DNA of 64,000 nt, taken from the NCBI RefSeq assembly GCF_900091415.1, contig NZ_FMHU01000002.1, forward strand, positions 558,001 to 622,000, read 5' to 3'. Under the pieces are notes generated by a model. That model was not told the origin of the DNA and did not search any database. It saw only the letters and a program-made list of their open reading frames with translations. This DNA comes from Micromonospora inyonensis. Lineage in GTDB: Bacteria; Actinomycetota; Actinomycetes; Mycobacteriales; Micromonosporaceae. The translations under genes and the position numbers were made by a program. The first letter of the stretch is position 1. Every line of letters begins with the position of its first letter. Positions 1-64,000 of this stretch are shown piece after piece.

Positions 1-544
1 AACTCCCACAGCAACGCCCCACCCGCGAACGTGTCCCGACCCGAGAAATCGGTAGGCGTCAGGCCCTCAGGAACAGACCTCGCCACCGCGCCCGCCACAT
101 ACCGGGCACGGATCGCCACCGCCCCCGACTGGTTACGCGCCGCCCGTAGCGCCGCGACCCGGACCAACGTCGAAGGCTCCACCCGCGGATCAGCACCGTA
201 CGGCGACAACTCGATCACCGCCGCCGCGGGCACACTCACCCCCAACCCACCATCAAGCAACCGCGCCACCAGATCCAGCACACCCTCAGGCCCACGATCG
301 GCGAACGCCAGCACCACCCGCCACACCCCACCACGGCCCTGCGCCTCGTCCAGCAGGACAGCCGCAGGCCGATCCGTCCTCTCACTCGCCCTCGCCGACC
401 ACGCCTCGGCATCCGTCACCGCCTGCCGCTGCGCCACCACAGACAGACCCCGCGGATCAACCTCAGCGCCCACACCATCCGGATACACCACCACCGCCTC
501 GGCGTCCCCGGCAGCACTGGCGACACCCCGAACCGTCAGGAACG
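1..544 (-). repeat. Region R, copy 3 (cut by window edge)
   Basis: The first ~180 residues of region R, matching 18004-18547 with few differences (for example two bases near 215). The gene continues beyond the left edge, so further modules are expected there. Confidence 0.75.
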
Positions 545-3500
545 CGGGAACCGGCCCCGTCGGCCAGGACGATGCCGTGGGGGCGTCCGGGTCGTCCAGC
601 GGCCCGGGCAGCCCGGGCAGCCCTGGCAGACCCGTGCCCGCCGACGAGGCAGGTACCGGCCGCCCGGACATCGGCAACGTACCCCCGTGGTCCAGCCAGG
701 ACGGGTCCTCACCCTGCGGGCGGTCCGGTCCGAGGGCAGGGCCCGGCACCGGTGCTTGCCGGGGCTGACCCGGATCGCTCACCCCGTACCGCGCCGCCAC
801 GCGACCGCGACCTTCCTGGACCAGCTGCAGCAGACCAATGCCGCGCAATGCCCCGATCCGGTCATGCACCGTCCGCCGCGGTGTGGATGTCGCCTCGGCG
901 AGGTCTGACTCGCTGGCGGTGATGATCCCGTTGTCGTCCATATGGTCGATCAGGGCGTGCCACCAATACCGCAGATCATCCCGCTGCCTCGTTGTGGTGG
1001 CGAGGTGGCCGGCGTGCTGGTCGAACAGCGCCCGGGCCTCGCCCGGGTCGCTCACCCGCCGGCTGCCCGCAGTGGGTTGGGGTTGGGGTTGGTCGGGGTG
1101 GAGTGGGGCGGGGGTGGTGGGTGGCTCGTGGGCCGGGTGATGGAGGGTGTCGCCGGTGTGGAGAGTGCCGGCGTCGGTGCGGGCCACCGCCGGCCAGGAC
1201 GACGCGGTGGGGGCGTCCGGGTCGTCCAGCGGGCCTGACAGCCCGGGCAGACCCGTGCCCGCCGGCGGGGCAGGTGCAGGCCCGGACATCGGCGACTGAG
1301 GTGCCGGATCCTGCATGCCCGGTCCGGGCGGGAACGACTGAGTCCCTGGGGACTGGCTGGGCTGGTCGCCGTTGGGCGGCGACCATGATGTCGGGCCGGG
1401 CGGGGCCTGCGGCCGGGGCGGATCCATCGGTTGCGGCGCGGGGTCGGGTTCCGTGCCCACGGCCTCAAGCAGATAGAGCAGATCGGCCGGGTCCACATCG
1501 AGCGAACCGGCTGGGTCCACCTCGTAGGTGGCCCAGTCGCCGAGGTTCCCGCCGTCGCTGGCCTGATCGTCGATGCCCGGCTGGTCGAAGTCGGTGGACA
1601 TCGCCGCACCGTGCCCGTCGGTCACGCCCATGCCGGGTACCGGCCACCCCGGTTCCGCCCACCCCGCCGGCCAGGACGACGCGGTGGGGGCGTCCGGGTC
1701 GTCCAACGGCCCGGGCAGCCCTGGCAGACCCGTGCCCGCCGGCGAGGCAGGTGCAGGCCCGGACATCGGCAACGTACCCCCGTGGTCCAGCCAGGACGGG
1801 TCCTCACCCTGCGGGCGGTCCGGTCCGAGGGCAGGGCCCGGCACCGGTGCTTGCCGGGGCTGACCCGGATCGCTCACCCCGTACCGCGCCGCCACGCGAC
1901 CGCGACCTTCCTGGACCAGCTGCAGCAGACCAATGCCGCGCAATGCCCCGATCCGGTCATGCACCGCCCGCCGCGGTGTGGATGTCGCCTCGGCGAGGGC
2001 TGACTCGCTGGCGGTGATGATCCCGTTGTCGTCCATATGGTCGATCAGGGCGTGCCACCAATACCGCAGATCATCCCGCTGCCTCGTTGTGGTGGCGAGG
2101 TGGCCGGCGTGCTGGTCGAACAGCGCCCGGGCCTCGGCCGGGTCGCTCACCCGCCGGCTGCCCGCAGTGGGTTGGGGTTGGGGTTGGTCGGGGTGGAGTG
2201 GGGCGGGGGTGGTGGGTGGCTCGTGGGCCGGGTGATGGAGGGTGTCGCCGGTGTGGAGAGTGTCGGCGTCGGTGCGGGTCACCGCCGGGGAGGGTGCGAG
2301 GGAGGGTTGCCAGTCGATGTCCGGCCCCTGGTGGGTGGCCCAGTCGCCGAGGTTCCCGCTGCCGGCAACCCGCCCATCCGGCACGGCGGGCAACCCCGCC
2401 AGCCCCGCAGCATCGGACAGGGGCCACAACCGCACCGTCTGGTCCTCGCCGGCGGAGACCAGCACCCGCCCGCCCGACCCCGCCTGCCACGACGTCAACG
2501 CGTACACCGAGCCGGTGTGGCCTTCCAATATCTGGACCTGGCGACCGGTGGCCGGGTCCCAGATCCGCACCGTCCCGTTCCCGTCGGCGGCGGCCACCCG
2601 CCGCTGGCCCGGTGTCTCCTGCCACGACGTCAACGCCAACGCCCCGTCGGTGTGGCCTTCCCACGTCTGGAGCAGGCGACCGGTGGTCGCGTCCCAGATC
2701 CGCACCGTCCCGTCCCAGCTGGCGGAGGCCACCCGCCAGTCCGACCCCGCCTGCCACGACGTCAACGCCGGCACCTCGTTGGTGTGGTCTTCCCACGTCT
2801 GGAGCAGGCGGCCGGTGGTCGCGTCCCAGATCCGCACCGTCTGATCCATGCCGGCGGAGGCCACCCGCCACTGGCCCGACGCCTCCTGCCACGACGTCAA
2901 CGCCAACACCCCGCCGGTGTGGCCTACCAACGTTTGGACCTGGCGGCCGGTGGCCGGGTTCCAGATCCGCACCGTCCGATCCGTGCTGGCGGAGGCCACC
3001 CGCCACTGGCCCGGTGCCTCCTCCCACGACGTCAACGCCGACACCGTGTTGGTGTGGCCTTGCAACGTGTCCTGGCGGCCGGTGGCCGGGTTCCAGATCC
3101 GCACCGTCCGATCCGTGCTGGCGGAGGCCACCCGCCACTCGCCCGGCGTCTCCTCCCACGACGTCAACGCCAACACCCCGCCGGTGTGGTCTTCCCACGT
3201 CTGGACCTGGCGGCCGGTGGTCGCGTCCCAGATCCGCACCGTCCCGTCCTCGTCGGCGGAGGCCACCCGCCATTCGCCCGGCGTCTCCTGCCACGACGTC
3301 AACGCCGACACCGCGTCGGTGTGGCCGGTCAGCAGCTGCGGGGACACCACCGCCGGCGGTGTGCCAGCACCGGTGGGAGCCTGTCCGAGGTGCTGGTCCA
3401 ACTCCGCGGCCGCTGCCTCAACCTCGCCAAGCCGGACCCCCAGCTCTCCGAGGTTGTCCGCAGGCAACGATCTGACGTAGGCGTCCACGGTACGCGACGC

Positions 3501-6500
3501 CCACGCACGGCTGAGATCCATCGCATCCAGGTACCGGTCGACCAGCCCAGCCAAGACGTCGGTCCTACGCTCCGACGGCCCAACGAGGTCCATACGCGCC
3601 GCGTGGCCAACGACAACAGCCTCCCACCGCCCGATCAGATCCTCACGGGCAGCGGCGACCTCGGCGGCGGAAACCTGCACCGTCTGCTCACCTGATCCGG
3701 CGCCCACTGGCTCGGACGACTGCCCCTCCCGAAAATCCGCCGGGTCGGTGGAATCAGGCTGGGCAGCCCCATCCATCCCGGCCAGATCCCGGTGTTCCGG
3801 AACGGTCACGGTCGCGGCGTCTCCCACCATCGACGGCGACCGTGGGACACCCACCCCGTCGGTGGTCGCCACGAACCGCAACCGGGCAGGACGGGCGGGC
3901 CCCCGGGCCAGCCCGCCCCGCTGACCGTCCAGGAACACCACCCTGCCGTCATCGGCGTGCACGACATTGACGGCATGTTGAATCGTGCCGTCCTCACCGG
4001 TCATGACCAGCACACCCCGGGCGCCGGGCTCCGCCGCGGCCATGACCGCCACCACCGCGTCGTAGTCGGCCACCTCCACCAACGGCCGCCCCGCGTACCG
4101 CTGCAACCACACCACCGGCAGCGTCACCTCGGGCGGTACCGTCCAGCCCGCTCTGTCCGCCAACGACATATCAGTACCGATCGCCGTCAGAACGCAGTTG
4201 GTGGCGTAGTCGCCTCCACGGCCCGGGTTCACACCGCCCAGCCAACCGAACCGCACCGACACCTCAACCGCCGACATCTGACTCGGTAGCAGCGGCAGCA
4301 GCACGTCACCGGGTACCGCCTCGCCAGCCACATCCGCTGAGGAGTCCGACCCGACCGATTCGGAGTCGTCTCCCGGATGAACCGGCACGGCGGGCAACCC
4401 CGCCGGCCCGGCAGCACCATCGGGCAGGGACCACAACCGCACCGTCCGGTCGGCGCTGCCGGAGACCAGCACCCGCCGGCCCGACTCGCCCTGCAACGAC
4501 GTCACCGCCCACACCTCGCTGGTGTGGCCCTCGAACGTCAGGAGTTCCTCACCGGTGACCGCGTCCCAGATCCGCACTGTCTGGTCCTCGCTGGTGGAGG
4601 CCACCCGCCAGTCCGACCCTGCCTGCCATGACGTCACCGCCCGCACCGGGTTGGTGTGGCCCTCGAACGTCAGGAGTTCCTCACCGGTGACCGCGTCCCA
4701 GATCCGCACCGTCTGGTCCTCGCTGGCGGAGGCCACCCGCCAGTCCGACCCTGCCTGCCACGACGTCACCGCCCGCACCCAGTCGGTGTGGCCCTCGAAC
4801 GTCAGGAGTTCCTCACCGGTGACCGCGTCCCAGATCCGCACCGTGTGGTCCTCGCTGGCGGAGGCCACCCGTGGGCCCGATTCTCCCTGCCACGACGTCA
4901 CCGCCCGCACCGCGCTGGTGTGGCCTTGCAACGTCTGGAGTTCCTCGCCGGTGGCCGCGTTCCAGATCCGCACCGTCTGGTCCTCGCTGGCGGAGGCCAC
5001 CCGCCAGTCCGACCCTGCCTGCCACGACGTCACCGCCCACACCGCGCTGGTGTGGCCTTGCAACGTCTGGAGTTCCTCGCCGGTGGCCGCGTTCCAGATC
5101 CGCACCGTCTGATCCCAGCTGGCGGAGGCCACCCGCCACTGGCCCGGCGCCTCCTGCCACGACGTCAACGCCAACACCGGGCCGGTGTGGCCTTGCAACG
5201 TGTGGACCTGGCGACCGGTGGCCGCGTCCCAGATCCGCACCGTCCGATCCCAGCTGGCGGAGGCCACCCGCCACTGGCTCGGCGTCTCCTGCCACGACGT
5301 CACCGCTTCCACCGCGCGGGTGTGGCCCTCCAACGTCAGGAACTCCACACCGTCGACCACGTCCACTGATGGTGTGGCGGCACCGGCTCCCACCTGTCCC
5401 AGGTGCTGGCCTCGCTCCGCGGCCGCTGTCCCAATCCGGCCGAACTGGTCCGTCAGCTCCACGCCGCTGGTCGCGGTCACGGGGTCGGGATCGTTTCCTG
5501 CGGCAACCTGCCCATTCGGCACGGCGGACAACCCCGCCGGCCCGGCAGCACCATCGGGCAGGGACCACAACCGCACCGTCCGGTCCCAGCCGGCGGAGAC
5601 CACCACCCGCCGGCCCGAATCGTCCTGCAACGACGCCACCGCCTCCACCGCGCCGTCGTGGCCCTCCAACGTCAGGAGTTCCTCACCGGTGACCGCGTCC
5701 CAGATCCGCACTGTCCGGTCCTCGCTGGCGGAGGTCACCCGCCACTGGCCCGGCGCCGCCTGCCACGACGTCACCGCCCCCACCGGGTTGGTGTGGCCCT
5801 CCAACGTCAGGAGTTCCTCACCGGTGACCGCGTCCCAGATCCGCACCGTCTGATCCGTGCTGGCGGAGGCCACCCGCCACTGGCCCGGCGCCGCCTGCCA
5901 CGACGTCACCGCCCCCACCGGGTTGGTGTGGCCCTCCAACGTCAGGAGTTCCTCACCGGTGACCGCGTCCCAGATCCGCACCGTCTGATCCGTGCTGGCG
6001 GAGGCCACCCGCCACTGGCCCGGCGCCGCCTGCCACGACGTCACCGCCCCCACCGTGTCGGTGTGGCCCTCCAACGTCTGGAGTTCCTCGCCGGTGGCCG
6101 CGTTCCAGATCCGCACCGTCCGGTCCGCGCTGGCGGAGGCCACCCGCCAGTCCGACCCTGCCTGCCACGACGTCACCGCCCACACCCAGTCGGTGTGGCC
6201 CTCCAACGTCAGGAGTTCCTCACCGGTGACCGCGTCCCAGATCCGCACCGTCTCATCCGTGCTGGCGGAGGCCACCCGCCACTGGCCCGGCGCCGCCTGC
6301 CACGACGTCACCGCCCACACCCAGTCGGTGTGGCCCTCCAACGTCAGGAGTTCCTCACCGGTGACCGCGTCCCAGATCCGCACCGTCTGATCCGTGCTGG
6401 CGGAGGCCACCCGCCACTGGCCCGGCGCCGCCTGCCACGACGTCACCGCCCCCACCGTGTCGGTGTGGCCCTCCAACGTCAGGAGTTCCTCACCGGTGAC

Positions 6501-9500
6501 CGCGTCCCAGATCCGCACCGTCTGATCCGTGCTGGCGGAGGCCACCCGCCACTGGCCCGGCGCCGCCTGCCACGACGTCAACGCCAACACCGTGCTGGTG
6601 TGGCCCTCCAACGTCTGGAACTCCACACCGTTGACCACGTCCGCTGGTGGTGTGGCGGCACCGGCTCCCGCCTGTCGGAGGTGCTGGTCCAACTCCGCGG
6701 CGGCTGCCTCGACCTGGCCAAGCCGGCCGGTCAACGCCGTGAGGTCGGACACCGATCGGACGTACTGGCTGATGTCGTGCGACTGTCGCGCGAGTCTGAG
6801 GTCCCGCATCCCGTCGAGGTACCGGCGGGACAGCGCGTCCAGGACGGACCGTTCCTGGCTGTCGTTCTGGCCGCGGTCGGTCGCGGGCGGTAGCGCCCTC
6901 TCAGCGGTTCCAAGCCTGTCAACGCGCTGCTCGTGGCCGCGGCCAAGGGCTTCCCACCGTTGGATGAGATGCCCGGTGAAGGTGGCCGCACCACCGAGAG
7001 CGGAGGCATGAACGTCATCGACGAACAACGGATAGAACGTGCCCATTTCCTCGGCGGACGGGCCGAGCCGGCCACCGGAACCGGGTGAGACGAACTCGAC
7101 CAACATCAACGGGGTGTTCCCGTCCCGTCCCACCACCGGGTGTCCATACCACCTGCGGTCGTTTCCTTGTTCGACGACCTGGACCCGTACCTGGAAAGAC
7201 TCCGCGAACTCGTTCAGGAACCCATTCGAGTACACGTCGGCGCCGCGCCCGGACCGCAGGTCCCGGATCACCACATGATCGGAACCCAGCCGCTGTTCCA
7301 TCAGGTTCAGCAGCGTCCTCGCGCGGGTCTCCTCGTTGTCGAACCCGGGATACGCGCCCGGCCGCAGGACATTCAGGGTTTGCGCCAACGAGTCCAGCAG
7401 ACACAGTAGTCCCTCACCCCGGCGGTCACCCCGGTGCATCCATTCCGGCAGACCCCCCGCCGACGGTTGCCCTCCGACCGGAGCCACGCCCTGCGGGCCG
7501 GCCACCCACTCGTGAACAACCTGGCCATCCCCGGCGGGTGGTGTCGGTGCGGGTGGTGGTGTGGTCACGCCGGTCTGTCCCTGCGACACCGCTGCCGGAG
7601 CCGGCAACAACCGGATCTGATCCTCCAACCACTGCCGTGCCAGCCCGAACGCGTTCACCGCGGAGAACAACTCGGCGCGCTGCTGCTCGGGCAGATCCGG
7701 CACCCGCCCTACCACGTTCACCTGCTCGGGTAGTAGCGGCACGCCAAGGTTCTCCCGCAGCCGGCCGACCTGCTCTAGCGGGCCGTCCGCCGACCACAAC
7801 AACGCCACGTCCCCGCCATGATCAGCCAGGAACCGGGTGAACTCCTCCCCGTTCTGAGACCGCACGGAGGACAAGTCGACATACTGCCGCCCATCGAGTG
7901 TGTGAAGCATGACCGGCCGGTCCGGTGCCCGAGAGAAGGCCCAGGCGGCCAGATACACCGCCCGTAACACGTCCCGGACGGCGTCCGGGACCGTCGTGTT
8001 CCCTCGGGGCGAGCCGGTCACCGGTGCCACCACTGCGGCCCATACCCGCTCGATCTGCTCCGCGATCAGGCCTTCGACCTCATCGGTCAACCGCGTCGGC
8101 GGCAACGCCGTCACCAACCGCTGATTGTCGGGGTGCCTGGCCCACGCCTCCAGCCGCAGATCGAGCCGATCCGTTCCCGCGGCCTCATCCACCCACCCGT
8201 GGGTATGTTGGACCAACCGCTCACCCAACGCCGCCAGCTGACCCACCCGCTCACCCATCCGGCGATGCGCCCGCACCCCGACCGTGCCGTCGGTGTCCGG
8301 GTCTGACAGGTCGACCGCCACCGGATCCGTCACGGTCACATCGGGAAGCGCTACCGTCAGCTCCGCTTCCCGAGCCCGCCATGCCTCAGCCGCCCCGCCC
8401 GGTCGCACCGCCGCCGCGATCGTGGGCAACTCGGCCCGCACACGAGTCCACCCCTCCGCCTCGGCGAGATTCGACACCTCCCGTATGCCGACCGGCGGCT
8501 GGCCGGTGACCATCTCACCCATCCGCACCGGCCACAGGTCGTCCTCCGCCACATGCGCCAACACCACCGGCGACGCCAGCCCACCGAACCCGTGCACCAC
8601 CACATACACCGGTTCCCGCAACCCCGACTCCACCGGCGGCAACGCACTGTTCAGGAACGTGTCGAACAACGTCGACACGACCGCCCCGGGATGCACCGGC
8701 CGTGACTGCGGCACACCCACCACGAACACCCGCGCACCATCCGGCACCCACCCCACCGGCCCCACGTCCGGCGTCGCCGAGGCCACACTCTCTCCGTGCA
8801 ACTCCGCCTGCCGCAGCTCCACCACCCGCCAACGACCAAGCCCTGACGACGGCACCGGAGGGAACACCCAATTCCGCATATACGAGGCCGCCCGCTGCCC
8901 GAACCGCGCCCAACGCCGATCCGTCGGCAGGAGGTACGGCGCATGCTCACCGGGCAATCCCGCCACCTCCCGCCAGAACACAGCCGCACGGGCCTCGCCC
9001 GGACGCATCGGACGGGCCTGGAACTCCCACAGCAACGCCCCACCCGCGAACGTGTCCCGACCCGAGAAATCGGTAGGCGTCAGGCCCTCAGGAACAGACC
9101 TCGCCACCGCGCCCGCCACATACCGGGCACGGACCGCTACCGCCCCCGACTGGCCACGCTCCGCCCGCATCGCCGCGACCCGGACCAACGTCGAAGGCTC
9201 CACCCGCGGATCAGCACCGTACGGCGACAACTCGATCACCGCCGCTGCGGGCACCGTCACCCCCAACCCACCATCAAGCAACCGCGCCACCAGATCCCGC
9301 ACACCCTCAGGCCCACGATCGGCGAACGCCAGCACCACCCGCCACACCCCACCACGGCCCTGCGCCTCGTCCAGCAGGACAGCCGCGGGCCGATTCGTCC
9401 TCTCACTCGCCCTCGCCGACCACGCCTCGGCATCCGTCACCGCCTGCCGCTGCGCCACCACAGACAGACCCTGCGGATCAACCTCAGCGCCCACACCATC

Positions 9501-12500
9501 CGGATACACCACCACCGCCTCGGCGTCCCCGGCAGCACTGGCGACACCCCGAACCGTCAGGAACGGCTCACCAGAGGCCACCGTCACCGCTTCGGGGTCG
9601 TTACCCGCGGCAACCTGCCCACCCGGCACGGCGGGCAACCCCGCCAGCCCCGCAGCATCGGACAGGGGCCACAACCGCACCGTCTGGTCCTCGCCGGCGG
9701 AGACCAGCACCCGCCCGCCCGACCCCGCCTGCCACGACGTCAACGCGAACACCGGCCCGGTGTGGCCTTGCAACGTGTGGACCGGGCGACCGGTGGCCGG
9801 GTCCCAGATCCGCACCGTCTCATCCGCGCTGGCGGAGGCCACCCGCCACTGGCCCGGCGTCTCCTCCCACGACGTCAACGCCGACACCCCGTCGGTGTGG
9901 CCTCGCAACGTCTGGACCTGGCGGCCGGTGGTCGCGTCCCAGATCCGCACCGTCCAATCCGCGCTGGCGGAGGCCACCCGCCACTGGCCCGGCGTCTCCT
10001 GCCACGACGTCAACGCCAACACCCCGTCGGTGTGGTCTTCCCACGTCTGGAGCAGGCGACCGGTGGTCGCGTCCCAGATCCGCACTGTTTGATCCCAGCT
10101 GGCGGAGGCCACCCGCCACTGGCCCGGCGTCTCCTGCCACGACGTCAACGCCGTCACCTCGTTGGTGTGGTCTTCCAACGTGTGGAGCAGGCGACCGGTG
10201 GTCGCGTCCCAGATCCGCACTGTTTGATCCCAGCTGGCGGAGGCCACCCGCCACTGGCCCGGCGTCTCCTGCCACGACGTCAACGCCGTCACCTCGTTGG
10301 TGTGGTCTTCCAACGTGTGGAGCAGGCGACCGGTGGCCGCGTCCCAGATCCGCACTGTTTGATCCCAGCTGGCGGAGGCCACCCGCCACTGGCCCGGCGT
10401 CTCCTGCCACGACGTCAACGCCGTCACCTCGTCGGTGTGGCCTTCCAACGTGTGGACCTGGCGACCGGTGGTCGCGTCCCAGATCCGCACCGTCCCGTCC
10501 TCGTCGGCGGAGGCCCCCCGCCGCTGGCCCGGCGTCTCCTGCCACGACGTCAACGCCAACACCGCGTCGGTGTGGCCGGTCAGTAGCTGCGGGGACACCG
10601 TCGCCAGCGGTGTGCCAGCACCGGTGGGAGCCTGTCCGACGTGCTGGTCCAACTCCGCGGCCGCTGCCTCAACCCGGGCAAGCCGGCCACCCAACTCCCC
10701 GACACTGGTCGCGGTCACCGCTTCGGGGTCGTCATTCGCGGCAACCCGCCCACCCGGCACGGCGGGCAACCCCGCCAGCCCCGCGGCATCACCGAGCCGC
10801 ACCGTCTCCAGGTACGCCCGAAGGGTGGCGGGTCCATCGTCGAGGGACCGCCACGTGGCCACATCCGGTGGCCGTTCTGAAAGTGGTGCCACGGTCGGGA
10901 ATGCGGGTGAGGGGTGCGGCGCTGCCGGTTGGCCCGTACGGTCCGGCGTGGATGCCGGTGGCGCGACCAGCTCGGTCCACACCTCACCACGGTCCGGCGT
11001 GGATGCCGTCGTGGGGACAACTGCCGGGCCGGGCGTGACCGGGGTGGCGGGAAGGTTCAGGGCGACGGTCCGGCGGTGCCAGGGCCCTGCGACACCGTCG
11101 TTGTCGTGGTACCCCGATTCGGCCGGGGTCACGGTGATGTTGACGGCGAACGCCTCGGACATCAGGTGTAGGAGCGCCCTCGTGAGGTGGGGAACCGACG
11201 TCCCGCGCGCCGCCAGGGCCTGCCGCAGCGTGTCCACGTCCGCCTCGGACAGTCCAGCCCTTTCCGCGAGGTCCGTTCGGCCGACGATCCGGTCGAACTC
11301 GTGGTGCAGATATCCGCGGACATCTACGGCTGATGGTGCCGATATCCGCTCATCCAAGGACGCCGTGACCTCCACCCGCGCCACCTCGATGACTTGCGTG
11401 AACAACCGGTCCCACGCGTCTGACCGCACCAGCCCGACCGGCAGGGAGGGTAACGACGGGGGCCGGGCAGCCCCATCCATCCCGGCCAGATCCCGGTGTT
11501 CCGGAACGGTGACGGTCGCGGCGTCTCCCACCGTCGACGGCGACCGGGGGACACCCACCCCGTCGGTGGTCGCCACGAACCGCAACCGGGCAGGACGGGC
11601 GGGCCCCCGGGCCAGCCCGCCCGACTGACCGTCCAGGAACACCACCCTCCCGTCATCGGCGTGCACCACGTTGACGGCATGTTGAATCGTGCCGTCCTCA
11701 CCGGTCATGACCAGCACACCCCGGGCGCCGGGCTCCGCTGCGGCCATGACCGCCACCACCGCGTCGTAGTCGGCCACCTCCACCAACGGCCGCCCCGCGT
11801 ACCGCTGCAGCCACACCACCGGCAGCGTCACTTCGGGCGGTACCGTCCAGCCCGCTCTGTCCGCCAGCGACATGTCAGTACCGATCGCCGTCAGAATGCA
11901 GTTGGTGGCGTAGTCGCCTCCACGGCCCGGGTTCACACCGCCCAGCCAACCGAACCGGACCGACACCTCAACCGCCGACATCTGACTCGGCAGCAGCGGC
12001 AGCAGCACGTCACCGCGTCCCGCCTCGCCAGCCACATCCGCTGAGGAGTCCGACCCGACCGATTCGGAGTCGTCTCCCGGGTGAACCGGCCCGGCGGGCA
12101 ACCCCGCCGGCCCGGCAGCACCATCGGACAGGGACCACAACCGCACCGTCCGGTCGGCGCTGCCGGAGACCAGCACCCGCCGGCCCGACTCGCCCTGCAA
12201 CGACGTCAACGCCCACACCGCGCCGTCGTGGCCCTCCAATGTCAGGAGTTCCTCGCCGGTGGCCGCGTCCCAGATCCGCACCGTGTGGTCCGCGCTGGCG
12301 GAGGCCACCCGCCAGTCCGACCCTGCCTGCCACGACGTCACCGCCTCCACCGGGTTGGTGTGGCCCTCCAATGTCAGGAGTTCCTCGCCGGTGGCCGCGT
12401 CCCAGATCCGCACCGTGTGGTCCGCGCTGGCGGAGGCCACCCGCCAGTCCGACCCTGCCTGCCACGACGTCACCGCCCGCACCGGGTTGGTGTGGCCCTC

Positions 12501-15500
12501 CAATGTCAGGAGTTCCTCGCCGGTGGCCGCGTCCCAGATCCGCACTGTCTGGTCCTCGCTGGCGGAGGCTACCCGCCACTGGCCCGGCGCCGCCTGCCAC
12601 GACGCCAACGCCTCCACCGTGTCGGTGTGGCCCTCCAATGTCAGGAGTTCCTCGCCGGTGGCCGCGTCCCAGATCCGCACTGTCCGGTCCCTGCTGGCGG
12701 AGGCTATCCGCCAGTCCGACCCTGCCTGCCACGACGCCAACGCCTCCACCGGGTCGGTGTGGCCCTCCAATGTCAGGAGTTCCTCGCCGGTGGCCGCGTC
12801 CCAGATCCGCACTGTCCGGTCCCTGCTGGCGGAGGCTATCCGCCAGTCCGACCCGGCCTGCCACGACGCCAACGCCCACACCGTGTTGGTGTGGCCTCTC
12901 AGCGTCAGGAGTTCCTCGCCGGTGGCCGCGTCCCAGATCCGCACTGTCCGGTCCCTGCTGGCGGAGGCCACCCGTGGGCCCGACTCTCCCTGCCACGACG
13001 TCACCGCCATCACCATGTGGGTGTGGCCCTCCAATGTCAGGAGTCCCTCGCCGGTGACCGCGTCCGAGATCCGCACCGTTTGGTCCCAGCCCCCGGCGGA
13101 GGCCACCCGTGGGCCCGACTCTCCCTGCCACGACGTCACCGCCTCCACCGCGCGGGTGTGGCCCTCCAAAGTCCGGAACTCCACACCGTCGACCACGTCC
13201 ACTGATGGTGTGGCGGCACCGGCTCCCACCTGTCCGAGGTGCTGGCCCCGCTCCGCGGCCGCTGTCCCGATTTGGCCGAACTGGTCCGTCAGCTCGACGA
13301 CGCTGGTCGCGGTCACGGGGTCGGGGTCGTTTCCCGCTGGAGAGGGTGCGAGGGATGGTTGCCAGTCCATGTCCGGCCCCTGGTGGGTGGCCCAGTCGCC
13401 GAGGTTCCCGCTGCCGGCAACCCGCCCACCCGGCATGGCGGGCAACCCCGCCGGCCCGGCAGCACCATCGGGCAGGGGCCACAACCGCACCGTCCGGTCC
13501 CCGCTGGCGGAGACCACCACCCGCCGGCCCGACTCGCCCCGCAACGACGTCACCGCGTGCACCTGGCCGGTGTGGTCCCTCAACGTCCGGAGTTCCTCAC
13601 CGGTGACCGCGTCCCAGATCCGCACCGTCCGGTCCTCGCTGGCGGAGGCCACCCGCCAGTCCGACCCCGCCTGCCACGACGTCAACGCCCCCACCGTGTC
13701 GGTGTGGCCCTCCAACGTCAGGAGTTCCTCACCGGTGACCGGGTCCCAGATCCGCACTGTCCGGTCCCTGCTGGCGGAGGCCACCCGCCAGTCTGACCCC
13801 GCCTGCCACGACGTCACCGCCCGCACCCAGTCGGTGTGGCCCTCCAACGTCCGGAGTTCCTCACCGGTGACCGCGTCCCAGATCCGCACCGTCCGATCCT
13901 CGCTGGCGGAGGCCACCCGCCACTGGCCCGGCGTCTCCTGCCACGACGTCACCGCCCGCACCGCGCTGGTGTGGCCCTCCAACGTCAGGAGTTCCTCACC
14001 GGTGACCGGGTCCCAGATCCGCACCGTCCGGTCCCTGCTGGCGGAGGCCACCCGCCAGTCCGACCCCGCCTGCCACGACGTCACCGCCCACACCGCGCTG
14101 GTGTGGCCCTCCAACGTCAGGAGTTCCTCACCGGTGACCGCGTCCCAGATCCGCACCGTCCGGTCCTCGCTGGCGGAGGCCACCCGTGGGCCCGACTCTC
14201 CCTGCCACGACGTCACCGCCCGCACCGCGCTGGTGTGGCCCTCCAACGTCAGGAGTTCCTCACCGGTGACCGCGTCCCAGATCCGCACCGTTTGGTCCCA
14301 GCCCCCGGCGGAGGCCACCCGTGGGCCCGACTCTCCCTGCCACGACGTCACCGCCTCCACCGCGCGGGTGTGGCCCTCCAAAGTCCGGAACTCCACACCG
14401 TCGACCACGTCCACTGATGGTGTGGCGGCACCGGCTCCCACCTGTCCGAGGTGCTGGCCCCGCTCCGCGGCCGCTGTCCCGATTTGGCCGAACTGGTCCG
14501 TCAGCTCGACGACGCTGGTCGCGGTCACGGGGTCGGGGTCGTTTCCCGCTGGAGAGGGTGCGAGGGATGGTTGCCAGTCCATGTCCGGCCCCTGGTGGGT
14601 GGCCCAGTCGCCGAGGTTCCCGCTGCCGGCAACCCGCCCACCGGGCACGGCGGGCAACCCCGCCGGCCCGGCAGCACCGTCGGGCAGGGACCACAACCGC
14701 ACCGTCTGGTCGTCGCCGGCGGAGACCACCACCCGCCGGCCCGAATCGTCCTGCCACGACGTCACCGCTCCCACCGTGTCGGTGTGGCCCTCGAACGTCA
14801 GGAGTTCCTCACCGGTGACCGGGTCCCAGATCCGCACTGTCCGGTCCCTGCTGGCGGAGGCCACCCGCCAGTCCGACCCCGTCTGCCACGACGTCACCGC
14901 TCCCACCGTGTCGGTGTGGCCCTCGAACGTCAGGAGTTCCTCACCGGTGACCGGGTCCCAGATCCGCACTGTCCGGTCCCTGCTGGCGGAGGCCACCCGC
15001 CAGTCCGACCCCGTCTGCCACGACGTCACCGCCCCCACCGTGTCGGTGTGGCCCTCGAACGTCCGGAGTTCCTCACCGGTGACCGGGTCCCAGATCCGCA
15101 CTGTCCGGTCCTCGCTGGCGGAGGCCACCCGCCAGTCCGACCCCGCCTGCCACGACGTCACCGCCCGCACCCAGTCGGTGTGGCCCTCCAACGTCCGGAG
15201 TTCCTCACCGGTGACCGCGTCCCAGATCCGCACCGTCCGGTCCTCGCTGGCGGAGGCCACCCGCCACTGGCCCGGCGTCTCCTGCCACGACGTCACCGCC
15301 CGCACCGCGCTGGTGTGGCCCTCCAACGTCAGGAGTTCCTCACCGGTGACCGCGTCCCAGATCCGCACCGTCCGGTCCCTGCTGGCGGAGGCCACCCGTG
15401 GGCCCGACTCTCCCTGCCACGACGTCACCGCCCGCACCGCGCTGGTGTGGCCTCTCAACGTCAGGAGTTCCTCACCGGTGACCGCGTCCCAGATCCGCAC

Positions 15501-18500
15501 CGTCCGGTCCCAGCCCCCGGCGGAGGCCACCCGTGGGCCCGACTCTCCCTGCCACGACGTCACCGCCTCCACCGCGCGGGTGTGGCCCTCCAAAGTCCGG
15601 AACTCCACACCGTCGACCACGTCCACTGATGGTGTGGCGGCACCGGCTCCCACCTGTCCGAGGTGCTGGTCCAACTCCGCGGCCGCTGCCTCAACCCGGC
15701 CAAGCCGTCCACTCAACGCCGCGGTGTCGGACACCGATGGGACGTACTCGCTGATGTCCTGCGACTGCCGCGCGAGTCTGAGGTCCCGCATCCCGTTGAG
15801 GTACCGGCGGGACAGCCCATCCAGGACGGACCGCTCCTGGCTGTCGTCCTGGCCGCGGTCGGTCGCGGGCGGTAGCGCCCTTTCAGCGGCTTGAAGCCTG
15901 TCAATGCGATCCGCGTGGCTACGGCCAAGCGCTTCCCACCGTTGGATGAGGTGCCCGGTGAAGGTGGCCGCACCACCGAGAGCGGAGGCATGAACGTCAT
16001 CGACGAACAACGGATAGAACGTGCCCATTTCCTCGGCGGACGGGCCGAGCCGGCCACCGGAACCGGGTGACACGAACTCGACCAACAACAACGGGGTGTT
16101 CCCGTCCCGTCCCACCACCGGGTGTCCATACCACCCGCGGTCGTCTCCTTGTTCGACGACCTGGACCCGTACCTGGAAAAACTCCGCCAACTCGTTCAGG
16201 AACCCACCCGAGTACACGTCGGCGCCGCGCCCGGACCGCAGATCCTGGATCACCACATGATCGGAACCCAGCCGCTGTTCCATCAGGTTCAGCAGCGCCG
16301 TCGCGCGGGTCTCCTCGTTGTCGAACCCGGGATACGCGCCCGGCCGCACGGCATTCAGGGTTTGCGCCAACGAGTCCAGCAGACACAGTAGTCCCTCACC
16401 CCGGCGGTCACCCCGGTGCATCCACTCCGGCAGACCCCCCGCCGACGGTTGCCCTCCGACCGGAGCCACGCCCTGCGGCCCGGCCACCCACTCGTGAACA
16501 ACCCGGCCATTCCCGACCGGTGGTGTCGGTGCGGGTGGTGGTGTGGTCACGCCGGTCTGCCCCTGCGACACCGCCGCCGGAGCCGGCAACAACCGGATCT
16601 GATCCTCCAACCACTGCCGCGCCAGCCCGAACGCGTTCACCGCGGAGAACAACTCGGCGCGCCGCTGCTCGGGCAGATCCGGCACCCGCCCCACCACGTT
16701 CACCCGCTCGGGTAGTAGCGGCACGCCAAGGTTCTCCCGCAGCCGGCCAACCTGCTCTAGCGGACCGTCCGCCGACCACAACAACGCCACGTCCCCGCCA
16801 TGATCAGCCAGGAACCGGGTGAACTCCTCCCCGTTCTGAGACCGCACGCGGGACAGATCAACATACTGCCGCCCATCGAGTGCGTGAAGCACGACCGGCC
16901 GGTCCGGTGCCCGAGAGAAGGCCCAGGCGGCCAGATACACCGCCCGTAACACGTCCCGGACGGCGTCCGGGACCGTCGCGTCCCCTCGGGGCGAGCCGGT
17001 CACCGGTGCCGCCGCCGCGGCCCACACCCGCTCGATCTGCTCCGCGATCAGGCCTTCGACCTCATCGGTCAACCGCGTCGGCGGCAACGCCGTCACCAAC
17101 CGCTGATTGTCGGGGTGCCTGGCCCACGCCTCCAGCCGCAGATCGAGCCGATCCGTTCCCGCGGCCTCATCCACCCACCCGTGGGTATGTTGGACCAACC
17201 GCTCACCCAACGCCGCCAGCTGACCCACCCGCTCACCCATCCGGCGATGCGCCCGCACCCCGACCGTGCCGTCGGTGTCCGGGTCTGACAGGTCGACCGC
17301 CACCGGATCCGTCACGGTCACATCGGGAAGCGCTACCGTCAGCTCCGCTTCCCGAGCCCGCCATGCCTCAGCCGCCCCGCCCGGTCGCACCGCCGCCGCG
17401 ATCGTGGGCAACTCGGCCCGCACACGAGTCCACCCCTCCGCCTCGGCGAGATTCGACACCTCCCGTATGCCGACCGGCGGCTGGCCGGTGACCATCTCAC
17501 CCATCCGCACCGGCCACAGGTCGTCCTCCGCCACATGCGCCAACACCACCGGCGACGCCAGCCCACCGAACCCGTGCACCACCACATACACCGGCTCCCG
17601 CAACCCCGACTCCACCGGCGGCAACGCACTGTTCAGGAACGTGTCGAACAACGTCGACACGACCGCCCCGGGATGCACCGGACGCGACTGCGGCACACCC
17701 ACCACGAACACCCGCGCACCATCCGGCACCCACCCCACCGGCCCCACGTCCGGCGTCGCCGAGGCCACACTCTCCCCGTGCAACTCCGCCTGCCGCAGCT
17801 CCACCACCCGCCAACGACCAAGCCCTGACGACGGCACCGGAGGGAACACCCAATTCCGCATATACGAGGCCGCCCGCTGCCCGAACCGCGCCCAACGCCG
17901 ATCCGTCGGCAGGAGGTACGGCGCATGCTCACCGGCCAATCCCGCCACCTCCCGCCAGAACACAGCCGCACGGGCCTCGCCCGGACGCATCGGACGGGCC
18001 TGGAACTCCCACAGCAACGCCCCACCCGCGAACGTGTCCCGACCCGAGAAATCGGTAGGCGTCAGGCCCTCAGGAACAGACCTCGCCACCGCGCCCGCCA
18101 CATACCGGGCACGGATCGCCACCGCCCCCGACTGGTTACGCGCCGCCCGTAGCGCCGCGACCCGGACCAACGTCGAAGGCTCCACCCGCGGATCAGCACC
18201 GTACGGCGACAACTCGACAACCGCCGCCGCGGGCACACTCACCCCCAACCCACCATCAAGCAACCGCGCCACCAGATCCAGCACACCCTCAGGCCCACGA
18301 TCGGCGAACGCCAGCACCACCCGCCACACCCCACCACGGCCCTGCGCCTCGTCCAGCAGGACAGCCGCAGGCCGATCCGTCCTCTCACTCGCCCTCGCCG
18401 ACCACGCCTCGGCATCCGTCACCGCCTGCCGCTGCGCCACCACAGACAGACCCCGCGGATCAACCTCAGCGCCCACACCATCCGGATACACCACCACCGC

Positions 18501-21500
18501 CTCGGCGTCCCCGGCAGCACTGGCGACACCCCGAACCGTCAGGAACGGCTCACCAGAGGCCACCGTCACCGCTTCGGGGTCGTTACCCGCGGCAACCCGC
18601 CCACCCGGCCCGGCGGGCAACCCCGCCCGCCCCGCGGCATCGGACAGGGGCCACAACCGCACCGTCGCGTCGTGGCCGGCGGAGACCAGCACCTGCCCGC
18701 CCGACCCCGTCTGCCACGACGTCAACGCGAACACCGGGCCGGTGTGGCCTTCCAACGTCTGGATCTGGCGACCGGTGGTCGGGTCCCAGATCCGCACCGT
18801 CAGATCCCTGCCGGCGGAGGCCACCCGCCACTGGCCCGGCGTCTCCTGCCACGACGTCAACGCCCTCACCACGTTGGTGTGGCCTTCCAACGTGTGGACC
18901 TGGCGACCGGTGGTCGGGTCCCAGATCCGCACCGTCCGATCCGCGCTGGCGGAGGCCACCCGCCACTGGCCCGGCGTCTCCTGCCACGACGTCAACGCCT
19001 CCACCCCGCTGGTGTGGCCCTCCAACGTCTGGACCTGGCGGCCGGTGGCCGGGTCCCAGATCCGCACCGTCAGATCCCTGCCGGCGGAGGCCACCCGCCA
19101 CTGGCCCGGCGCCTCCTGCCACGACGTCAACGCCCTCACCACGTTGGTGTGGCCTTCCAACGTGTGGACCTGGCGGCCGGTGGTCGGGTCCCAGATCCGC
19201 ACCGTCCGATCCGCGCTGGCGGAGGCCACCCGCCACTGGCCCGGTGTCTCCTGCCACGACGTCAACGCCAACACCGTGCCGGTGTGGCCTTCCAACGTGT
19301 GGACCTGGCGACCGGTGGCCGGGTCCCAGATCCGCACCGTCCGATCGCTGCTGGCGGAGGCCACCCGCCACTGGCCCGGTGTCTCCTGCCACGACGTCAA
19401 CGCCGACACCGGGCCGGTGTGGCCTTCCAACGTGTGGACCTGGCGACCGGTGGCCGGGTCCCAGATCCGCACCGTCAGATCCCTGCCGGCGGAGGCCACC
19501 CGCCACTGGCCCGGCGTCTCCTGCCACGACGTCGACGCCCACACCGTGCCGGTGTGGCCGGTCAGTAGCTGCGGGGACACCACCGCCGGCGGTGTGGCAG
19601 CATCGGTGGGAGCCTGTCCGACGGGCTGGTCCACCTCCATAGCCGCTGCCTCAACCCGGCCAAGCCGGCCACTCAACTCCCCGACACTGGTCGCGGTCAC
19701 CGCTTCGGGGTCGTTTCCCGCTGGAGAGGGTGCGAGGGAGGGTTGCCAGTCCATGTCCGGCCCCTGGTGGGTGGCCCAGTCGCCGAGGTTCCCGCTGCCG
19801 TCGCCGGCCTGATTGTCGATGCTCGGCTGGCCGAAGTCGTCGGACGTCGCAGCACCGTGCCCGTCGGTCACACCGATGCCGGGAACCGGCCCCGTCGGCC
19901 AGGACGATGCCGTGGGGGCGTCCGGGTCGTCCAGCGGCCCGGGCAGCCCGGGCAGCCCTGGCAGACCCGTGCCCGCCGACGAGGCAGGTACCGGCCGCCC
20001 GGACATCGGCAACGTACCCCCGTGGTCCAGCCAGGACGGGTCCTCACCCTGCGGGCGGTCCGGTCCGAGGGCAGGGCCCGGCACCGGTGCTTGCCGGGGC
20101 TGACCCGGATCGCTCACCCCGTACCGCGCCGCCACGCGACCGCGACCTTCCTGGACCAGCTGCAGCAGACCAATGCCGCGCAATGCCCCGATCCGGTCAT
20201 GCACCGTCCGCCGCGGTGTGGATGTCGCCTCGGCGAGGTCTGACTCGCTGGCGGTGATGATCCCGTTGTCGTCCATATGGTCGATCAGGGCGTGCCACCA
20301 ATACCGCAGATCATCCCGCTGCCTCGTTGTGGTGGCGAGGTGGCCGGCGTGCTGGTCGAACAGCGCCCGGGCCTCGCCCGGGTCGCTCACCCGCCGGCTG
20401 CCCGCAGTGGGTTGGGGTTGGGGTTGGTCGGGGTGGAGTGGGGCGGGGGTGGTGGGTGGCTCGTGGGCCGGGTGATGGAGGGTGTCGCCGGTGTGGAGAG
20501 TGCCGGCGTCGGTGCGGGCCACCGCCGGCCAGGACGACGCGGTGGGGGCGTCCGGGTCGTCCAGCGGGCCTGACAGCCCGGGCAGACCCGTGCCCGCCGG
20601 CGGGGCAGGTGCAGGCCCGGACATCGGCGACTGAGGTGCCGGATCCTGCATGCCCGGTCCGGGCGGGAACGACTGAGTCCCTGGGGACTGGCTGGGCTGG
20701 TCGCCGTTGGGCGGCGACCATGATGTCGGGCCGGGCGGGGCCTGCGGCCGGGGCGGATCCATCGGTTGCGGCGCGGGGTCGGGTTCCGTGCCCACGGCCT
20801 CAAGCAGATAGAGCAGATCGGCCGGGTCCACATCGAGCGAACCGGCTGGGTCCACCTCGTAGGTGGCCCAGTCGCCGAGGTTCCCGCCGTCGCTGGCCTG
20901 ATCGTCGATGCCCGGCTGGTCGAAGTCGGTGGACATCGCCGCACCGTGCCCGTCGGTCACGCCCATGCCGGGTACCGGCCACCCCGGTTCCGCCCACCCC
21001 GCCGGCCAGGACGACGCGGTGGGGGCGTCCGGGTCGTCCAACGGCCCGGGCAGCCCTGGCAGACCCGTGCCCGCCGGCGAGGCAGGTGCAGGCCCGGACA
21101 TCGGCAACGTACCCCCGTGGTCCAGCCAGGACGGGTCCTCACCCTGCGGGCGGTCCGGTCCGAGGGCAGGGCCCGGCACCGGTGCTTGCCGGGGCTGACC
21201 CGGATCGCTCACCCCGTACCGCGCCGCCACGCGACCGCGACCTTCCTGGACCAGCTGCAGCAGACCAATGCCGCGCAATGCCCCGATCCGGTCATGCACC
21301 GCCCGCCGCGGTGTGGATGTCGCCTCGGCGAGGGCTGACTCGCTGGCGGTGATGATCCCGTTGTCGTCCATATGGTCGATCAGGGCGTGCCACCAATACC
21401 GCAGATCATCCCGCTGCCTCGTTGTGGTGGCGAGGTGGCCGGCGTGCTGGTCGAACAGCGCCCGGGCCTCGGCCGGGTCGCTCACCCGCCGGCTGCCCGC

Positions 21501-24500
21501 AGTGGGTTGGGGTTGGGGTTGGTCGGGGTGGAGTGGGGCGGGGGTGGTGGGTGGCTCGTGGGCCGGGTGATGGAGGGTGTCGCCGGTGTGGAGAGTGTCG
21601 GCGTCGGTGCGGGTCACCGCCGGGGAGGGTGCGAGGGAGGGTTGCCAGTCGATGTCCGGCCCCTGGTGGGTGGCCCAGTCGCCGAGGTTCCCGCTGCCGG
21701 CAACCCGCCCATCCGGCACGGCGGGCAACCCCGCCAGCCCCGCAGCATCGGACAGGGGCCACAACCGCACCGTCTGGTCCTCGCCGGCGGAGACCAGCAC
21801 CCGCCCGCCCGACCCCGCCTGCCACGACGTCAACGCGTACACCGAGCCGGTGTGGCCTTCCAATATCTGGACCTGGCGACCGGTGGCCGGGTCCCAGATC
21901 CGCACCGTCCCGTTCCCGTCGGCGGCGGCCACCCGCCGCTGGCCCGGTGTCTCCTGCCACGACGTCAACGCCAACGCCCCGTCGGTGTGGCCTTCCAACG
22001 TCTGGAGCAGGCGACCGGTGGTCGCGTCCCAGATCCGCACCGTCCCGTCCCAGCTGGCGGAGGCCACCCGCCACTGGCCCGGCGCCTCCTCCCACGACGT
22101 CAACGCCGTCACCTCGTCGGTGTGGCCTTGCAACGTCTGGAGCAGGCGACCGGTGGTCGCGTCCCAGATCCGCACCGTCTCGTCCTCGCCGGCGGAGGCC
22201 ACCCGCCACTGGCCCGGCGCCTCCTGCCACGACGTCAACGCCGACACCTCGTCGGTGTGGTCTTCCCACGTCTGGAGCAGGCGGCCGGTGGTCGGATCCC
22301 AGATCCGCACCGTCTCGTCCTCGTCGGCGGAGGCCACCCGCCACCGGCCCGGCGCCTCCTGCCACGACGTCAACGCGTTCACCCTGGTGCGGTCTTGCCA
22401 CGTCTGGACCTGGCGGCCGGTGGTCGCGTCCCAGATCCGCACCGTCCCGTCCCAGTTGGCGGAGGCCACCCGCCACCGGCCCGGCGCCTCCTGCCACGAC
22501 GTCAACGCGTTCACCCTGGTGCGGTCTTCCCACGTCTGGACCTGGCGGCCGGTGGTCGGGTCCCAGATCCGCACCGTCTCGTCCTCGCCGGCGGAGGCCA
22601 CCCGCCATTCGCCCGGCGCCTCCTGCCACGACGTCACCGCCAACACCTGGCCGGTGTGGCCGGTCAGCAGCTGCGGGGACACCACCGCCGACGGTGTGGC
22701 AGCATCGGTGGGAGCCTGTCCGACGGGCTGGTCCAACTCCGCTGCCTCAACCCGGCCAAGCCGGCCACTCAACTCCCCGACACTGGTCGCGGTCACCGCT
22801 TCGGGGTCGTCATTCGCGGCAACCCGCCCACCCGGCACAGCGGGCAACCCCGCCAGCCCCGCGGCATCGGACAGGGGCCACAACCGCACCGTCTGGTCGG
22901 TGCCGGCGGAGACCAGCACCCGCCCGCCCGACCCCGCCTGCCACGACGTCAACGCGAACACCGAGCCGGTGTGGCCTTCCAACGTGTGGACCTGGCGACC
23001 GGTGGCCGGGTCCCAGATCCGCACCGTCCCGTTCCCGTCGGCGGCGGCCACCCGCCGCTGGCCCGGTGTCTCCTGCCACGACGTCAACGCCAACGCCCCG
23101 TCGGTGTGGCCTTCCAACGTCTCGAGCAGGCGACCGGTGGTCGCGTCCCAGATCCGCACCGTCCCGTCCCAGCTGGCGGAGGCCACCCGCCATTCGCCCG
23201 GTGTCTCCTGCCACGACGTCAACGCCGACACCCCGCTGGTGTGGCCTTCCCACGTCTGGAGCAGGCGACCGGTGGTCGCGTCCCAGATCCGTACCGTCTC
23301 GTCCTCGCTGGCGGAGGCCACCCGCCATTCGCCCGGCGCCTCCTGCCACGACGTCAACGCCAACACCCAGCCGGTGTGGCCTCGCAACGTCTGGACCTGG
23401 CGGCCGGTGGCCGGGTCCCAGATCCGTACCGTCTCATCCGTGCTGGCGGAGGCCACCCGCCACTGGCCCGGCGTCTCCTGCCACGACGTCAACGCCGACA
23501 CCGTGTTGGTGTGGCCTTGCAACGTGTGGACCTGGCGGCCGGTGGTCGGGTCCCAGATCCGCACCGTTTGATCCCGGCTGGCGGAGGCCACCCGCCACTG
23601 GCCCGGCGTCTCCTGCCACGACGTCAACGCCATCACCCCGTGGGTGTGGCCTTGCAACGTGTGGACCTGGCGGCCGGTGGTCGCGTCCCAGATCCGCACC
23701 GTCCCGTCCTCGTCGGCGGAGGCCACCCGCCATTCGCCCGGCGTCTCCTGCCACGACGTCACCGCCGACACCGCGTCAGTGTGGCCGGTCAGCAGCTGCG
23801 GGGACACCACCGCCGACGGTGTGGCAGCATCGGTGGGAGCCTGTCCGACGGGCTGGTCCAACTCCGCTGCCTCAACCCGGCCGAGCCGGCCACTCAACTC
23901 CCCGACACTGGTCGCGGTCACCGCTTCGGGGTCGTCATTCGCGGCAACCCGCCCACCCGGCACGGCGGGCAACCCCGCCAGCCCCGCGGCATCACCGAGC
24001 CGCACCGTCTCCAGGTACGCCCGAAGGGTGGCGGATCCATCGTCGAGGGACCGCCACGTGGCCACATCCGGTAGCCGTTCTGAAAGTGGTGCCACGGTCG
24101 GGAATGCGGGTGAGGGGTGCGGCGCTGCCGGTTGGCCCGTACCGTCCGGCGTGGATGCCGGTGGCGCGACCAGCTCGGTCCACACCTCACCACGGTCCGG
24201 CGTGGATGCCGTCGCCTGGACAACTGCCGGGCCGGGCGTGACCGGGGTGGCGGGGAGGTTCAGGGCGACGGTCCGGCGGTGCCAGGGCCCTGCGACACCG
24301 TCGTTGTCGTGGTACCCCGATTCGGCCGGGGGCACGGTGATGTTGACGGCGAACGCCTCGGACATCAGATGTAGGAGCGCCCTCGTGAGGTGGGGAACCG
24401 ACGTTCCGCGCGCCGCGAGGGCCTGCCGCAACGTGTCCACGTCCGCCTCGGACAGACCAGCCCTTTCCGCGAGGTCCGTTCGGCCGACGATCCGGTCGAA

Positions 24501-27500
24501 CTCGTGGTGCAGATATCCGCGGACATCTACGGCTGATGGTGCCGATATCCGCTCACCCAAGGACGCCGTGACCTCCACCCGCGCCACCTCGATGACTTGC
24601 GTGAACAACCGGTCCCACGCGTCTGACCGCACCAGCCCGACCGGCAGGGAGGGTAACGACGGGGGCCGGGCAGCCCCATCCATCCCGGCCAGATCCCGGT
24701 GTTCCGGAACGGTGACGGTCGCGGCGTCTCCCACCATCGACGGCGACCGTGGGACACCCACCCCGTCGGTGGTCCCCACGAACCGCAACCGGGCAGGACG
24801 GGCGGGCCCCCGGGCCAGCCCGCCCCGCTGACCGTCCAGGAACACCACCCTCCCGTCATCGGCGTGCACCACGTTGACGGCATGTTGAATCGTGCCGTCC
24901 TCACCGGTCATGACCAGCACACCCCGGGCGCCGGGCTCCGCCGCGGCCATGACCGCCACCACCGCGTCGTAGTCGGCCACCTCCACCAACGGCCGCCCCG
25001 CGTACCGCTGCAGCCACACCACCGGCAGCTTCACTTCGGGCGGTACCGTCCAGCCCGCTCTGTCCGCCAGCGACATGTCAGTACCGATCGCCGTCAGAAC
25101 GCAGTTGGTGGCGTAGTCGCCTCCACGGCCCGGGTTCACACCGCCCAGCCAACCGAACCGGACCGACACCTCAACCGCCGACATCTGACTCGGTAGCGGC
25201 ACATCCCCGCGTCCCGCCGCAACAGCCACGTCCGGTGGGGGTGGCGGCTGCTGTGGCGGGGTCGCTGTGGACGGGGCTGGTGCTGCCACGTCCGTGTGGT
25301 GCGTGAGGGTCGACGGGTCGCGCGAGCCGTCGGGTTGGGCAGGGCCACCACCAGCCGGCTCGTCCAGCGAGGAAACGTCACTGACCGTCATGGTGTCGTT
25401 GAAGTCGCTGTCACGGCTGAACATGTCGTCACTGAAGACGGACAGGTCACTGACCGACGCTGTGTCGCTGGCGTGGTGGTGGTTCGGCGTGCTGTCGACG
25501 CGAAGGGGTGCGCCACCCGGCACCGTGCTGCGGACACCGACCGCGTCCGGCGTGCCCGCCGTGCTGGGCATAACCGGCGTACCGGGGGTGGCGGGCGTGC
25601 CGAGGGTGGCAGTGGCCTGGGCGAGTACCTGGTGGTATCCGTCGACCCAATCCTCTTGGAAGGATTTGGCGAGGGTGTCGTGGCGGGCCGGCTCGACGTC
25701 GTACTGGTCGGCCAGGGCGCTGAACTGGGTCTGCGCCAGGCTGGCCGCCGCCGCGGTGTGCTGCTCGGGGGTCGCCGGCACCGTGGGCACGTCGGTGCGC
25801 CGGCTCGCCGGGGCTTCCACCGGGGACGGGGCGGTGTCCGGTGCGGTGGTGTCGGGGATGCTCGCGGCCGTGACCCGGGCGGGCAGGTCGGTGACCACCT
25901 GCCGGACCACGTCCGCCACGGCGTTGACCTGCGCGGCGCTCGGACTGCTCGCCGCAGCCGGCAACACGCTGGGCGGCACGGTGAGGGGTGCGGTGGGTAG
26001 GGGAGTGGTGCCGAGGATCGCGTCGAGGCTCCGGTCCACGTGGGTTCGCACGTCACGGACGACCGCCGCGCGCACGGCGTCCGACGGGACCGCCGCCGCC
26101 CCGGATCCTCCCGGCACGCCAGCGCTCCCTGACGTGCCGACGGCTGTCGGCAGGGCGGCGCCTCCCGGCAGACCAGGGGCCCCCGGCACGTAAGCGTCCC
26201 CCGGCACCTGAGCGCTCCCTGGTCGGACGACGCCGTCTGGCAGGGTGGCGGTCGCCGGTGTGCCGGTGGTGAGGTACTGGTCGATGTGGTGCTGGGCGGC
26301 CAGATGCACGGCCGCGCGCAGCGCCTGCCGGTCGAACTCCGCCGGCAACGCGGCGACGACCTGCTCCGGCCGTACCGCGGCCGGGATCGGCCCACCGGTG
26401 GTGACCGACCCCGCGAGGGCTTCGGTGATCCGGGCGACGGCCTGGTCCCGGACACCGGTCAGATACTGGCCGGTGAGAGCGGTGGCCGGTAGGCCGATCT
26501 GCGACAGGAACGCGGGAACGGCCGGGTCGTCCTGCCGGGTGGCGGCCCACTCGGTGAAGACCTGCTTGACCGGCACGGGAAGCGCGGCCAGGAACTGCCG
26601 CGCCTGCCCCGTCCCGGCGAGCAGCCCACCGTAGTGATCCACCAGTTCCCGCTGGAACCGCTGCCACTGCTCCACCACCGGCGCGCCGGCGACCGCTACC
26701 CACTCCGGCACGGGCACCGGCGGCACCGTCGGCACCGAGAAGTTCGGCACGGACCACGACGGAACCGGCAGGTCCGGCGTCGACCACGCCGGCACGGGCA
26801 TCGGTTCAGGCGCCGCAGGCGCCGCAGGCGCCGGTGGCGACAGCGCCGGTGCCGACACCAGCGGGACGGGCACCGGGGCCGGCCCGCCAGAGCCCGCACC
26901 CGCCGGATCGTCGACCTCCGGCTGATACGTGGACGGTGCCGGAGTGACCGGAGCGACCGGCCTGCCGTCGGCGGTGAAACCGGTACCGGCGGGCATGTTC
27001 CACCGGGGCCGGGTCGGATTGAACCCCAAACCGACAGCCACGCGACGCGCAGCGGCCCCCGCCCCGGACGCGCCCAACTCACCCGACCCCGACAACGCCC
27101 CGGAAATCACGGCCATACCGAGACCACTGGGGTCGTAGGTCCCGTCGACGATGTAGCTGGCGGCGATGTCGCCGACCACCTCCAGGCCGATCTCCGACAC
27201 CGGCACCATCATCAGGCTGGTCAGCAGGTTACGCGTGGCATCCGACACTTCGAACTTCGCCAGACCACCACCCACGACCCCGGCGAACCGGCCCAACGCC
27301 GGCCCGGCCGCCGTGGTGACACCCGCCACCGCCAACCCGTACAACGCCTGCTTACCGACCTGCGCCCAGTCGACCCCCGGCATCAGACCATCAGCCAGCA
27401 TGCTGATCTGCGCCAACAACGACGACCCCGGCATGAACAACATCTGGATCGCCGTGCTGCTCGCCGCCGCCCGCACCATCGACGACCGCAGGATCGTCTG

Positions 27501-27953
27501 GATGATCGTCCGGGTCTTCACGATGTGCGCCGCCGCCTCCACCGGCAGGAAGAACGCCATCGCGAACGCGACCGCCAACTCCGTCATCATGAAGATGAAC
27601 ATGACCAGCGCCTGACGATCCGTCAGCTCCATCTGGTTCAGGAAGCCCCGCATCGCCTGGGCCACGCCGACCTTCACGTCGGCGACCCCGTCCAACAACT
27701 CCACGAACGGAGCCGTCTGCGCCACGAACCGGTCGTAGACCTCACCCTCGCCCGCCGCCCGAACCGCCTTGATCGCCTGGGCCAGCTCCGGAACCAACAG
27801 GGCCCGCACCCGATCCGCCAGCACCTCCAACGCGTTCAGGTCGTACGCCAACACCGGCAGATTCGACCGGTGCAACCGCATCCCGGTGAACGCCTCCAAC
27901 GCCCGCTTCGACGACTCACTGAGCCCAACGGAAGGAACGGCAGCCTCAGCCAT
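1..27953 (-). CDS. Giant modular WD40/papain-fold protein with CpnT-like N-terminus (3' end outside window)
   Basis: A single frame is open from the ATG at 27953 to the left edge: 9,317 codons and no stop, so the product is at least ~1 MDa. The ATG follows a GGAAGGGGGAAGG ribosome binding site. Module order, N to C: CpnT/WXG100-like region (residues 1-~330), Pro/Ala linker, papain-like domain 1, helical domain, propellers 1-2, two winged helices, propeller 3, region R, propellers 4-6, papain-like 2, helical domain, propeller 7, region R, propellers 8-9, papain-like 3, propeller 10, two winged helices, region R (cut). Many actinobacterial giant proteins start with such an N-terminus and carry Tox-PL toxin domains; secretion by a type VII system is inferred, and no such genes lie in the window. 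The long plus-strand and other minus-strand frames here are shadows. It could be a polymorphic toxin, a surface recognition protein or an intracellular conflict protein. Confidence 0.9.
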   Translation of the reverse strand, partial: MAEAAVPSVGLSESSKRALEAFTGMRLHRSNLPVLAYDLNALEVLADRVRALLVPELAQAIKAVRAAGEGEVYDRFVAQTAPFVELLDGVADVKVGVAQAMRGFLNQMELTDRQALVMFIFMMTELAVAFAMAFFLPVEAAAHIVKTRTIIQTILRSSMVRAAASSTAIQMLFMPGSSLLAQISMLADGLMPGVDWAQVGKQALYGLAVAGVTTAAGPALGRFAGVVGGGLAKFEVSDATRNLLTSLMMVPVSEIGLEVVGDIAASYIVDGTYDPSGLGMAVISGALSGSGELGASGAGAAARRVAVGLGFNPTRPRWNMPAGTGFTADGRPVAPVTPAPSTYQPEVDDPAGAGSGGPAPVPVPLVSAPALSPPAPAAPAAPEPMPVPAWSTPDLPVPSWSVPNFSVPTVPPVPVPEWVAVAGAPVVEQWQRFQRELVDHYGGLLAGTGQARQFLAALPVPVKQVFTEWAATRQDDPAVPAFLSQIGLPATALTGQYLTGVRDQAVARITEALAGSVTTGGPIPAAVRPEQVVAALPAEFDRQALRAAVHLAAQHHIDQYLTTGTPATATLPDGVVRPGSAQVPGDAYVPGAPGLPGGAALPTAVGTSGSAGVPGGSGAAAVPSDAVRAAVVRDVRTHVDRSLDAILGTTPLPTAPLTVPPSVLPAAASSPSAAQVNAVADVVRQVVTDLPARVTAASIPDTTAPDTAPSPVEAPASRRTDVPTVPATPEQHTAAAASLAQTQFSALADQYDVEPARHDTLAKSFQEDWVDGYHQVLAQATATLGTPATPGTPVMPSTAGTPDAVGVRSTVPGGAPLRVDSTPNHHHASDTASVSDLSVFSDDMFSRDSDFNDTMTVSDVSSLDEPAGGGPAQPDGSRDPSTLTHHTDVAAPAPSTATPPQQPPPPPDVAVAAGRGDVPLPSQMSAVEVSVRFGWLGGVNPGRGGDYATNCVLTAIGTDMSLADRAGWTVPPEVKLPVVWLQRYAGRPLVEVADYDAVVAVMAAAEPGARGVLVMTGEDGTIQHAVNVVHADDGRVVFLDGQRGGLARGPARPARLRFVGTTDGVGVPRSPSMVGDAATVTVPEHRDLAGMDGAARPPSLPSLPVGLVRSDAWDRLFTQVIEVARVEVTASLGERISAPSAVDVRGYLHHEFDRIVGRTDLAERAGLSEADVDTLRQALAARGTSVPHLTRALLHLMSEAFAVNITVPPAESGYHDNDGVAGPWHRRTVALNLPATPVTPGPAVVQATASTPDRGEVWTELVAPPASTPDGTGQPAAPHPSPAFPTVAPLSERLPDVATWRSLDDGSATLRAYLETVRLGDAAGLAGLPAVPGGRVAANDDPEAVTATSVGELSGRLGRVEAAELDQPVGQAPTDAATPSAVVSPQLLTGHTDAVSAVTSWQETPGEWRVASADEDGTVRIWDATTGRQVHTLQGHTHGVMALTSWQETPGQWRVASASRDQTVRIWDPTTGRQVHTLQGHTNTVSALTSWQETPGQWRVASASTDETVRIWDPATGRQVQTLRGHTGWVLALTSWQEAPGEWRVASASEDETVRIWDATTGRLLQTWEGHTSGVSALTSWQETPGEWRVASASWDGTVRIWDATTGRLLETLEGHTDGALALTSWQETPGQRRVAAADGNGTVRIWDPATGRQVHTLEGHTGSVFALTSWQAGSGGRVLVSAGTDQTVRLWPLSDAAGLAGLPAVPGGRVAANDDPEAVTATSVGELSGRLGRVEAAELDQPVGQAPTDAATPSAVVSPQLLTGHTGQVLAVTSWQEAPGEWRVASAGEDETVRIWDPTTGRQVQTWEDRTRVNALTSWQEAPGRWRVASANWDGTVRIWDATTGRQVQTWQDRTRVNALTSWQEAPGRWRVASADEDETVRIWDPTTGRLLQTWEDHTDEVSALTSWQEAPGQWRVASAGEDETVRIWDATTGRLLQTLQGHTDEVTALTSWEEAPGQWRVASASWDGTVRIWDATTGRLLQTLEGHTDGALALTSWQETPGQRRVAAADGNGTVRIWDPATGRQVQILEGHTGSVYALTSWQAGSGGRVLVSAGEDQTVRLWPLSDAAGLAGLPAVPDGRVAGSGNLGDWATHQGPDIDWQPSLAPSPAVTRTDADTLHTGDTLHHPAHEPPTTPAPLHPDQPQPQPTAGSRRVSDPAEARALFDQHAGHLATTTRQRDDLRYWWHALIDHMDDNGIITASESALAEATSTPRRAVHDRIGALRGIGLLQLVQEGRGRVAARYGVSDPGQPRQAPVPGPALGPDRPQGEDPSWLDHGGTLPMSGPAPASPAGTGLPGLPGPLDDPDAPTASSWPAGWAEPGWPVPGMGVTDGHGAAMSTDFDQPGIDDQASDGGNLGDWATYEVDPAGSLDVDPADLLYLLEAVGTEPDPAPQPMDPPRPQAPPGPTSWSPPNGDQPSQSPGTQSFPPGPGMQDPAPQSPMSGPAPAPPAGTGLPGLSGPLDDPDAPTASSWPAVARTDAGTLHTGDTLHHPAHEPPTTPAPLHPDQPQPQPTAGSRRVSDPGEARALFDQHAGHLATTTRQRDDLRYWWHALIDHMDDNGIITASESDLAEATSTPRRTVHDRIGALRGIGLLQLVQEGRGRVAARYGVSDPGQPRQAPVPGPALGPDRPQGEDPSWLDHGGTLPMSGRPVPASSAGTGLPGLPGLPGPLDDPDAPTASSWPTGPVPGIGVTDGHGAATSDDFGQPSIDNQAGDGSGNLGDWATHQGPDMDWQPSLAPSPAGNDPEAVTATSVGELSGRLGRVEAAAMEVDQPVGQAPTDAATPPAVVSPQLLTGHTGTVWASTSWQETPGQWRVASAGRDLTVRIWDPATGRQVHTLEGHTGPVSALTSWQETPGQWRVASASSDRTVRIWDPATGRQVHTLEGHTGTVLALTSWQETPGQWRVASASADRTVRIWDPTTGRQVHTLEGHTNVVRALTSWQEAPGQWRVASAGRDLTVRIWDPATGRQVQTLEGHTSGVEALTSWQETPGQWRVASASADRTVRIWDPTTGRQVHTLEGHTNVVRALTSWQETPGQWRVASAGRDLTVRIWDPTTGRQIQTLEGHTGPVFALTSWQTGSGGQVLVSAGHDATVRLWPLSDAAGRAGLPAGPGGRVAAGNDPEAVTVASGEPFLTVRGVASAAGDAEAVVVYPDGVGAEVDPRGLSVVAQRQAVTDAEAWSARASERTDRPAAVLLDEAQGRGGVWRVVLAFADRGPEGVLDLVARLLDGGLGVSVPAAAVVELSPYGADPRVEPSTLVRVAALRAARNQSGAVAIRARYVAGAVARSVPEGLTPTDFSGRDTFAGGALLWEFQARPMRPGEARAAVFWREVAGLAGEHAPYLLPTDRRWARFGQRAASYMRNWVFPPVPSSGLGRWRVVELRQAELHGESVASATPDVGPVGWVPDGARVFVVGVPQSRPVHPGAVVSTLFDTFLNSALPPVESGLREPVYVVVHGFGGLASPVVLAHVAEDDLWPVRMGEMVTGQPPVGIREVSNLAEAEGWTRVRAELPTIAAAVRPGGAAEAWRAREAELTVALPDVTVTDPVAVDLSDPDTDGTVGVRAHRRMGERVGQLAALGERLVQHTHGWVDEAAGTDRLDLRLEAWARHPDNQRLVTALPPTRLTDEVEGLIAEQIERVWAAAAAPVTGSPRGDATVPDAVRDVLRAVYLAAWAFSRAPDRPVVLHALDGRQYVDLSRVRSQNGEEFTRFLADHGGDVALLWSADGPLEQVGRLRENLGVPLLPERVNVVGRVPDLPEQRRAELFSAVNAFGLARQWLEDQIRLLPAPAAVSQGQTGVTTPPPAPTPPVGNGRVVHEWVAGPQGVAPVGGQPSAGGLPEWMHRGDRRGEGLLCLLDSLAQTLNAVRPGAYPGFDNEETRATALLNLMEQRLGSDHVVIQDLRSGRGADVYSGGFLNELAEFFQVRVQVVEQGDDRGWYGHPVVGRDGNTPLLLVEFVSPGSGGRLGPSAEEMGTFYPLFVDDVHASALGGAATFTGHLIQRWEALGRSHADRIDRLQAAERALPPATDRGQDDSQERSVLDGLSRRYLNGMRDLRLARQSQDISEYVPSVSDTAALSGRLGRVEAAAAELDQHLGQVGAGAATPSVDVVDGVEFRTLEGHTRAVEAVTSWQGESGPRVASAGGWDRTVRIWDAVTGEELLTLRGHTSAVRAVTSWQGESGPRVASASRDRTVRIWDAVTGEELLTLEGHTSAVRAVTSWQETPGQWRVASASEDRTVRIWDAVTGEELRTLEGHTDWVRAVTSWQAGSDWRVASASEDRTVRIWDPVTGEELRTFEGHTDTVGAVTSWQTGSDWRVASASRDRTVRIWDPVTGEELLTFEGHTDTVGAVTSWQTGSDWRVASASRDRTVRIWDPVTGEELLTFEGHTDTVGAVTSWQDDSGRRVVVSAGDDQTVRLWSLPDGAAGPAGLPAVPGGRVAGSGNLGDWATHQGPDMDWQPSLAPSPAGNDPDPVTATSVVELTDQFGQIGTAAAERGQHLGQVGAGAATPSVDVVDGVEFRTLEGHTRAVEAVTSWQGESGPRVASAGGWDQTVRIWDAVTGEELLTLEGHTSAVRAVTSWQGESGPRVASASEDRTVRIWDAVTGEELLTLEGHTSAVWAVTSWQAGSDWRVASASRDRTVRIWDPVTGEELLTLEGHTSAVRAVTSWQETPGQWRVASASEDRTVRIWDAVTGEELRTLEGHTDWVRAVTSWQAGSDWRVASASRDRTVRIWDPVTGEELLTLEGHTDTVGALTSWQAGSDWRVASASEDRTVRIWDAVTGEELRTLRDHTGQVHAVTSLRGESGRRVVVSASGDRTVRLWPLPDGAAGPAGLPAMPGGRVAGSGNLGDWATHQGPDMDWQPSLAPSPAGNDPDPVTATSVVELTDQFGQIGTAAAERGQHLGQVGAGAATPSVDVVDGVEFRTLEGHTRAVEAVTSWQGESGPRVASAGGWDQTVRISDAVTGEGLLTLEGHTHMVMAVTSWQGESGPRVASASRDRTVRIWDAATGEELLTLRGHTNTVWALASWQAGSDWRIASASRDRTVRIWDAATGEELLTLEGHTDPVEALASWQAGSDWRIASASRDRTVRIWDAATGEELLTLEGHTDTVEALASWQAAPGQWRVASASEDQTVRIWDAATGEELLTLEGHTNPVRAVTSWQAGSDWRVASASADHTVRIWDAATGEELLTLEGHTNPVEAVTSWQAGSDWRVASASADHTVRIWDAATGEELLTLEGHDGAVWALTSLQGESGRRVLVSGSADRTVRLWSLSDGAAGPAGLPAGPVHPGDDSESVGSDSSADVAGEAGRGDVLLPLLPSQMSAVEVSVRFGWLGGVNPGRGGDYATNCILTAIGTDMSLADRAGWTVPPEVTLPVVWLQRYAGRPLVEVADYDAVVAVMAAAEPGARGVLVMTGEDGTIQHAVNVVHADDGRVVFLDGQSGGLARGPARPARLRFVATTDGVGVPRSPSTVGDAATVTVPEHRDLAGMDGAARPPSLPSLPVGLVRSDAWDRLFTQVIEVARVEVTASLDERISAPSAVDVRGYLHHEFDRIVGRTDLAERAGLSEADVDTLRQALAARGTSVPHLTRALLHLMSEAFAVNITVTPAESGYHDNDGVAGPWHRRTVALNLPATPVTPGPAVVPTTASTPDRGEVWTELVAPPASTPDRTGQPAAPHPSPAFPTVAPLSERPPDVATWRSLDDGPATLRAYLETVRLGDAAGLAGLPAVPGGRVAANDDPEAVTATSVGELGGRLARVEAAAAELDQHVGQAPTGAGTPLATVSPQLLTGHTDAVLALTSWQETPGQRRGASADEDGTVRIWDATTGRQVHTLEGHTDEVTALTSWQETPGQWRVASASWDQTVRIWDAATGRLLHTLEDHTNEVTALTSWQETPGQWRVASASWDQTVRIWDATTGRLLHTLEDHTNEVTALTSWQETPGQWRVASASWDQTVRIWDATTGRLLQTWEDHTDGVLALTSWQETPGQWRVASASADWTVRIWDATTGRQVQTLRGHTDGVSALTSWEETPGQWRVASASADETVRIWDPATGRPVHTLQGHTGPVFALTSWQAGSGGRVLVSAGEDQTVRLWPLSDAAGLAGLPAVPGGQVAAGNDPEAVTVASGEPFLTVRGVASAAGDAEAVVVYPDGVGAEVDPQGLSVVAQRQAVTDAEAWSARASERTNRPAAVLLDEAQGRGGVWRVVLAFADRGPEGVRDLVARLLDGGLGVTVPAAAVIELSPYGADPRVEPSTLVRVAAMRAERGQSGAVAVRARYVAGAVARSVPEGLTPTDFSGRDTFAGGALLWEFQARPMRPGEARAAVFWREVAGLPGEHAPYLLPTDRRWARFGQRAASYMRNWVFPPVPSSGLGRWRVVELRQAELHGESVASATPDVGPVGWVPDGARVFVVGVPQSRPVHPGAVVSTLFDTFLNSALPPVESGLREPVYVVVHGFGGLASPVVLAHVAEDDLWPVRMGEMVTGQPPVGIREVSNLAEAEGWTRVRAELPTIAAAVRPGGAAEAWRAREAELTVALPDVTVTDPVAVDLSDPDTDGTVGVRAHRRMGERVGQLAALGERLVQHTHGWVDEAAGTDRLDLRLEAWARHPDNQRLVTALPPTRLTDEVEGLIAEQIERVWAAVVAPVTGSPRGNTTVPDAVRDVLRAVYLAAWAFSRAPDRPVMLHTLDGRQYVDLSSVRSQNGEEFTRFLADHGGDVALLWSADGPLEQVGRLRENLGVPLLPEQVNVVGRVPDLPEQQRAELFSAVNAFGLARQWLEDQIRLLPAPAAVSQGQTGVTTPPPAPTPPAGDGQVVHEWVAGPQGVAPVGGQPSAGGLPEWMHRGDRRGEGLLCLLDSLAQTLNVLRPGAYPGFDNEETRARTLLNLMEQRLGSDHVVIRDLRSGRGADVYSNGFLNEFAESFQVRVQVVEQGNDRRWYGHPVVGRDGNTPLMLVEFVSPGSGGRLGPSAEEMGTFYPLFVDDVHASALGGAATFTGHLIQRWEALGRGHEQRVDRLGTAERALPPATDRGQNDSQERSVLDALSRRYLDGMRDLRLARQSHDISQYVRSVSDLTALTGRLGQVEAAAAELDQHLRQAGAGAATPPADVVNGVEFQTLEGHTSTVLALTSWQAAPGQWRVASASTDQTVRIWDAVTGEELLTLEGHTDTVGAVTSWQAAPGQWRVASASTDQTVRIWDAVTGEELLTLEGHTDWVWAVTSWQAAPGQWRVASASTDETVRIWDAVTGEELLTLEGHTDWVWAVTSWQAGSDWRVASASADRTVRIWNAATGEELQTLEGHTDTVGAVTSWQAAPGQWRVASASTDQTVRIWDAVTGEELLTLEGHTNPVGAVTSWQAAPGQWRVASASTDQTVRIWDAVTGEELLTLEGHTNPVGAVTSWQAAPGQWRVTSASEDRTVRIWDAVTGEELLTLEGHDGAVEAVASLQDDSGRRVVVSAGWDRTVRLWSLPDGAAGPAGLSAVPNGQVAAGNDPDPVTATSGVELTDQFGRIGTAAAERGQHLGQVGAGAATPSVDVVDGVEFLTLEGHTRAVEAVTSWQETPSQWRVASASWDRTVRIWDAATGRQVHTLQGHTGPVLALTSWQEAPGQWRVASASWDQTVRIWNAATGEELQTLQGHTSAVWAVTSWQAGSDWRVASASEDQTVRIWNAATGEELQTLQGHTSAVRAVTSWQGESGPRVASASEDHTVRIWDAVTGEELLTFEGHTDWVRAVTSWQAGSDWRVASASEDQTVRIWDAVTGEELLTFEGHTNPVRAVTSWQAGSDWRVASTSEDQTVRIWDAVTGEELLTFEGHTSEVWAVTSLQGESGRRVLVSGSADRTVRLWSLPDGAAGPAGLPAVPVHPGDDSESVGSDSSADVAGEAVPGDVLLPLLPSQMSAVEVSVRFGWLGGVNPGRGGDYATNCVLTAIGTDMSLADRAGWTVPPEVTLPVVWLQRYAGRPLVEVADYDAVVAVMAAAEPGARGVLVMTGEDGTIQHAVNVVHADDGRVVFLDGQRGGLARGPARPARLRFVATTDGVGVPRSPSMVGDAATVTVPEHRDLAGMDGAAQPDSTDPADFREGQSSEPVGAGSGEQTVQVSAAEVAAAREDLIGRWEAVVVGHAARMDLVGPSERRTDVLAGLVDRYLDAMDLSRAWASRTVDAYVRSLPADNLGELGVRLGEVEAAAAELDQHLGQAPTGAGTPPAVVSPQLLTGHTDAVSALTSWQETPGEWRVASADEDGTVRIWDATTGRQVQTWEDHTGGVLALTSWEETPGEWRVASASTDRTVRIWNPATGRQDTLQGHTNTVSALTSWEEAPGQWRVASASTDRTVRIWNPATGRQVQTLVGHTGGVLALTSWQEASGQWRVASAGMDQTVRIWDATTGRLLQTWEDHTNEVPALTSWQAGSDWRVASASWDGTVRIWDATTGRLLQTWEGHTDGALALTSWQETPGQRRVAAADGNGTVRIWDPATGRQVQILEGHTGSVYALTSWQAGSGGRVLVSAGEDQTVRLWPLSDAAGLAGLPAVPDGRVAGSGNLGDWATHQGPDIDWQPSLAPSPAVTRTDADTLHTGDTLHHPAHEPPTTPAPLHPDQPQPQPTAGSRRVSDPAEARALFDQHAGHLATTTRQRDDLRYWWHALIDHMDDNGIITASESALAEATSTPRRAVHDRIGALRGIGLLQLVQEGRGRVAARYGVSDPGQPRQAPVPGPALGPDRPQGEDPSWLDHGGTLPMSGPAPASPAGTGLPGLPGPLDDPDAPTASSWPAGWAEPGWPVPGMGVTDGHGAAMSTDFDQPGIDDQASDGGNLGDWATYEVDPAGSLDVDPADLLYLLEAVGTEPDPAPQPMDPPRPQAPPGPTSWSPPNGDQPSQSPGTQSFPPGPGMQDPAPQSPMSGPAPAPPAGTGLPGLSGPLDDPDAPTASSWPAVARTDAGTLHTGDTLHHPAHEPPTTPAPLHPDQPQPQPTAGSRRVSDPGEARALFDQHAGHLATTTRQRDDLRYWWHALIDHMDDNGIITASESDLAEATSTPRRTVHDRIGALRGIGLLQLVQEGRGRVAARYGVSDPGQPRQAPVPGPALGPDRPQGEDPSWLDHGGTLPMSGRPVPASSAGTGLPGLPGLPGPLDDPDAPTASSWPTGPVPAFLTVRGVASAAGDAEAVVVYPDGVGAEVDPRGLSVVAQRQAVTDAEAWSARASERTDRPAAVLLDEAQGRGGVWRVVLAFADRGPEGVLDLVARLLDGGLGVSVPAAAVIELSPYGADPRVEPSTLVRVAALRAARNQSGAVAIRARYVAGAVARSVPEGLTPTDFSGRDTFAGGALLWE
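780..1062 (-). other. Winged-helix-like domain 4
   Basis: DNA essentially identical to domain 2 (20115-20397). It is followed directly by region R copy 3 without the propeller found at the homologous place. Confidence 0.6.
1870..2155 (-). other. Winged-helix-like domain 3
   Basis: DNA essentially identical to domain 1 (21205-21490) at offset 19,335. The in-frame GTG of RRVSDPAEA is at 2148-2150. Same HTH-like centre and wing. Confidence 0.6.
2390..3330 (-). repeat. WD40 propeller 10 (7 blades)
   Basis: Seven WD motifs. Variable y1y2/x residues N to C: DA/S, GG/L, NT/S, GG/L, NE/P, DG/L, GS/Y. From 2738 downward the DNA is a near-identical copy of propeller 2 and what follows it (offset 19,335). 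Confidence 0.9.
3380..3700 (-). other. Helical stalk before propeller 10
   Basis: Reads LIGRWEAVVVGHAARMD, then DVLAGLVDRYLDAMDLSRAW and LGVRLGEVEAAAAEL. It is a diverged relative of the stalk that ends region R (LIQRWEALGRSHADRID, then VLDGLSRRYLNGMRDLRLA). A probably coiled-coil stalk thus precedes this propeller too. Confidence 0.5.
3885..4285 (-). other. Papain-like (Tox-PL type) domain 3
   Basis: Residues ~7890-8023. Triad Cys7920 (4194-4196), His7993 (3975-3977) and Asp8009 (3927-3929), spacing as in copies 1 and 2. The following linker differs from the other copies: the helical domain is absent. Confidence 0.75.
4395..5345 (-). repeat. WD40 propeller 9 (7 blades)
   Basis: Seven WD motifs. 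Variable y1y2/x residues N to C: RA/E, GP/L, SA/W, SA/R, DW/R, NP/R, SE/W. It mixes RQVHT-type and EELQT/EELLT-type D-strands, as if assembled from blades of two lineages. Confidence 0.9.
5535..6622 (-). repeat. WD40 propeller 8 (8 blades)
   Basis: Eight WD motifs. Variable y1y2/x residues N to C: ST/L, DT/G, DW/W, DW/W, DT/G, NP/G, NP/G, GA/E (with GHD). Neighbouring blades form near-identical pairs. Confidence 0.9.
6700..9565 (-). repeat. Region R, copy 2
   Basis: Second in-frame copy of the ~950-residue region, 8,982 bp from copy 1, followed by propeller 8. The Cys of LLCLLDS (7401-7403) and the GTFYPLF end are kept. Differences are scattered single bases, for example in the stalk near 6730-6780. 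Confidence 0.7.
9640..10585 (-). repeat. WD40 propeller 7 (7 blades)
   Basis: Seven WD motifs. Variable y1y2/x residues N to C: DA/L, DE/T, NE/T, NE/T, DG/L, DG/S, GP/F. The two adjacent NE/T blades (10100-10370) are almost identical over 135 bp. Confidence 0.9.
11040..11440 (-). other. Helical domain following papain-like domain 2 (copy 2)
   Basis: Near-identical in DNA to 24235-24640. It differs at a few codons, for example around 11355 and 11127. It precedes a Pro-rich linker and propeller 7, as copy 1 precedes propeller 1. Confidence 0.6.
11590..11990 (-). other. Papain-like (Tox-PL type) domain 2
   Basis: Residues ~5322-5455. Triad Cys5352 (11898-11900), His5425 (11679-11681) and Asp5441 (11631-11633), with the same 73- and 16-residue spacings as in copies 1 and 3. 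Differences include NCIL for NCVL and GQSGG for GQRGG. Confidence 0.75.
12100..13185 (-). repeat. WD40 propeller 6 (8 blades)
   Basis: Eight WD motifs rather than seven. Variable y1y2/x residues N to C: RA/E, HM/M, NT/W, DP/E, DT/E, NP/R, NP/E, GA/W (with GHD). The second blade carries SEIRTV-equivalent DNA, a single-base variant giving RISDAVTG for RIWDAVTG, so its Trp is lost. Confidence 0.85.
13450..14395 (-). repeat. WD40 propeller 5 (7 blades)
   Basis: Seven WD motifs. Variable y1y2/x residues N to C: RA/E, SA/R, SA/W, SA/R, DW/R, DT/G, GQ/H. The linker to propeller 4 (about 14400-14650) is nearly identical to that before propeller 6 (13190-13440). Confidence 0.9.
14660..15605 (-). repeat. 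WD40 propeller 4 (7 blades)
   Basis: Seven WD motifs, blades of 44 codons, using the EELLT/EELRT variant of the D-strand instead of RQVQT. Variable y1y2/x residues N to C: RA/E, SA/R, SA/R, DW/R, DT/G, DT/G, DT/G. The three adjacent DT/G blades are nearly identical in DNA, suggesting recent blade duplication or conversion. Confidence 0.9.
15690..18547 (-). repeat. Region R, copy 1 (~950 residues, unknown function)
   Basis: Starts after propeller 3 with AEAVVVYPDGVGAEVDP. It continues through VYVVVHGFGG and FTRFLADHGGDVALLWS to a segment with GEGLLCLLDSLAQTL (Cys3857, codon 16383-16385) and EEMGTFYPLFVDD. It ends in a helical stalk (LSGRLGRVEAAAAELDQHL). The Cys-containing segment faintly recalls an OTU/C-type cysteine peptidase whose terminal His is Phe (TFY). 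The DNA repeats at 6700-9565 (offset 8,982) and at 1-544 (offset 18,003). Confidence 0.7.
18615..19570 (-). repeat. WD40 propeller 3 (7 blades)
   Basis: Seven WD motifs at exact 135-bp spacing. Variable y1y2/x residues N to C: GT/W, GP/S, GT/L, NV/R, SG/E, NV/R, GP/F. This whole propeller is missing from the equivalent place in the C-terminal super-repeat (junction at 544/545). Confidence 0.9.
20115..20397 (-). other. Winged-helix-like domain 2
   Basis: A second copy about 1.09 kb C-terminal of the first. It differs from copy 1 by a few residues (DPGEA for DPAEA, SDLAEA for SALAEA, RRTVHDR for RRAVHDR). The linker between copies is Pro/Gly/Asp-rich with repeated PLDDPDAPTASSWP and DWATYEVDP segments. 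Confidence 0.6.
21205..21490 (-). other. Winged-helix-like domain 1
   Basis: Residues ~2155-2250, from RRVSDPAEARALFDQHAGH to AARYGVSDPGQ. The core has a helix (WWHALIDHMDDNG), a helix-turn-helix-like ASESALAEATSTPRRAVHDR, and a wing (LLQLVQEGRGRVAARYGV). It resembles MarR/GntR-type winged helices. Flanked by Pro/Gly-rich linkers. DNA binding is not implied; such folds also mediate protein contacts. Confidence 0.6.
21735..22680 (-). repeat. WD40 propeller 2 (7 blades)
   Basis: Seven WD motifs. Variable y1y2/x residues N to C: GQ/L, then two blades one codon shorter with DRTRVNA in place of GHT..V.A, then DE/S (with DHT), DE/T, DG/L, GS/Y. The last two blades and the closing blade are almost identical in DNA to those of propeller 10 (2390-2740). 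Confidence 0.9.
22845..23800 (-). repeat. WD40 propeller 1 (7 blades)
   Basis: Seven WD motifs, six TVRIWD and a closing TVRLWPL, at 44-45 codon spacing, so one seven-bladed propeller. In the frame GHT-y1-y2-V-x-A(L/V)TSWQ the variable residues y1y2/x read, N to C: DA/S, HG/M, NT/S, GW/L, SG/S, DG/L, GS/F. The DG blade has Ala for the Val after y2. Confidence 0.9.
24235..24640 (-). other. Helical domain following papain-like domain 1 (copy 1)
   Basis: Residues ~1105-1240, running from DRLFTQVIEVARVEV through AERAGLSEADVDTLRQALA to MSEAFAVNITVP. Predicted mostly helical with a helix-turn-helix-like centre. A near-identical copy lies at 11040-11440. I do not recognise the family. The third papain-like domain lacks this partner. 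Confidence 0.6.
24790..25190 (-). other. Papain-like (Tox-PL type) domain 1
   Basis: Residues ~922-1055. Candidate triad Cys951 (in ATNCVLTAIG, codon 25101-25103), His1024 (in IQHAVNVV, 24882-24884) and Asp1040 (in FLDGQ, 24834-24836). The NC...HA.N...DGQ order fits the papain-fold toxin/glutamine deamidase family. Family members deamidate or cleave target proteins. Activity here is inferred from the conserved triad only. Confidence 0.75.
25200..26959 (-). other. Pro/Ala-rich linker with acidic Ser/Asp stretch in the giant protein
   Basis: Residues ~331-917. The first part is Pro/Ala/Val-rich low complexity with repeated PVP motifs. A helical part of ~200 residues follows, then more PGT/PGG repeats. 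A Ser/Asp-rich acidic patch (near 25380-25480, with SDLSVFSDD and FSRDSDF) lies just before the first papain-like domain. Probably a flexible spacer; no enzymatic motif seen. Confidence 0.6.
26960..27953 (-). other. N-terminal CpnT/WXG100-like domain of the giant protein
   Basis: Residues 1-~330. A helical region of ~110 residues is followed by a strongly hydrophobic stretch (about 115-137, with FIFMM and AVAFAMAFFLPVEAA). Amphipathic and hydrophobic helices run to ~300, ending in a Gly/Ser-rich segment. This layout is what I know from the N-termini of actinobacterial CpnT-like and other giant exported toxins. There is no classical cleavable signal peptide. The assignment rests on overall pattern, not on a catalytic motif. 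Confidence 0.6.
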
Positions 27954-28102
27954 CGCGGACACCTTCCCCCTTCCTGCGAACCTGGGACTCAGCACGAATC
28001 AGTCAGCGGCGCTGACCACCCACTCAACCCGCGACCATACCCACGTTTACCTCATAGCTCCAGACGGCTGCGGTCCACCGAATGCCTGCCCGCCCGCGCG
28101 GA

Positions 28103-28255
28103 TCAGCCGGGCGTACCGCCGCTCATGTCCGGAACCAACTCCGCGCGGGTGGCGGCGAGGTTCTCCCCCGACACGGCGACAGAGCCCACCATCTCGCACT
28201 GGAAGTCAGGGCGGCGCATCTCGGCGACCAGTTCCTCGTCGCCCAACACGCTCAT
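28103..28255 (-). CDS. Small 50-residue protein upstream of the giant gene
   Basis: ATG at 28253-28255, preceded by AGAGGAGGGTGATCGGG, a strong ribosome binding site with good spacing; TGA at 28103-28105. The product starts MSVLGDEELVAEMRRPDFQC and ends in MSGGTPG. It has one Cys, is acidic in the first half, and has no membrane segment. It lies 149 bp upstream of the giant gene on the same strand. It looks like a translated small gene, possibly a leader/precursor-type peptide or partner of the giant protein. I do not recognise a family. Confidence 0.55.
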   Translation of the reverse strand: MSVLGDEELVAEMRRPDFQCEMVGSVAVSGENLAATRAELVPDMSGGTPG

Positions 28256-28326
28256 CCCGATCACCCTCCTCTGGTTACCTCACGGCCGACCGTGGCGGCG
28301 GTTCACCACCCCGACACCACACACGT

Positions 28327-28530
28327 TCACCATGCCCGGTGCCGACGCTGTCCGTCCTGAGCGCCAGGGCCCTCGTCGACAGGCATACCCAACTCGTCCT
28401 CATCCACCCGAGTGTCACGCCCACGCCGGCCGACCACGATGGACACACAGTACGGCCCAGTCCGGTGAGTGGCGAAGGCGACGACTCGTTCGGGGGCAGC
28501 TACAAGGGCCCCCTCACCGAAACCTCCCAC
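28327..28530 (-). CDS. Possible small ORF, 67 residues
   Basis: GTG start, ending 72 bp upstream of the preceding small gene. The product reads LVAAPERVVAFATHRTG, then VSIVVGRRGRD and an acidic tail. Codon third positions are less GC-rich than in the neighbours and no clear ribosome binding site is seen, so it may be non-coding. The rest of 28256-28619 shows no gene. Confidence 0.25.
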   Translation of the reverse strand: MGGFGEGALVAAPERVVAFATHRTGPYCVSIVVGRRGRDTRVDEDELGMPVDEGPGAQDGQRRHRAW

Positions 28531-28619
28531 GTCGGCGGTGACCCGTCCGCTGGCGAGCGGCCGGCAGCCGAACTGACGACCCCGTCGGCGGCCGGCCGGG
28601 AACCGCCGTTTTCGGCCGC

Positions 28620-29666
28620 TCAGACGGAGCGGGCCACCTCAATCCAGCGGTCGAGGGTCCGCGCCGCCGCGCCGGAGTCGATCGACTCGGCGGCCCGGTC
28701 CAGCCCGCTCCGGACGGCGGTGAGCAGATCGCCGTCGAGCGGCCCCTGGGTGGCGAGCGCGGCGGCGGCGTTGACCAGAACCGCGTCGCGCACCGGACCC
28801 CGCTCGCCGGCGAGCAGTCGCCGTACGACACCGGCGTTGTACGCGGCGTCAGCGCCCCGGAGGTCGGCCAGGGTGGCCCGGGGTACCCCGAGGTCGGTCG
28901 CGTCGATCAGCGCCTCTCTCACGGTGCCCTGCTGGGCCACCCAGAAGCGGGTGGGGGCGGCGGTGCTGAACTCGTCCAGCCCGTCCTCGCCGCGCATCAC
29001 CAGGACCGAGTCGCCCCGGGCCGCGAAGACGGCGGCCATCACCTGTGCCATCCGTGGGTCGAAGCAGCCGACCGCGCCGGACCGTGGCCGGGCCGGGTTG
29101 GTCAGCGGGCCGAGGAAGTTGAAGAAGGTGGGCACGCCGATCTCGCGGCGGACCGGGCCGGCGTGCCGCATACCCGGGTGGAAACGGGCGGCGAAGCAGA
29201 AGCCGATGCCGGCCTCGGTGACGCAGCGGGCGACTCCCGCCGGGTCGAGCTCCAGCGGGACGCCGAGGAACTCCAGCACGTCGGCCGTGCCACAGGAGGA
29301 GGAGGCGGCCCGGTTGCCGTGCTTGACCACCCGGACCCCGGTCCCGGCCACCACCAGGGCCGCCATGGTGGAGATGTTGACCGTGTGGGCGAGGTCGCCG
29401 CCGGTGCCGACCACGTCCAGCGCGGTGGCCCGGACCTCTTCCGGCAGCTCGACCGGGACCGCGTTGCCGAGCATCGCCTCGACCAGGCCGGCCAGCTCGG
29501 TCGGGGTCTCGCCCTTGGCCCGCAGACCGACGGCGAGGGCGGCGATCTGGATCGGTGTGGCCGAACCCGTCATGATCTCGCCCATCGCCCACGCGGTGTC
29601 GGCGGTGGAGAGCTCCTCCCCGCGCAACAGCGAGGCGAGCAGGTGCGGCCAGGTCCGATCGCCCAT
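28620..29666 (-). CDS. trpD: Anthranilate phosphoribosyltransferase
   Basis: Transfers the phosphoribosyl group of PRPP to anthranilate, the second step of the tryptophan branch, in the cytosol. 348 residues, the usual length. The PRPP-binding loop is seen as VVGTGGD with [22 protein letters not shown] follows, then the anthranilate-side GPLTNPARP segment. ATG at 29664-29666 has GGGAGG seven bases upstream. It stands alone without other trp genes, next to respiratory genes. The same trpD-ctaE-qcrCAB neighbourhood is known from mycobacteria, which supports the identification. Confidence 0.95.
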
Positions 29667-29728
29667 GGTGGGCCTCCCGATCAGGCGTGGGATGCGGGTG
29701 ACGGCATCGGCGTCGACGGTGACGGACC

Positions 29729-29749
29729 GGGCCGGACGGTCCGGCCCCG
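29729..29749 (-). terminator. GC hairpin between receiver-like gene and trpD
   Basis: Arms GGGCCGG and CCGGCCC around ACGGT, with no T-run. It lies 3' of the receiver-like gene and could end its transcript before trpD. Confidence 0.35.
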
Positions 29750-29784
29750 GGCGGGCCCGAACCGTGGGGACGCGGACGTCCGGG

Positions 29785-30192
29785 TCAGGCGGCGCGGCCG
29801 GCGCCGGCGTGCCGACGCAGCAGTTCGGCGACGGTGGCGCCGGTGGTCACCGGGTCCAGCGGGTGCACCAGGGTGGCGTCGACCTCGGCGTACGCCGCCA
29901 GCCAGCGGTCGGCGGCGCGGGCGATCACCACGCAGGTGGGGGGAGCGTCGGTGCGGTCGTCCTTGATCTGGCGGGCGATGCCGATGCCCCCGGCCGGGGT
30001 CGCCTCGCCGTCGAGCAGCATCAGGTCGATCTCGTAGTCGTCGACCAGCCGGACGCACTCGCCGTAGCTGGCCGCCTCGGTGAACTCGACGTGCAGGTCG
30101 GCGGCGGGACGGGTGCCCACCGCGAGCCGCATCCGGTCACGCACCTGCGGGTCGTCGCTGTAGAGCAGGACGGTGTAAAGACGATCGCTCAT
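29785..30192 (-). CDS. Receiver-like (pseudo-response-regulator) protein
   Basis: 135 residues from the ATG at 30190-30192 ([19 protein letters not shown]). It has the alternating strand/helix pattern of a CheY-type receiver: acidic pair after strand 1 (SDD), a phospho-acceptor-like Asp in [13 protein letters not shown], and a later [10 protein letters not shown] strand. The conserved Lys and Thr of canonical receivers are not obvious. There is no output domain. It sits between trpD and a cytochrome oxidase assembly gene. It may be a divergent receiver or a related fold without phosphorylation. Confidence 0.6.
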
Positions 30193-30287
30193 CGCTGGCT
30201 TGGCTCCCACGTCGTAGCTGCCCGCTGATCGTACCGGTCGGGTCGGGTCGGTCGGCGTCGGTGCCCACGGCGGCCCGACGGCCCCGG

Positions 30288-31217
30288 TCAGGCCGGGGTG
30301 CTGGCGGCGCGGTCCCGGGCCTCCTTGCGGTCCAGGTCGCGGTCGATCCGACGGGCCTCCCGCTCGGACTGGCGGACCCACTGCACCACCAGTACCGCGA
30401 GCATGGTGATGCTGACGAACTCGCCGCCGGCCCAGAGGATGCCCCCGGCCACGACCTGGTCGTCCCAGGGGTCGGCCCAGCTGAGGTTCAGCGACGGGTA
30501 CCAGTCGCCGCCGAAGAGCGTGCTGCTCTGCATGATGGTGAGCCCGAGGACGGTGTGGAACGGCACCGAGAGCAGCATCAGCAGTGCCCGGCCCGGGTAC
30601 GGCCAGCGGTTCGGGATCGGGTCGAGGCCGAGCAGCGGCCAGAAGAACACGCAGCCGGTCATGATGAAGTGCGCGTGCACCACCTCGTGCGCCCACACGT
30701 GTTCCAGGGTGTACCGGTAGAGGTCGGTGAAGTAGAGCACGAACGGGTTGACCACGAAGATCGTGAAGGCGACCAGCGGGAAGGTGTAGATCCGGGCGAC
30801 CCGGCTGTGCACCACCGCCAGCAGCCGGGCGCGGGGACCCTTCGGCAGGGTGCGCAGCGCGAGGGTGAGCGGGGCGCCGAGCGCGAGGAAGATCGGCGCG
30901 ATCATGGAGAGCACCATGTGCTGGACCATGTGCACCGACAGCAACGCGGTGTCGTACGCGTGCAGTCCGGTCACCGTGACCGAGGCGATGCCGCCCAGTC
31001 CCGGTCCGAGGAAGAAGACCGTCCGGGCGACCGGCCACCGGTCGCCGCGCAGCCGCAGCCGGTGCACCCCGTAGAGGTAGAGGCCGGCGGCCAGGACCAG
31101 GCCGACCGCCAGCCAGGAGTCGAGCCGGGTCTCGGTGAAGACCCGGATGATCTCGAACGGCGGCGGCGCCTCGGCGGCGAGCACGGGTTCCGCTCCGGCG
31201 GCCGGGGCGGCGGTCAT
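30288..31217 (-). CDS. CtaG-like cytochrome c oxidase assembly membrane protein
   Basis: 309 residues from the ATG at 31215-31217. About seven hydrophobic segments are visible, for example [17 protein letters not shown] and [18 protein letters not shown]. It has conserved His clusters ([21 protein letters not shown]) typical of the caa3/CtaG family that helps copper insertion into the oxidase. The C-terminus is a charged helix ([19 protein letters not shown]). It is divergent from ctaE, 129 bp away, which fits a role in oxidase biogenesis. The actual metal-handling function is inferred from the family. Confidence 0.8.
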
Positions 31218-31346
31218 GATCGGATCGAGGTACCACACGTTTTTCAGGCTAGGCCAGGCGAACCGGACGCCCTCCGTCGGCCCGCCGGAACGACCGTTAT
31301 GCCACCCCGATGCTCGCCGAACCTGATCGGGCGCAATAATGACCGC
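31218..31346. promoter_or_regulatory. Divergent intergenic region ctaG-like / ctaE
   Basis: 129 bp between two divergent genes of the respiratory chain, so promoters for both sides should lie here. AT-richer patches occur at 31236-31250 and 31333-31342. I could not fix individual -10/-35 elements. Confidence 0.4.
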
Positions 31347-31946
31347 GTGACTGCGGCCCCAGCCATTGACAAGAGCAGGATCCATTCCCTGACCCGACCC
31401 AACATGGTCAGTGTCGGGACGATCGTCTGGCTCTCCAGCGAGCTCATGTTCTTCGCGGCGCTGTTCGCGATGTACTTCTCCATCCGCGCGGCGGCGCCGG
31501 AGCAGTGGGAGAAGCACACCGAGGCACTCAACGTCCCGTACGCGACGACCTTCACGCTGATCCTGGTGGCGTCCTCGGTGACCTGCCAGCTCGGCGTGTT
31601 CGCCGCGGAGAAGGGCGACGTGCACGCGCTCCGGCGTTGGTTCACGCTCACCTTCGTGATGGGCCTGATCTTCGTCCTCGGCCAGCTCAACGAGTACCGC
31701 GAGCTGGTCCACGAGGGCATCAAGATCAACTCGGACGGGTACGGGTCGATGTTCTACCTGACCACCGGGTTCCACGGCCTGCACGTGACCGGCGGCCTGG
31801 TGGCCTTCATCATCTTCATGATCCGCACCACCATGGGTCGGTTCACCCCGGCCCAGGCCACGTCGGCGATCGTCGTGTCGTACTACTGGCACTTCGTCGA
31901 CGTCGTGTGGATCGGGCTCTACGCCATGATCTACTGGCTCCAGTGA
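31347..31946 (+). CDS. ctaE: Cytochrome c oxidase subunit III
   Basis: 199 residues from a GTG at 31347; the ATG just upstream is out of frame and stops at once. Five hydrophobic segments, with the subunit III pattern [16 protein letters not shown] near the start, then [14 protein letters not shown] and [19 protein letters not shown] at the end. It is the short actinobacterial form. It is a membrane subunit of the aa3 oxidase, which forms a supercomplex with the bcc complex encoded next door. qcrC follows after 64 bp on the same strand. Confidence 0.93.
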
Positions 31947-32010
31947 TCTTGGCGCCGCGGCGCCGCTCCGTCCCGAGACACTAAGGTCCAACCGGTTAAG
32001 GACACAGGTC

Positions 32011-32847
32011 ATGACTTCTGACAACGACCGCCGACGCGGCCTGCTCGCGCGGCTGCGCCGCCAGCGGTCCGTGGCACCCAGCAGGGGCCGCCGCCGGCTG
32101 GGTGCCGCGGTCCGGCTGATCGCCGCGCTCATGCTGGCCGGCGGTGCCTACACCGTCTTCGCCCCGGGTGCCCAGGCGCAGGACAACCCGCCGCTCACCG
32201 GTGCCGCAGCCGAGGGCAAGGCGCTGTTCGACGTGAGCTGCGTGACCTGCCACGGCCGGAACGCGCAGGGCGTCGAGGGGCGCGGGCCGAGCCTGATCGG
32301 CGTCGGCGCGGCCTCGGTCGAGTTCCAGGTCGGCACGGGTCGGATGCCGATGGCTCGGCAGGAGGCGCAGGCGGAACGGAAGACCCCGGTCTTCACCGAC
32401 GAGGAGGTCCGCCAGCTCGCCCAGTACATCCAGGAGCTCGGCGGCGGTCCGGTGGTCCCCGAGGGTGACCTCCGCACGGACGCCAACCTCGCCACCGGTG
32501 GTGAGCTGTTCCGGATCAACTGCTCCCAGTGCCACGCCTTCGGCGGTGGTGGCGGCGCGCTCTCCTCCGGCAAGTACGCGCCCAGCCTCCGGCCCGCCAG
32601 CGACCGGCAGATCTACGCCGCCATGCTCAGCGGCCCGCAGAACATGCCGGTGTTCGGCGACAACCAGATCACCCCGGACCAGAAGGCGGACATCATCGCC
32701 TACATCCAGGAGACCCTGAAGAACGACCAGGACCCCGGTGGGTTCAACCTGGGTCGGTACGGCCCCTCGACCGAGGGACTGGCCATCTTCCTGGTCGGCA
32801 TCGTCGCGCTCGTCTTCGCTAGCCTGTGGATTGCGGGCAAGTCGTGA
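32011..32847 (+). CDS. qcrC: Ubiquinol/menaquinol-cytochrome c reductase, diheme cytochrome c subunit
   Basis: 278 residues; ATG preceded by AAGGA. N-terminal Arg-rich stretch and signal anchor (VRLIAALMLAGGAYTVFAP). Two cytochrome c domains follow, with CVTCH and CSQCH heme sites and Met ligands in RMPMA and NMPVF. A C-terminal membrane anchor (LAIFLVGIVALVFASLWIAG) comes last. The diheme cc subunit replaces soluble cytochrome c in actinobacteria and passes electrons from the bc1 part to the aa3 oxidase. Located between ctaE and qcrA as expected. Confidence 0.95.
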   Translation: MTSDNDRRRGLLARLRRQRSVAPSRGRRRLGAAVRLIAALMLAGGAYTVFAPGAQAQDNPPLTGAAAEGKALFDVSCVTCHGRNAQGVEGRGPSLIGVGAASVEFQVGTGRMPMARQEAQAERKTPVFTDEEVRQLAQYIQELGGGPVVPEGDLRTDANLATGGELFRINCSQCHAFGGGGGALSSGKYAPSLRPASDRQIYAAMLSGPQNMPVFGDNQITPDQKADIIAYIQETLKNDQDPGGFNLGRYGPSTEGLAIFLVGIVALVFASLWIAGKS

Positions 32848-32914
32848 CCGAGCGAATCGTTCGATTCAGCGCCGTGGTGCCCGCGCTCGGCACCGCCCGT
32901 AGCGAGGTGACGGC

Positions 32915-33994
32915 ATGAGCACGCACACCGAGAAGCCGGCCCGGGAGCCGATCGACCTGGACGACCCCGAGCTGACCCGGTTCGATGTCGTCCAGGAGGG
33001 CCTGCGCCGCGACGACATCGAGATCGTCCACTACGAGCCGCAGTTCGTCCCGGGCAGCAAGGCCGAGCGCCGCACCACCCGGCTGGTCGCCTCGTTCTTC
33101 CTGCTCACCGGGCTTGCCGCGACGGCCTTCCTGGTCGTCTACATCTGGTGGCCGTGGCAGTACGAGCCGGGCAACGGCGGGGACAAGCTCTACACCCCGC
33201 TGCTCGGCCTGACCCTGGGCGTGGCCCTGCTCGGCATCGGCTTCGGCATCCTCACCTGGGGCAAGAAGCTGCTGCCCAAGGAGGTCGCCATCCAGGACCG
33301 GCACGAGGGCGAGGTCGACCAGGAGGGTCGCAAGATCACCGGGCAGACCATGCTCTACGTCGCCGACGAGCTGGGCGTGAAGCGTCGTCCGCTGCTGGGG
33401 ATCTCGTTGCTGGCCGGTCTCGCGCCGGTCGGCGCGGTCGCCGCCGCGCCGCTGATCGGCGGTCTGATCAAGCAGCCGCACGAGAACAACCAGATGTTCA
33501 CCACCGGCTTCCACCCCGGCGAGCGGGGCGAGCGGATCCGCCTGGTCCGTGAGGACGGCCGGCCGGTCCGCCCGGCCGACATCAGCGCCGGTGGCCAGAT
33601 CACCGTCTTCCCGGGCATCGAGCACGGCGTGAGCAACAAGCACGCCGATTCGGTGACCCTCCTGATCCACCTGCGGGAGTCCGACGCCATCGAGGCGCGT
33701 CAGTCCAACGAGCGGGTCGGCCGCGGCGGCTACATGTGGGGCAACTACGCGGCCTACTCCAAGATCTGCACGCACGCGGGCTGCCCGGCCAGCCTCTACG
33801 AGCAGCAGACCAACCGGCTGCTCTGCCCCTGCCACCAGTCGCAGTTCCTGATCACCGACAACGCCCGGCCCATCTTCGGCCCGGCCAGCCGGCGCCTGCC
33901 GCAGCTGCCGATCGAGGTGGACGACGAGGGCTTCTTCGTGGCAAAGTCCGACTACACCGAGACCGTCGGGCCCGACTTCTGGGAGCGGCCATGA
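32915..33994 (+). CDS. qcrA: Rieske iron-sulfur subunit of the cytochrome bc1 complex
   Basis: 359 residues. Three hydrophobic segments (about 52-75, 90-112, 150-172), as in actinobacterial QcrA, which has more transmembrane helices than the mitochondrial protein. The 2Fe-2S site is seen as CTHAGC and, after 16 residues, CPCHQSQF. The stop overlaps the qcrB start (ATGA at 33991-33994), implying translational coupling. The start ATG has GAGGTGACGGC upstream. Confidence 0.95.
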   Translation: MSTHTEKPAREPIDLDDPELTRFDVVQEGLRRDDIEIVHYEPQFVPGSKAERRTTRLVASFFLLTGLAATAFLVVYIWWPWQYEPGNGGDKLYTPLLGLTLGVALLGIGFGILTWGKKLLPKEVAIQDRHEGEVDQEGRKITGQTMLYVADELGVKRRPLLGISLLAGLAPVGAVAAAPLIGGLIKQPHENNQMFTTGFHPGERGERIRLVREDGRPVRPADISAGGQITVFPGIEHGVSNKHADSVTLLIHLRESDAIEARQSNERVGRGGYMWGNYAAYSKICTHAGCPASLYEQQTNRLLCPCHQSQFLITDNARPIFGPASRRLPQLPIEVDDEGFFVAKSDYTETVGPDFWERP

Positions 33995-35622
33995 AGCGCC
34001 GAAAGTTTGACATGGCAGCGGTGCCTGGCAAGGCCGCTGCCGGGGTGGACGACCGTTTCGGCGTGTCGACCCCGCTGCGCCGGGTGCTCAACAAGGTCTT
34101 CCCGGACCACTGGTCGTTCCTGCTGGGCGAGATCGCGCTCTTCTCGTTCATCGTCCTGCTGCTGACCGGTGTCTTCCTGACCTTCTTCTTCGAGCCCGCG
34201 CTCACCGAGGTCATCTACAACGGCAGTTACGCACCGCTGCGCGGCACGCCGATGTCGGCCGCGTACGCCTCCAGCCTGGACATCTCGTTCGACGTCCGGG
34301 GCGGCCTGATCATGCGGCAGATGCACCACTGGGCCGCGCTGTTGTTCATGGCCGCGATCGTCGTGCACATGCTCCGGGTCTTCTTCACCGGCGCGTTCCG
34401 CAAGCCGCGTGAGACGAACTGGATCATCGGCTCGCTGCTCTTCTGGGTCGGCTTCCTGGCCGGATTCACCGGCTACTCGCTGCCGGACGACGGTCTCTCC
34501 GGCACCGGCCTGCGGATCGCCTCGGGGATCATGCTCTCCATTCCGGTGGTCGGCTCCTGGGTCACGTCGTCGATCTTCGGCGGTGAGTTCCCCGGCGAGA
34601 TCATCATCAGCCGGTTCTACATCGCCCACGTGCTGCTCATCCCGGGTCTGCTGGTCGCGCTGATCAGCGCGCACGTCGGGCTGGTCTTCAAGCAGAAGCA
34701 CACCCAGTGGCCCGGTCCCGGCCGGACCAACGACAACGTGGTCGGCGAACGGATGTTCCCGCGCTACGTGCTCAAGCAGGGCGGCTTCTTCATGGTCGTC
34801 TTCGGTGTCATCGCGCTGATGGGCGGCCTGTTCCAGATCAACCCGATCTGGCTGTTCGGTCCGTACGAGGCGTGGGTGGTGTCGGCGGCGAGCCAGCCCG
34901 ACTGGTACGTCATGTTCCTCGACGGCTCGACCCGACTGATGCCCGCCTGGGAGATCAACATCCCGATCGGCGACGGCTACGTCATCCCGCCGTTGTTCTG
35001 GCCGACGGTGGTGCTGCCCGGCATCCTGGTGGGTCTGTCGACGCTCTACCCGTTCGTCGAGGCCCGCCAGCTCAAGGACTACCGGGCGCACAACCTGCTC
35101 CAGCGTCCGCGGGACGTGCCGCACCGCACCGCTCTCGGTGCCATGGCCGTCGCCTTCTACCTGGTCCTGACGCTCTCCGGCGCCAACGACGTGATCGCGG
35201 ACAAGTTCCAGATCAGCCTGAACGCGATGACCTGGGCCGGCCGGATCGGCCTGCTGGTCCTGCCACCGCTGGCCTACTACGTGACGTACCGGATCTGCCT
35301 CGGTCTCCAGCAGCACGACCGCGAGGTCCTCGCCCACGGCGTGGAGACCGGCATCATCCGGCGGTTGCCGGACGGCCGGTTCGAGGAGGTCCACCAGCCG
35401 CTCAGCGCGGCGGACGGCCACGCCGACGGCCACGGCGAGCTGGAGTACGTCGGCTGGGTGGTGCCGAAGAAGATGAACCGGCTCGGTGCCCTGGGCCCGG
35501 CCATCCGGGGCTTCTTCTACCCGATCGAGAAGCCGGTCGAGGCGCCGGTCTCGCCGGGACACCCGCCCGTTGAGCCCCGACCGGAGCGGCAGGAGATCGG
35601 CAGCGGCCCGAGCCGCCACTGA
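33991..35622 (+). CDS. qcrB: Cytochrome b subunit of the bc1 complex
   Basis: 543 residues. Contains the cytochrome b core with heme-ligating His pairs (MRQMHHWAALLFMAAIVVH; YIAHVLLIPGLLVALISAHVG) and the Qo-site region. A long hydrophilic C-terminal extension (~110 residues, Pro- and His-rich) is typical of actinobacterial QcrB. Oxidises menaquinol and feeds QcrC. Last gene of the ctaE-qcrCAB set, followed by a large palindrome. Confidence 0.95.
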   Translation: MKRRKFDMAAVPGKAAAGVDDRFGVSTPLRRVLNKVFPDHWSFLLGEIALFSFIVLLLTGVFLTFFFEPALTEVIYNGSYAPLRGTPMSAAYASSLDISFDVRGGLIMRQMHHWAALLFMAAIVVHMLRVFFTGAFRKPRETNWIIGSLLFWVGFLAGFTGYSLPDDGLSGTGLRIASGIMLSIPVVGSWVTSSIFGGEFPGEIIISRFYIAHVLLIPGLLVALISAHVGLVFKQKHTQWPGPGRTNDNVVGERMFPRYVLKQGGFFMVVFGVIALMGGLFQINPIWLFGPYEAWVVSAASQPDWYVMFLDGSTRLMPAWEINIPIGDGYVIPPLFWPTVVLPGILVGLSTLYPFVEARQLKDYRAHNLLQRPRDVPHRTALGAMAVAFYLVLTLSGANDVIADKFQISLNAMTWAGRIGLLVLPPLAYYVTYRICLGLQQHDREVLAHGVETGIIRRLPDGRFEEVHQPLSAADGHADGHGELEYVGWVVPKKMNRLGALGPAIRGFFYPIEKPVEAPVSPGHPPVEPRPERQEIGSGPSRH

Positions 35623-35644
35623 TCGCCAGAACCACCGCAGCACC

Positions 35645-35678
35645 CGTGGCGCCCGCCGGAATTCCGGCGGGCGCCACG
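35645..35678 (+). terminator. Perfect palindrome after qcrB
   Basis: Two 17-base arms meet at GAATTC: left arm CGTGGCGCCCGCCGGAA, right arm its exact complement. It lies 22 bases after the qcrB stop. There is no T-run, as is usual for high-GC actinomycetes. Likely transcript end or 3' stabiliser of the qcr operon. Confidence 0.65.
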
Positions 35679-35825
35679 CCCGTTCCGGCTCCCATCTCCC
35701 GCCGACTCCCACCCGTTCCGGCTTCCGTTTCCCGCCCGGCTCCCCGCCCGCCGTCCGGCGCGGCACCGGGGGTTAAACCCGGTCAGCCGGGTATCCGTGC
35801 GGTCCAACGACAACGGGGAGGGAAC

Positions 35826-36527
35826 ATGTTGGGTATCAAACGGCTCGGGGTGCTGGCTGCCCTGATCCTGGTCGGGCTGGCACCCGCCGCCGCGGCCCAG
35901 GCGGCCCAGCCGTCGACGCAGGACCGGCAGTACCTGCAGGCGGTCCACCAGGTGAACCTGGCCGAGATCGTCACCGGCGAACTGGCCCAGCAGAAGGGGC
36001 AGAACCAGCGGGTCAAGGACCTGGGTGCCCGCTTCGTCACCGACCACACCCAGTTCGACCAGACCGTGCAGGACACGGCGAAGCAGCTCGGCGTCGAGCT
36101 GCCGACCGAGCCGACCGCGGACCAGCAGGCCGTGGTGGACCAGCTGAACAACGTCAACGGTGCCGAGTTCGACCGGCAGTGGGTGACCGCCGAGCTGGCC
36201 GGGCACGTCCAGGCCATCCAGGCCACCCAGACCGAGATCTCGCAGGGCACCGAGCAGTCCGTGGTGCAGCTGGCCCAGGACGCCCTGCCGGTGCTCCAGG
36301 CGCACTACGACGAGCTGGTGTCCCTGGCGGAGGAGTTGGGCGTGCCGGTTCCGCAGGCCAGTGCCAGCGGTACCCCGGGTCCGGGCACCAGTGGTACGCC
36401 CGCGCCGGCTCCGTCGGTGACCACGCCGTCCGCCCCGGGTGGTACGGCCACCACGCCGGCCCCGGGTGGCACCACCGGTCCGGGGCAGGGTGGCGTCACC
36501 GAGACGCCGGCCCCGACGGGTAGCTGA
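35826..36527 (+). CDS. Secreted DUF4142-family protein
   Basis: 233 residues; ATG preceded by GGGGAGGG. Signal peptide (VLAALILVGLAPAAAAQAA, cleavage after AQA likely). A four-helix DUF4142 domain follows (about 30-175) with DRQYLQAVHQVNLAEI, a DLGARFVTDHTQFDQ helix and an ALPVLQAHYDEL end. The tail (~45 residues) is Gly/Thr/Pro-rich and low complexity. The family is ferritin-like in fold; its role is unknown. Convergent with the AsnC-like gene. Confidence 0.8.
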   Translation: MLGIKRLGVLAALILVGLAPAAAAQAAQPSTQDRQYLQAVHQVNLAEIVTGELAQQKGQNQRVKDLGARFVTDHTQFDQTVQDTAKQLGVELPTEPTADQQAVVDQLNNVNGAEFDRQWVTAELAGHVQAIQATQTEISQGTEQSVVQLAQDALPVLQAHYDELVSLAEELGVPVPQASASGTPGPGTSGTPAPAPSVTTPSAPGGTATTPAPGGTTGPGQGGVTETPAPTGS

Positions 36528-36540
36528 TCAACTGCACGAG

Positions 36541-36568
36541 CGCCGGTCCACCTCCGGGTGGGCCGGCG
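36541..36568. terminator. Bidirectional hairpin between convergent genes
   Basis: A 12-bp stem CGCCGGTCCACC / GGTGGGCCGGCG (one G-T pair) with a TCCG tetraloop. It lies between the DUF4142 stop (36527) and the AsnC-like stop (36631), so it can serve both strands. Confidence 0.6.
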
Positions 36569-36630
36569 TACGTGTGTCCCCGGGACCGGTGCCCGCCGCG
36601 CTCCGGTGGGTCCGGGGCGCGTGCTTCGGC

Positions 36631-36918
36631 TCAGTCGGCGTTGGCCAGCCCGATCGCGAACGCCTCCTCCAGGTCGTGCTGCGAGTACGCCCGGAAGGCG
36701 ATGTGCGACTCGGTGTTGAGCACCCCGGGAACCTTGGAGATGCGGCCGGCGATCACCTGGGCGATCTGCTCGAACTCGCGTACCCGGACCATGGCGATGA
36801 GGTCCACGTGACCGGCCACCGAGTAGACCTCGCTGACCCCGGGCAGGGCGGCGAGCGCCTCGGCCACCTCGGGGATCGCGTCGGTGGCACAGTCGATCAG
36901 CACGATGGCGGTGATCAC
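36631..36918 (-). CDS. Stand-alone Lrp/AsnC ligand-binding (RAM) domain protein
   Basis: 95 residues from GTG. It lacks the helix-turn-helix half of AsnC/Lrp regulators and consists of the alpha/beta RAM fold: AIVLIDCATDAIPEVAEALAA, GVSEVYSVAGHVDLIAMVRV, and GVLNTESHIAFRAYSQHDLEE. Such single-domain proteins bind amino acids or similar ligands and may modulate full-length paralogues. Common in actinomycetes near the qcr cluster; target unknown. Confidence 0.85.
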   Translation of the reverse strand: MITAIVLIDCATDAIPEVAEALAALPGVSEVYSVAGHVDLIAMVRVREFEQIAQVIAGRISKVPGVLNTESHIAFRAYSQHDLEEAFAIGLANAD

Positions 36919-37012
36919 GGGGAACTTCTCCGTTCGTCGACGTCACGCCCATGCTAGTGGCTGCCGGGTCCCCGGACTCCGCCCGCCGCCCCGCCGCCCG
37001 GCGGGCGCTGGG

Positions 37013-37068
37013 TGGAAGCAGGGGACCCCTGCACGACAGAAAGCGGTAACAAGGGACCCCTGCTTCCA
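37013..37068. repeat. Intergenic inverted-repeat element
   Basis: Outer arms TGGAAGCAGGGG (37013-37024) and CCCCTGCTTCCA (37057-37068). Inside, GCAGGGGACCCCTGC is itself palindromic. Two GGTCGGCTGCTTC copies follow (about 37079 and 37108). I recall similar GGGGACCCCTGCTT elements scattered between Micromonospora genes, so this is probably a genome-wide repeat. Confidence 0.55.
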
Positions 37069-37150
37069 CTGGAGCACCCGGTCGGCTGCTTCCACTTGAG
37101 CGCCCCGGTCGGCTGCTTCGGCCGTTCGGGCGACTCGGCACGGAGAGGGG

Positions 37151-38056
37151 TCAGTGGGGGGCGGTGACGGTGAGGTCGTCGTTGGCCCGGATGACGCCGT
37201 GCAGCCGCTCGTCGGGGCGGACCGTCGATCCGGGCCAGACCACCGAGCGGGTCACCGTGCCGGCGACCACCGCGCCCGCGCCGACCACCGACCGCGTGCA
37301 GCGGCCGGTCACCGTGGCGGCCGGGTCGACCAGGTTGCCGTCCCCGGCGGCGTGCAGGTTCGCGGTCAGGTAGTCGCCCGGGGTGCCGGTGTCGTAGAAC
37401 GTGCCGGCGAACGGCACCACCTCCAGCGCCCCGGCCGCCTCGGCCGGCCGCCAGACGGCCCGGACCAGGTCACCGAAGGTCGGGGGCAGGTCGCGGACCC
37501 GCCGCCAGGGCAGCAGGGAGAAGCCGACGAACCGGTGACCGTCGAAGGTGCCCGGCTCACGCGGGTCGGCGACCGGCTGGCCGAGCAGCCGGACCGTCTC
37601 GCCGTCCCAGCCGTCGAGCAGGGCGGCGATGTCCGGCCCGGGTGCGGTGTCCGGGGTGGCCAGGTAGGCGTCGGCGTTGCCGACGAGCACCCCCCGGCCG
37701 TCGATCCAGTCCCGCAGGTTGCCGATCCCACCGGCCGTACCGAGCGGGTCGCCTGGCTCGACCGACAGGTGTGCGCGGGCGCCGACGCGGGCGACCACCT
37801 GCTCGCCCAGGTAGCAGGCGTTCACCGCGACCGTGTCCGGGCCGGTCAGTCCGAGGCCGGCGACCCGGGCCAGGGCCCGGTCCAGCAGCGGGACGTTGCC
37901 CACCGGGCAGAGCGCCTTCGGCACCCGTTCGGTCAACGGTCGCAGCCGGGTGCCCTCCCCGGCGGCGAGGACCACCGCGCAGACCTCCCCGACGGGACGG
38001 GGGCGGGGCTGACCTGCCAGGTGCGTGCCGGGTAGCGGTGGACGGGGCGTGGTCAC
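37151..38056 (-). CDS. Sugar-phosphate nucleotidyltransferase
   Basis: 301 residues from a GTG at 38054-38056 that overlaps the NUDIX stop (GTGA). The N-terminal Rossmann-like NTP transferase domain has the signature VVLAAGEGTRLRPLTERVPKAL and a VGNADAYL strand. The C-terminal part shows a short left-handed beta-helix pattern (AATVTGRCTRSVVGAGAVVAG). It resembles mannose-1-phosphate guanylyltransferases and glucose-1-phosphate thymidylyl/uridylyltransferases; the substrate cannot be fixed. Coupled translation with a NUDIX hydrolase suggests both act on sugar nucleotides. Confidence 0.85.
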   Translation of the reverse strand: MTTPRPPLPGTHLAGQPRPRPVGEVCAVVLAAGEGTRLRPLTERVPKALCPVGNVPLLDRALARVAGLGLTGPDTVAVNACYLGEQVVARVGARAHLSVEPGDPLGTAGGIGNLRDWIDGRGVLVGNADAYLATPDTAPGPDIAALLDGWDGETVRLLGQPVADPREPGTFDGHRFVGFSLLPWRRVRDLPPTFGDLVRAVWRPAEAAGALEVVPFAGTFYDTGTPGDYLTANLHAAGDGNLVDPAATVTGRCTRSVVGAGAVVAGTVTRSVVWPGSTVRPDERLHGVIRANDDLTVTAPH

Positions 38057-38592
38057 GTCGCGGGCCGCCCGTCCGGCGGGGCCTGCCCGGCCAGCGGTCC
38101 GATGCCGTAGTACCCGAGCAACCGGGCGGTGGCCCGGCTCAGTCGGGGCAGGTCGTCCAGCGGGTGCCAGGCGGCCTCGAAGACCTCCGCGCCGTCGACC
38201 ACCAGTTCGGTCCGCGACGCCGGTACCTCCGCCTCGAAGACCACGTCCACCCAACCCAGGGCATGTACCACGGCGTTCGGTACGGCGGGGCGTAGCTGGT
38301 CGGGGGAGAGCCGGATTCCGGACTCCTCGGCCAGCTCGCGGGCCGCGCCCACCACCGGGGCCTCGCCCCGGCGCAGCAGCCCGGCGGGGAGGGTCCAGCT
38401 GTGGCCGGGAGGCTGGCGCAGCAGCAGGAGGCGACCCGCGCCGTCCGCCTCGGTGTCCCGGACCAGGGTGACCGCGCCGACGATGTACTTCGGCACGGCC
38501 AGCCGGACCAGCCGCCGGCGCAGGGACACCGGCAGGCGGTAGAAGGTCCGGTAGACGACGGCCCGAGCGACCGCACGGGAGCGGGGGATCAT
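38053..38592 (-). CDS. NUDIX hydrolase
   Basis: 179 residues. NUDIX box GLLRRGEAPVVGAARELAEE with the Gly, Arg-Glu and Glu-Glu positions in place. N-terminal basic helix (RTFYRLPVSLRRRLVRLAVPK) before the domain. It hydrolyses a nucleoside diphosphate linked to another group. Upstream partner of the nucleotidyltransferase gene through a 4-base overlap. Substrate unknown. Confidence 0.88.
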   Translation of the reverse strand: MIPRSRAVARAVVYRTFYRLPVSLRRRLVRLAVPKYIVGAVTLVRDTEADGAGRLLLLRQPPGHSWTLPAGLLRRGEAPVVGAARELAEESGIRLSPDQLRPAVPNAVVHALGWVDVVFEAEVPASRTELVVDGAEVFEAAWHPLDDLPRLSRATARLLGYYGIGPLAGQAPPDGRPAT

Positions 38593-38647
38593 GACCCCAG
38601 GCTAGTGGCCGGAGCGGACCGACCGGGTCACCGGGGGAGCAGAAAGC

Positions 38648-40432
38648 CTACTGTCGGTGGTCGACCAGGTCGATGAGCTGCGTGACCACGGTGTCCGGGT
38701 CGAGCACCCGGTCGAAGACGGCGACCAGCATCGTCTCCAGGTCGGGGTAGCCCAGTTCCTCGGAGAGGCGTAGCAGCGGCAGGTCGCTGGCGAGGCCCCG
38801 GTCGTGTTTGCGCAACGCCAGCCCGATGGTGGCCCGGCCCAGGCGGACCTTGTCAGCGATCGAGATGCCCGGTTCGGTGTGCTCGGCGAACCACCGGTTG
38901 ATCTGCATCTGGGCGTGTGGCGACTTGACGAAGTCCAGCCACTCGCGGCGGGGACCCCGGGGGGCGGCCAGTGCGTCGAAGGCGTTGTCGTCGGTCTCGG
39001 TGAAGATCTCCACCACGTCGCCCTCCTCGAGTTCGGAGGAGAGCGGCGCGAGTCGACCATTGATCTTGGCGGCGAGACATCGGTCGCCCCGCTCGGTGCT
39101 CAGCTCGTACGCCAGGTCGACCGGGGTGGCCCCAGCCGGCAGCACCACCTGTCGCCCCTCGGCGAAGACCTGGATCTGGGCTTCGGCGAGGTCGCACCGC
39201 AGCGTGTGGAGGAACTGGTTGGGGTCGGGGGCGTCCTGCTCCCAGTCCAGCACCCGACGTAGCCAGTCCAGTTGCCGGGCGCGTACCGCCGTCCCGTCGG
39301 TACGGGGAAAGCGGAAGTCGGCGGCGACGCCGTACTCGGCCAGGCGGTGCATCTCCTCGGTGCGGATCAGCACCTCGACCGTGCGGTCCTGCGGGCCGCA
39401 CACGGTGGTGTGCAGCGACCGGTAGAGGTTGTTCTTCGGGGAGGCGATGAAGTCCTTGAACCGGCCCGGTACCGGCCGCCAGAGGCCGTGCACCGCGCCG
39501 AGCGCCGCGTAGCAGTCGGTGGCCGGGCCGTCCACCACGATCGCGATCCGGGGCAGGTCGAACGGGACGGTGTGGCCACGGGCCACGGTGTCCTTCCAGA
39601 TCGAGTAGAGGTGGCGCGGGCGGGGGGCGACCGCGGCGTCCACCTTGCTGCGGCGCAGCGCCACCCGGGTCCGGGCGACCACCTCGCGCAGGTAGGCGTC
39701 CCAGCCCGGCCGGTCGTGCACGTGGCGTTGGATGCGGGTGTACTCCTCGGGCTGAAGGTGCAGCAGCACCACGTCGTCCAGCTCCCGTTTGAGGGCCTGG
39801 ATGCCGAGCCGGTCGCAGAGCGGCACCAGCACGTCGAGGGTCTTGGTGGCGATCCGGTTGCGCGACGCCGCCGAGCGGACGCCGAGGGTGCGCATGTTGT
39901 GCAGCCGGTCGGCCAGCTTGATGATCAGCACCCGGACGTCCTTGCCGGCCGCGATGATCATCTTGCGGGTGGTCTCCGCCTCGGCGGCCTTGCCGTAGAA
40001 CGCCTTGTCGAACTTCGTCACCCCGTCGACCAGGTGGGCCACCTCGGGACCGAAGTCCTCGGCGAGCGCCTGGAGCGTGTAGCGGGTGTCCTCCACGGTG
40101 TCGTGCAGCAGCGCGGCGACCAGCGTGGTGGTGTCCATGCCGAGGTCGGCGCAGATCTCCGCGACCGCCAACGGGTGGGTGATGTACGGCTCGCCACTCT
40201 TGCGGAACTGGCCGCGGTGCATGTTCTCCGCGATCGAGTACGCCTTGCGCAGCACCGCCGTGTCCGCGCCGGGGTGGATGCCACGGTGCGTCCGGACCAG
40301 CGGGTTGACCGGATCGTTGTCGGTGGTCGGCCAGGAGAGCAGGGATCGCAGTCGGCGGGCCAGCGGCAGTTCGCCGGCGGATGTGGGAAGGGCGCCCCCC
40401 AGGGCGGCGCCGTGTCCGGCGTCGACGTCCAC
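38648..40432 (-). CDS. RSH-family (p)ppGpp synthetase/hydrolase lacking the C-terminal ACT domain
   Basis: About 594 residues from the GTG at 40430-40432, chosen because GAGGAG lies nine bases upstream; an ATG at 40495 is in frame but has no ribosome binding site. The HD hydrolase domain has YITHPLAVAEI, ALLHDTVEDT and KLADRLHNMRTL. The synthetase domain has GRFKDFIASPKNNLYRSLH and VEVLIRTEEMH. The TGS domain (IQVFAEGRQVVLPAGATPVDLAY) is last. The protein ends with ~100 helical residues and has no ACT domain; canonical RelA/SpoT run to 720-790 residues. It controls the stringent response. It is probably the second RSH of the strain. Confidence 0.9.
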   Translation of the reverse strand: MDVDAGHGAALGGALPTSAGELPLARRLRSLLSWPTTDNDPVNPLVRTHRGIHPGADTAVLRKAYSIAENMHRGQFRKSGEPYITHPLAVAEICADLGMDTTTLVAALLHDTVEDTRYTLQALAEDFGPEVAHLVDGVTKFDKAFYGKAAEAETTRKMIIAAGKDVRVLIIKLADRLHNMRTLGVRSAASRNRIATKTLDVLVPLCDRLGIQALKRELDDVVLLHLQPEEYTRIQRHVHDRPGWDAYLREVVARTRVALRRSKVDAAVAPRPRHLYSIWKDTVARGHTVPFDLPRIAIVVDGPATDCYAALGAVHGLWRPVPGRFKDFIASPKNNLYRSLHTTVCGPQDRTVEVLIRTEEMHRLAEYGVAADFRFPRTDGTAVRARQLDWLRRVLDWEQDAPDPNQFLHTLRCDLAEAQIQVFAEGRQVVLPAGATPVDLAYELSTERGDRCLAAKINGRLAPLSSELEEGDVVEIFTETDDNAFDALAAPRGPRREWLDFVKSPHAQMQINRWFAEHTEPGISIADKVRLGRATIGLALRKHDRGLASDLPLLRLSEELGYPDLETMLVAVFDRVLDPDTVVTQLIDLVDHRQ

Positions 40433-40561
40433 CTGGGACACCTCCTCACCCCGGCCCCACGGCCGCCGGTGTCCGGCAACCGGGAGCAGGCCCACGAATC
40501 GGGCAGGACTGCACTTCTCTAACAGCCTATGTGAGGTGGCGTCATCCGATCGGTCAGTTGC

Positions 40562-42316
40562 TCATGGGCGTTCGGTCGATAGTTGGGCCGACACCGCCTG
40601 ATCTGCCTTCTCCAGCAGGGCCCGGAACCGGGCCGCGCCGGCCACCGGAGAGGACCAACCGGCGGAGGACTCCACCAGCCTGGTCTCCGGTCGCTCCAAC
40701 CAGGACAGAATGCGCTCGGTCTCCTCGGCGGTGGCCGCGGGGACCGGACCATGCCCGGGGGAGACCGTCTCGGCAGTGGCCCGGATCACCTGCAACGTCG
40801 GTCGCGGGTGGACACCGGGCGGGGAGACGCCGGCTCCGGCGAGCCGGCCGTGCCGTACCAGGGCCAGCTCCCAGCCGCCGCCGGGCGCGGGGTGGGCGGC
40901 GGCCAGCTCGGCGATCCGGGTCAGCCCGGCCAACCGCTGCATCCGTACGGTCGCCCGGAGTGCCGCCGCCAGCCGCGAGCGGACCACCGCCGCCTCCTCG
41001 TACCGCTGCGCCCCGGCGAGCGCCTCGATCCGGGCCAGCAGCGCGTCCACCACCGGCTGGGGGTCGGCGGCGGTGGCGGCGCGGAACGGCGCCGCCGCGC
41101 GGTGGTCGTACTCCTCGGGGGTGATCCGGTGCTCGCAGGGCGCCGGGCAGCGACCCAGCTCGGCCAGTGCGCAGGCCGGCGTCACCACGCGCAGCGAGAG
41201 GCGGTGGGTGCACTGGCGCAGCGGCAGCGCGTCGTGGAAGGCCGCCGCCGCCAGTTCCGCGGACCGGCGGGAGCCGAACGGCCCAAGGTACGCCTCGTCG
41301 GCCGGGCCGATCTCCCGGACCACCGACAGTCGCGGGTACGGCCCGCCGGTGAGCTTGAGCCACAGCATCCGCTCCGGGAACTTCGACCGCCGGTTGTACG
41401 GCGGAGCGTGTGCGGCGATCAGCCGCAGCTCGCGCACCTCGGCCTCCAGGGAGTGCGCGCACTCGATCGCCTCGACCCGTTCGGCGGCGCCGAGCATCTC
41501 CGACATCCGGGCCCGCTTCTCCGCGGCGGTGAAGTAGCTGCGCACCCGGGTCGCGATGTCGCCGGAGGTGCCGACGTAGAGGGGACGGTCGTCGGCGGCC
41601 CGGAAGATGTAGACCCCGGGGGCCTTGGGCAGCCCGTCGGCGAGGTAGCGCTTGCGGCGCTGGGTGGGGGTGACCGCCCGGGCGAACTCGATCGCCTCGC
41701 CCAGGGTGTGCACCCGGTGCCCGCCGAGCCGGCCGATCAGCCCGTGCAGCACGTCCACCGTCGCCCGGGCGTCGTCGAGCGCCCGGTGGGTGGGCTGGGT
41801 GGCGGTGCGGAAGTACGCGGCCAGCGTGCCCAGCTTCCGGTTGGGCACCTCGTCGCGGGTCAGCACCCGCCGGGCGAGCGCGGCCGTGTCGAGCACCCGG
41901 GGGTTGGGCCAGCGGTAGCCGTGCCTGGCGCAGGCGGCCTTGAGGAACCCGACGTCGTACGGGGCGTTGTGGGCCACCAGCACCGCGTCGGCGAGGAACT
42001 CCAGGAACGTCGGCAGCGCCGTCTCGATCGGGGGCGCCGGCAGCAGCATCGCCTCGGTGATGCCGGTGAGCACGGTGATGAACGCCGGGATCGGCTGACC
42101 GGGGTTCACCAGGGTGCCGAGCACGCCCAGTTCCTCGCCGCCGCGTACCTTCACCGCGCCGATCTCGGTGATCCCGCCGCCGTCCGGCGGGCCGCCGGTG
42201 GTCTCCAGGTCGACCACGACGAAGGTCACCGCGTGCAGGGGGAGCGCGGGATCCACCCCGTCGCCGGTCGGGCCCAGCCCGGCCAGCGTCTCCTGCACGT
42301 ATTCCCCTGCGGTCAC
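40562..42316 (-). CDS. DEDDh exonuclease fused to GIY-YIG (UvrC-like) nuclease
   Basis: 584 residues from a GTG at 42314-42316. Residues ~28-190 form a DEDDh 3'-5' exonuclease, as in the DNA polymerase III epsilon subunit: VVVDLETTG, VAHNAPYDVGFL, and HRALDDARATVDVL. Residues ~220-300 form a GIY-YIG domain (GVYIFRAADDRPLYVGTSGD). UvrC-like segments follow, with a UVR-type helix pair (about 435-470). The combination is known in actinobacterial DinG/Cho-like nucleases and points to DNA repair. It lies downstream-facing from the NYN gene with opposite orientation. Confidence 0.9.
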   Translation of the reverse strand: MTAGEYVQETLAGLGPTGDGVDPALPLHAVTFVVVDLETTGGPPDGGGITEIGAVKVRGGEELGVLGTLVNPGQPIPAFITVLTGITEAMLLPAPPIETALPTFLEFLADAVLVAHNAPYDVGFLKAACARHGYRWPNPRVLDTAALARRVLTRDEVPNRKLGTLAAYFRTATQPTHRALDDARATVDVLHGLIGRLGGHRVHTLGEAIEFARAVTPTQRRKRYLADGLPKAPGVYIFRAADDRPLYVGTSGDIATRVRSYFTAAEKRARMSEMLGAAERVEAIECAHSLEAEVRELRLIAAHAPPYNRRSKFPERMLWLKLTGGPYPRLSVVREIGPADEAYLGPFGSRRSAELAAAAFHDALPLRQCTHRLSLRVVTPACALAELGRCPAPCEHRITPEEYDHRAAAPFRAATAADPQPVVDALLARIEALAGAQRYEEAAVVRSRLAAALRATVRMQRLAGLTRIAELAAAHPAPGGGWELALVRHGRLAGAGVSPPGVHPRPTLQVIRATAETVSPGHGPVPAATAEETERILSWLERPETRLVESSAGWSSPVAGAARFRALLEKADQAVSAQLSTERP

Positions 42317-42443
42317 GGGCGGCACGCTAACGCCGGGGTGCGACACTCCCGCAACACGTGCCCCAGCCGTTACCACGCGACTAGGATGAGAGATCGGCTC
42401 ACTCACCGGGCGGTGGGCCCGGTCGCGGTGGGAGACTTGCCAC

Positions 42444-43865
42444 ATGCCCCTCACCGAGCCGTACGACGACCCCACCCCCGACGCGGGGGCGGTCGGCACG
42501 GGGCTCGACGCCACCGCTGGTGGCGAGCACGAGGCTGCACCGGAGGTGGCGCCCGCGGAACCCGAGCCGGTGCTGCCCGAGCCGGTCCGGCAGCGGATCG
42601 TCACGCTCACTGCGGCGGTGCTGCCCGGCCTGCCCGTCGACGAGGTGCCCGTGCCGCTGCGCCGGGTGGCCAAGTTCGCCCCCAACCGGCGCGCCCGGCT
42701 CGGCGCGCCGGCCATCGCCGCCCAGCTCACCGCCGATCCGCTGTTCCGCCAGCGGGTCACCGCCCGGGTGCTGGCCGACGCCGGTGACCTCGGTGCCGCC
42801 GTCGTCGAGGGGACGGCCCCGGCCGCCGCCGACCCGGTCGAGGTGGCCGCGCTGGCGTATCTCGCCCGGCCGGTGGGCTGGCGCGACCTGGTCGACGCCA
42901 GCGGTGCGGCGGTGCGTGCCGAGGCGGACAGCGCGGTCGTCGCCGAGCTGGTCCGCGAGGCCGAACAGCGGGCCACCCGGGCCGAGCACGACCGGGCCGT
43001 GGCGCGGGTGGAGGCGGAGAAGCTCCGCGACGAGCTGGCCCGGGTCCGCGACGAGCTGGGGCAGCTCCGGGAGGAACACCGGGTGCTGGCCCGTACGTTG
43101 CGAGAGACCCAGACCCGGGAACGCCGGGCCAACGAACTGCTCGCCACCGAACGCGGCCGGGCCGCGCGGGCCGCCGCGGACGCCGACGCCGAGCTGCGCC
43201 GGGTCCGGAACCGGCTGGCCGAGGTGGAGGCCGCCGCCGGGGCCGCCCGGGCCAGCGCCAAGGAGGCCCGCTCGGTCGACGACGCGAAGCTCTGGCTGCT
43301 GCTGGAGACGATCGGCCAGGCGGCCCTCGGTCTGCGCCGGGAACTGGCCCTCGACCCGGTGGACCGGCTGCCCGCCGACTTCGTCGCCGACGCCTTCGCC
43401 GACCAACCGACCACCGCCCCGGCCAGCCCGTCCGCCCGCGCCCGGGACACCGACGACCCGGCCCGGCTGGACCAGCTGCTCGCCCTGCCCAAGGCGCACC
43501 TGGTGGTGGACGGCTACAACGTCACCAAGCGCGGCTTCGGCGAGATGTCCCTGGAACAGCAGCGCAAGCGCCTGATCACCGGTCTGGGCGGAATCGCCGC
43601 CCAGACCGGGGACGAGGTCACCGTGGTCTTCGACGGCGCGGAGCGGATGCACGGGCTGCCGCCGACACCGCGTGGCGTGCGGGTGCTCTTCTCCCGCAAG
43701 GGCGAGACCGCCGACGAGTTGATCCGCCGGCTGGTCCGGGCCGAGCCGCCGGGGCGTCCGGTCGTGGTGGTCTCCTCCGACCGGGAGGTCGCCGACGGCG
43801 TCCGCCGGCACGGCGCGTACCCCCTCGGCGCGGACGCGCTGCTGCGCCGACTGGCCCGCTCCTAA
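42444..43865 (+). CDS. NYN-domain (YacP-like PIN fold) protein with coiled coil
   Basis: 473 residues. An N-terminal Pro/Glu-rich tail is followed by an alpha-helical region, then a long charged coiled coil (about 170-280, with EKLRDELARVRDELGQLREEH). The C-terminal NYN domain (about 350-473) starts LVVDGYNVTKRGFG and contains TVVFDGAE and VVVSSDREVADGV, the acidic residues of a PIN-type RNase. Family members are ribonucleases acting on structured RNA; the exact substrate is unknown. The actinobacterial form with this coiled coil is common. Confidence 0.85.
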   Translation: MPLTEPYDDPTPDAGAVGTGLDATAGGEHEAAPEVAPAEPEPVLPEPVRQRIVTLTAAVLPGLPVDEVPVPLRRVAKFAPNRRARLGAPAIAAQLTADPLFRQRVTARVLADAGDLGAAVVEGTAPAAADPVEVAALAYLARPVGWRDLVDASGAAVRAEADSAVVAELVREAEQRATRAEHDRAVARVEAEKLRDELARVRDELGQLREEHRVLARTLRETQTRERRANELLATERGRAARAAADADAELRRVRNRLAEVEAAAGAARASAKEARSVDDAKLWLLLETIGQAALGLRRELALDPVDRLPADFVADAFADQPTTAPASPSARARDTDDPARLDQLLALPKAHLVVDGYNVTKRGFGEMSLEQQRKRLITGLGGIAAQTGDEVTVVFDGAERMHGLPPTPRGVRVLFSRKGETADELIRRLVRAEPPGRPVVVVSSDREVADGVRRHGAYPLGADALLRRLARS

Positions 43866-43993
43866 AGCGACGCGGCCCGGAACGGTCGTACCCCCGGCGT
43901 AGCGTCCAGGTGACCGACGGTGTCCGGGTCGCGTGTGGCCCTCCGGCCGCGTGGCGGGCCGGGTGCCGCACCGCATCGCTTCAGGAGGAAGCC

Positions 43994-44203
43994 ATGCTCA
44001 TCGACTGCGCCAGGTGCGAGATCCGGGGTCGCGGCTGTGCCGACTGCCTGGTCACCGTGCTGTTCGACATGCCGGAGCAGGTCGCCGGGCTCGGTGCCGC
44101 CGAGCAGCACGCGGTCGAGGTCTTCGCCCGCGCCGGCTTCGAGGTCGAGATCCTGCCCGCCACCGCCCCGGCCACGCCCGCCCGTCCGTTCCGCGCCGCG
44201 TAG
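43994..44203 (+). CDS. Small Cys-rich conserved protein
   Basis: 69 residues; ATG at 43994 preceded by AGGAGGAAGCC. N-terminal MLIDCARCEIRGRGCADC places four Cys in CxxC-like pairs that could bind a metal. The rest is an amphipathic helix and a strand (GFEVEILPA). Such short proteins occur next to NYN-domain genes in Micromonosporaceae. Function unknown. Confidence 0.7.
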   Translation: MLIDCARCEIRGRGCADCLVTVLFDMPEQVAGLGAAEQHAVEVFARAGFEVEILPATAPATPARPFRAA

Positions 44204-44297
44204 CGCGGACCGACGGCGTCCGGGTCACTTTCCACCGGGAGCCGCACCCCCTCGGGCCGGGCCCTAGGATGGGCGGTCACGGCGAGAGGGAGACGGC

Positions 44298-44336
44298 ATG
44301 GTTCGGGTACGCGGCCTCGGCGGGGCGCGCCGGTGA
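44298..44336 (+). promoter_or_regulatory. Short upstream ORF coupled to the M48 protease gene
   Basis: ATG at 44298 preceded by GAGGGAG, 12 codons, Arg/Gly-rich. The stop overlaps the GTG of the next gene (GTGA at 44333-44336). The protease GTG itself has no ribosome binding site, so this ORF may couple its translation. Whether it is translated is inferred. Confidence 0.35.
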
Positions 44337-45592
44337 GCCCGCGTGGCTGGGCGGTGTTCACCCTGGCCGTCCTGGTCACCGCCGGCCTGCTCACCGTGGC
44401 GCTGCTCGTCCCGGGAAGTCGTCCGCCCGCACCCCGCGCCGACCAGCTCGCCGCCCTGCGGGAGCTGCCCGTCGAGCAGGTGGAGCGGGCCCGTGAGTTC
44501 CGTGCCGCGCTGCGCCCCGGCAGCTGGGCGGCGCTGGCCGTCGGGTTGCTGGTGGCGCTCCTGCTCGGGCTCACCCCGCTGGGCGCGCGCCTGGTCGAAC
44601 TGGCCGGGCGTCCCTTCGGCGGGCACTGGACCGCCCAGGCGCTGGCCGGCGGGCTCGCCGTGGTGCTCCTCGCCGACCTGGTCACCCTTCCGTTCGCCGC
44701 CTGGCGGCAGGCGGTCCTCACCCGGTACGGGATGAGCACCAACGGCTGGGGCGGCTGGACGGTCGACCTGCTCAAGTCGTACGCGCTCAGCGCGGTCGTC
44801 GGGGCGGTCGCGCTGCTCGGGTTCTACACCGTGCTCCGGCTCGCCCCGCGCTGGTGGTGGGCGTTCGGGGCGGCGGGCGCGGCCGGGCTGGTGCTCCTCC
44901 TCTCCTTCGTGCTGCCGGTGCTGGTCGAACCGGTCTTCAACCGGTTCACCCCGATGGAACCCGGCCCGCTGCGGACCGAGGTGATGGACCTGGCCGCCCG
45001 GGACGGCGTGCCGGTCCGTGACGTGCTGGTCGCCGACGCCTCCCGCCGCACCCGCGCCGTCAACGCCTACGTCTCCGGCTTCGGCCCGACGCGCCGGATC
45101 GTCGTCTACGACACCCTGCTGCGGGAGGCGACGCCGCAGGAGGTGACGAGCGTGGTCGCCCACGAACTGGCCCACGCGAAGCACCGGGACGTGCTGGTCG
45201 GCACGGTGACCGGCGCGCTCGGCGCGGCGGCGGCGGTGATCGCCCTCTACCTGCTCGGCTCGTGGGGCGGGCTGTTGCGCCTGGCCGGGGTCGACTCGAT
45301 CCGCGACCCCCGGGCGTTCGGCCTGCTGGTCGCCCTGGTCGCCCTGGTCGGGGTGGTGAGCACCCCGGTCCAGGCGATGCTGTCCCGCCGGGTGGAGGCC
45401 CGGGCCGACGCGCACGCGATGGCGCTCACCGGCGACCCGGCGACGTTCGAGGCGATGCAGCGGCGGCTGGCCGGGGCGAACCTCGCCGACCCCGACCCGC
45501 CCCGCTGGGAGTACCTCTACTCGGCGTCGCACCCGTCCACCGTGGAGCGGATGGCCGCCGCCCGCGCACACGCCAGGGAGACCGGCCGGTGA
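44333..45592 (+). CDS. M48-family (Ste24/HtpX-like) membrane metalloprotease
   Basis: 419 residues. Membrane segments at about 6-26, 66-80, 105-120, 150-168, 176-200 and 285-345. The zinc site HELAH is at residues 277-281, with the third ligand Glu in RRVEARADAHA. The arrangement with an N-terminal CAAX-protease-like membrane region matches Ste24-type M48A peptidases. Likely role: quality control of membrane proteins or peptide processing. The stop overlaps the pimB start (GTGA). Confidence 0.88.
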   Translation: MSPRGWAVFTLAVLVTAGLLTVALLVPGSRPPAPRADQLAALRELPVEQVERAREFRAALRPGSWAALAVGLLVALLLGLTPLGARLVELAGRPFGGHWTAQALAGGLAVVLLADLVTLPFAAWRQAVLTRYGMSTNGWGGWTVDLLKSYALSAVVGAVALLGFYTVLRLAPRWWWAFGAAGAAGLVLLLSFVLPVLVEPVFNRFTPMEPGPLRTEVMDLAARDGVPVRDVLVADASRRTRAVNAYVSGFGPTRRIVVYDTLLREATPQEVTSVVAHELAHAKHRDVLVGTVTGALGAAAAVIALYLLGSWGGLLRLAGVDSIRDPRAFGLLVALVALVGVVSTPVQAMLSRRVEARADAHAMALTGDPATFEAMQRRLAGANLADPDPPRWEYLYSASHPSTVERMAAARAHARETGR

Positions 45593-46713
45593 GCCGTACG
45601 CTGCTGATCACGAACGACTTCCCGCCCCGCCCCGGGGGCATCCAGTCCTTCGTCCACAACCTGGCCTTGCACCAGCCCGCTGGATCGGTGGTGGTCTACG
45701 CGTCGACCTGGCCCGACGCCGGGAAGTTCGATGCCGACCAGCCGTTCGAGGTCGTCCGGGAGCGCACCCGCGTGCTGCTGCCCACGCCGCTGGTCGCCCG
45801 CCGCGCCGCCGCGCTGGCCCGGCGGTACGACTGCGACACCGTCTGGTTCGGGGCGGCGGCCCCGCTCGGGCTGCTCGCCCCGGGGCTGAGCCGTCGGGCC
45901 GGGATCCGCCGGGTGGTGGCGCTGACCCACGGGCACGAGGTCGGCTGGGCGGCGCTGCCGGTCGCCCGGACGGCCCTGCGGCGTATCGGCCGGAGCGCGG
46001 ACGTCGTCACCTACCTCGGCGACTACACCCGGGTACGCCTCGAACGGGTCCTGCACGGGCTCACCGACCTGCGGCGGCTGGCGCCGGGGGTGGACGTGGA
46101 GGCGTACCACCCGGACGTGGACGGGGAGGCGGTCCGGGCCCGGCTGGGGCTGACCGACCGGCCGGTGGTGGTCTGCGTCTCCCGACTGGTGGCGCGCAAG
46201 GGACAGGACACCCTCATCTGGGCCCTGCCCCAGATCCGTCGCCGGGTGCCCGACGCGGCGCTGCTGGTGGTCGGGGGCGGACCGTACCGGGGGACCCTGG
46301 AGAAGCTCGCCCGGCAGACCGGGGTGGAACGGGACGTGGTCTTCACCGGCACCGTTCCCGCCGCCGAGCTGCCGGCCCACTACGCCGCCGGTGACGTGTA
46401 CGCGATGCCCTGCCGTACCCGCAACCGGGGGCTGGACGTGGAGGGCCTGGGCATCGTCTATCTGGAGGCGTCCGCCACCGGCCTGCCCGTGGTGGCCGGG
46501 GACTCCGGCGGCGCGCCGGACGCCGTCCGGGAGGGCGAGACCGGGTACGTCGTACCCGGCCGGGACGTGGCGCAGCTCGCCGACCGGGTGGCGACCCTGC
46601 TCGCCGACCGGGACCTGGCCCGTCAGCTCGGTGCGGCGGGGCGGGCCTGGGTGGAGCGGGAGTGGCGTTGGGAGACCCAGGCCGAGCGGCTGGCCGCCCT
46701 CCTCGCCGGCTGA
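45589..46713 (+). CDS. pimB: GDP-mannose-dependent alpha-(1-6)-phosphatidylinositol monomannoside mannosyltransferase
   Basis: 374 residues from a GTG at 45589. GT4 glycosyltransferase with two Rossmann domains: LLITNDFPPRPGGIQSFVHN at the start, WFGAAAPLGLLAP and THGHEVGWA, then VSRLVARKGQDTLIWALP, VVGGGPY and the EX7E-type DVEGLGIVYLEASA. The sequence closely follows what I know of mycobacterial/corynebacterial PimB', which adds the second mannose in phosphatidylinositol mannoside synthesis at the cytosolic face. Coupled to the protease gene by overlap. Confidence 0.85.
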   Translation: MSRTLLITNDFPPRPGGIQSFVHNLALHQPAGSVVVYASTWPDAGKFDADQPFEVVRERTRVLLPTPLVARRAAALARRYDCDTVWFGAAAPLGLLAPGLSRRAGIRRVVALTHGHEVGWAALPVARTALRRIGRSADVVTYLGDYTRVRLERVLHGLTDLRRLAPGVDVEAYHPDVDGEAVRARLGLTDRPVVVCVSRLVARKGQDTLIWALPQIRRRVPDAALLVVGGGPYRGTLEKLARQTGVERDVVFTGTVPAAELPAHYAAGDVYAMPCRTRNRGLDVEGLGIVYLEASATGLPVVAGDSGGAPDAVREGETGYVVPGRDVAQLADRVATLLADRDLARQLGAAGRAWVEREWRWETQAERLAALLAG

Positions 46714-46728
46714 TCCCGCCGGGGTCGC

Positions 46729-48537
46729 CTAGCGGGGTGCGGCGATGACGGTGGGCGCGACCTGACGTTCGCGGTGCAGCAGGTCGAGGATCTGCCCGGC
46801 CGGACCGGGCCGGCCGAAGTGCCAGCCCTGGGCCGCGTCGCACCCGATCGCCCGCAGCCGTTCGGCCTGCGCGGCCGTCTCCACCCCCTCGGCGGTGACG
46901 GTGAGGTCCAGCGCGTGCGCCAGCGCCACCAGGGAGGCGAGGATCCGCTCGTCGGTGTGGCTGGCCGGGGCGACCGGGGTGTCCCGCAGCCCGGCGACGA
47001 AGTTCCCGGCGATCTTCAGCTCGGTCACCGGCAGGTCGCGCAGGTACGCCAGGTTGGAGTAGCCGGTGCCGAAGTCGTCGATGGCGATCCGGACGCCGGC
47101 GTCGGCGAGCGTCCGCAGCGCGTGCACCGGTTCCCCGGTGGTGCTCATCATGGCGCTCTCGGTGATCTCCAACTGGAGTCGCTCCGGCGGCAGGCCGGTC
47201 TCCTCCAGCAGGTCGCGCACCTGCCGTACCAGGCCCGGACCGTGCACCTGCCGGACCGCCAGGTTGACGCTGACGAACGGCGCGCGCGGCCGCCCGCCCG
47301 CTGGCCAGCCCTCCGCCTCGCGGGCCGCGTCGGCGAGCACCCAGCCGCCGAGCGGGACGATCAGGCCGGTCTCCTCGGCCAGCCCGATGAAGCGGTCCGG
47401 CCGCAGTTCGCCCAGCTCGGGGTGATGCCACCGGACGAGCGCCTCGGCCCCGACCACGGTGCCGTCGTGCAGCGAGGTCAGGGGCTGGTAGTCCAGGTAG
47501 AACTCGCCCCGCTCCAGCGCGGTCGGGATGGCGGCGGAGAGCGCGTACCGGGCCAGCTCCTGACGGTTGCGGTCGACGTCGAAGAGTTCCCAGCGACCCC
47601 CGCCGGCTCCCTTCGCCCAGTGCAGCGTGCTGTCGGCGGCCCGCATCAGGTCGCTCGGGGTGGTGCCGGCCACCGGACGCTCGACGATGCCGATGCTGGC
47701 CGAGATGGTCAGCTCGTGTCCGTCCACCAGGGCGGGGCGGTTGATCCCGCGCAGCGCCGCCTCGGCGACCCGGACCACGTCCTCGGTGCCGGTGGTCCGC
47801 TCGACGAGGATCACGAACTCGTCACCACCGAGCCGGGCCACCAGGTGGTCACCGACCGCCTCGCGCAGTCGCCGGCCCACCGAGACCAGCAGCGAGTCGC
47901 CAACCTGGTGGCCGAGCGTGTCGTTGACGACCTTGAAACGGTCCAGGTCGAGGAAGCAGAGCCCGACCCGCTGGCCGTCGCGCTCAGGCCGGCTGATCGC
48001 CGTCGCCAGGCGCTCGGTGAACAGGGTGCGGTTCGGCAGGCCGGTCAGCGGGTCGTGGGTGGCCTGGTGCCGGAACCGCGCCTCGCTCTCCCGGAGCGCC
48101 CGCTCGGCCTCCGCGCGGGCCACCATGGCGGCCCGGCGAAGCGACTCCTGGGCGTCGAGTGTCCGGTCCCGCAGGGCGCGGGCGTACCCGGTGGCGACGG
48201 TCGCCAGCAGCCGGGCCAGCCGGTTCTCGGCGTCGTCGGCGACCAGCCCGAGGTCGTGCAGCAGCCGGAGCTGCATGACCTCGATGGTCCGACCGAGCCC
48301 TTCGGCCGAGGCGACGTGCGCGGTCACCAGGTCGACCCCCACCTGGTGGCCGACGCGGGGATCGAAGGGCTCGGCGCGCAGCGCGGCGGCGAGCCGCTCG
48401 GTGAGCCGCTGGAGGAAGACCTCCAGCTGCTCCTGCGTCATCGGCAGGTAGCTCGTGCCGGAGACCGCCCTGGCCCAGGCCCGGGCGAAGGAACCGGGAC
48501 AGGGGTCGGATCCCGCCTCCGGGGCCGGCTCACCCAC
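46729..48537 (-). CDS. GGDEF-EAL cyclic-di-GMP enzyme
   Basis: 602 residues. Residues ~30-140 are helical without a recognised sensor fold. A coiled linker precedes the GGDEF domain (about 160-320), which has HDPLTGLPNRTLF and an intact LGGDEFVIL active site. The EAL domain (about 330-590) has GAEALVRWHHPELG, NLAVRQVHG, EITESAM and DDFGTGYSNLAYL, so its metal ligands look complete. It may both make and degrade c-di-GMP. No membrane segments. The start overlaps the end of the methyltransferase gene by 8 bases; an alternative Met is at residue 33. Confidence 0.92.
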   Translation of the reverse strand: MGEPAPEAGSDPCPGSFARAWARAVSGTSYLPMTQEQLEVFLQRLTERLAAALRAEPFDPRVGHQVGVDLVTAHVASAEGLGRTIEVMQLRLLHDLGLVADDAENRLARLLATVATGYARALRDRTLDAQESLRRAAMVARAEAERALRESEARFRHQATHDPLTGLPNRTLFTERLATAISRPERDGQRVGLCFLDLDRFKVVNDTLGHQVGDSLLVSVGRRLREAVGDHLVARLGGDEFVILVERTTGTEDVVRVAEAALRGINRPALVDGHELTISASIGIVERPVAGTTPSDLMRAADSTLHWAKGAGGGRWELFDVDRNRQELARYALSAAIPTALERGEFYLDYQPLTSLHDGTVVGAEALVRWHHPELGELRPDRFIGLAEETGLIVPLGGWVLADAAREAEGWPAGGRPRAPFVSVNLAVRQVHGPGLVRQVRDLLEETGLPPERLQLEITESAMMSTTGEPVHALRTLADAGVRIAIDDFGTGYSNLAYLRDLPVTELKIAGNFVAGLRDTPVAPASHTDERILASLVALAHALDLTVTAEGVETAAQAERLRAIGCDAAQGWHFGRPGPAGQILDLLHRERQVAPTVIAAPR

Positions 48538-49342
48538 CGAGCCGCCCCACCCCGCCCAGGAAGCCCGACCGGGCGGCGTCCTCGGCGTGCTCGGGGAACT
48601 CCGGCCGCCACGCCGGCACCCACACCAGGCCCGGTTCGACCAGCTCGAACCCGTCGAAGAACCCGGTCAGCTCGGCGCGGTCGCGGAGGATGAGCGGGTT
48701 GTCGGTGTTGCGGTAGACCCGCTCCGCGTCGGCCCGGGCGTCGCCGTACTGGCCGACGTCACTGGCCTGGGAGAGGACCAGGTAGCTGCCCGGGACGAGG
48801 GCGTCCCGGAGGGTACGCAGGATCTCCGCCGGCCGGTCGTCGTCCGCGACGAAGTGCAGCACGGCGACGATCATCAGGGCGACCGGTTCGGAGAGGTCGA
48901 GCAGGGCGTGCAGGTCGGGATGGTCCAGGATCCGCTCCGGTCGGCGCAGGTCCTCCTGGAACACGACGGCCCGGTCGTTGCGGGCGAGGATCTCCCGGCT
49001 GTGGGCGACCGCCACCGGGTCGACGTCGACGTAGACCACCCGGGAGTCCGGCGCGACCCGCTGGGCGACCTCGTGCACGTTGCCGACGGTCGGGATGCCC
49101 GACCCGATGTCGAGGAACTGCCGTACGCCCGACTCGGCCAGGAAGTGCACGGCCCGCCGCAGGAACGCCCGATTGGCCTGGGCCATCAGCGGAGCCTCCG
49201 CGACGGCGGCCATCATCGCCCCGGCGGCGGCCCGGTCGGCGGCGAAGTTGTGCGACCCGCCGAGGTAGTAGTCGTACATGCGGGCCACGCTGGGGCGTTC
49301 GACGTCGATGGTGTCGGGTGCCCAGTCCGGCCGCATTGCCAT
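48530..49342 (-). CDS. SAM-dependent methyltransferase of the DUF574/PF04672 type
   Basis: 270 residues from the ATG at 49340-49342; a second ATG two codons on (49336) has better spacing from AAAGGGG. Typical features: PSVARMYDYYLGGSHNFAADR near the N-terminus, the SAM-binding QFLDIGSGIPTVGNVHE, and VVYVDVDPVAVAHS. This family is greatly expanded in actinomycetes and mostly uncharacterised. Overlap with the GGDEF-EAL gene suggests co-translation. Confidence 0.88.
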   Translation of the reverse strand: MAMRPDWAPDTIDVERPSVARMYDYYLGGSHNFAADRAAAGAMMAAVAEAPLMAQANRAFLRRAVHFLAESGVRQFLDIGSGIPTVGNVHEVAQRVAPDSRVVYVDVDPVAVAHSREILARNDRAVVFQEDLRRPERILDHPDLHALLDLSEPVALMIVAVLHFVADDDRPAEILRTLRDALVPGSYLVLSQASDVGQYGDARADAERVYRNTDNPLILRDRAELTGFFDGFELVEPGLVWVPAWRPEFPEHAEDAARSGFLGGVGRLGG

Positions 49343-49464
49343 ACCCCTTTTGACACGTACACGACAACGGTCGCCCCCGTGGGCCACCCGGGTATTCTGC
49401 CCGTTCACCGCCCGAGTGACCAGACTGCGGCAAATCGGGTTCATGTTGGCCGCGCCGGAAAGTC

Positions 49465-49512
49465 ACCGGGAGGCCCGCGTCCACCACCTCGGGTGGACGT
49501 GGACCTCCCGGT
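49465..49512 (-). terminator. Terminator hairpin after the LuxR-type regulator gene
   Basis: Long imperfect hairpin: outer arms ACCGGGAGG and CCTCCCGGT, inner arms CGTCCACC and GGTGGACG. It begins 13 bases beyond the regulator's stop. No T-run. Confidence 0.6.
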
Positions 49513-49525
49513 CGACCAGTGGCCT

Positions 49526-50194
49526 TTAGAACTTGGGCGCGTCCGGAGCCTCCAGCAGACCCAGCCGCAGGGCGGTCATCAGGGCCTGGGCGCGGTTGGC
49601 GGCACCGAGCTTCTCGTAGAGCTTCGAGATGTGCGTCTTCGCCGTGGACTCGCTGACGAAGAGCTGCTTGGCGATGCCGGCGACGCTCATCCCGTCGGCC
49701 AGGAGCCGGAGCACCTGACCCTCCCGGGGCGAGAGCTGCGGACCGGACGGGGCGAGCCGGCGCTTCATCGCCTCGGCGAGGTCGGCGGCGGTGAAGGCAC
49801 TGGGGGAGGAGGCGGCGTGCCGGGCGGCGGCCACCACCTCGTCGGCCGGCGCGGTCTTCGGCACGAACGCGCTCGCCCCGGCCTCCAGGGCCCCGAAGAG
49901 CTGGTCGTCACCGGCGTACATGGTGAGCACCACGATGCCCATCGTCGCGTTGGACTTGCGCAGTGCCCGGGTCGCCTCCAGACCACTCCCGTCGGGCAGG
50001 CGCAGATCCATGATCACCACGTCGGGCTGGAGCGCACCGGCCTGCCGGACCCCCTCGGCGGCGGTGGCGGCCTCACCGACGACCTCGAACTGCCGGTCCC
50101 GCTCGAAGGCGTGCCGCAGGCCCTTGCGGATCAGGTCATGATCGTCCACAAGGAGGACCTTGGTACGGGTGGCCGGAATCGGACTGGTGGTCAT
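49526..50194 (-). CDS. LuxR/NarL-type response regulator
   Basis: 222 residues from the ATG at 50192-50194. The receiver domain has LVDDHDLIRKGL, the phospho-acceptor Asp in DVVIMDLRLPDGSG, and Lys in FVPKTAPADE. The C-terminal LuxR helix-turn-helix is LSPREGQVLRLLADG ... SESTAKTHISKLYEKLG. Partner of the histidine kinase gene immediately upstream (stop at 50202). Transcription regulator; targets unknown. Confidence 0.93.
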   Translation of the reverse strand: MTTSPIPATRTKVLLVDDHDLIRKGLRHAFERDRQFEVVGEAATAAEGVRQAGALQPDVVIMDLRLPDGSGLEATRALRKSNATMGIVVLTMYAGDDQLFGALEAGASAFVPKTAPADEVVAAARHAASSPSAFTAADLAEAMKRRLAPSGPQLSPREGQVLRLLADGMSVAGIAKQLFVSESTAKTHISKLYEKLGAANRAQALMTALRLGLLEAPDAPKF

Positions 50195-50201
50195 CCTCGG
50201 G

Positions 50202-51902
50202 TTACTCCCCTTCTCCTGCGGTCGCGCTACCGCGCACGTTATCGCGTCGGGGCGAGGTGCCGAGAACCACCGCCACCGTCGTGCCACTGGGCTGGCGCGG
50301 CCGGATCTCCAACCGGCCCCGGATACGTTCCGCCCTCTCCGCCATGATCGCAAGGCCGTACCGCCCGTCCGGGCGCTGGTCGGCGATCCCCTGACCGTCA
50401 TCCGACACTTCGATCTGCGCGTACGGGGGATCCACCTCACACGTGACCCAGAGGTTGGCGGCTCCGGCGTGCTTACCGGCGTTGGTCACCGCCTCCTGGG
50501 CGATGCGCAACAGTTCGGCCTCGGTGGCGGCGGGCAGCCGGGCGGTCGACTCGTCCAGCGAGAGGTGCACCCGCAGCCCGCCGGAGGCACCGACGGTACG
50601 GGCGTACTCGGCGATCGCCGCGGCCAGCCCGCCGTGCCGGTCCACCTCGCTGCGCAGCTCGAACAAGCTCAGCCGCAGCTCCTGGATCACCCGGGTCACC
50701 TCACCGCGCAGCGTGCGCAGGCTCTCGGCGGTCTCCTCGGTGTCGTCGTGCACGGTGGCCAGGGCGTTGTCGATGCCGTAGCCGACCATCACCAGTTCCT
50801 GGGCGACCCCGTCGTGGATCTCCCGGGCGAGGCGTTGCCGTTCCTCGTTGGTGGCCAGCGAGCGCACCTCGTCGAAGAGCAGCGCCGCCTCCAGCCGCAG
50901 CGCCGCCGGGCGGGTCAGCGCGGTCACCCGGTCCACCACCGGGGCCGGGTACGCCTGCGCCACGTCCGCCTCCAGGGCCACCAGCCCGACCGTCCGGACC
51001 CCGGCGACCAGCGGCACGATCAACGCGGAGACGTCCCCGCCCCGGTGTGACCGGGACTGCGACCGGTTGGCGGTCTGTGGCTGCTGGCTGGCCCAGGCGT
51101 CGGCGATCGCCGAGTCGGCGTCGAGCGTGGTCTCCCAGTCCACCCGCTCCACGCCCACCTGGGCGAGCACCACCAGCCGGCCACCGCCGCTGGCGGAGAG
51201 CACCGCGGCCCGGTCGGCGCGGGTCATCGTGCGCAGATCCTCCAGCAGGTGCTCGGAGATGCCCCCCGGGTCCAGGGTGGCGCCGGGGAGCTGCCGGGCG
51301 ACGCTGCGCAGCTGGGTCAGCAGCCGGGTCGCCTCGGCGTACGGCTGGGGCTGGGGTTTGACCTGGGTGCGGACGGCCATCACCCGGTGCAGGGTGCTGG
51401 CCGCGTAGAGCCCGAGCCCGGCCAGGATCAGCCACTGCGCGCAGACCACCAGATAGCCGAGCTGGCCGAGTTGACGTTCCCCGCCGACCTCGGTCAGCGC
51501 CCCGCTGACCACCAGCGTGGCCGCGGTGACCCCGAGCAGCGCCGCACCCTCGCGGAACTGGCGGCGCAGCGCGGTCACGGTGACCGGTACGGCCAGGTAG
51601 GGCAGCACCGCCGAGGCGCCGAGCCCGCCGATCGGACCGTTGACGGTGTCGGCCGCGGCGACCTGACTGGCGGCCAGCCCCAGCACCACCACCTCGGCGG
51701 CGCGGCTGAGCAGGCCGAGCCGCCGGTCGCCCGGAGCGAGCAGGGCCGGCACACCGGCCAGGGCGAGCAGGGCGATCCACCAGAGCTGGTCGACCTCCCG
51801 GGTACGGACCAGGGTGAGGACGGCGACCAGCGCGAGCATGACCACGCGGGCGGTAATGGCCAGCGGGTGCGGCTGGAGCCGGGTGGCTGTGGAGGCGGAC
51901 AC
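50202..51902 (-). CDS. NarL-type sensor histidine kinase
   Basis: 566 residues from a GTG at 51900-51902; no clear ribosome binding site. N-terminal membrane region with five to six hydrophobic segments (about 15-170). A GAF-like region follows (about 190-340). The HisKA_3 dimerisation helix carries phospho-acceptor His in LAREIHDGVAQEL. The ATPase domain has LRIAQEAVTNAGKHA, VSDDGQGI and YGLAIMAERAE. It phosphorylates the adjacent response regulator. The signal is unknown. Confidence 0.92.
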   Translation of the reverse strand: MSASTATRLQPHPLAITARVVMLALVAVLTLVRTREVDQLWWIALLALAGVPALLAPGDRRLGLLSRAAEVVVLGLAASQVAAADTVNGPIGGLGASAVLPYLAVPVTVTALRRQFREGAALLGVTAATLVVSGALTEVGGERQLGQLGYLVVCAQWLILAGLGLYAASTLHRVMAVRTQVKPQPQPYAEATRLLTQLRSVARQLPGATLDPGGISEHLLEDLRTMTRADRAAVLSASGGGRLVVLAQVGVERVDWETTLDADSAIADAWASQQPQTANRSQSRSHRGGDVSALIVPLVAGVRTVGLVALEADVAQAYPAPVVDRVTALTRPAALRLEAALLFDEVRSLATNEERQRLAREIHDGVAQELVMVGYGIDNALATVHDDTEETAESLRTLRGEVTRVIQELRLSLFELRSEVDRHGGLAAAIAEYARTVGASGGLRVHLSLDESTARLPAATEAELLRIAQEAVTNAGKHAGAANLWVTCEVDPPYAQIEVSDDGQGIADQRPDGRYGLAIMAERAERIRGRLEIRPRQPSGTTVAVVLGTSPRRDNVRGSATAGEGE

Positions 51903-51916
51903 GTGGCGGATCGTAG

Positions 51917-53728
51917 TCAGCGGGCGTAGATGTCGGCGATGTCGGCCGCGTACGTCTCGTGCACGACGTTCCGCTTCACCTTCAGCGACGGGGTCAGCTC
52001 CCCGGTGGCCTCGCTGAAGTCGCGCGGCAGGATCCGGAACACCTTGATCGCCTCGGCCTTCGACACGGTCTGGTTGGCCGCGTCGACCGCGCCCTGGATC
52101 TCGGCGCGCAGCGCCTCGTGCCCCCGCAGTTCGTCGACGGTCGCGGTGGCCGGCAGGCCGGCCGCCTCGCGCCACTTCGGCAGCGCCTCCTCGTCGAGGG
52201 TGACCAGCGCGGCGATGAACGGTTGCCGGTCGCCGACCACCACGCACTGGCTGACCAGTGGATGCGCGCGCACCTGGTCCTCCAGGACGGCGGGGGCGAC
52301 GTTCTTGCCGCCGGCGGTCACGATGATCTCCTTCTTGCGACCGGTGATGGTGAGGTACCCGTCGGCGTCGAGTCGGCCCAGGTCGCCGCTGCGGAACCAG
52401 CCGTCGACGAGCACCTCGGCGGTCGCCGCCTCGTTGCGCCAGTACCCCTGGAACACCAGGTCACCGGCGATGAGGATCTCGCCGTCGTCGGCGATGCGGA
52501 CGGTGACCCCGGGCAGCGGCCGTCCGACCGAGCCGATCCGGGTGGCGTCGGGCAGGTTGGCGGCGGCGGCTGGGGAGGTCTCGGTGAGGCCGTAGCCCTC
52601 GAGGATCGTCACCCCGACGCCCCGGAAGAAGTGCCCGAGGCGGGCGCCGAGCGGAGCGCCGCCGGAGATGGCGTCCCGGCAGCGCCCGCCGAGCGCGGCG
52701 CGCAGCTTCCGGTAGACCAGCCGGTCGAAGAGCGCGTGCTGTACCCGCAGCCGCAGCCCGGGCCCGCCGGGGCGGTCCTGCGCCTCGCTCCAGGCGATCG
52801 CCACCGCCTCGGCCCGGTCGAAGATGCCGCCCTTCCCCTCGGCCTGGGCCTTCTGCCGGGCCCCGTTGTAGACCTTCTCGAAGACGCGGGGCACCGAGAG
52901 CACGAAGGTCGGGCGGAACTCCTGCAACTCCGCGACCAGGTTGGTGGTCGCGGCGCAGTGCGCCATGGTGGCCCGGGCGTGCACCATGCCGATCTGGACG
53001 AGCCGGGCGAAGGCGTGCGCCAGGGGGAGGAAGAGCAGGGTCGACGCGCCGGCGTTGAACAGGTTCGGCAGCACCGGCACCGCGTTGGCGATGTCGGCGT
53101 ACATGTTGCGGTGGGTGAGCACACAGCCCTTGGGTCGGCCGGTGGTGCCGCTGGTGTAGATGATGGTGGCGACGTCGTCGGCGCGGACCTCCTTGCGGAG
53201 CCGCTCGATCTCCCGGGGGTCGACCGGGGCGCCCAGGGTGACCAGCTCATCCACCGCGCCGAGGTCGATCTGCCAGACCCGGTCCAGCTCGGGGAGCCGG
53301 TCGGCGACCCCGGCGACCAGGGTGGCGTGCGCGGTGGTCTCCACCACGCAGGCGACCGCGCCGGAGTCGGCCAGGATCCAGGCGGCCTGCTCGGGGCTGG
53401 AGGTCTCGTAGATCGGCACGGTCACCGCGCCGGCCGCCCAGATGGCGTAGTCCAGCAGGGTCCACTCGTACCGGGTGCGGCTCATCAGCCCGACCCGGGA
53501 ACCCCGGGTGATGCCGGCCGCGACCAGGCCCCGGGCGACCGCGACCACCTCGTCGCGGAACTGCCGGCAGGTCACGTCCGTCCAGGCCCGGCCCGTCCCG
53601 TCGGCGGTCGGCACCCGGCGCGCGAACTGCACCGCGTCCGGGGCGGCGTCGGCGTTCGCCCAGACCGGATCGGTGAGGTTGGCCGCGTCGCCGACGGTGA
53701 CGACCGGCGGAACGGAGAACTCGCGCAC
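51917..53728 (-). CDS. Long-chain fatty-acid-CoA ligase (AMP-binding, FadD-like)
   Basis: 603 residues from the GTG at 53726-53728, chosen because CGAGGAG lies just upstream at good spacing. Adenylation motifs: IIYTSGTTGRPKGCVLTHRN, EGYGLTETSPA, RSGDLGRLDADGYLTITGR with the catalytic Lys region KKEIIVTAGGKNVAP, and LTPSLKVKRNVV. It activates long-chain fatty acids to acyl-CoA via acyl-AMP (FadD15-like). Divergent from a SRPBCC gene, 144 bp away. Confidence 0.9.
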   Translation of the reverse strand: MREFSVPPVVTVGDAANLTDPVWANADAAPDAVQFARRVPTADGTGRAWTDVTCRQFRDEVVAVARGLVAAGITRGSRVGLMSRTRYEWTLLDYAIWAAGAVTVPIYETSSPEQAAWILADSGAVACVVETTAHATLVAGVADRLPELDRVWQIDLGAVDELVTLGAPVDPREIERLRKEVRADDVATIIYTSGTTGRPKGCVLTHRNMYADIANAVPVLPNLFNAGASTLLFLPLAHAFARLVQIGMVHARATMAHCAATTNLVAELQEFRPTFVLSVPRVFEKVYNGARQKAQAEGKGGIFDRAEAVAIAWSEAQDRPGGPGLRLRVQHALFDRLVYRKLRAALGGRCRDAISGGAPLGARLGHFFRGVGVTILEGYGLTETSPAAAANLPDATRIGSVGRPLPGVTVRIADDGEILIAGDLVFQGYWRNEAATAEVLVDGWFRSGDLGRLDADGYLTITGRKKEIIVTAGGKNVAPAVLEDQVRAHPLVSQCVVVGDRQPFIAALVTLDEEALPKWREAAGLPATATVDELRGHEALRAEIQGAVDAANQTVSKAEAIKVFRILPRDFSEATGELTPSLKVKRNVVHETYAADIADIYAR

Positions 53729-53872
53729 CTGCACTCCTCGTGCTCGCAACGGTGGGGCCGGCGCAGATGGACGGCCTCGTCGAAACCTACCCGCATCCCC
53801 CGGCCACCCGGTGGACCGGGTTCGCGGGGGTGGACCGGGGCGGGATCGGGCCCGGCCGGGTAGCCTCCCCCC

Positions 53873-54328
53873 ATGGCGGACTCCTCCACCCAGTCGATCA
53901 CCATCGACGCGCCCCCGGACCGGGTGGTCGCGGTCATCTGCGACTTCGCCCGCTACCCCGAGTGGACCGAGGCGGTGCGCCGGGCCGAGGTGGTCGAGGA
54001 GTACGAGGACGGCTACGCCAGCCAGGTCCGGTTCACCATCGACGCCCAGGTGATGGCCGACGAGTACGTGCTGGCCTACGAGTACGCCGAGGACCTCTCC
54101 CGGATCGAGTGGCACCTGGTGGCCCCGTCCCGGATGCAGCGCGCCCAGCGTGGCTCGTACGACGTGATCGGCAACCCCGACGGCACCTCCACGGTGACCT
54201 ACACCCTGGAGGTGGAGCTCTCGGTGGGCATGCTCGGGATGTTCCGGCGCAAGGCCGAGAAAATGATCATGGACACGGCGTTGAAGCAGTTGAAGCACCG
54301 GGTAGAAGCACCCGGTGCGACCCGCTGA
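53873..54328 (+). CDS. SRPBCC (polyketide cyclase/START-like) protein
   Basis: 151 residues. Starts with SSTQSITIDAPPDRVVAVI, the typical first strand and helix of the fold, then FARYPEWTEAVRRAEVVEEY. It ends in a long helix over the cavity (KAEKMIMDTALKQLKHRVE). Binds a hydrophobic ligand; the ligand is unknown. Its place opposite an acyl-CoA ligase hints at lipid handling. Confidence 0.85.
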   Translation: MADSSTQSITIDAPPDRVVAVICDFARYPEWTEAVRRAEVVEEYEDGYASQVRFTIDAQVMADEYVLAYEYAEDLSRIEWHLVAPSRMQRAQRGSYDVIGNPDGTSTVTYTLEVELSVGMLGMFRRKAEKMIMDTALKQLKHRVEAPGATR

Positions 54329-54367
54329 TCCGACCGGCGCGGTGTCGCCGGGGTAGAGGAGCCGAAC

Positions 54368-55018
54368 ATGGGAGGCACCGATCCGGGTTCGGCCCGGGAA
54401 GAGGCGGAGCGGTTGGTCGCCACCGTGCTGGCCGCCGCGCGCCTCACGGCGGCCGGCACGTCGACCGGGTCGTGGGGTCCGCTCGGTGGGATGCTCGCCG
54501 GTGTCCTCGGTCACAGTGGGCGAGCCGGGGCCGGTGGCGCTCCGGGCGGTGCCACCGGGGCCGGCGCTCCGCACGGCTTCGCCACCGGTGGGGCTGAATG
54601 CGACGTCTGTCCGGTCTGTCGCGCGATGCGCGCCCTGCGCGACCCCAGTCCTGAGTTCGCCGAGCGCCTGGCCACCGGCGCGGGTGACCTGGCCGCCGGT
54701 GTGGCGAGCCTGCTCCGGGCGTTCGCTACCGAGGCGTCGGCGACCACCACCCCCGAGCCGGGCCCGGTCGCCGATGATCAGGTGTGGCGCGAGGCCACCC
54801 GTACCGGGCATGATTCCCAACCGGCGCCCGCGCGGGACGTCTGGTCCGCCGCGACCCGCGCGGAGGACGGGGCGAGCCCGTCCGTCGCCGAACCGCCCGT
54901 CGACGCCGCCGGGCCGGCCGGGGTCGACCCGGCGTCAGCCCCGGCAGGGCGTCCCGTGGTGCCCGCGTCGCGCGCACCCGAAGGCGTGGACGGGGCTCCA
55001 CCAGGCGACGGGGCCTGA
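54368..55018 (+). CDS. Hypothetical protein with CDVCPVC motif
   Basis: 216 residues; ATG preceded by GAGGAGCC. Helical N-terminus (REEAERLVATVLAAARL), Gly/Ala-rich middle, then ECDVCPVCRAMRAL, a possible metal site, and a helix (FAERLATGAGDLAAGVASLLRAF). The C-terminal ~90 residues are Pro/Ala-rich low complexity. Proteins of this layout commonly sit before ROK kinases in Micromonosporaceae. Function unknown. Confidence 0.75.
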   Translation: MGGTDPGSAREEAERLVATVLAAARLTAAGTSTGSWGPLGGMLAGVLGHSGRAGAGGAPGGATGAGAPHGFATGGAECDVCPVCRAMRALRDPSPEFAERLATGAGDLAAGVASLLRAFATEASATTTPEPGPVADDQVWREATRTGHDSQPAPARDVWSAATRAEDGASPSVAEPPVDAAGPAGVDPASAPAGRPVVPASRAPEGVDGAPPGDGA

Positions 55019-55085
55019 CCCACGACATCCCGCCACCGGCCACCGGCCGGTGGTCCGGGCAGCACAGCAGAGGGGAGTGGCGGCG

Positions 55086-56033
55086 GTGACGCTGACCATC
55101 GGAGTCGACGTCGGTGGCACCAAGGTGGCCGGCGGTGTGGTCGACGACACCGGCCGGGTACTGGTGCAGACCCGACGGGACACCCCCGCCGAGGATGTGG
55201 GCAAGACCAGGGACGTCATCATCGAGGTGGTCACCGAGCTGGCCGCCGGACGCCAGATCACGGGCGTGGGCATCGGCGCGGCCGGCTGGATCGACGCCAC
55301 CCGGTCCACCGTGCTGTTCGCCCCGAACCTGGCCTGGCGGGACGAGCCGCTTCGGGCGTACGTCAGCGCCGCGGTCGGCCTGCCGGTGATCGTGGAGAAC
55401 GACGCCAACGTGGCCGCCTGGGCGGAGTTCCGCTACGGCGCCGCCCGCCACGCCGAGGACTCGATGGTCATGTTCACCATCGGCACCGGCGTCGGAGGCG
55501 GCATCGTGCTCGGCGGCGAGCTGGTCCGGGGTGCCCACGGCATCGCCGCCGAACTGGGGCACATGCTCACCGTGCCGGACGGCCACCAGTGCGGCTGCGG
55601 CCGGCTCGGCTGCATCGAGCAGTACGCCAGCGGCAACGCGCTGGTCCGCTTCGCCCGGGCCGGTGCGCGGCAGGAGCCGCAGCGTGCCGCCGCACTGCTC
55701 ACCCTGGCCGGCGGGGACGCCGAGTCGATCACCGGTCCGATGGTCACCGCGGCGGCGCAGGGGGGCGACCCGGTCTCCTCCGAGGCGTTCGCCCAGATCG
55801 GGCGCTGGCTGGGTACCAGCCTCGCCGACATGGCCCAGATCCTCGACCCGCAGGTGCTGGTCGTCGGTGGCGGTGTGATCGAGGCCGGTGACCTGCTGCT
55901 CGGTCCGACCCGGCGGTCGTTCGCCGACGCGCTCGCGCAGCGGAGCCGCCTCCCGGTGGCCGAGGTGCGTCCCGCCGAACTGGGTAACACCGCCGGCGTC
56001 ATCGGCGCCGCCGACCTGGCCCGGCGCATCTGA
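55086..56033 (+). CDS. ROK-family glucokinase-like sugar kinase
   Basis: 315 residues from a GTG at 55086, with AGGGGAG eight bases upstream. Phosphate-1 motif IGVDVGGTKVAGG, catalytic Asp in VIVENDANVAAW, GTGVGGGIVL, and the ROK zinc site ELGHM ... CGCGRLGCIEQY. Full length, no helix-turn-helix, so a kinase rather than a repressor. Phosphorylates glucose or a related sugar, probably with ATP or polyphosphate. The stop overlaps the next start (TGATG). Confidence 0.92.
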   Translation: MTLTIGVDVGGTKVAGGVVDDTGRVLVQTRRDTPAEDVGKTRDVIIEVVTELAAGRQITGVGIGAAGWIDATRSTVLFAPNLAWRDEPLRAYVSAAVGLPVIVENDANVAAWAEFRYGAARHAEDSMVMFTIGTGVGGGIVLGGELVRGAHGIAAELGHMLTVPDGHQCGCGRLGCIEQYASGNALVRFARAGARQEPQRAAALLTLAGGDAESITGPMVTAAAQGGDPVSSEAFAQIGRWLGTSLADMAQILDPQVLVVGGGVIEAGDLLLGPTRRSFADALAQRSRLPVAEVRPAELGNTAGVIGAADLARRI

Positions 56034-56728
56034 TGGCGGGCGTGCCGTTACGGGTGGTGTCGTACAACATCCACACGCAACGGGACGACAGGGCCGCGCT
56101 GGCGGAGGTGGTCCGGGCCGTCGGCCCGGACGTGGTGATCGTGCAGGAGGGGCCGCGCCGGTTCCGCTGGCGCCGTAGGTGCGCCGCCCTGGCCGAGTCG
56201 TTCGGCCTGGTGGTGGGCGCCGGTGGGCTGCCGGCGCTGGGCAACCTGCTGCTGACCAGTCTGCGGGTACGCGTGCATGCCACCAGGTGCCAGCGGTTCC
56301 CGCTCACCCCCGGCCGGCACCTGCGCGGCGCGGCGTTCGCCGAGTGCGCGGTCGGCGGGGCCCGCTTCGTGGTGGCCGGCACCCATTTGTCGACCGATCC
56401 GGCGGAACGCCCCGCCCAGGCGGTCCTGTTCCGCGAGGAGGTCGACGCGGCGCGGTGGCCGGTGCTGGTCGGGGCGGACCTCAACGAGGGGCCGGGCGGC
56501 GCCGCCTGGCGGACGATCGCCGACGGGTTGACCGACGCGGCCGTCGCCGCCGACCGGGCCGACCGGCTCACCTACTCCTGCGCGGAGCCGCGCCGCCGGA
56601 TCGACGCGCTCTTCGTCGATCCCCGGATCACCGTGGTCGACTACGACGTGGTCGACACCCCGCAGACCCGCCGGGCCAGTGACCACTTCCCCGTCCTGGT
56701 GGACCTGCTGCTGCCGGTCACCGACTGA
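56033..56728 (+). CDS. Endonuclease/exonuclease/phosphatase (EEP) family protein
   Basis: 231 residues. EEP motifs: VVSYNIHTQRDD, VVIVQEGPRRFRW (Asn and Glu metal residues), FVVAGTHLST, VLVGADLNEGPG and the terminal ASDHFPVLVDL with the catalytic Asp-His. No signal peptide. Could be a phosphodiesterase, nuclease or phosphatase; substrate open. Translationally linked to the ROK kinase gene. Confidence 0.87.
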   Translation: MAGVPLRVVSYNIHTQRDDRAALAEVVRAVGPDVVIVQEGPRRFRWRRRCAALAESFGLVVGAGGLPALGNLLLTSLRVRVHATRCQRFPLTPGRHLRGAAFAECAVGGARFVVAGTHLSTDPAERPAQAVLFREEVDAARWPVLVGADLNEGPGGAAWRTIADGLTDAAVAADRADRLTYSCAEPRRRIDALFVDPRITVVDYDVVDTPQTRRASDHFPVLVDLLLPVTD

Positions 56729-56826
56729 CCGGTTCACCGGCCAGGGCTGGACAAACACTCTCCGAAGTGGAGAGGATTCGGCGGCGACCCGGCACGCTTA
56801 CGCGTTCCCCCAAGGAGAGATACCCG

Positions 56827-58236
56827 GTGTCCACCCCCACCGAGCACGACGGTCCCGACGACCCGTCGGCGACCCTCGCCCTCACCCCCGACGGTCGTCC
56901 GGTCTCCGACCGCGGCGACACCGTCTGTGTGATCGGCGCCGGGGCCAGCGGCCTCACCACGGTGAAGAACCTGAAGGAGCACGGCTTCGGCGTCGACTGC
57001 TACGAGCGGGAGACCGGCGTCGGCGGCGCGTGGAACTGGCGGCACGACCGCAGTCCGGTCTACGCGAGCACCCACCTGATCTCGTCGCGGCCGTTCACCC
57101 AGTTCCCCGACTTCCCGATGCCCGACTCGTGGCCGGACTACCCCCACCACAGTCAGCTGCTGGCGTACTTCGAGCGGTACGCCGACCACTTCGACCTGCG
57201 CCAGCACATCTGGTTCGGTACCGAGGTGGTCCGGGTCGAGCCCGTCGCCGGGGACCGCTGGGACGTGACCACCCGCAGCACCGGCGGGTACGGCCCGGAG
57301 CGCACCTCCCGGTACGCCGCCGTCGTCGTCGCCAACGGCCACAACTGGTCGCCGAAGCTGCCGGAGTACGAGGGGCTGGCCGAGTTCCGGGGCGAGACGA
57401 TGCACGCCTCGGCGTACAAGGACCCGGCCCAGCTGCGGGGCAAGCGGGTGCTGGTGGTGGGCGCCGGCAACACCGGCTGCGACATCGCGGTGGAGGCCGC
57501 CCAGCAGGCCGCCACCTGTTGGCACTCCACCCGGCGCGGCTACTGGTACGCGCCGAAGTACGTCCTCGGTCGCCCCGCCGACCAGGTCAACGACCTGCTG
57601 CTCGCGCTGCGGGTGCCCCTGCGCGTGCGGCAGTGGCTCTACCACCGGACGTTGCGGCTGACCGTCGGTGACCTGACCCGCTTCGGGCTGCCCCGACCCG
57701 ACCACCGGGTCTACGAGACCCATCCCATCGCCAACAGCCAGCTCGTCTACTACGTCGGCCACGGCCGGATCACCCCCACGCCGGACGTCCGGCGCTTCCA
57801 CCCGTACGCGGTGGAACTGACCGACGGCCGCCAGATCGATCCGGACCTGGTCGTCTTCGCCACCGGCTACCTGCCCCGCTTCGAGTTCCTCGACGCGCGG
57901 ATCCTCGGCGACGAGGCCGGCGTCGGACGACCCGCGCTCCACCTGAACGCCTTCCCCCCGAACCATCCGACGCTCGCCGTCGTCGGGTTGGTCCAGCCGG
58001 ACTCGGGGCTCTTCCCGATCTCGCACTGGCAGGCGGTGCTCGTCGCCCGACTGCTGCTGCTGCGCCAGTACCGCCCCGAGCGGGCGGAGGCGTTCGCCGC
58101 GGCGGTCGCCGCCGGGGCCGGGAAGCGCTACTCCGGCCGGGTCGAGGACAGCAGCCGGCACTGGTTCGAGGTGGGACACGTCGACTACCTGCGCGCCGTC
58201 CAGCGCGCCCTGAACGAGTTGGAGGCGGTTCGGTGA
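56827..58236 (+). CDS. Flavin-containing monooxygenase
   Basis: 469 residues from a GTG at 56827, with AAGGAGAG seven bases upstream. FAD-binding VCVIGAGASGLTTVKNLKEHG, a second nucleotide site VLVVGAGNTGCDIAVEAA, and the downstream FATGYLPRFEF motif of class B monooxygenases. Oxygenates N or S atoms of small molecules with NADPH. The start codon chosen places the glycine motif at about residue 38. Confidence 0.9.
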   Translation: MSTPTEHDGPDDPSATLALTPDGRPVSDRGDTVCVIGAGASGLTTVKNLKEHGFGVDCYERETGVGGAWNWRHDRSPVYASTHLISSRPFTQFPDFPMPDSWPDYPHHSQLLAYFERYADHFDLRQHIWFGTEVVRVEPVAGDRWDVTTRSTGGYGPERTSRYAAVVVANGHNWSPKLPEYEGLAEFRGETMHASAYKDPAQLRGKRVLVVGAGNTGCDIAVEAAQQAATCWHSTRRGYWYAPKYVLGRPADQVNDLLLALRVPLRVRQWLYHRTLRLTVGDLTRFGLPRPDHRVYETHPIANSQLVYYVGHGRITPTPDVRRFHPYAVELTDGRQIDPDLVVFATGYLPRFEFLDARILGDEAGVGRPALHLNAFPPNHPTLAVVGLVQPDSGLFPISHWQAVLVARLLLLRQYRPERAEAFAAAVAAGAGKRYSGRVEDSSRHWFEVGHVDYLRAVQRALNELEAVR

Positions 58237-58288
58237 GCGCGAGGAGTGAGCTTGCGAGCCCCGCAGTCGTGAACGGAAGGTGGTCCGG

Positions 58289-59119
58289 TTGAGTGGGGAG
58301 CGGCTGCGGATCGTCCGGGGTCGGGAGTGGGCCCGGCCGGTGCGCCCCGCCCGCCGGGAGGTGCTCAGCGCACTGCCCGACCCGGAGCAGGGGCGGCCGC
58401 CGCTGCTCTTCGTCCCGGGTTTCGGTCACGGGGCGTGGGCCTTCGCCGAGCACTGGCTGGAGCACACCGCCTCCCGGGGCTTCCCGGCGTACGCGCTGAG
58501 CCTGCGCGGGCACGGTGGCAGCGAACCGGCGCCGGAGGCGTCGCTGCGGGCGTACGCCCACGACGTGGTCCAGGTGGCGGCGGAGCTACCGCGCCAGGCG
58601 GTGCTGGTGGGGCACGGCGCGGGGGCCCTGGTGGTGGCGCACGCGCTGGCCCGCTACCCGGCGCGGGCCGGGGTGCTGGTCGCACCGGTCTTCGGTGGCT
58701 GGGGCACGCTCGGCGCGGCGCTGCGCCGCAACCCGGTCGGTACGCTCCCCGCCTTCTGGGGCGGCCGGCTGCGGCTCAACCAGCGACAGCTGTTCAGCCC
58801 GGAGCTGCCGGGGACGGTCGCCCGGGCTCACCTGGCCCGACTGGGCCGGGCCGGTCGACGTGCCCAGTGGCGGCTGCTCTTCCCCGGAGCGCTCGAACCG
58901 GCGGTGGGCCGCCCGCCGGTGCTGGTGCTCGGCAGCCCGGACGACCGGGTCGTCCCGGCGGCGGCACTGACCCGCACCGCCCGCCGGTACGGCTCGGCCC
59001 CACTGCTCTTTCCCGGCATGGGGCACGACCTGATGCTGGACGCGCGGTGGCAGGAACCGGTCGACGCGATCCTCGACTGGTTGGTCAAGGAGCCCGCGCC
59101 CGCCGTCGTCCCGGTGTGA
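58289..59119 (+). CDS. Alpha/beta hydrolase-fold protein with Gly at the nucleophile position
   Basis: 276 residues from TTG at 58289 with GGAAGG eight bases upstream; a GTG at 58280 is the alternative. Fold landmarks: LLFVPGFGHGAWAFAEHWLEH (oxyanion side), LSLRGHGGSE, PVLVLGSPDDRVVPAAA (acid) and FPGMGHDLMLD (His). The nucleophile elbow reads VGHGAGALVVAHALA, so the usual Ser is Gly (codon GGC). Classical hydrolase activity therefore looks unlikely. Follows the monooxygenase gene by 52 bp. Confidence 0.85.
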   Translation: MSGERLRIVRGREWARPVRPARREVLSALPDPEQGRPPLLFVPGFGHGAWAFAEHWLEHTASRGFPAYALSLRGHGGSEPAPEASLRAYAHDVVQVAAELPRQAVLVGHGAGALVVAHALARYPARAGVLVAPVFGGWGTLGAALRRNPVGTLPAFWGGRLRLNQRQLFSPELPGTVARAHLARLGRAGRRAQWRLLFPGALEPAVGRPPVLVLGSPDDRVVPAAALTRTARRYGSAPLLFPGMGHDLMLDARWQEPVDAILDWLVKEPAPAVVPV

Positions 59120-59177
59120 GGTGGCGTGGCGAGAACGCATCGCCTCGGCTTGTCCAGCATGTTCAAAGACGAGATCC

Positions 59178-60510
59178 ATGACCGAATCCCTCCGGCGTCA
59201 AGTCCCCTTCTCCGGGCGGCGTTTCGTCACCGCGCCGGCCACCTGTGCCCAGCGGGACATGTGGCGGCTGATCCAGCGCGCTATGCCGGACTCGACGTTC
59301 TACGACCAGGTCTACCCGGTCGAGCTGCGGGGACCGGGCGGGGTGGACGATGTGATCGCCGTGCTCGCGGAACTGGTGAATCGCTATGAGTCGCTACGCA
59401 CCGCCTTCCACCGGGACGAGACGGGAGCGCTGATGCAACGGGTGCTGCGGACCGGCTCTTTCGAGACCGACATCCGGTGGGCAGGCTCCGGGGAGGACCC
59501 GAAGACCGTGGCCGCCACCTGGCAGCAGAGCCTGCGGCACCGCAGCTTCAGCCTGCAGACGGGTCCGCTGTTCCGGTCCCTGGTCATCCTGTCCGACGAC
59601 GTCCCGGTGCTGGCCTCCCTGGGCGTCTCGCACCTCGTCGCGGACCTGATGTCGCTGCGCTTGCTGGCCAGCGAACTGACCCGGCTGCTGTCTGCGCGTG
59701 TATCGGGACAGTCAGCGCCTGTGCCCCCTGCCTGCCGACAGCCCGTCGAACAGGCTGAGTACGAGCGCTCACCGCGGGGGCAGCAGGCCCTGGACAGGTC
59801 GCACGCGTACTGGCGGCGGCAGCTCGCGCAGGCGCCGACCACGATGTTCCCCTACCGCCGCGACGAGCCGTCCGCACCGCGGTTCTACAGCGCGGCCATG
59901 GAATCCAAGGCGGTGGCGATGGCACTTCCCGTGCTCGCCGACCGGTACCGGACCAGTACCTCCGCGGTCATGCTGTCCGCGGTGGCCCTGCTGCTCGGCC
60001 ATCTCGCCGGTCTGCCCGCATGCGCGATCCGGCTGTTGGTCGCCAACCGTTTCGTTCCCGAACTGCGAGCCGCGGTTGCCAATCTGCAGCAGGAGGTCCT
60101 GGTCACGCTCGACCTGACGGGGGAGACCTTCGGCGAGGTGGTGCGCGCCACGCTGGCCGCGTCCATGACTGCCTACAGCAACGGTGTGTACGACCCCGAC
60201 CAGGTCGGAGAGCTGATCCGGTCCGCCGGGAGGGAGCGGGGCGCCGAGCTCTCGCTGTCCTGCTATTTCAACGACATACGGCGGGCACGGGAGGTGCCGG
60301 GACGCGCCACGGCCGTGGACGCCGGCTTTGTCCGTGCCGCCATGGCCGACACCGTTCGTCGCCGCAGACTCCTTCAGGGACGCGGAGGACTTCTTCATGG
60401 TCATCGAGGACAAGGTGCCGGGCTGGATCCGGGTGGTGCTCTGCACGGATACCCAGGTGCTACTGCCGGAGGAGACTCATCAGTTTCTGCTCGGCGTGGC
60501 GTGTGGAGCC
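59178..60510 (+). pseudogene. Condensation-domain gene, frameshifted and 3'-truncated
   Basis: From the ATG at 59178 the product follows an NRPS-type condensation domain for ~390 residues: TAPATCAQRDMWRLIQRAMP, an active-site region LGVSHLVADLMSL (degenerate HHxxxDG: first His is Ser, Gly is Leu), then RLLVANRFVPELRAAVANLQQE and SLSCYFNDIRRAR. Near 60340-60355 the sensible reading moves to another frame (SFRDAEDFFMVIEDKVPGW, then DTQVLLPEETHQFLLGV), and near 60500 it runs into a transposase remnant. No adenylation or carrier domain is present. A sequencing error could explain the frameshift but not the truncation. Confidence 0.7.
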
Positions 60511-60831
60511 CAGCAGCCGCTGCATCCGGTCCGGAGTCGCGTCACCGGCCGCCTCCGCGAGGGTCCAGCCGTTCTTCGCCGCCAACGGCGACAGCAACCC
60601 GACCGAATAGCTGAGGGTCTGCCGGCGAGGCTCCGAGCGGCCGAACCGGTGCGCGAGCCGGCCGCGCAGGTCGTCCAGACCCGTCCGCCACCGGACGATC
60701 TCATCGGTCAACACAAGCGCAAGAGCCTGCCCGTCCGACGACCGAACACAACAGACCGACAGTGCGATCGCCCCGTCGGCCGGACCCGTAGCATCGACAT
60801 CGACAGTTTCCCTGTCGGCGTACCTCGGCAC
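60500..60831 (-). mobile_element. Remnant of an IS701-like transposase gene (N-terminal part)
   Basis: Minus-strand reading contains LTDEIVRWRTGLDDLRGRL, HRFGRSEPRRQTLSYSVGLL and KNGWTLAEAAGDATPDRMQRL, the conserved N-terminal region of IS701-type transposases. The similarity stops abruptly near 60500, where the condensation-gene reading begins on the other strand. The catalytic core is missing, so the element is dead. I found no clear terminal inverted repeats. Confidence 0.7.
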
Positions 60832-60917
60832 GGATCATGCCGATGAGCTGGTAATACTCCAGACCACACAACTACGACTGGTTAAGGCGGGATAGCGAGG
60901 AGGAGGGCGGCGTAGGG

Positions 60918-61862
60918 TCAGCGGGCGGGGACGATGGGGCCGCGGTGCAACCAGTCGATGAGGTCGGGCTCGGCCAGCTTCGCGACCCGATCCTCGTATC
61001 GTCGCAGGTCATCTTCGTCGAGCAGGTCCCGCCACTGGCCGCTGACACCCTGGTTGAAGAACCGCTTCGGATCGCGCCACATCGCCGTGACCGGGGTCAG
61101 CGCCTCCGCCCGGCCGCGCATCGAGTCGAATGTCGCCGCCCGCACCAGATCCGGCCACCGCGACTCCGGCACCTCGATTCGGAGGCGCTCGGCGAGGAAC
61201 CTCATCTGGCCTTCAAGATCTGACTTCAGATCGTCGTAGTGCAGCAGCAGCACGTTGGGCCGCTCCCGCTCGGCCCAGAACCCCGACAGGTGGTGCAGCA
61301 TCGACGGCAGGCCCACCTGCACACTGGTGTCCTCCAGCCAGGCCCAGAACCGGTTGTACGCGGACTCCGCAGGCGCCGGAGCCGTATCGGCGGGCTCCTG
61401 GGTCGGGCTACCGCCGGCCGCCAGCATCGCGCCGAAGGCCTCTTGGGCGACGTTCTGGAAATGGGCGTCCCAGGAGATCGCGACGTCCCGGGGATCCCGA
61501 CCGACCGCGACGTAGGTCACCCCATCATGGATGGGCAGTCCGTCGATGGGCGTATGGGTCTTGATGATACGGCGATGGCGCTGCGCCTCGTAGAACGCGA
61601 AGATGTCGTCCCGGCTGCGAGTCAACATGTCGAGCCAGTAGGTGAGGTCGTCCAGCCGTGCCGGCAGCTCCGGTGTCTGGAAGATCAACAGGGCGCAGAT
61701 CGTCTGGGTCCACGTCGTCCCGCATTTCGCGGGGGTCGAAACCACGATGTCACCTTCGCGGAACGGGAAGCCCTCCCACCGTCCGCTGTCCATGACCTCG
61801 TTCTGGTACCGAACCGTCGGTTGGCGCAACGGTCCTCCCCGCTTTTTGGTTGGTCTGTCCAT
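60918..61862 (-). CDS. Sulfotransferase
   Basis: 314 residues. PAPS-binding 5' loop STPAKCGTTWTQTI near residue 42, 3'-phosphate site VAVGRDPRDVAISW, and C-terminal FFNQGVSGQWRDLL. The catalytic His candidate lies in IIKTHTPIDG. Transfers sulfate from PAPS to a hydroxyl or amine; the acceptor is unknown. It sits beside a broken condensation gene and may be a leftover of a small metabolite locus. Confidence 0.9.
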   Translation of the reverse strand: MDRPTKKRGGPLRQPTVRYQNEVMDSGRWEGFPFREGDIVVSTPAKCGTTWTQTICALLIFQTPELPARLDDLTYWLDMLTRSRDDIFAFYEAQRHRRIIKTHTPIDGLPIHDGVTYVAVGRDPRDVAISWDAHFQNVAQEAFGAMLAAGGSPTQEPADTAPAPAESAYNRFWAWLEDTSVQVGLPSMLHHLSGFWAERERPNVLLLHYDDLKSDLEGQMRFLAERLRIEVPESRWPDLVRAATFDSMRGRAEALTPVTAMWRDPKRFFNQGVSGQWRDLLDEDDLRRYEDRVAKLAEPDLIDWLHRGPIVPAR

Positions 61863-62299
61863 AGCAGACCCAACCTATCGAACGGGCGACCGTCGCCCAG
61901 CCTGCGGGCCGGTGAAGGGCGCCTTCGGGCCATGACGGGCCTTCCCGCCAGCCTGAACCGTCCCGCTCGCACTCGTCACAGCGGCGAAGCGTCGCGTCCG
62001 GGCTGGACGGTTCGCTCCACGGTCGGGTGAGCGGTGGCGCCCAGGATCCGGATGTGTCGGCTGTCGTGCTGACCTTTGTGGATGTCGATCCGATGCTGCG
62101 CCGGGTACACGGCAAGCAGGAGCAGGGCATCGGGTTCGGTCCGGCCCGGTCGGGCCACAGGCCACAACCCGCTCCACGCCGAACGAGTACATCCGGAGCA
62201 AGCCGATCGCGTGATCGGCGATCCCGTACACCCGCCGAATCCCCCGATACCGAAATGAACAACTGATGTTCGGCGGCAACCGCGTCGGTGGATCGAGGC
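61863..62299 (-). other. Gene-free stretch with possible degenerate coding remnant
   Basis: No intact gene. On the minus strand two frames look protein-like in succession: one with GIADHAIGLLRMYSFGVERV (about 62170-62240), then a shifted one with LLLLAVYPAQHRIDIHKG (about 62040-62130). This would fit a frameshifted remnant of unknown origin. Confidence 0.3.
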
Positions 62300-63715
62300 T
62301 CAGTCGGTGATCATTTCGTGCAGCAGTGAACCGTTCTCGTCCAGCGCGCTGAGGTAGGAGCGGGCCCAGGAACGGATGTCGTACCGGTGCAGGTGTTCGC
62401 GCATCGCTCGCATCCGGGCAGCCGCGTCCGCCGGGTCGGCCTGCAGGGCCGCGAGCAAGCCCTGCTTGAGTCCCTCCAGGTCGTGCGGGTTGACCAGGTA
62501 GGCCTGGGACAGCTCCGCCGCCGCCCCGGCGAACTCGCTGAGCAGGAGGGTCCCGGAGTCGTCCACGCGGGCGGCGACGTACTCCTTGGCCACCAGGTTC
62601 ATCCCGTCCCGCAGCGGGGTCACCGCCAGCACGTCGGCCATCCGGTAGAGGGCGGCCAGTTCAGCCCGGTCGAAGGGCTGGGTGAGGTAGTGGATCGCCG
62701 GCTCGCCGACCCGGCCGAACTCGCCGTTGATCCGCCCGACCTCGCGTTCGACCCGGTCCCGGAGGATCTGGTACTGCCCGACCCGCTCCCTGCTGGGCAC
62801 GGCCACCTGCACCATGACCGTGTCCTGGACTTTGACGTCACCGCTGGCGATCAACTCGCTGTACGCCTTGAGCCGCTGCTCGATGCCCTTGGTGTAGTCC
62901 ATCCGGTCGACGCTGAGGATCACGTGTTCCGGGTCGCCGAGGTCGTTGCGGAGCCGGTCGGCACGGGCCACCACGTCCGGCCGGGCGGCCAGCGCCGCCA
63001 TCTCGGCGGTGTCGATGGAGACGGGGAAGGCACCCACCCGCACGGTGCGGCCGTCCACCTCGACCTGCCGGTCGGTGGCGGGCACGCCGATGACCTTGGC
63101 CACCAGTTGCGCGAAGTTGTGCGCGGCATGGGCGCGCTGGAAACCGACCAGGTCCGCGCCGAGGATCCCGCGCAGCAGCTCGGCCCGGCGGGGGAGTTGC
63201 ATGAACAGCTCGGGCGGTGGGAACGGCACGTGCAGGAAGAAGCCGATCCGCAGGTCGGGGCGGAGGTCGCGGAGCAGGGCGGGCACCAGTTGCAGGTGGT
63301 AGTCCTGCACCCAGACCACGCCGCCCGGCTCGGTCACCGCGGCGGCGGCCTCGGCGAACCGCCGGTTGACCCGCTGGTACGCCTCCCACCAGCGCCGGTG
63401 GTGCTCGGGCTGCTCGACCGCGTCGTGGTAGAGCGGCCAGAGGGTGGCGTTCGCGAAGCCCTCGTAGTGGTCCCGGAAGTCCTCCGGGGTGAGGGGGACG
63501 GTGTGCAGCCGGACGCCGTCCACGTCGGGCAGGGCGGGCGCCGGACCGGTGCCGCCGGCCCAGCCGATCCAGGTCGCGGGGGTGTGTTTCAGCAGCGGGT
63601 GCAGGGCGCTCACCAGGCCGCCGGGGCTGCGGCGCCACTCGCACGCACCGTCGGGCGCCACGCTGTCGTCGACGGGCAGGCGGTTGGCCATCACCACGAG
63701 GGAACTCTGTCGCAT
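62300..63715 (-). CDS. otsA: Trehalose-6-phosphate synthase
   Basis: 471 residues, the normal length for OtsA. GT20 motifs: [69 protein letters not shown] and [18 protein letters not shown]. Joins UDP- (or ADP/GDP-) glucose and glucose-6-phosphate to trehalose-6-phosphate in the cytosol; osmoprotection and storage. No otsB is seen nearby inside the window. Confidence 0.95.
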
Positions 63716-63906
63716 CTCGGTCGTTCCGATCTGCCGCGGGGTCGACCGCCCGCGTGGGGAGGAAGCGGGCAGTCAGCGAGGGGACGTGACGCTACAACCG
63801 TATTCCTACTGACCGTAAGTTACACCGCTGTTACTTCCCCTGGCCGGGTGCCGGATGTCCCGCCATGCGGACAGCCGCGGCGGAACCGGGTCAGGGACGG
63901 AACCGA

Positions 63907-64000
63907 TCAGACGACCGCGCCGTCGTCCGGGTCGTGGTCCTCCGCGTCGCCGGGACGCAGTCGCCAGATCAACGTGACGAAGCCGGCGAGGATACCGGTG
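63907..64000 (-). CDS. C-terminal end of a gene cut by the right edge
   Basis: Thirty codons before TGA at 63907-63909, beginning with TGILAGFVTLIWRLRPGD and ending in an acidic tail EDHDPDDGAVV. A hydrophobic segment followed by a charged tail suggests a membrane protein. Too little to name. Confidence 0.5.
   Translation of the reverse strand, partial: TGILAGFVTLIWRLRPGDAEDHDPDDGAVV

Follow-up and report, generated by a model that had tools for sequence, protein, structure and literature searches.

Diversifying selection on binding-face codons of the WD40 propellers in a giant gene of Micromonospora inyonensis

Repetitive WD40 arrays and the giant gene gA

The NWD and HNWD receptors of fungi (het-d, het-e, and het-r of Podospora anserina) are NACHT NTPases with highly identical WD40 arrays, in which selected codons occur in pairs in the d-a loop and the b-c turn and units are exchanged between paralogs. 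As given in the passages on the fungal repeats in PMC1805685, the positively selected pairs are codons (7,9) and (25,27), each around a conserved residue, and 69 repeats yield 55 combinations. For highly repetitive prokaryotic WD40 proteins a 2017 survey describes hotspot sites that remain variable in an otherwise conserved sequence (Hu et al. 2017, PMC5587647). High blade identity is also found in the WRAP propellers (PMC9218822). The largest run of similar consecutive blades named in the parts of these two papers that we draw on comprises 47 blades and belongs to a fungal NACHT protein. In these respects the gene described here differs: the same parts contain neither a multi-propeller giant nor a test for selection on codons, and they do not connect such proteins with type VII secretion (T7SS). 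Tox-PL1 domains are mostly T7SS cargo according to the sections on this family in Zhang et al. 2012 (PMC3482391), where internal copies are regarded as likely auto-processing peptidases.

The window, the whole 64,000-nucleotide stretch of the M. inyonensis genome that was analyzed, contains a giant gene, gA, on the minus strand (1..27953), which runs about 3.9 kb past the left window edge to G000:C2:554121. It is one uninterrupted reading frame, open over 31.9 kb and 10,624 aa long if counted from the GTG at 27995. The ATG at 27953, giving 10,610 aa, is the likely start and was picked by visual inspection, based on an AAGG-type ribosome site and on the start of the sister giant gC. We favor, with some reservation, the reading that gA is a giant protein that is exported and may process itself, and that its propellers would act as diversifying recognition heads.

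An earlier note on this DNA had counted 72 WD40 blades, and exactly 72 lie in the window, from 23822 down to 2424 (frame residues 1392-8524, minus strand). They form ten propellers. Seven blades each build propeller 1 (22878..23822), 2 (21759..22697), 3 (18651..19595), 4 (14691..15623, the one that was modeled), 5 (13479..14411), 7 (9669..10613), 9 (4431..5363), and 10 (2424..3362), and eight blades each build propellers 6 (12135..13199) and 8 (5565..6641), all on the minus strand. Propeller 11, with seven blades and identical to propeller 4, is situated left of the window, and the whole gene has 79 blades in 11 propellers. A blade DNA pattern matched the genome 134 times and its reversed control pattern not once, which excludes a chance origin of the matches.

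That the blades are near-identical and almost invariant in DNA, as had been claimed, is too strong for all 72, whose mean pairwise identity is 64% in amino acids (range 33-100%) and 79% in nucleotides, but it holds between neighboring blades. Outside the five variable codons described below, adjacent inner-blade pairs (n=42) differ in 6.7% of the first and second bases, and three of the 42 show no difference in 117-120 such bases. The blades fall into two backbone subfamilies, and the first and last blade of every propeller deviate. With its WD40 propeller fold and blades above about 60% identity gA is WRAP-like. Segments have also been duplicated on a large scale, with 99.9% identity in a 4.0-kb pair and 93.7% in 5.0-kb blocks, and some segments are shared between giants. 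Such blocks are hard to assemble, and a 32-kb gene containing them might be a product of misjoined repeats. We consider this highly improbable, because the 31.9-kb frame remains open, independent genomes carry arrays of like kind, and P0004 has the same module with other blades.

Five codons under selection at the binding face

The five variable codons are the two after GHT, the one past the next V, and the two flanking the tetrad D. The residue lists given earlier for the first three were all reproduced in the 72 blades: the first has D24, G16, N13, S11, R6, and H2, the second ten different residues, and the third exactly the 13 listed. Ten residues are found before the tetrad D and eight after it. 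Among 45 columns of 52 inner blades the five codons rank top in entropy (2.19-3.04 bits), followed by columns 9, 27, and 30 at 1.97, 1.85, and 1.70 bits. When only the 26 blades of the EEL subfamily are considered, variability is higher at column 27, located in the a-b loop, than at column 40, and this counts against the recognition reading. The fungal pairs (7,9) and (25,27) correspond to columns 17/19 around V18 and 38/40 around D39 of gA. As in the fungal arrays there are many combinations, the 72 blades carrying 60 distinct five-residue signatures because several blades were copied by the large segmental duplications.

The proposed per-codon check gave a dN/dS of about 8-9 at the five codons versus 0.75 elsewhere. 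Tree-based counts over 50 inner blades, which ignore recombination, assign 121 nonsynonymous against 5 synonymous changes to the five codons, compared with 114 against 55 for the remaining codons. At the five codons synonymous changes per site are about as frequent as usual (1.42 versus 1.79 elsewhere), and the nonsynonymous rate is about 8-fold higher (11.1 versus 1.3). Column 40 by itself misses significance on a second tree (P 0.09), and column 3, which is not among the five, has an excess of nonsynonymous changes too (nine against no synonymous change, P 0.026). Eleven full-length inner-blade pairs have at most two backbone differences; five of these differ at the five codons by 2-9 bases, four of them with no backbone difference at all, and the other six are unchanged there, which we count against the recognition reading. 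Alternatively, young repeats with few unconstrained positions might simply have been homogenized by recombination without any selection for change, which would agree with the large recent duplications and the segments common to several giants. We give this neutral explanation very little credence, given the 121:5 ratio against an expected nonsynonymous share of 0.69-0.86 at the five codons and a pN/pS below 1 in the duplicated non-WD segments of gA (0.15-0.68, six pairs). Ten propeller pairs were compared, and the nine non-identical ones have pN/pS values of 0.85-2.67, exceeding 1 in seven.

The first, second, and third bases of the five codons differ at 0.60, 0.60, and 0.10, respectively, so the third base is almost fixed. 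The targets of diversity-generating retroelements (DGR) likewise combine a conserved frame with a few hypervariable codons whose third base is fixed, and such an element or a similar one could write the five codons. NNC/NNG codons with a fixed third base are expected from adenine-targeted mutagenesis of AAC/AAG, and there are blade pairs that show 2-5 changes at the five codons but no changes in 117-120 backbone bases. However, no adenine-rich template was found, all 14 matches to an all-A pattern (up to three mismatches) lying within gA and gC, and there was no suitable reverse transcriptase among the nine of ten genome matches inspected. Seven of eight inspected matches carry a QGxxxSP motif, as in group II introns, and the remaining one of these eight is a short frame; the ninth is of another type and has no blade-like repeat, as judged by eye. 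In addition, the bases used at the sites are non-random (in column 16, T is never first and the second base is only A or G), and their synonymous rate is ordinary. Unlike DGR targets, gA has dozens of variable units with biased residue sets. Targeted mutation is therefore very unlikely. The binding-face codons of gA are under strong diversifying selection, while duplication and recombination, both inside a giant and from one giant to another, keep the remainder similar.

In the model of propeller 4 (pLDDT 94), which matches WRAP and WDR5 propellers as well as 2ymu, the five positions are not buried but map to the binding face, in the d-a loop and the b-c turn. A near strain carrying gA was not found. 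Across species the blades are not frozen, since in a second Micromonospora (G148) the 217 blades are built on another backbone and vary at the same columns, although column 40 is less variable there. In gC and gB, columns 16 and 40 are almost invariant, with G in 23 and 28 of 30 blades, respectively, and therefore three sites vary. Sister giants contain winged-helix arrays, which vary in the recognition helix of the winged-HTH units, and this points to binding. The dN/dS values, the exposed sites, and the divergence between species thus support the idea of a rapidly diversifying binder, binding itself being the putative part. The same sequence signature would result if the propeller faces were themselves bound by phages, competitors' proteins, or host defenses and varied to escape them, with gA serving as a surface stalk or adhesin, and the size and repeats of gA are reminiscent of surface fibers. 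We think this unlikely, because all five top columns are at the binding face while other exposed columns vary less overall (apart from column 27 in the EEL subfamily) and because the sister giants vary in a recognition helix.

The N-terminal domain, Tox-PL1 domains, and the type VII link

The N-terminal domain of gA (27006..27953, minus strand) has a long hydrophobic stretch at residues ~128-159 and also heads at least 14 further frames in the genome, which are 531-19,120 aa long. It has no Pfam or NCBIfam match, is not among the five genome matches of PF25547, and matched no known T7SS signal family. One of the giants it heads, gB, terminates an operon that also encodes EccC, EccD, EccB, and WXG100-type proteins. 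Giants with this domain close similar operons in G071, G132, and G006, whose ESX genes share 88-97% identity with their counterparts in the gB operon. In total, such a giant is the final gene of an ESX operon in four of ten loci examined. The genes gA and gC and four giant loci of G148 are without ESX neighbors, which counts against export. gA stands alone, flanked by respiratory and trp genes (named by eye), and is thus not located in a T7SS locus as its paralog gB is. Its neighbors read as housekeeping genes by eye, and an immunity gene was not recognized among them.

Three internal Tox-PL1 papain-fold domains (PF15644) are found on the minus strand at 24786..25178, 11586..11963, and 3912..4298 (Pfam E 1.7e-08, 2.2e-08, and 1.6e-08, respectively; the outer limits are approximate), and the NC-H-DGQ signature is intact in all three (residues 963-1056 in the first). 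Winged-HTH units on the same strand were identified with Pfam HTH_43 at 21198..21467 and 20103..20372 (E 2.7e-10, the scanned piece matching in two stretches) and at 1863..2132 and 768..1037 (E 3.7e-10, again over two stretches). Another winged-HTH unit and not a toxin domain forms the carboxy end (residues 10535-10624), and no toxin family was matched by Pfam in the last 188 residues. Module M, of ~940 aa and including a GLLCLLDSLAQ stretch, is present in two copies (15738..18548 and 6753..9533, minus strand; 95% aa identity). Neither copy has a Pfam match above the cut-off, the structure model is unusable (pLDDT 37.6), and homologs are present in other Micromonospora. With T7SS polymorphic toxins as described in PMC3482391, gA shares the intact Tox-PL1 signature, the actinobacterial origin, and the modular, recombining architecture, and some members of its family sit in ESX operons. 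Unlike these toxins, it lacks a recognized WXG/LXG-type head, a C-terminal toxin domain, and a recognized immunity gene, its Tox-PL1 copies are internal, and it has diversifying propellers.

Like the fungal NWD proteins, gA combines highly identical WD40 repeats with diversifying selection at top-face codon pairs. An NLR/STAND-type cytosolic sensor that stays inside the cell, senses invaders with its propellers, and uses the papain-like domains as suicide effectors would match these codon pairs, a possible role of papain-like domains in cell death, and the missing ESX neighbors of gA. However, there is no Pfam match to a NACHT/STAND NTPase (E up to 0.1) in 16 pieces covering ~7,470 of the 10,624 residues, the others being mostly propellers, and two propeller pieces were judged on their best 25 families. 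In addition, the N-terminal domain with its long hydrophobic stretch is tied to ESX operons in four genomes. We therefore regard a cytosolic sensor as quite improbable. A fungal-type NWD receptor was rejected as an assignment for gA because the NACHT domain was not found in the pieces scanned. gA is bacterial, has eleven closed propellers and papain-like domains, and belongs to a type VII-linked family, and the analogy with the fungal receptors thus concerns the mode of evolution and the binding face, not the family.

Implications for recognition in Micromonospora

If gA is a self-processing giant with recognition heads, the family members would be exported, or anchored for export, via ESX-type type VII secretion, to which the N-terminal domain might direct them. 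The internal Tox-PL1 domains may cleave the giant into pieces or serve as warheads. The partner recognized by each propeller would vary and would most likely be a protein from bacteria that are competitors or kin. Point changes retained by selection could create new specificities, which unequal crossing-over and gene conversion would then distribute over blades, propellers, and paralogs. More tentatively, and with less confidence than for gA alone, Micromonospora may possess an exported recognition repertoire, in which a type VII-linked N-terminal domain is combined with arrays of several folds whose contact residues diversify under selection on a homogenized scaffold, the propellers reading proteins and the winged-helix arrays reading DNA. 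The giants concerned are about 2,000-19,000 aa long and are built from WD40 propellers, winged-helix units, or another HTH-like unit.

The solution of the fungal receptors, homogenized WD40 blades with a few selected top-face codons, arose in a bacterium as well. The bacterial version sits on a wholly different carrier, type VII-tied giants of which one has eleven propellers. The gA family is therefore a system in which the generation of recognition repertoires in the absence of a dedicated mutator can be tested. Should the sister winged-helix arrays with their diversifying recognition helices be DNA binders, the family would also represent a novel type of modular DNA reader. If the repertoire exists as outlined, it would combine, within a single secreted system, bacterial equivalents of immune-receptor families and of TALE-like arrays.

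Architecture and insertion of the giant gene

The WD40-bearing giant gene gA of Micromonospora inyonensis (genome of 6.92 Mb in 4 contigs) is a single open frame on the minus strand of contig C2 (NZ_FMHU01000002.1), positions 554121-585995, and encodes 10,624 aa if translation starts at the first GTG, or about 10,610 aa with the likelier ATG start. Its 79 blades form 11 propellers, of which nine have 7 blades and two have 8. The earlier note had claimed 72 blades in the window, which is exact, and these build 10 propellers. The protein begins with a domain of ~316 aa containing a long hydrophobic stretch, for which neither Pfam nor NCBIfam gave a match, followed by a Pro/Ala-rich stretch and the first copy of a Tox-PL1 papain-fold domain (PF15644, E 1.7e-08). 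Propellers 1-2 are separated from propeller 3 by two winged-HTH units (window 21198-21467 and 20103-20372, minus strand; HTH_43, E 2.7e-10). Next come the first copy of module M, a repeated non-WD part of ~940 aa, then propellers 4-6, the second Tox-PL1 copy (E 2.2e-08), propeller 7, the second module M, propellers 8-9, the third Tox-PL1 copy (E 1.6e-08) and propeller 10. Two further winged-HTH units (1863-2132 and 768-1037, minus strand; E 3.7e-10), the third module M, propeller 11 and one last winged-HTH unit complete the protein; four of its five winged-HTH units lie inside the window. The Tox-PL1 signature (NC, H, DGQ) is intact in all three copies. Duplications within gA make the whole gene a mosaic; examples are one pair of 4.0 kb (99.9% identity) and another of 5.0 kb (93.7%).

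The structure model of module M was unusable, so that no function could be read from its fold. No solved structure was significantly similar in sequence to its last part (best E 1.2), and in a profile search the best 60 of 775 matches were all to the WD40 part of the query.

By eye, the predicted neighbours of gA are ctaC/ctaF on one side and trpD, ctaE and the qcr genes on the other. The gap between ctaF and trpD is only about 0.1-1.0 kb in all nine relatives fetched (13 searched), and gA is therefore an insertion. The 32-kb gene replaced much of the spacer (window 27995 to 28620, and left of the window). Likeness to another Micromonospora genome, G132, extends ~107 bases from the ctaF end and 98 bases at the trpD side and no further, and no target-site duplication was recognised by eye.

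Diversifying selection on the binding face of the blades

The earlier note had proposed a rapidly diversifying binder and suggested computing per-codon variability and dN/dS, and both support the proposal. In the 45-column alignment of the 52 inner blades, columns 19, 17, 38, 40 and 16 have the highest entropy (3.04 to 2.19 bits), followed by columns 9, 27 and 30 (1.97, 1.85 and 1.70 bits). In the blade motif the five occupy GHT-16-17-V-19-A and 38-D-40. The same five columns lead in the RQ/RL backbone subfamily (26 blades), and in the EEL subfamily (26 blades) column 27 is ahead of 40. The codons have the form NNC at column 16 and mostly NNG at the others, with one third base in 87-100% of the blades, compared to 51-83% expected from the codon usage of the neighbourhood. 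At the five codons, blades differ pairwise by 0.60/0.60/0.10 for bases 1/2/3, versus 0.15/0.12/0.14 elsewhere. Between the 42 adjacent inner pairs, which are not independent of each other, the values are 0.438 versus 0.067 at bases 1+2 and 0.043 versus 0.061 at base 3. Eleven full-length inner pairs have at most two backbone differences. In six of these the five codons are unchanged, and the other five pairs show 2-9 base differences there, in four cases without any backbone difference.

Changes were counted on trees of 50 inner blades (p2b2 and p2b3 were dropped because of a deletion at the site). On the first tree, the five codons carry 5 synonymous and 121 nonsynonymous changes (dN/dS 7.8) and the other codons 55 and 114 (0.75); with the five codons left out of tree building, the counts are 5 and 145 (9.3) versus 51 and 108 (0.77). 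Taken singly, the five codons have P values between 0.0003 and 0.051 on the first tree and between 3e-05 and 0.09 on the second; column 3, outside the five, is likewise in excess on the first (P 0.026). The five codons have an ordinary rate of synonymous change per site, and the excess thus consists of amino-acid change alone; in these counts, which ignore recombination, this favours selection over a mutation rate raised locally. The binding face of the blades is under diversifying selection.

The duplicated non-WD segments provide a control from within the gene. For Tox-PL1 regions and module M, pN/pS is 0.15-0.68 in six pairs (that of the pair M c-a rests on two changes), and a stretch with winged-HTH units is identical between duplicates over 620 codons. 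Among ten of the 55 possible propeller pairs, one is identical and nine have pN/pS of 0.85-2.67, seven of them above 1. Part of this contrast comes from breakpoints inside the arrays, because propellers 2 and 10 share their last two blades almost exactly but not the first five. The ordinary WD40 proteins of the same genome offer 6 blades, a sample too small to serve as control; column 38 is nearly fixed in these and some third bases vary. Targeted hypermutation found no support in the genome's reverse transcriptases and their motifs (nine of ten matches inspected), or in an adenine-template pattern. Elsewhere in the genome, a stretch of contig C1 (L161, 2281000-2285500) holds a 520-aa frame with a reverse-transcriptase match, which is not near any blade and by eye unlike those of group II introns.

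In the NWD genes of Podospora, PMC1805685 describes strong positive selection at codons 7, 9, 25 and 27, pairs that flank the conserved codons 8 and 26 and are located in the d-a loop and the b-c turn. Similarly, columns 17 and 19 of gA flank V18, and 38 and 40 flank D39. gA has one further site, column 16. The solution is the same, in a different carrier. That highly repetitive WD40 proteins combine high blade identity with diverse hotspot sites was already noted in 2017 (PMC5587647).

Relatives of the giants and their ESX linkage

The N-terminal domain is present in 15 of 151 Micromonospora genomes, in eight with E <1e-80. M. inyonensis itself has at least 14 listed copies at 92-100% identity, 14 of 36 candidates having been scored and the giant gB being outside those scored. 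Strong propeller relatives (at least 58% identity among the matches listed) are found in G148, G071 and G132. A pattern search over about 140 kb of G148 gave 217 blades with a different backbone (EESGRRLLASAS, DAADGR), which vary at the same columns as gA, column 40 being less variable. In gB and a further M. inyonensis giant, gC, which together have 30 blades, only columns 17, 19 and 38 vary freely, and 16 and 40 are G in nearly all blades. Module M also occurs in P0004 of Micromonospora sp. CPCC 206060, at about 77% identity and together with different blades. In G148 (C1:831001-847000, L114, and L116-L117), trpD and a WD40 giant are split into pieces that overlap or follow each other in different frames, a sign of indel errors in that assembly; blades were counted there one by one.

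Between M. inyonensis and G148, pS is 0.179 for module M and 0.17 for the N-terminal domain, at the low end of the range of five neighbouring housekeeping genes (0.175-0.354), and gives no clear signal for or against horizontal transfer of the family. Strict species-specific homogenisation holds for outer and loop columns only: the 16 conserved core codons (50 gA blades, 80 drawn from 170 of G148) are equally alike across species, with 0.054 between gA and G148 versus 0.051 within gA.

The giant gB (C1:178960-236289) is a frame of 19,109 aa, open over 57 kb, with few WD40 blades and the same N-terminal domain as gA. It closes an ESX operon that also encodes EccC, EccD, EccB and three WXG100-type proteins, of which one passes the Pfam cut-off. 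In G071, G132 and G006, EccC, EccD, EccB and WXG100 genes (88-97% identity), with the same small genes after them, are upstream of an N-terminal-domain giant. In all four ESX-linked loci the interval between the WXG100 genes and the giant encodes a conserved large protein together with 123-aa, 113-aa and YbaB-like proteins. The large one (1,039-1,109 aa; L015:7236-10565 and like genes in L080, L083 and L086) is without Pfam match. M. inyonensis has three full EccC genes. Six giant loci are without ESX genes, those of gA, gC and four in G148: none was found at E 1e-10 on either side of gC, left of gA or at the G148 loci, and none by eye right of gA. By eye, transposase-like genes flank gC, a 6,402-aa frame. 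A CpnT-like head was considered for the giants, and PF25547 gave no match. The giants are a recombining family with ESX linkage in some members, and the papain-like signatures of gA are intact.

Proposed mechanism and sister giants with other arrays

ESX genes do not adjoin gA, and that it would be exported is judged from its paralogue gB, which belongs to an ESX operon. Tox-PL1 has been known in T7SS cargo since 2012, and PMC3482391 proposes roles in auto-processing if internal and in toxin action if C-terminal; accordingly, the internal copies may self-process the giant. The propellers would recognise variable partners, and these encounters are likely part of conflict with other bacteria. 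Among the matches listed from open-licence literature, preprints excluded, no paper links WD40 propellers and type VII secretion (two concern T9SS by title), and none of those listed on giant proteins shows such a combination. As far as these searches show, three things are apparently new: eleven propellers combined with the giants of a family linked to ESX, a test for selection at the codon level in a bacterium, where a second species shows the pattern again, and the correspondence with the fungal codon pairs.

Other giants of M. inyonensis (L163, L164, L165, L167, L168, L172, L173) carry arrays of 5-15 near-identical winged-HTH units of ~90 aa. These arrays sit behind the same N-terminal domain as in gA, and a pattern search gave 87 units including the five of gA. 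Variation is concentrated in columns 51-55 and 59, where the recognition helix begins (the helix being placed by eye), and third bases are fixed: in 68 units of equal length the differences at bases 1/2/3 are 0.19/0.42/0.04 at the variable columns versus 0.04/0.08/0.03 elsewhere. G148 shows the same variation (22 units); the search pattern gave no winged-HTH arrays in the giants of G132, G006 and G071 or at the other G148 loci. Two more sister giants (L166, L170) have arrays of a different helical, HTH-like unit of ~86 aa, whose most variable positions, 77 and 81, are inside an NLINxQTVGxYW stretch (16 units). For winged-helix arrays, too, no paper was found in open-licence literature, preprints excluded. 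The winged-HTH arrays are possibly modular DNA readers, and the sister giants that carry them may be the larger of the two findings.
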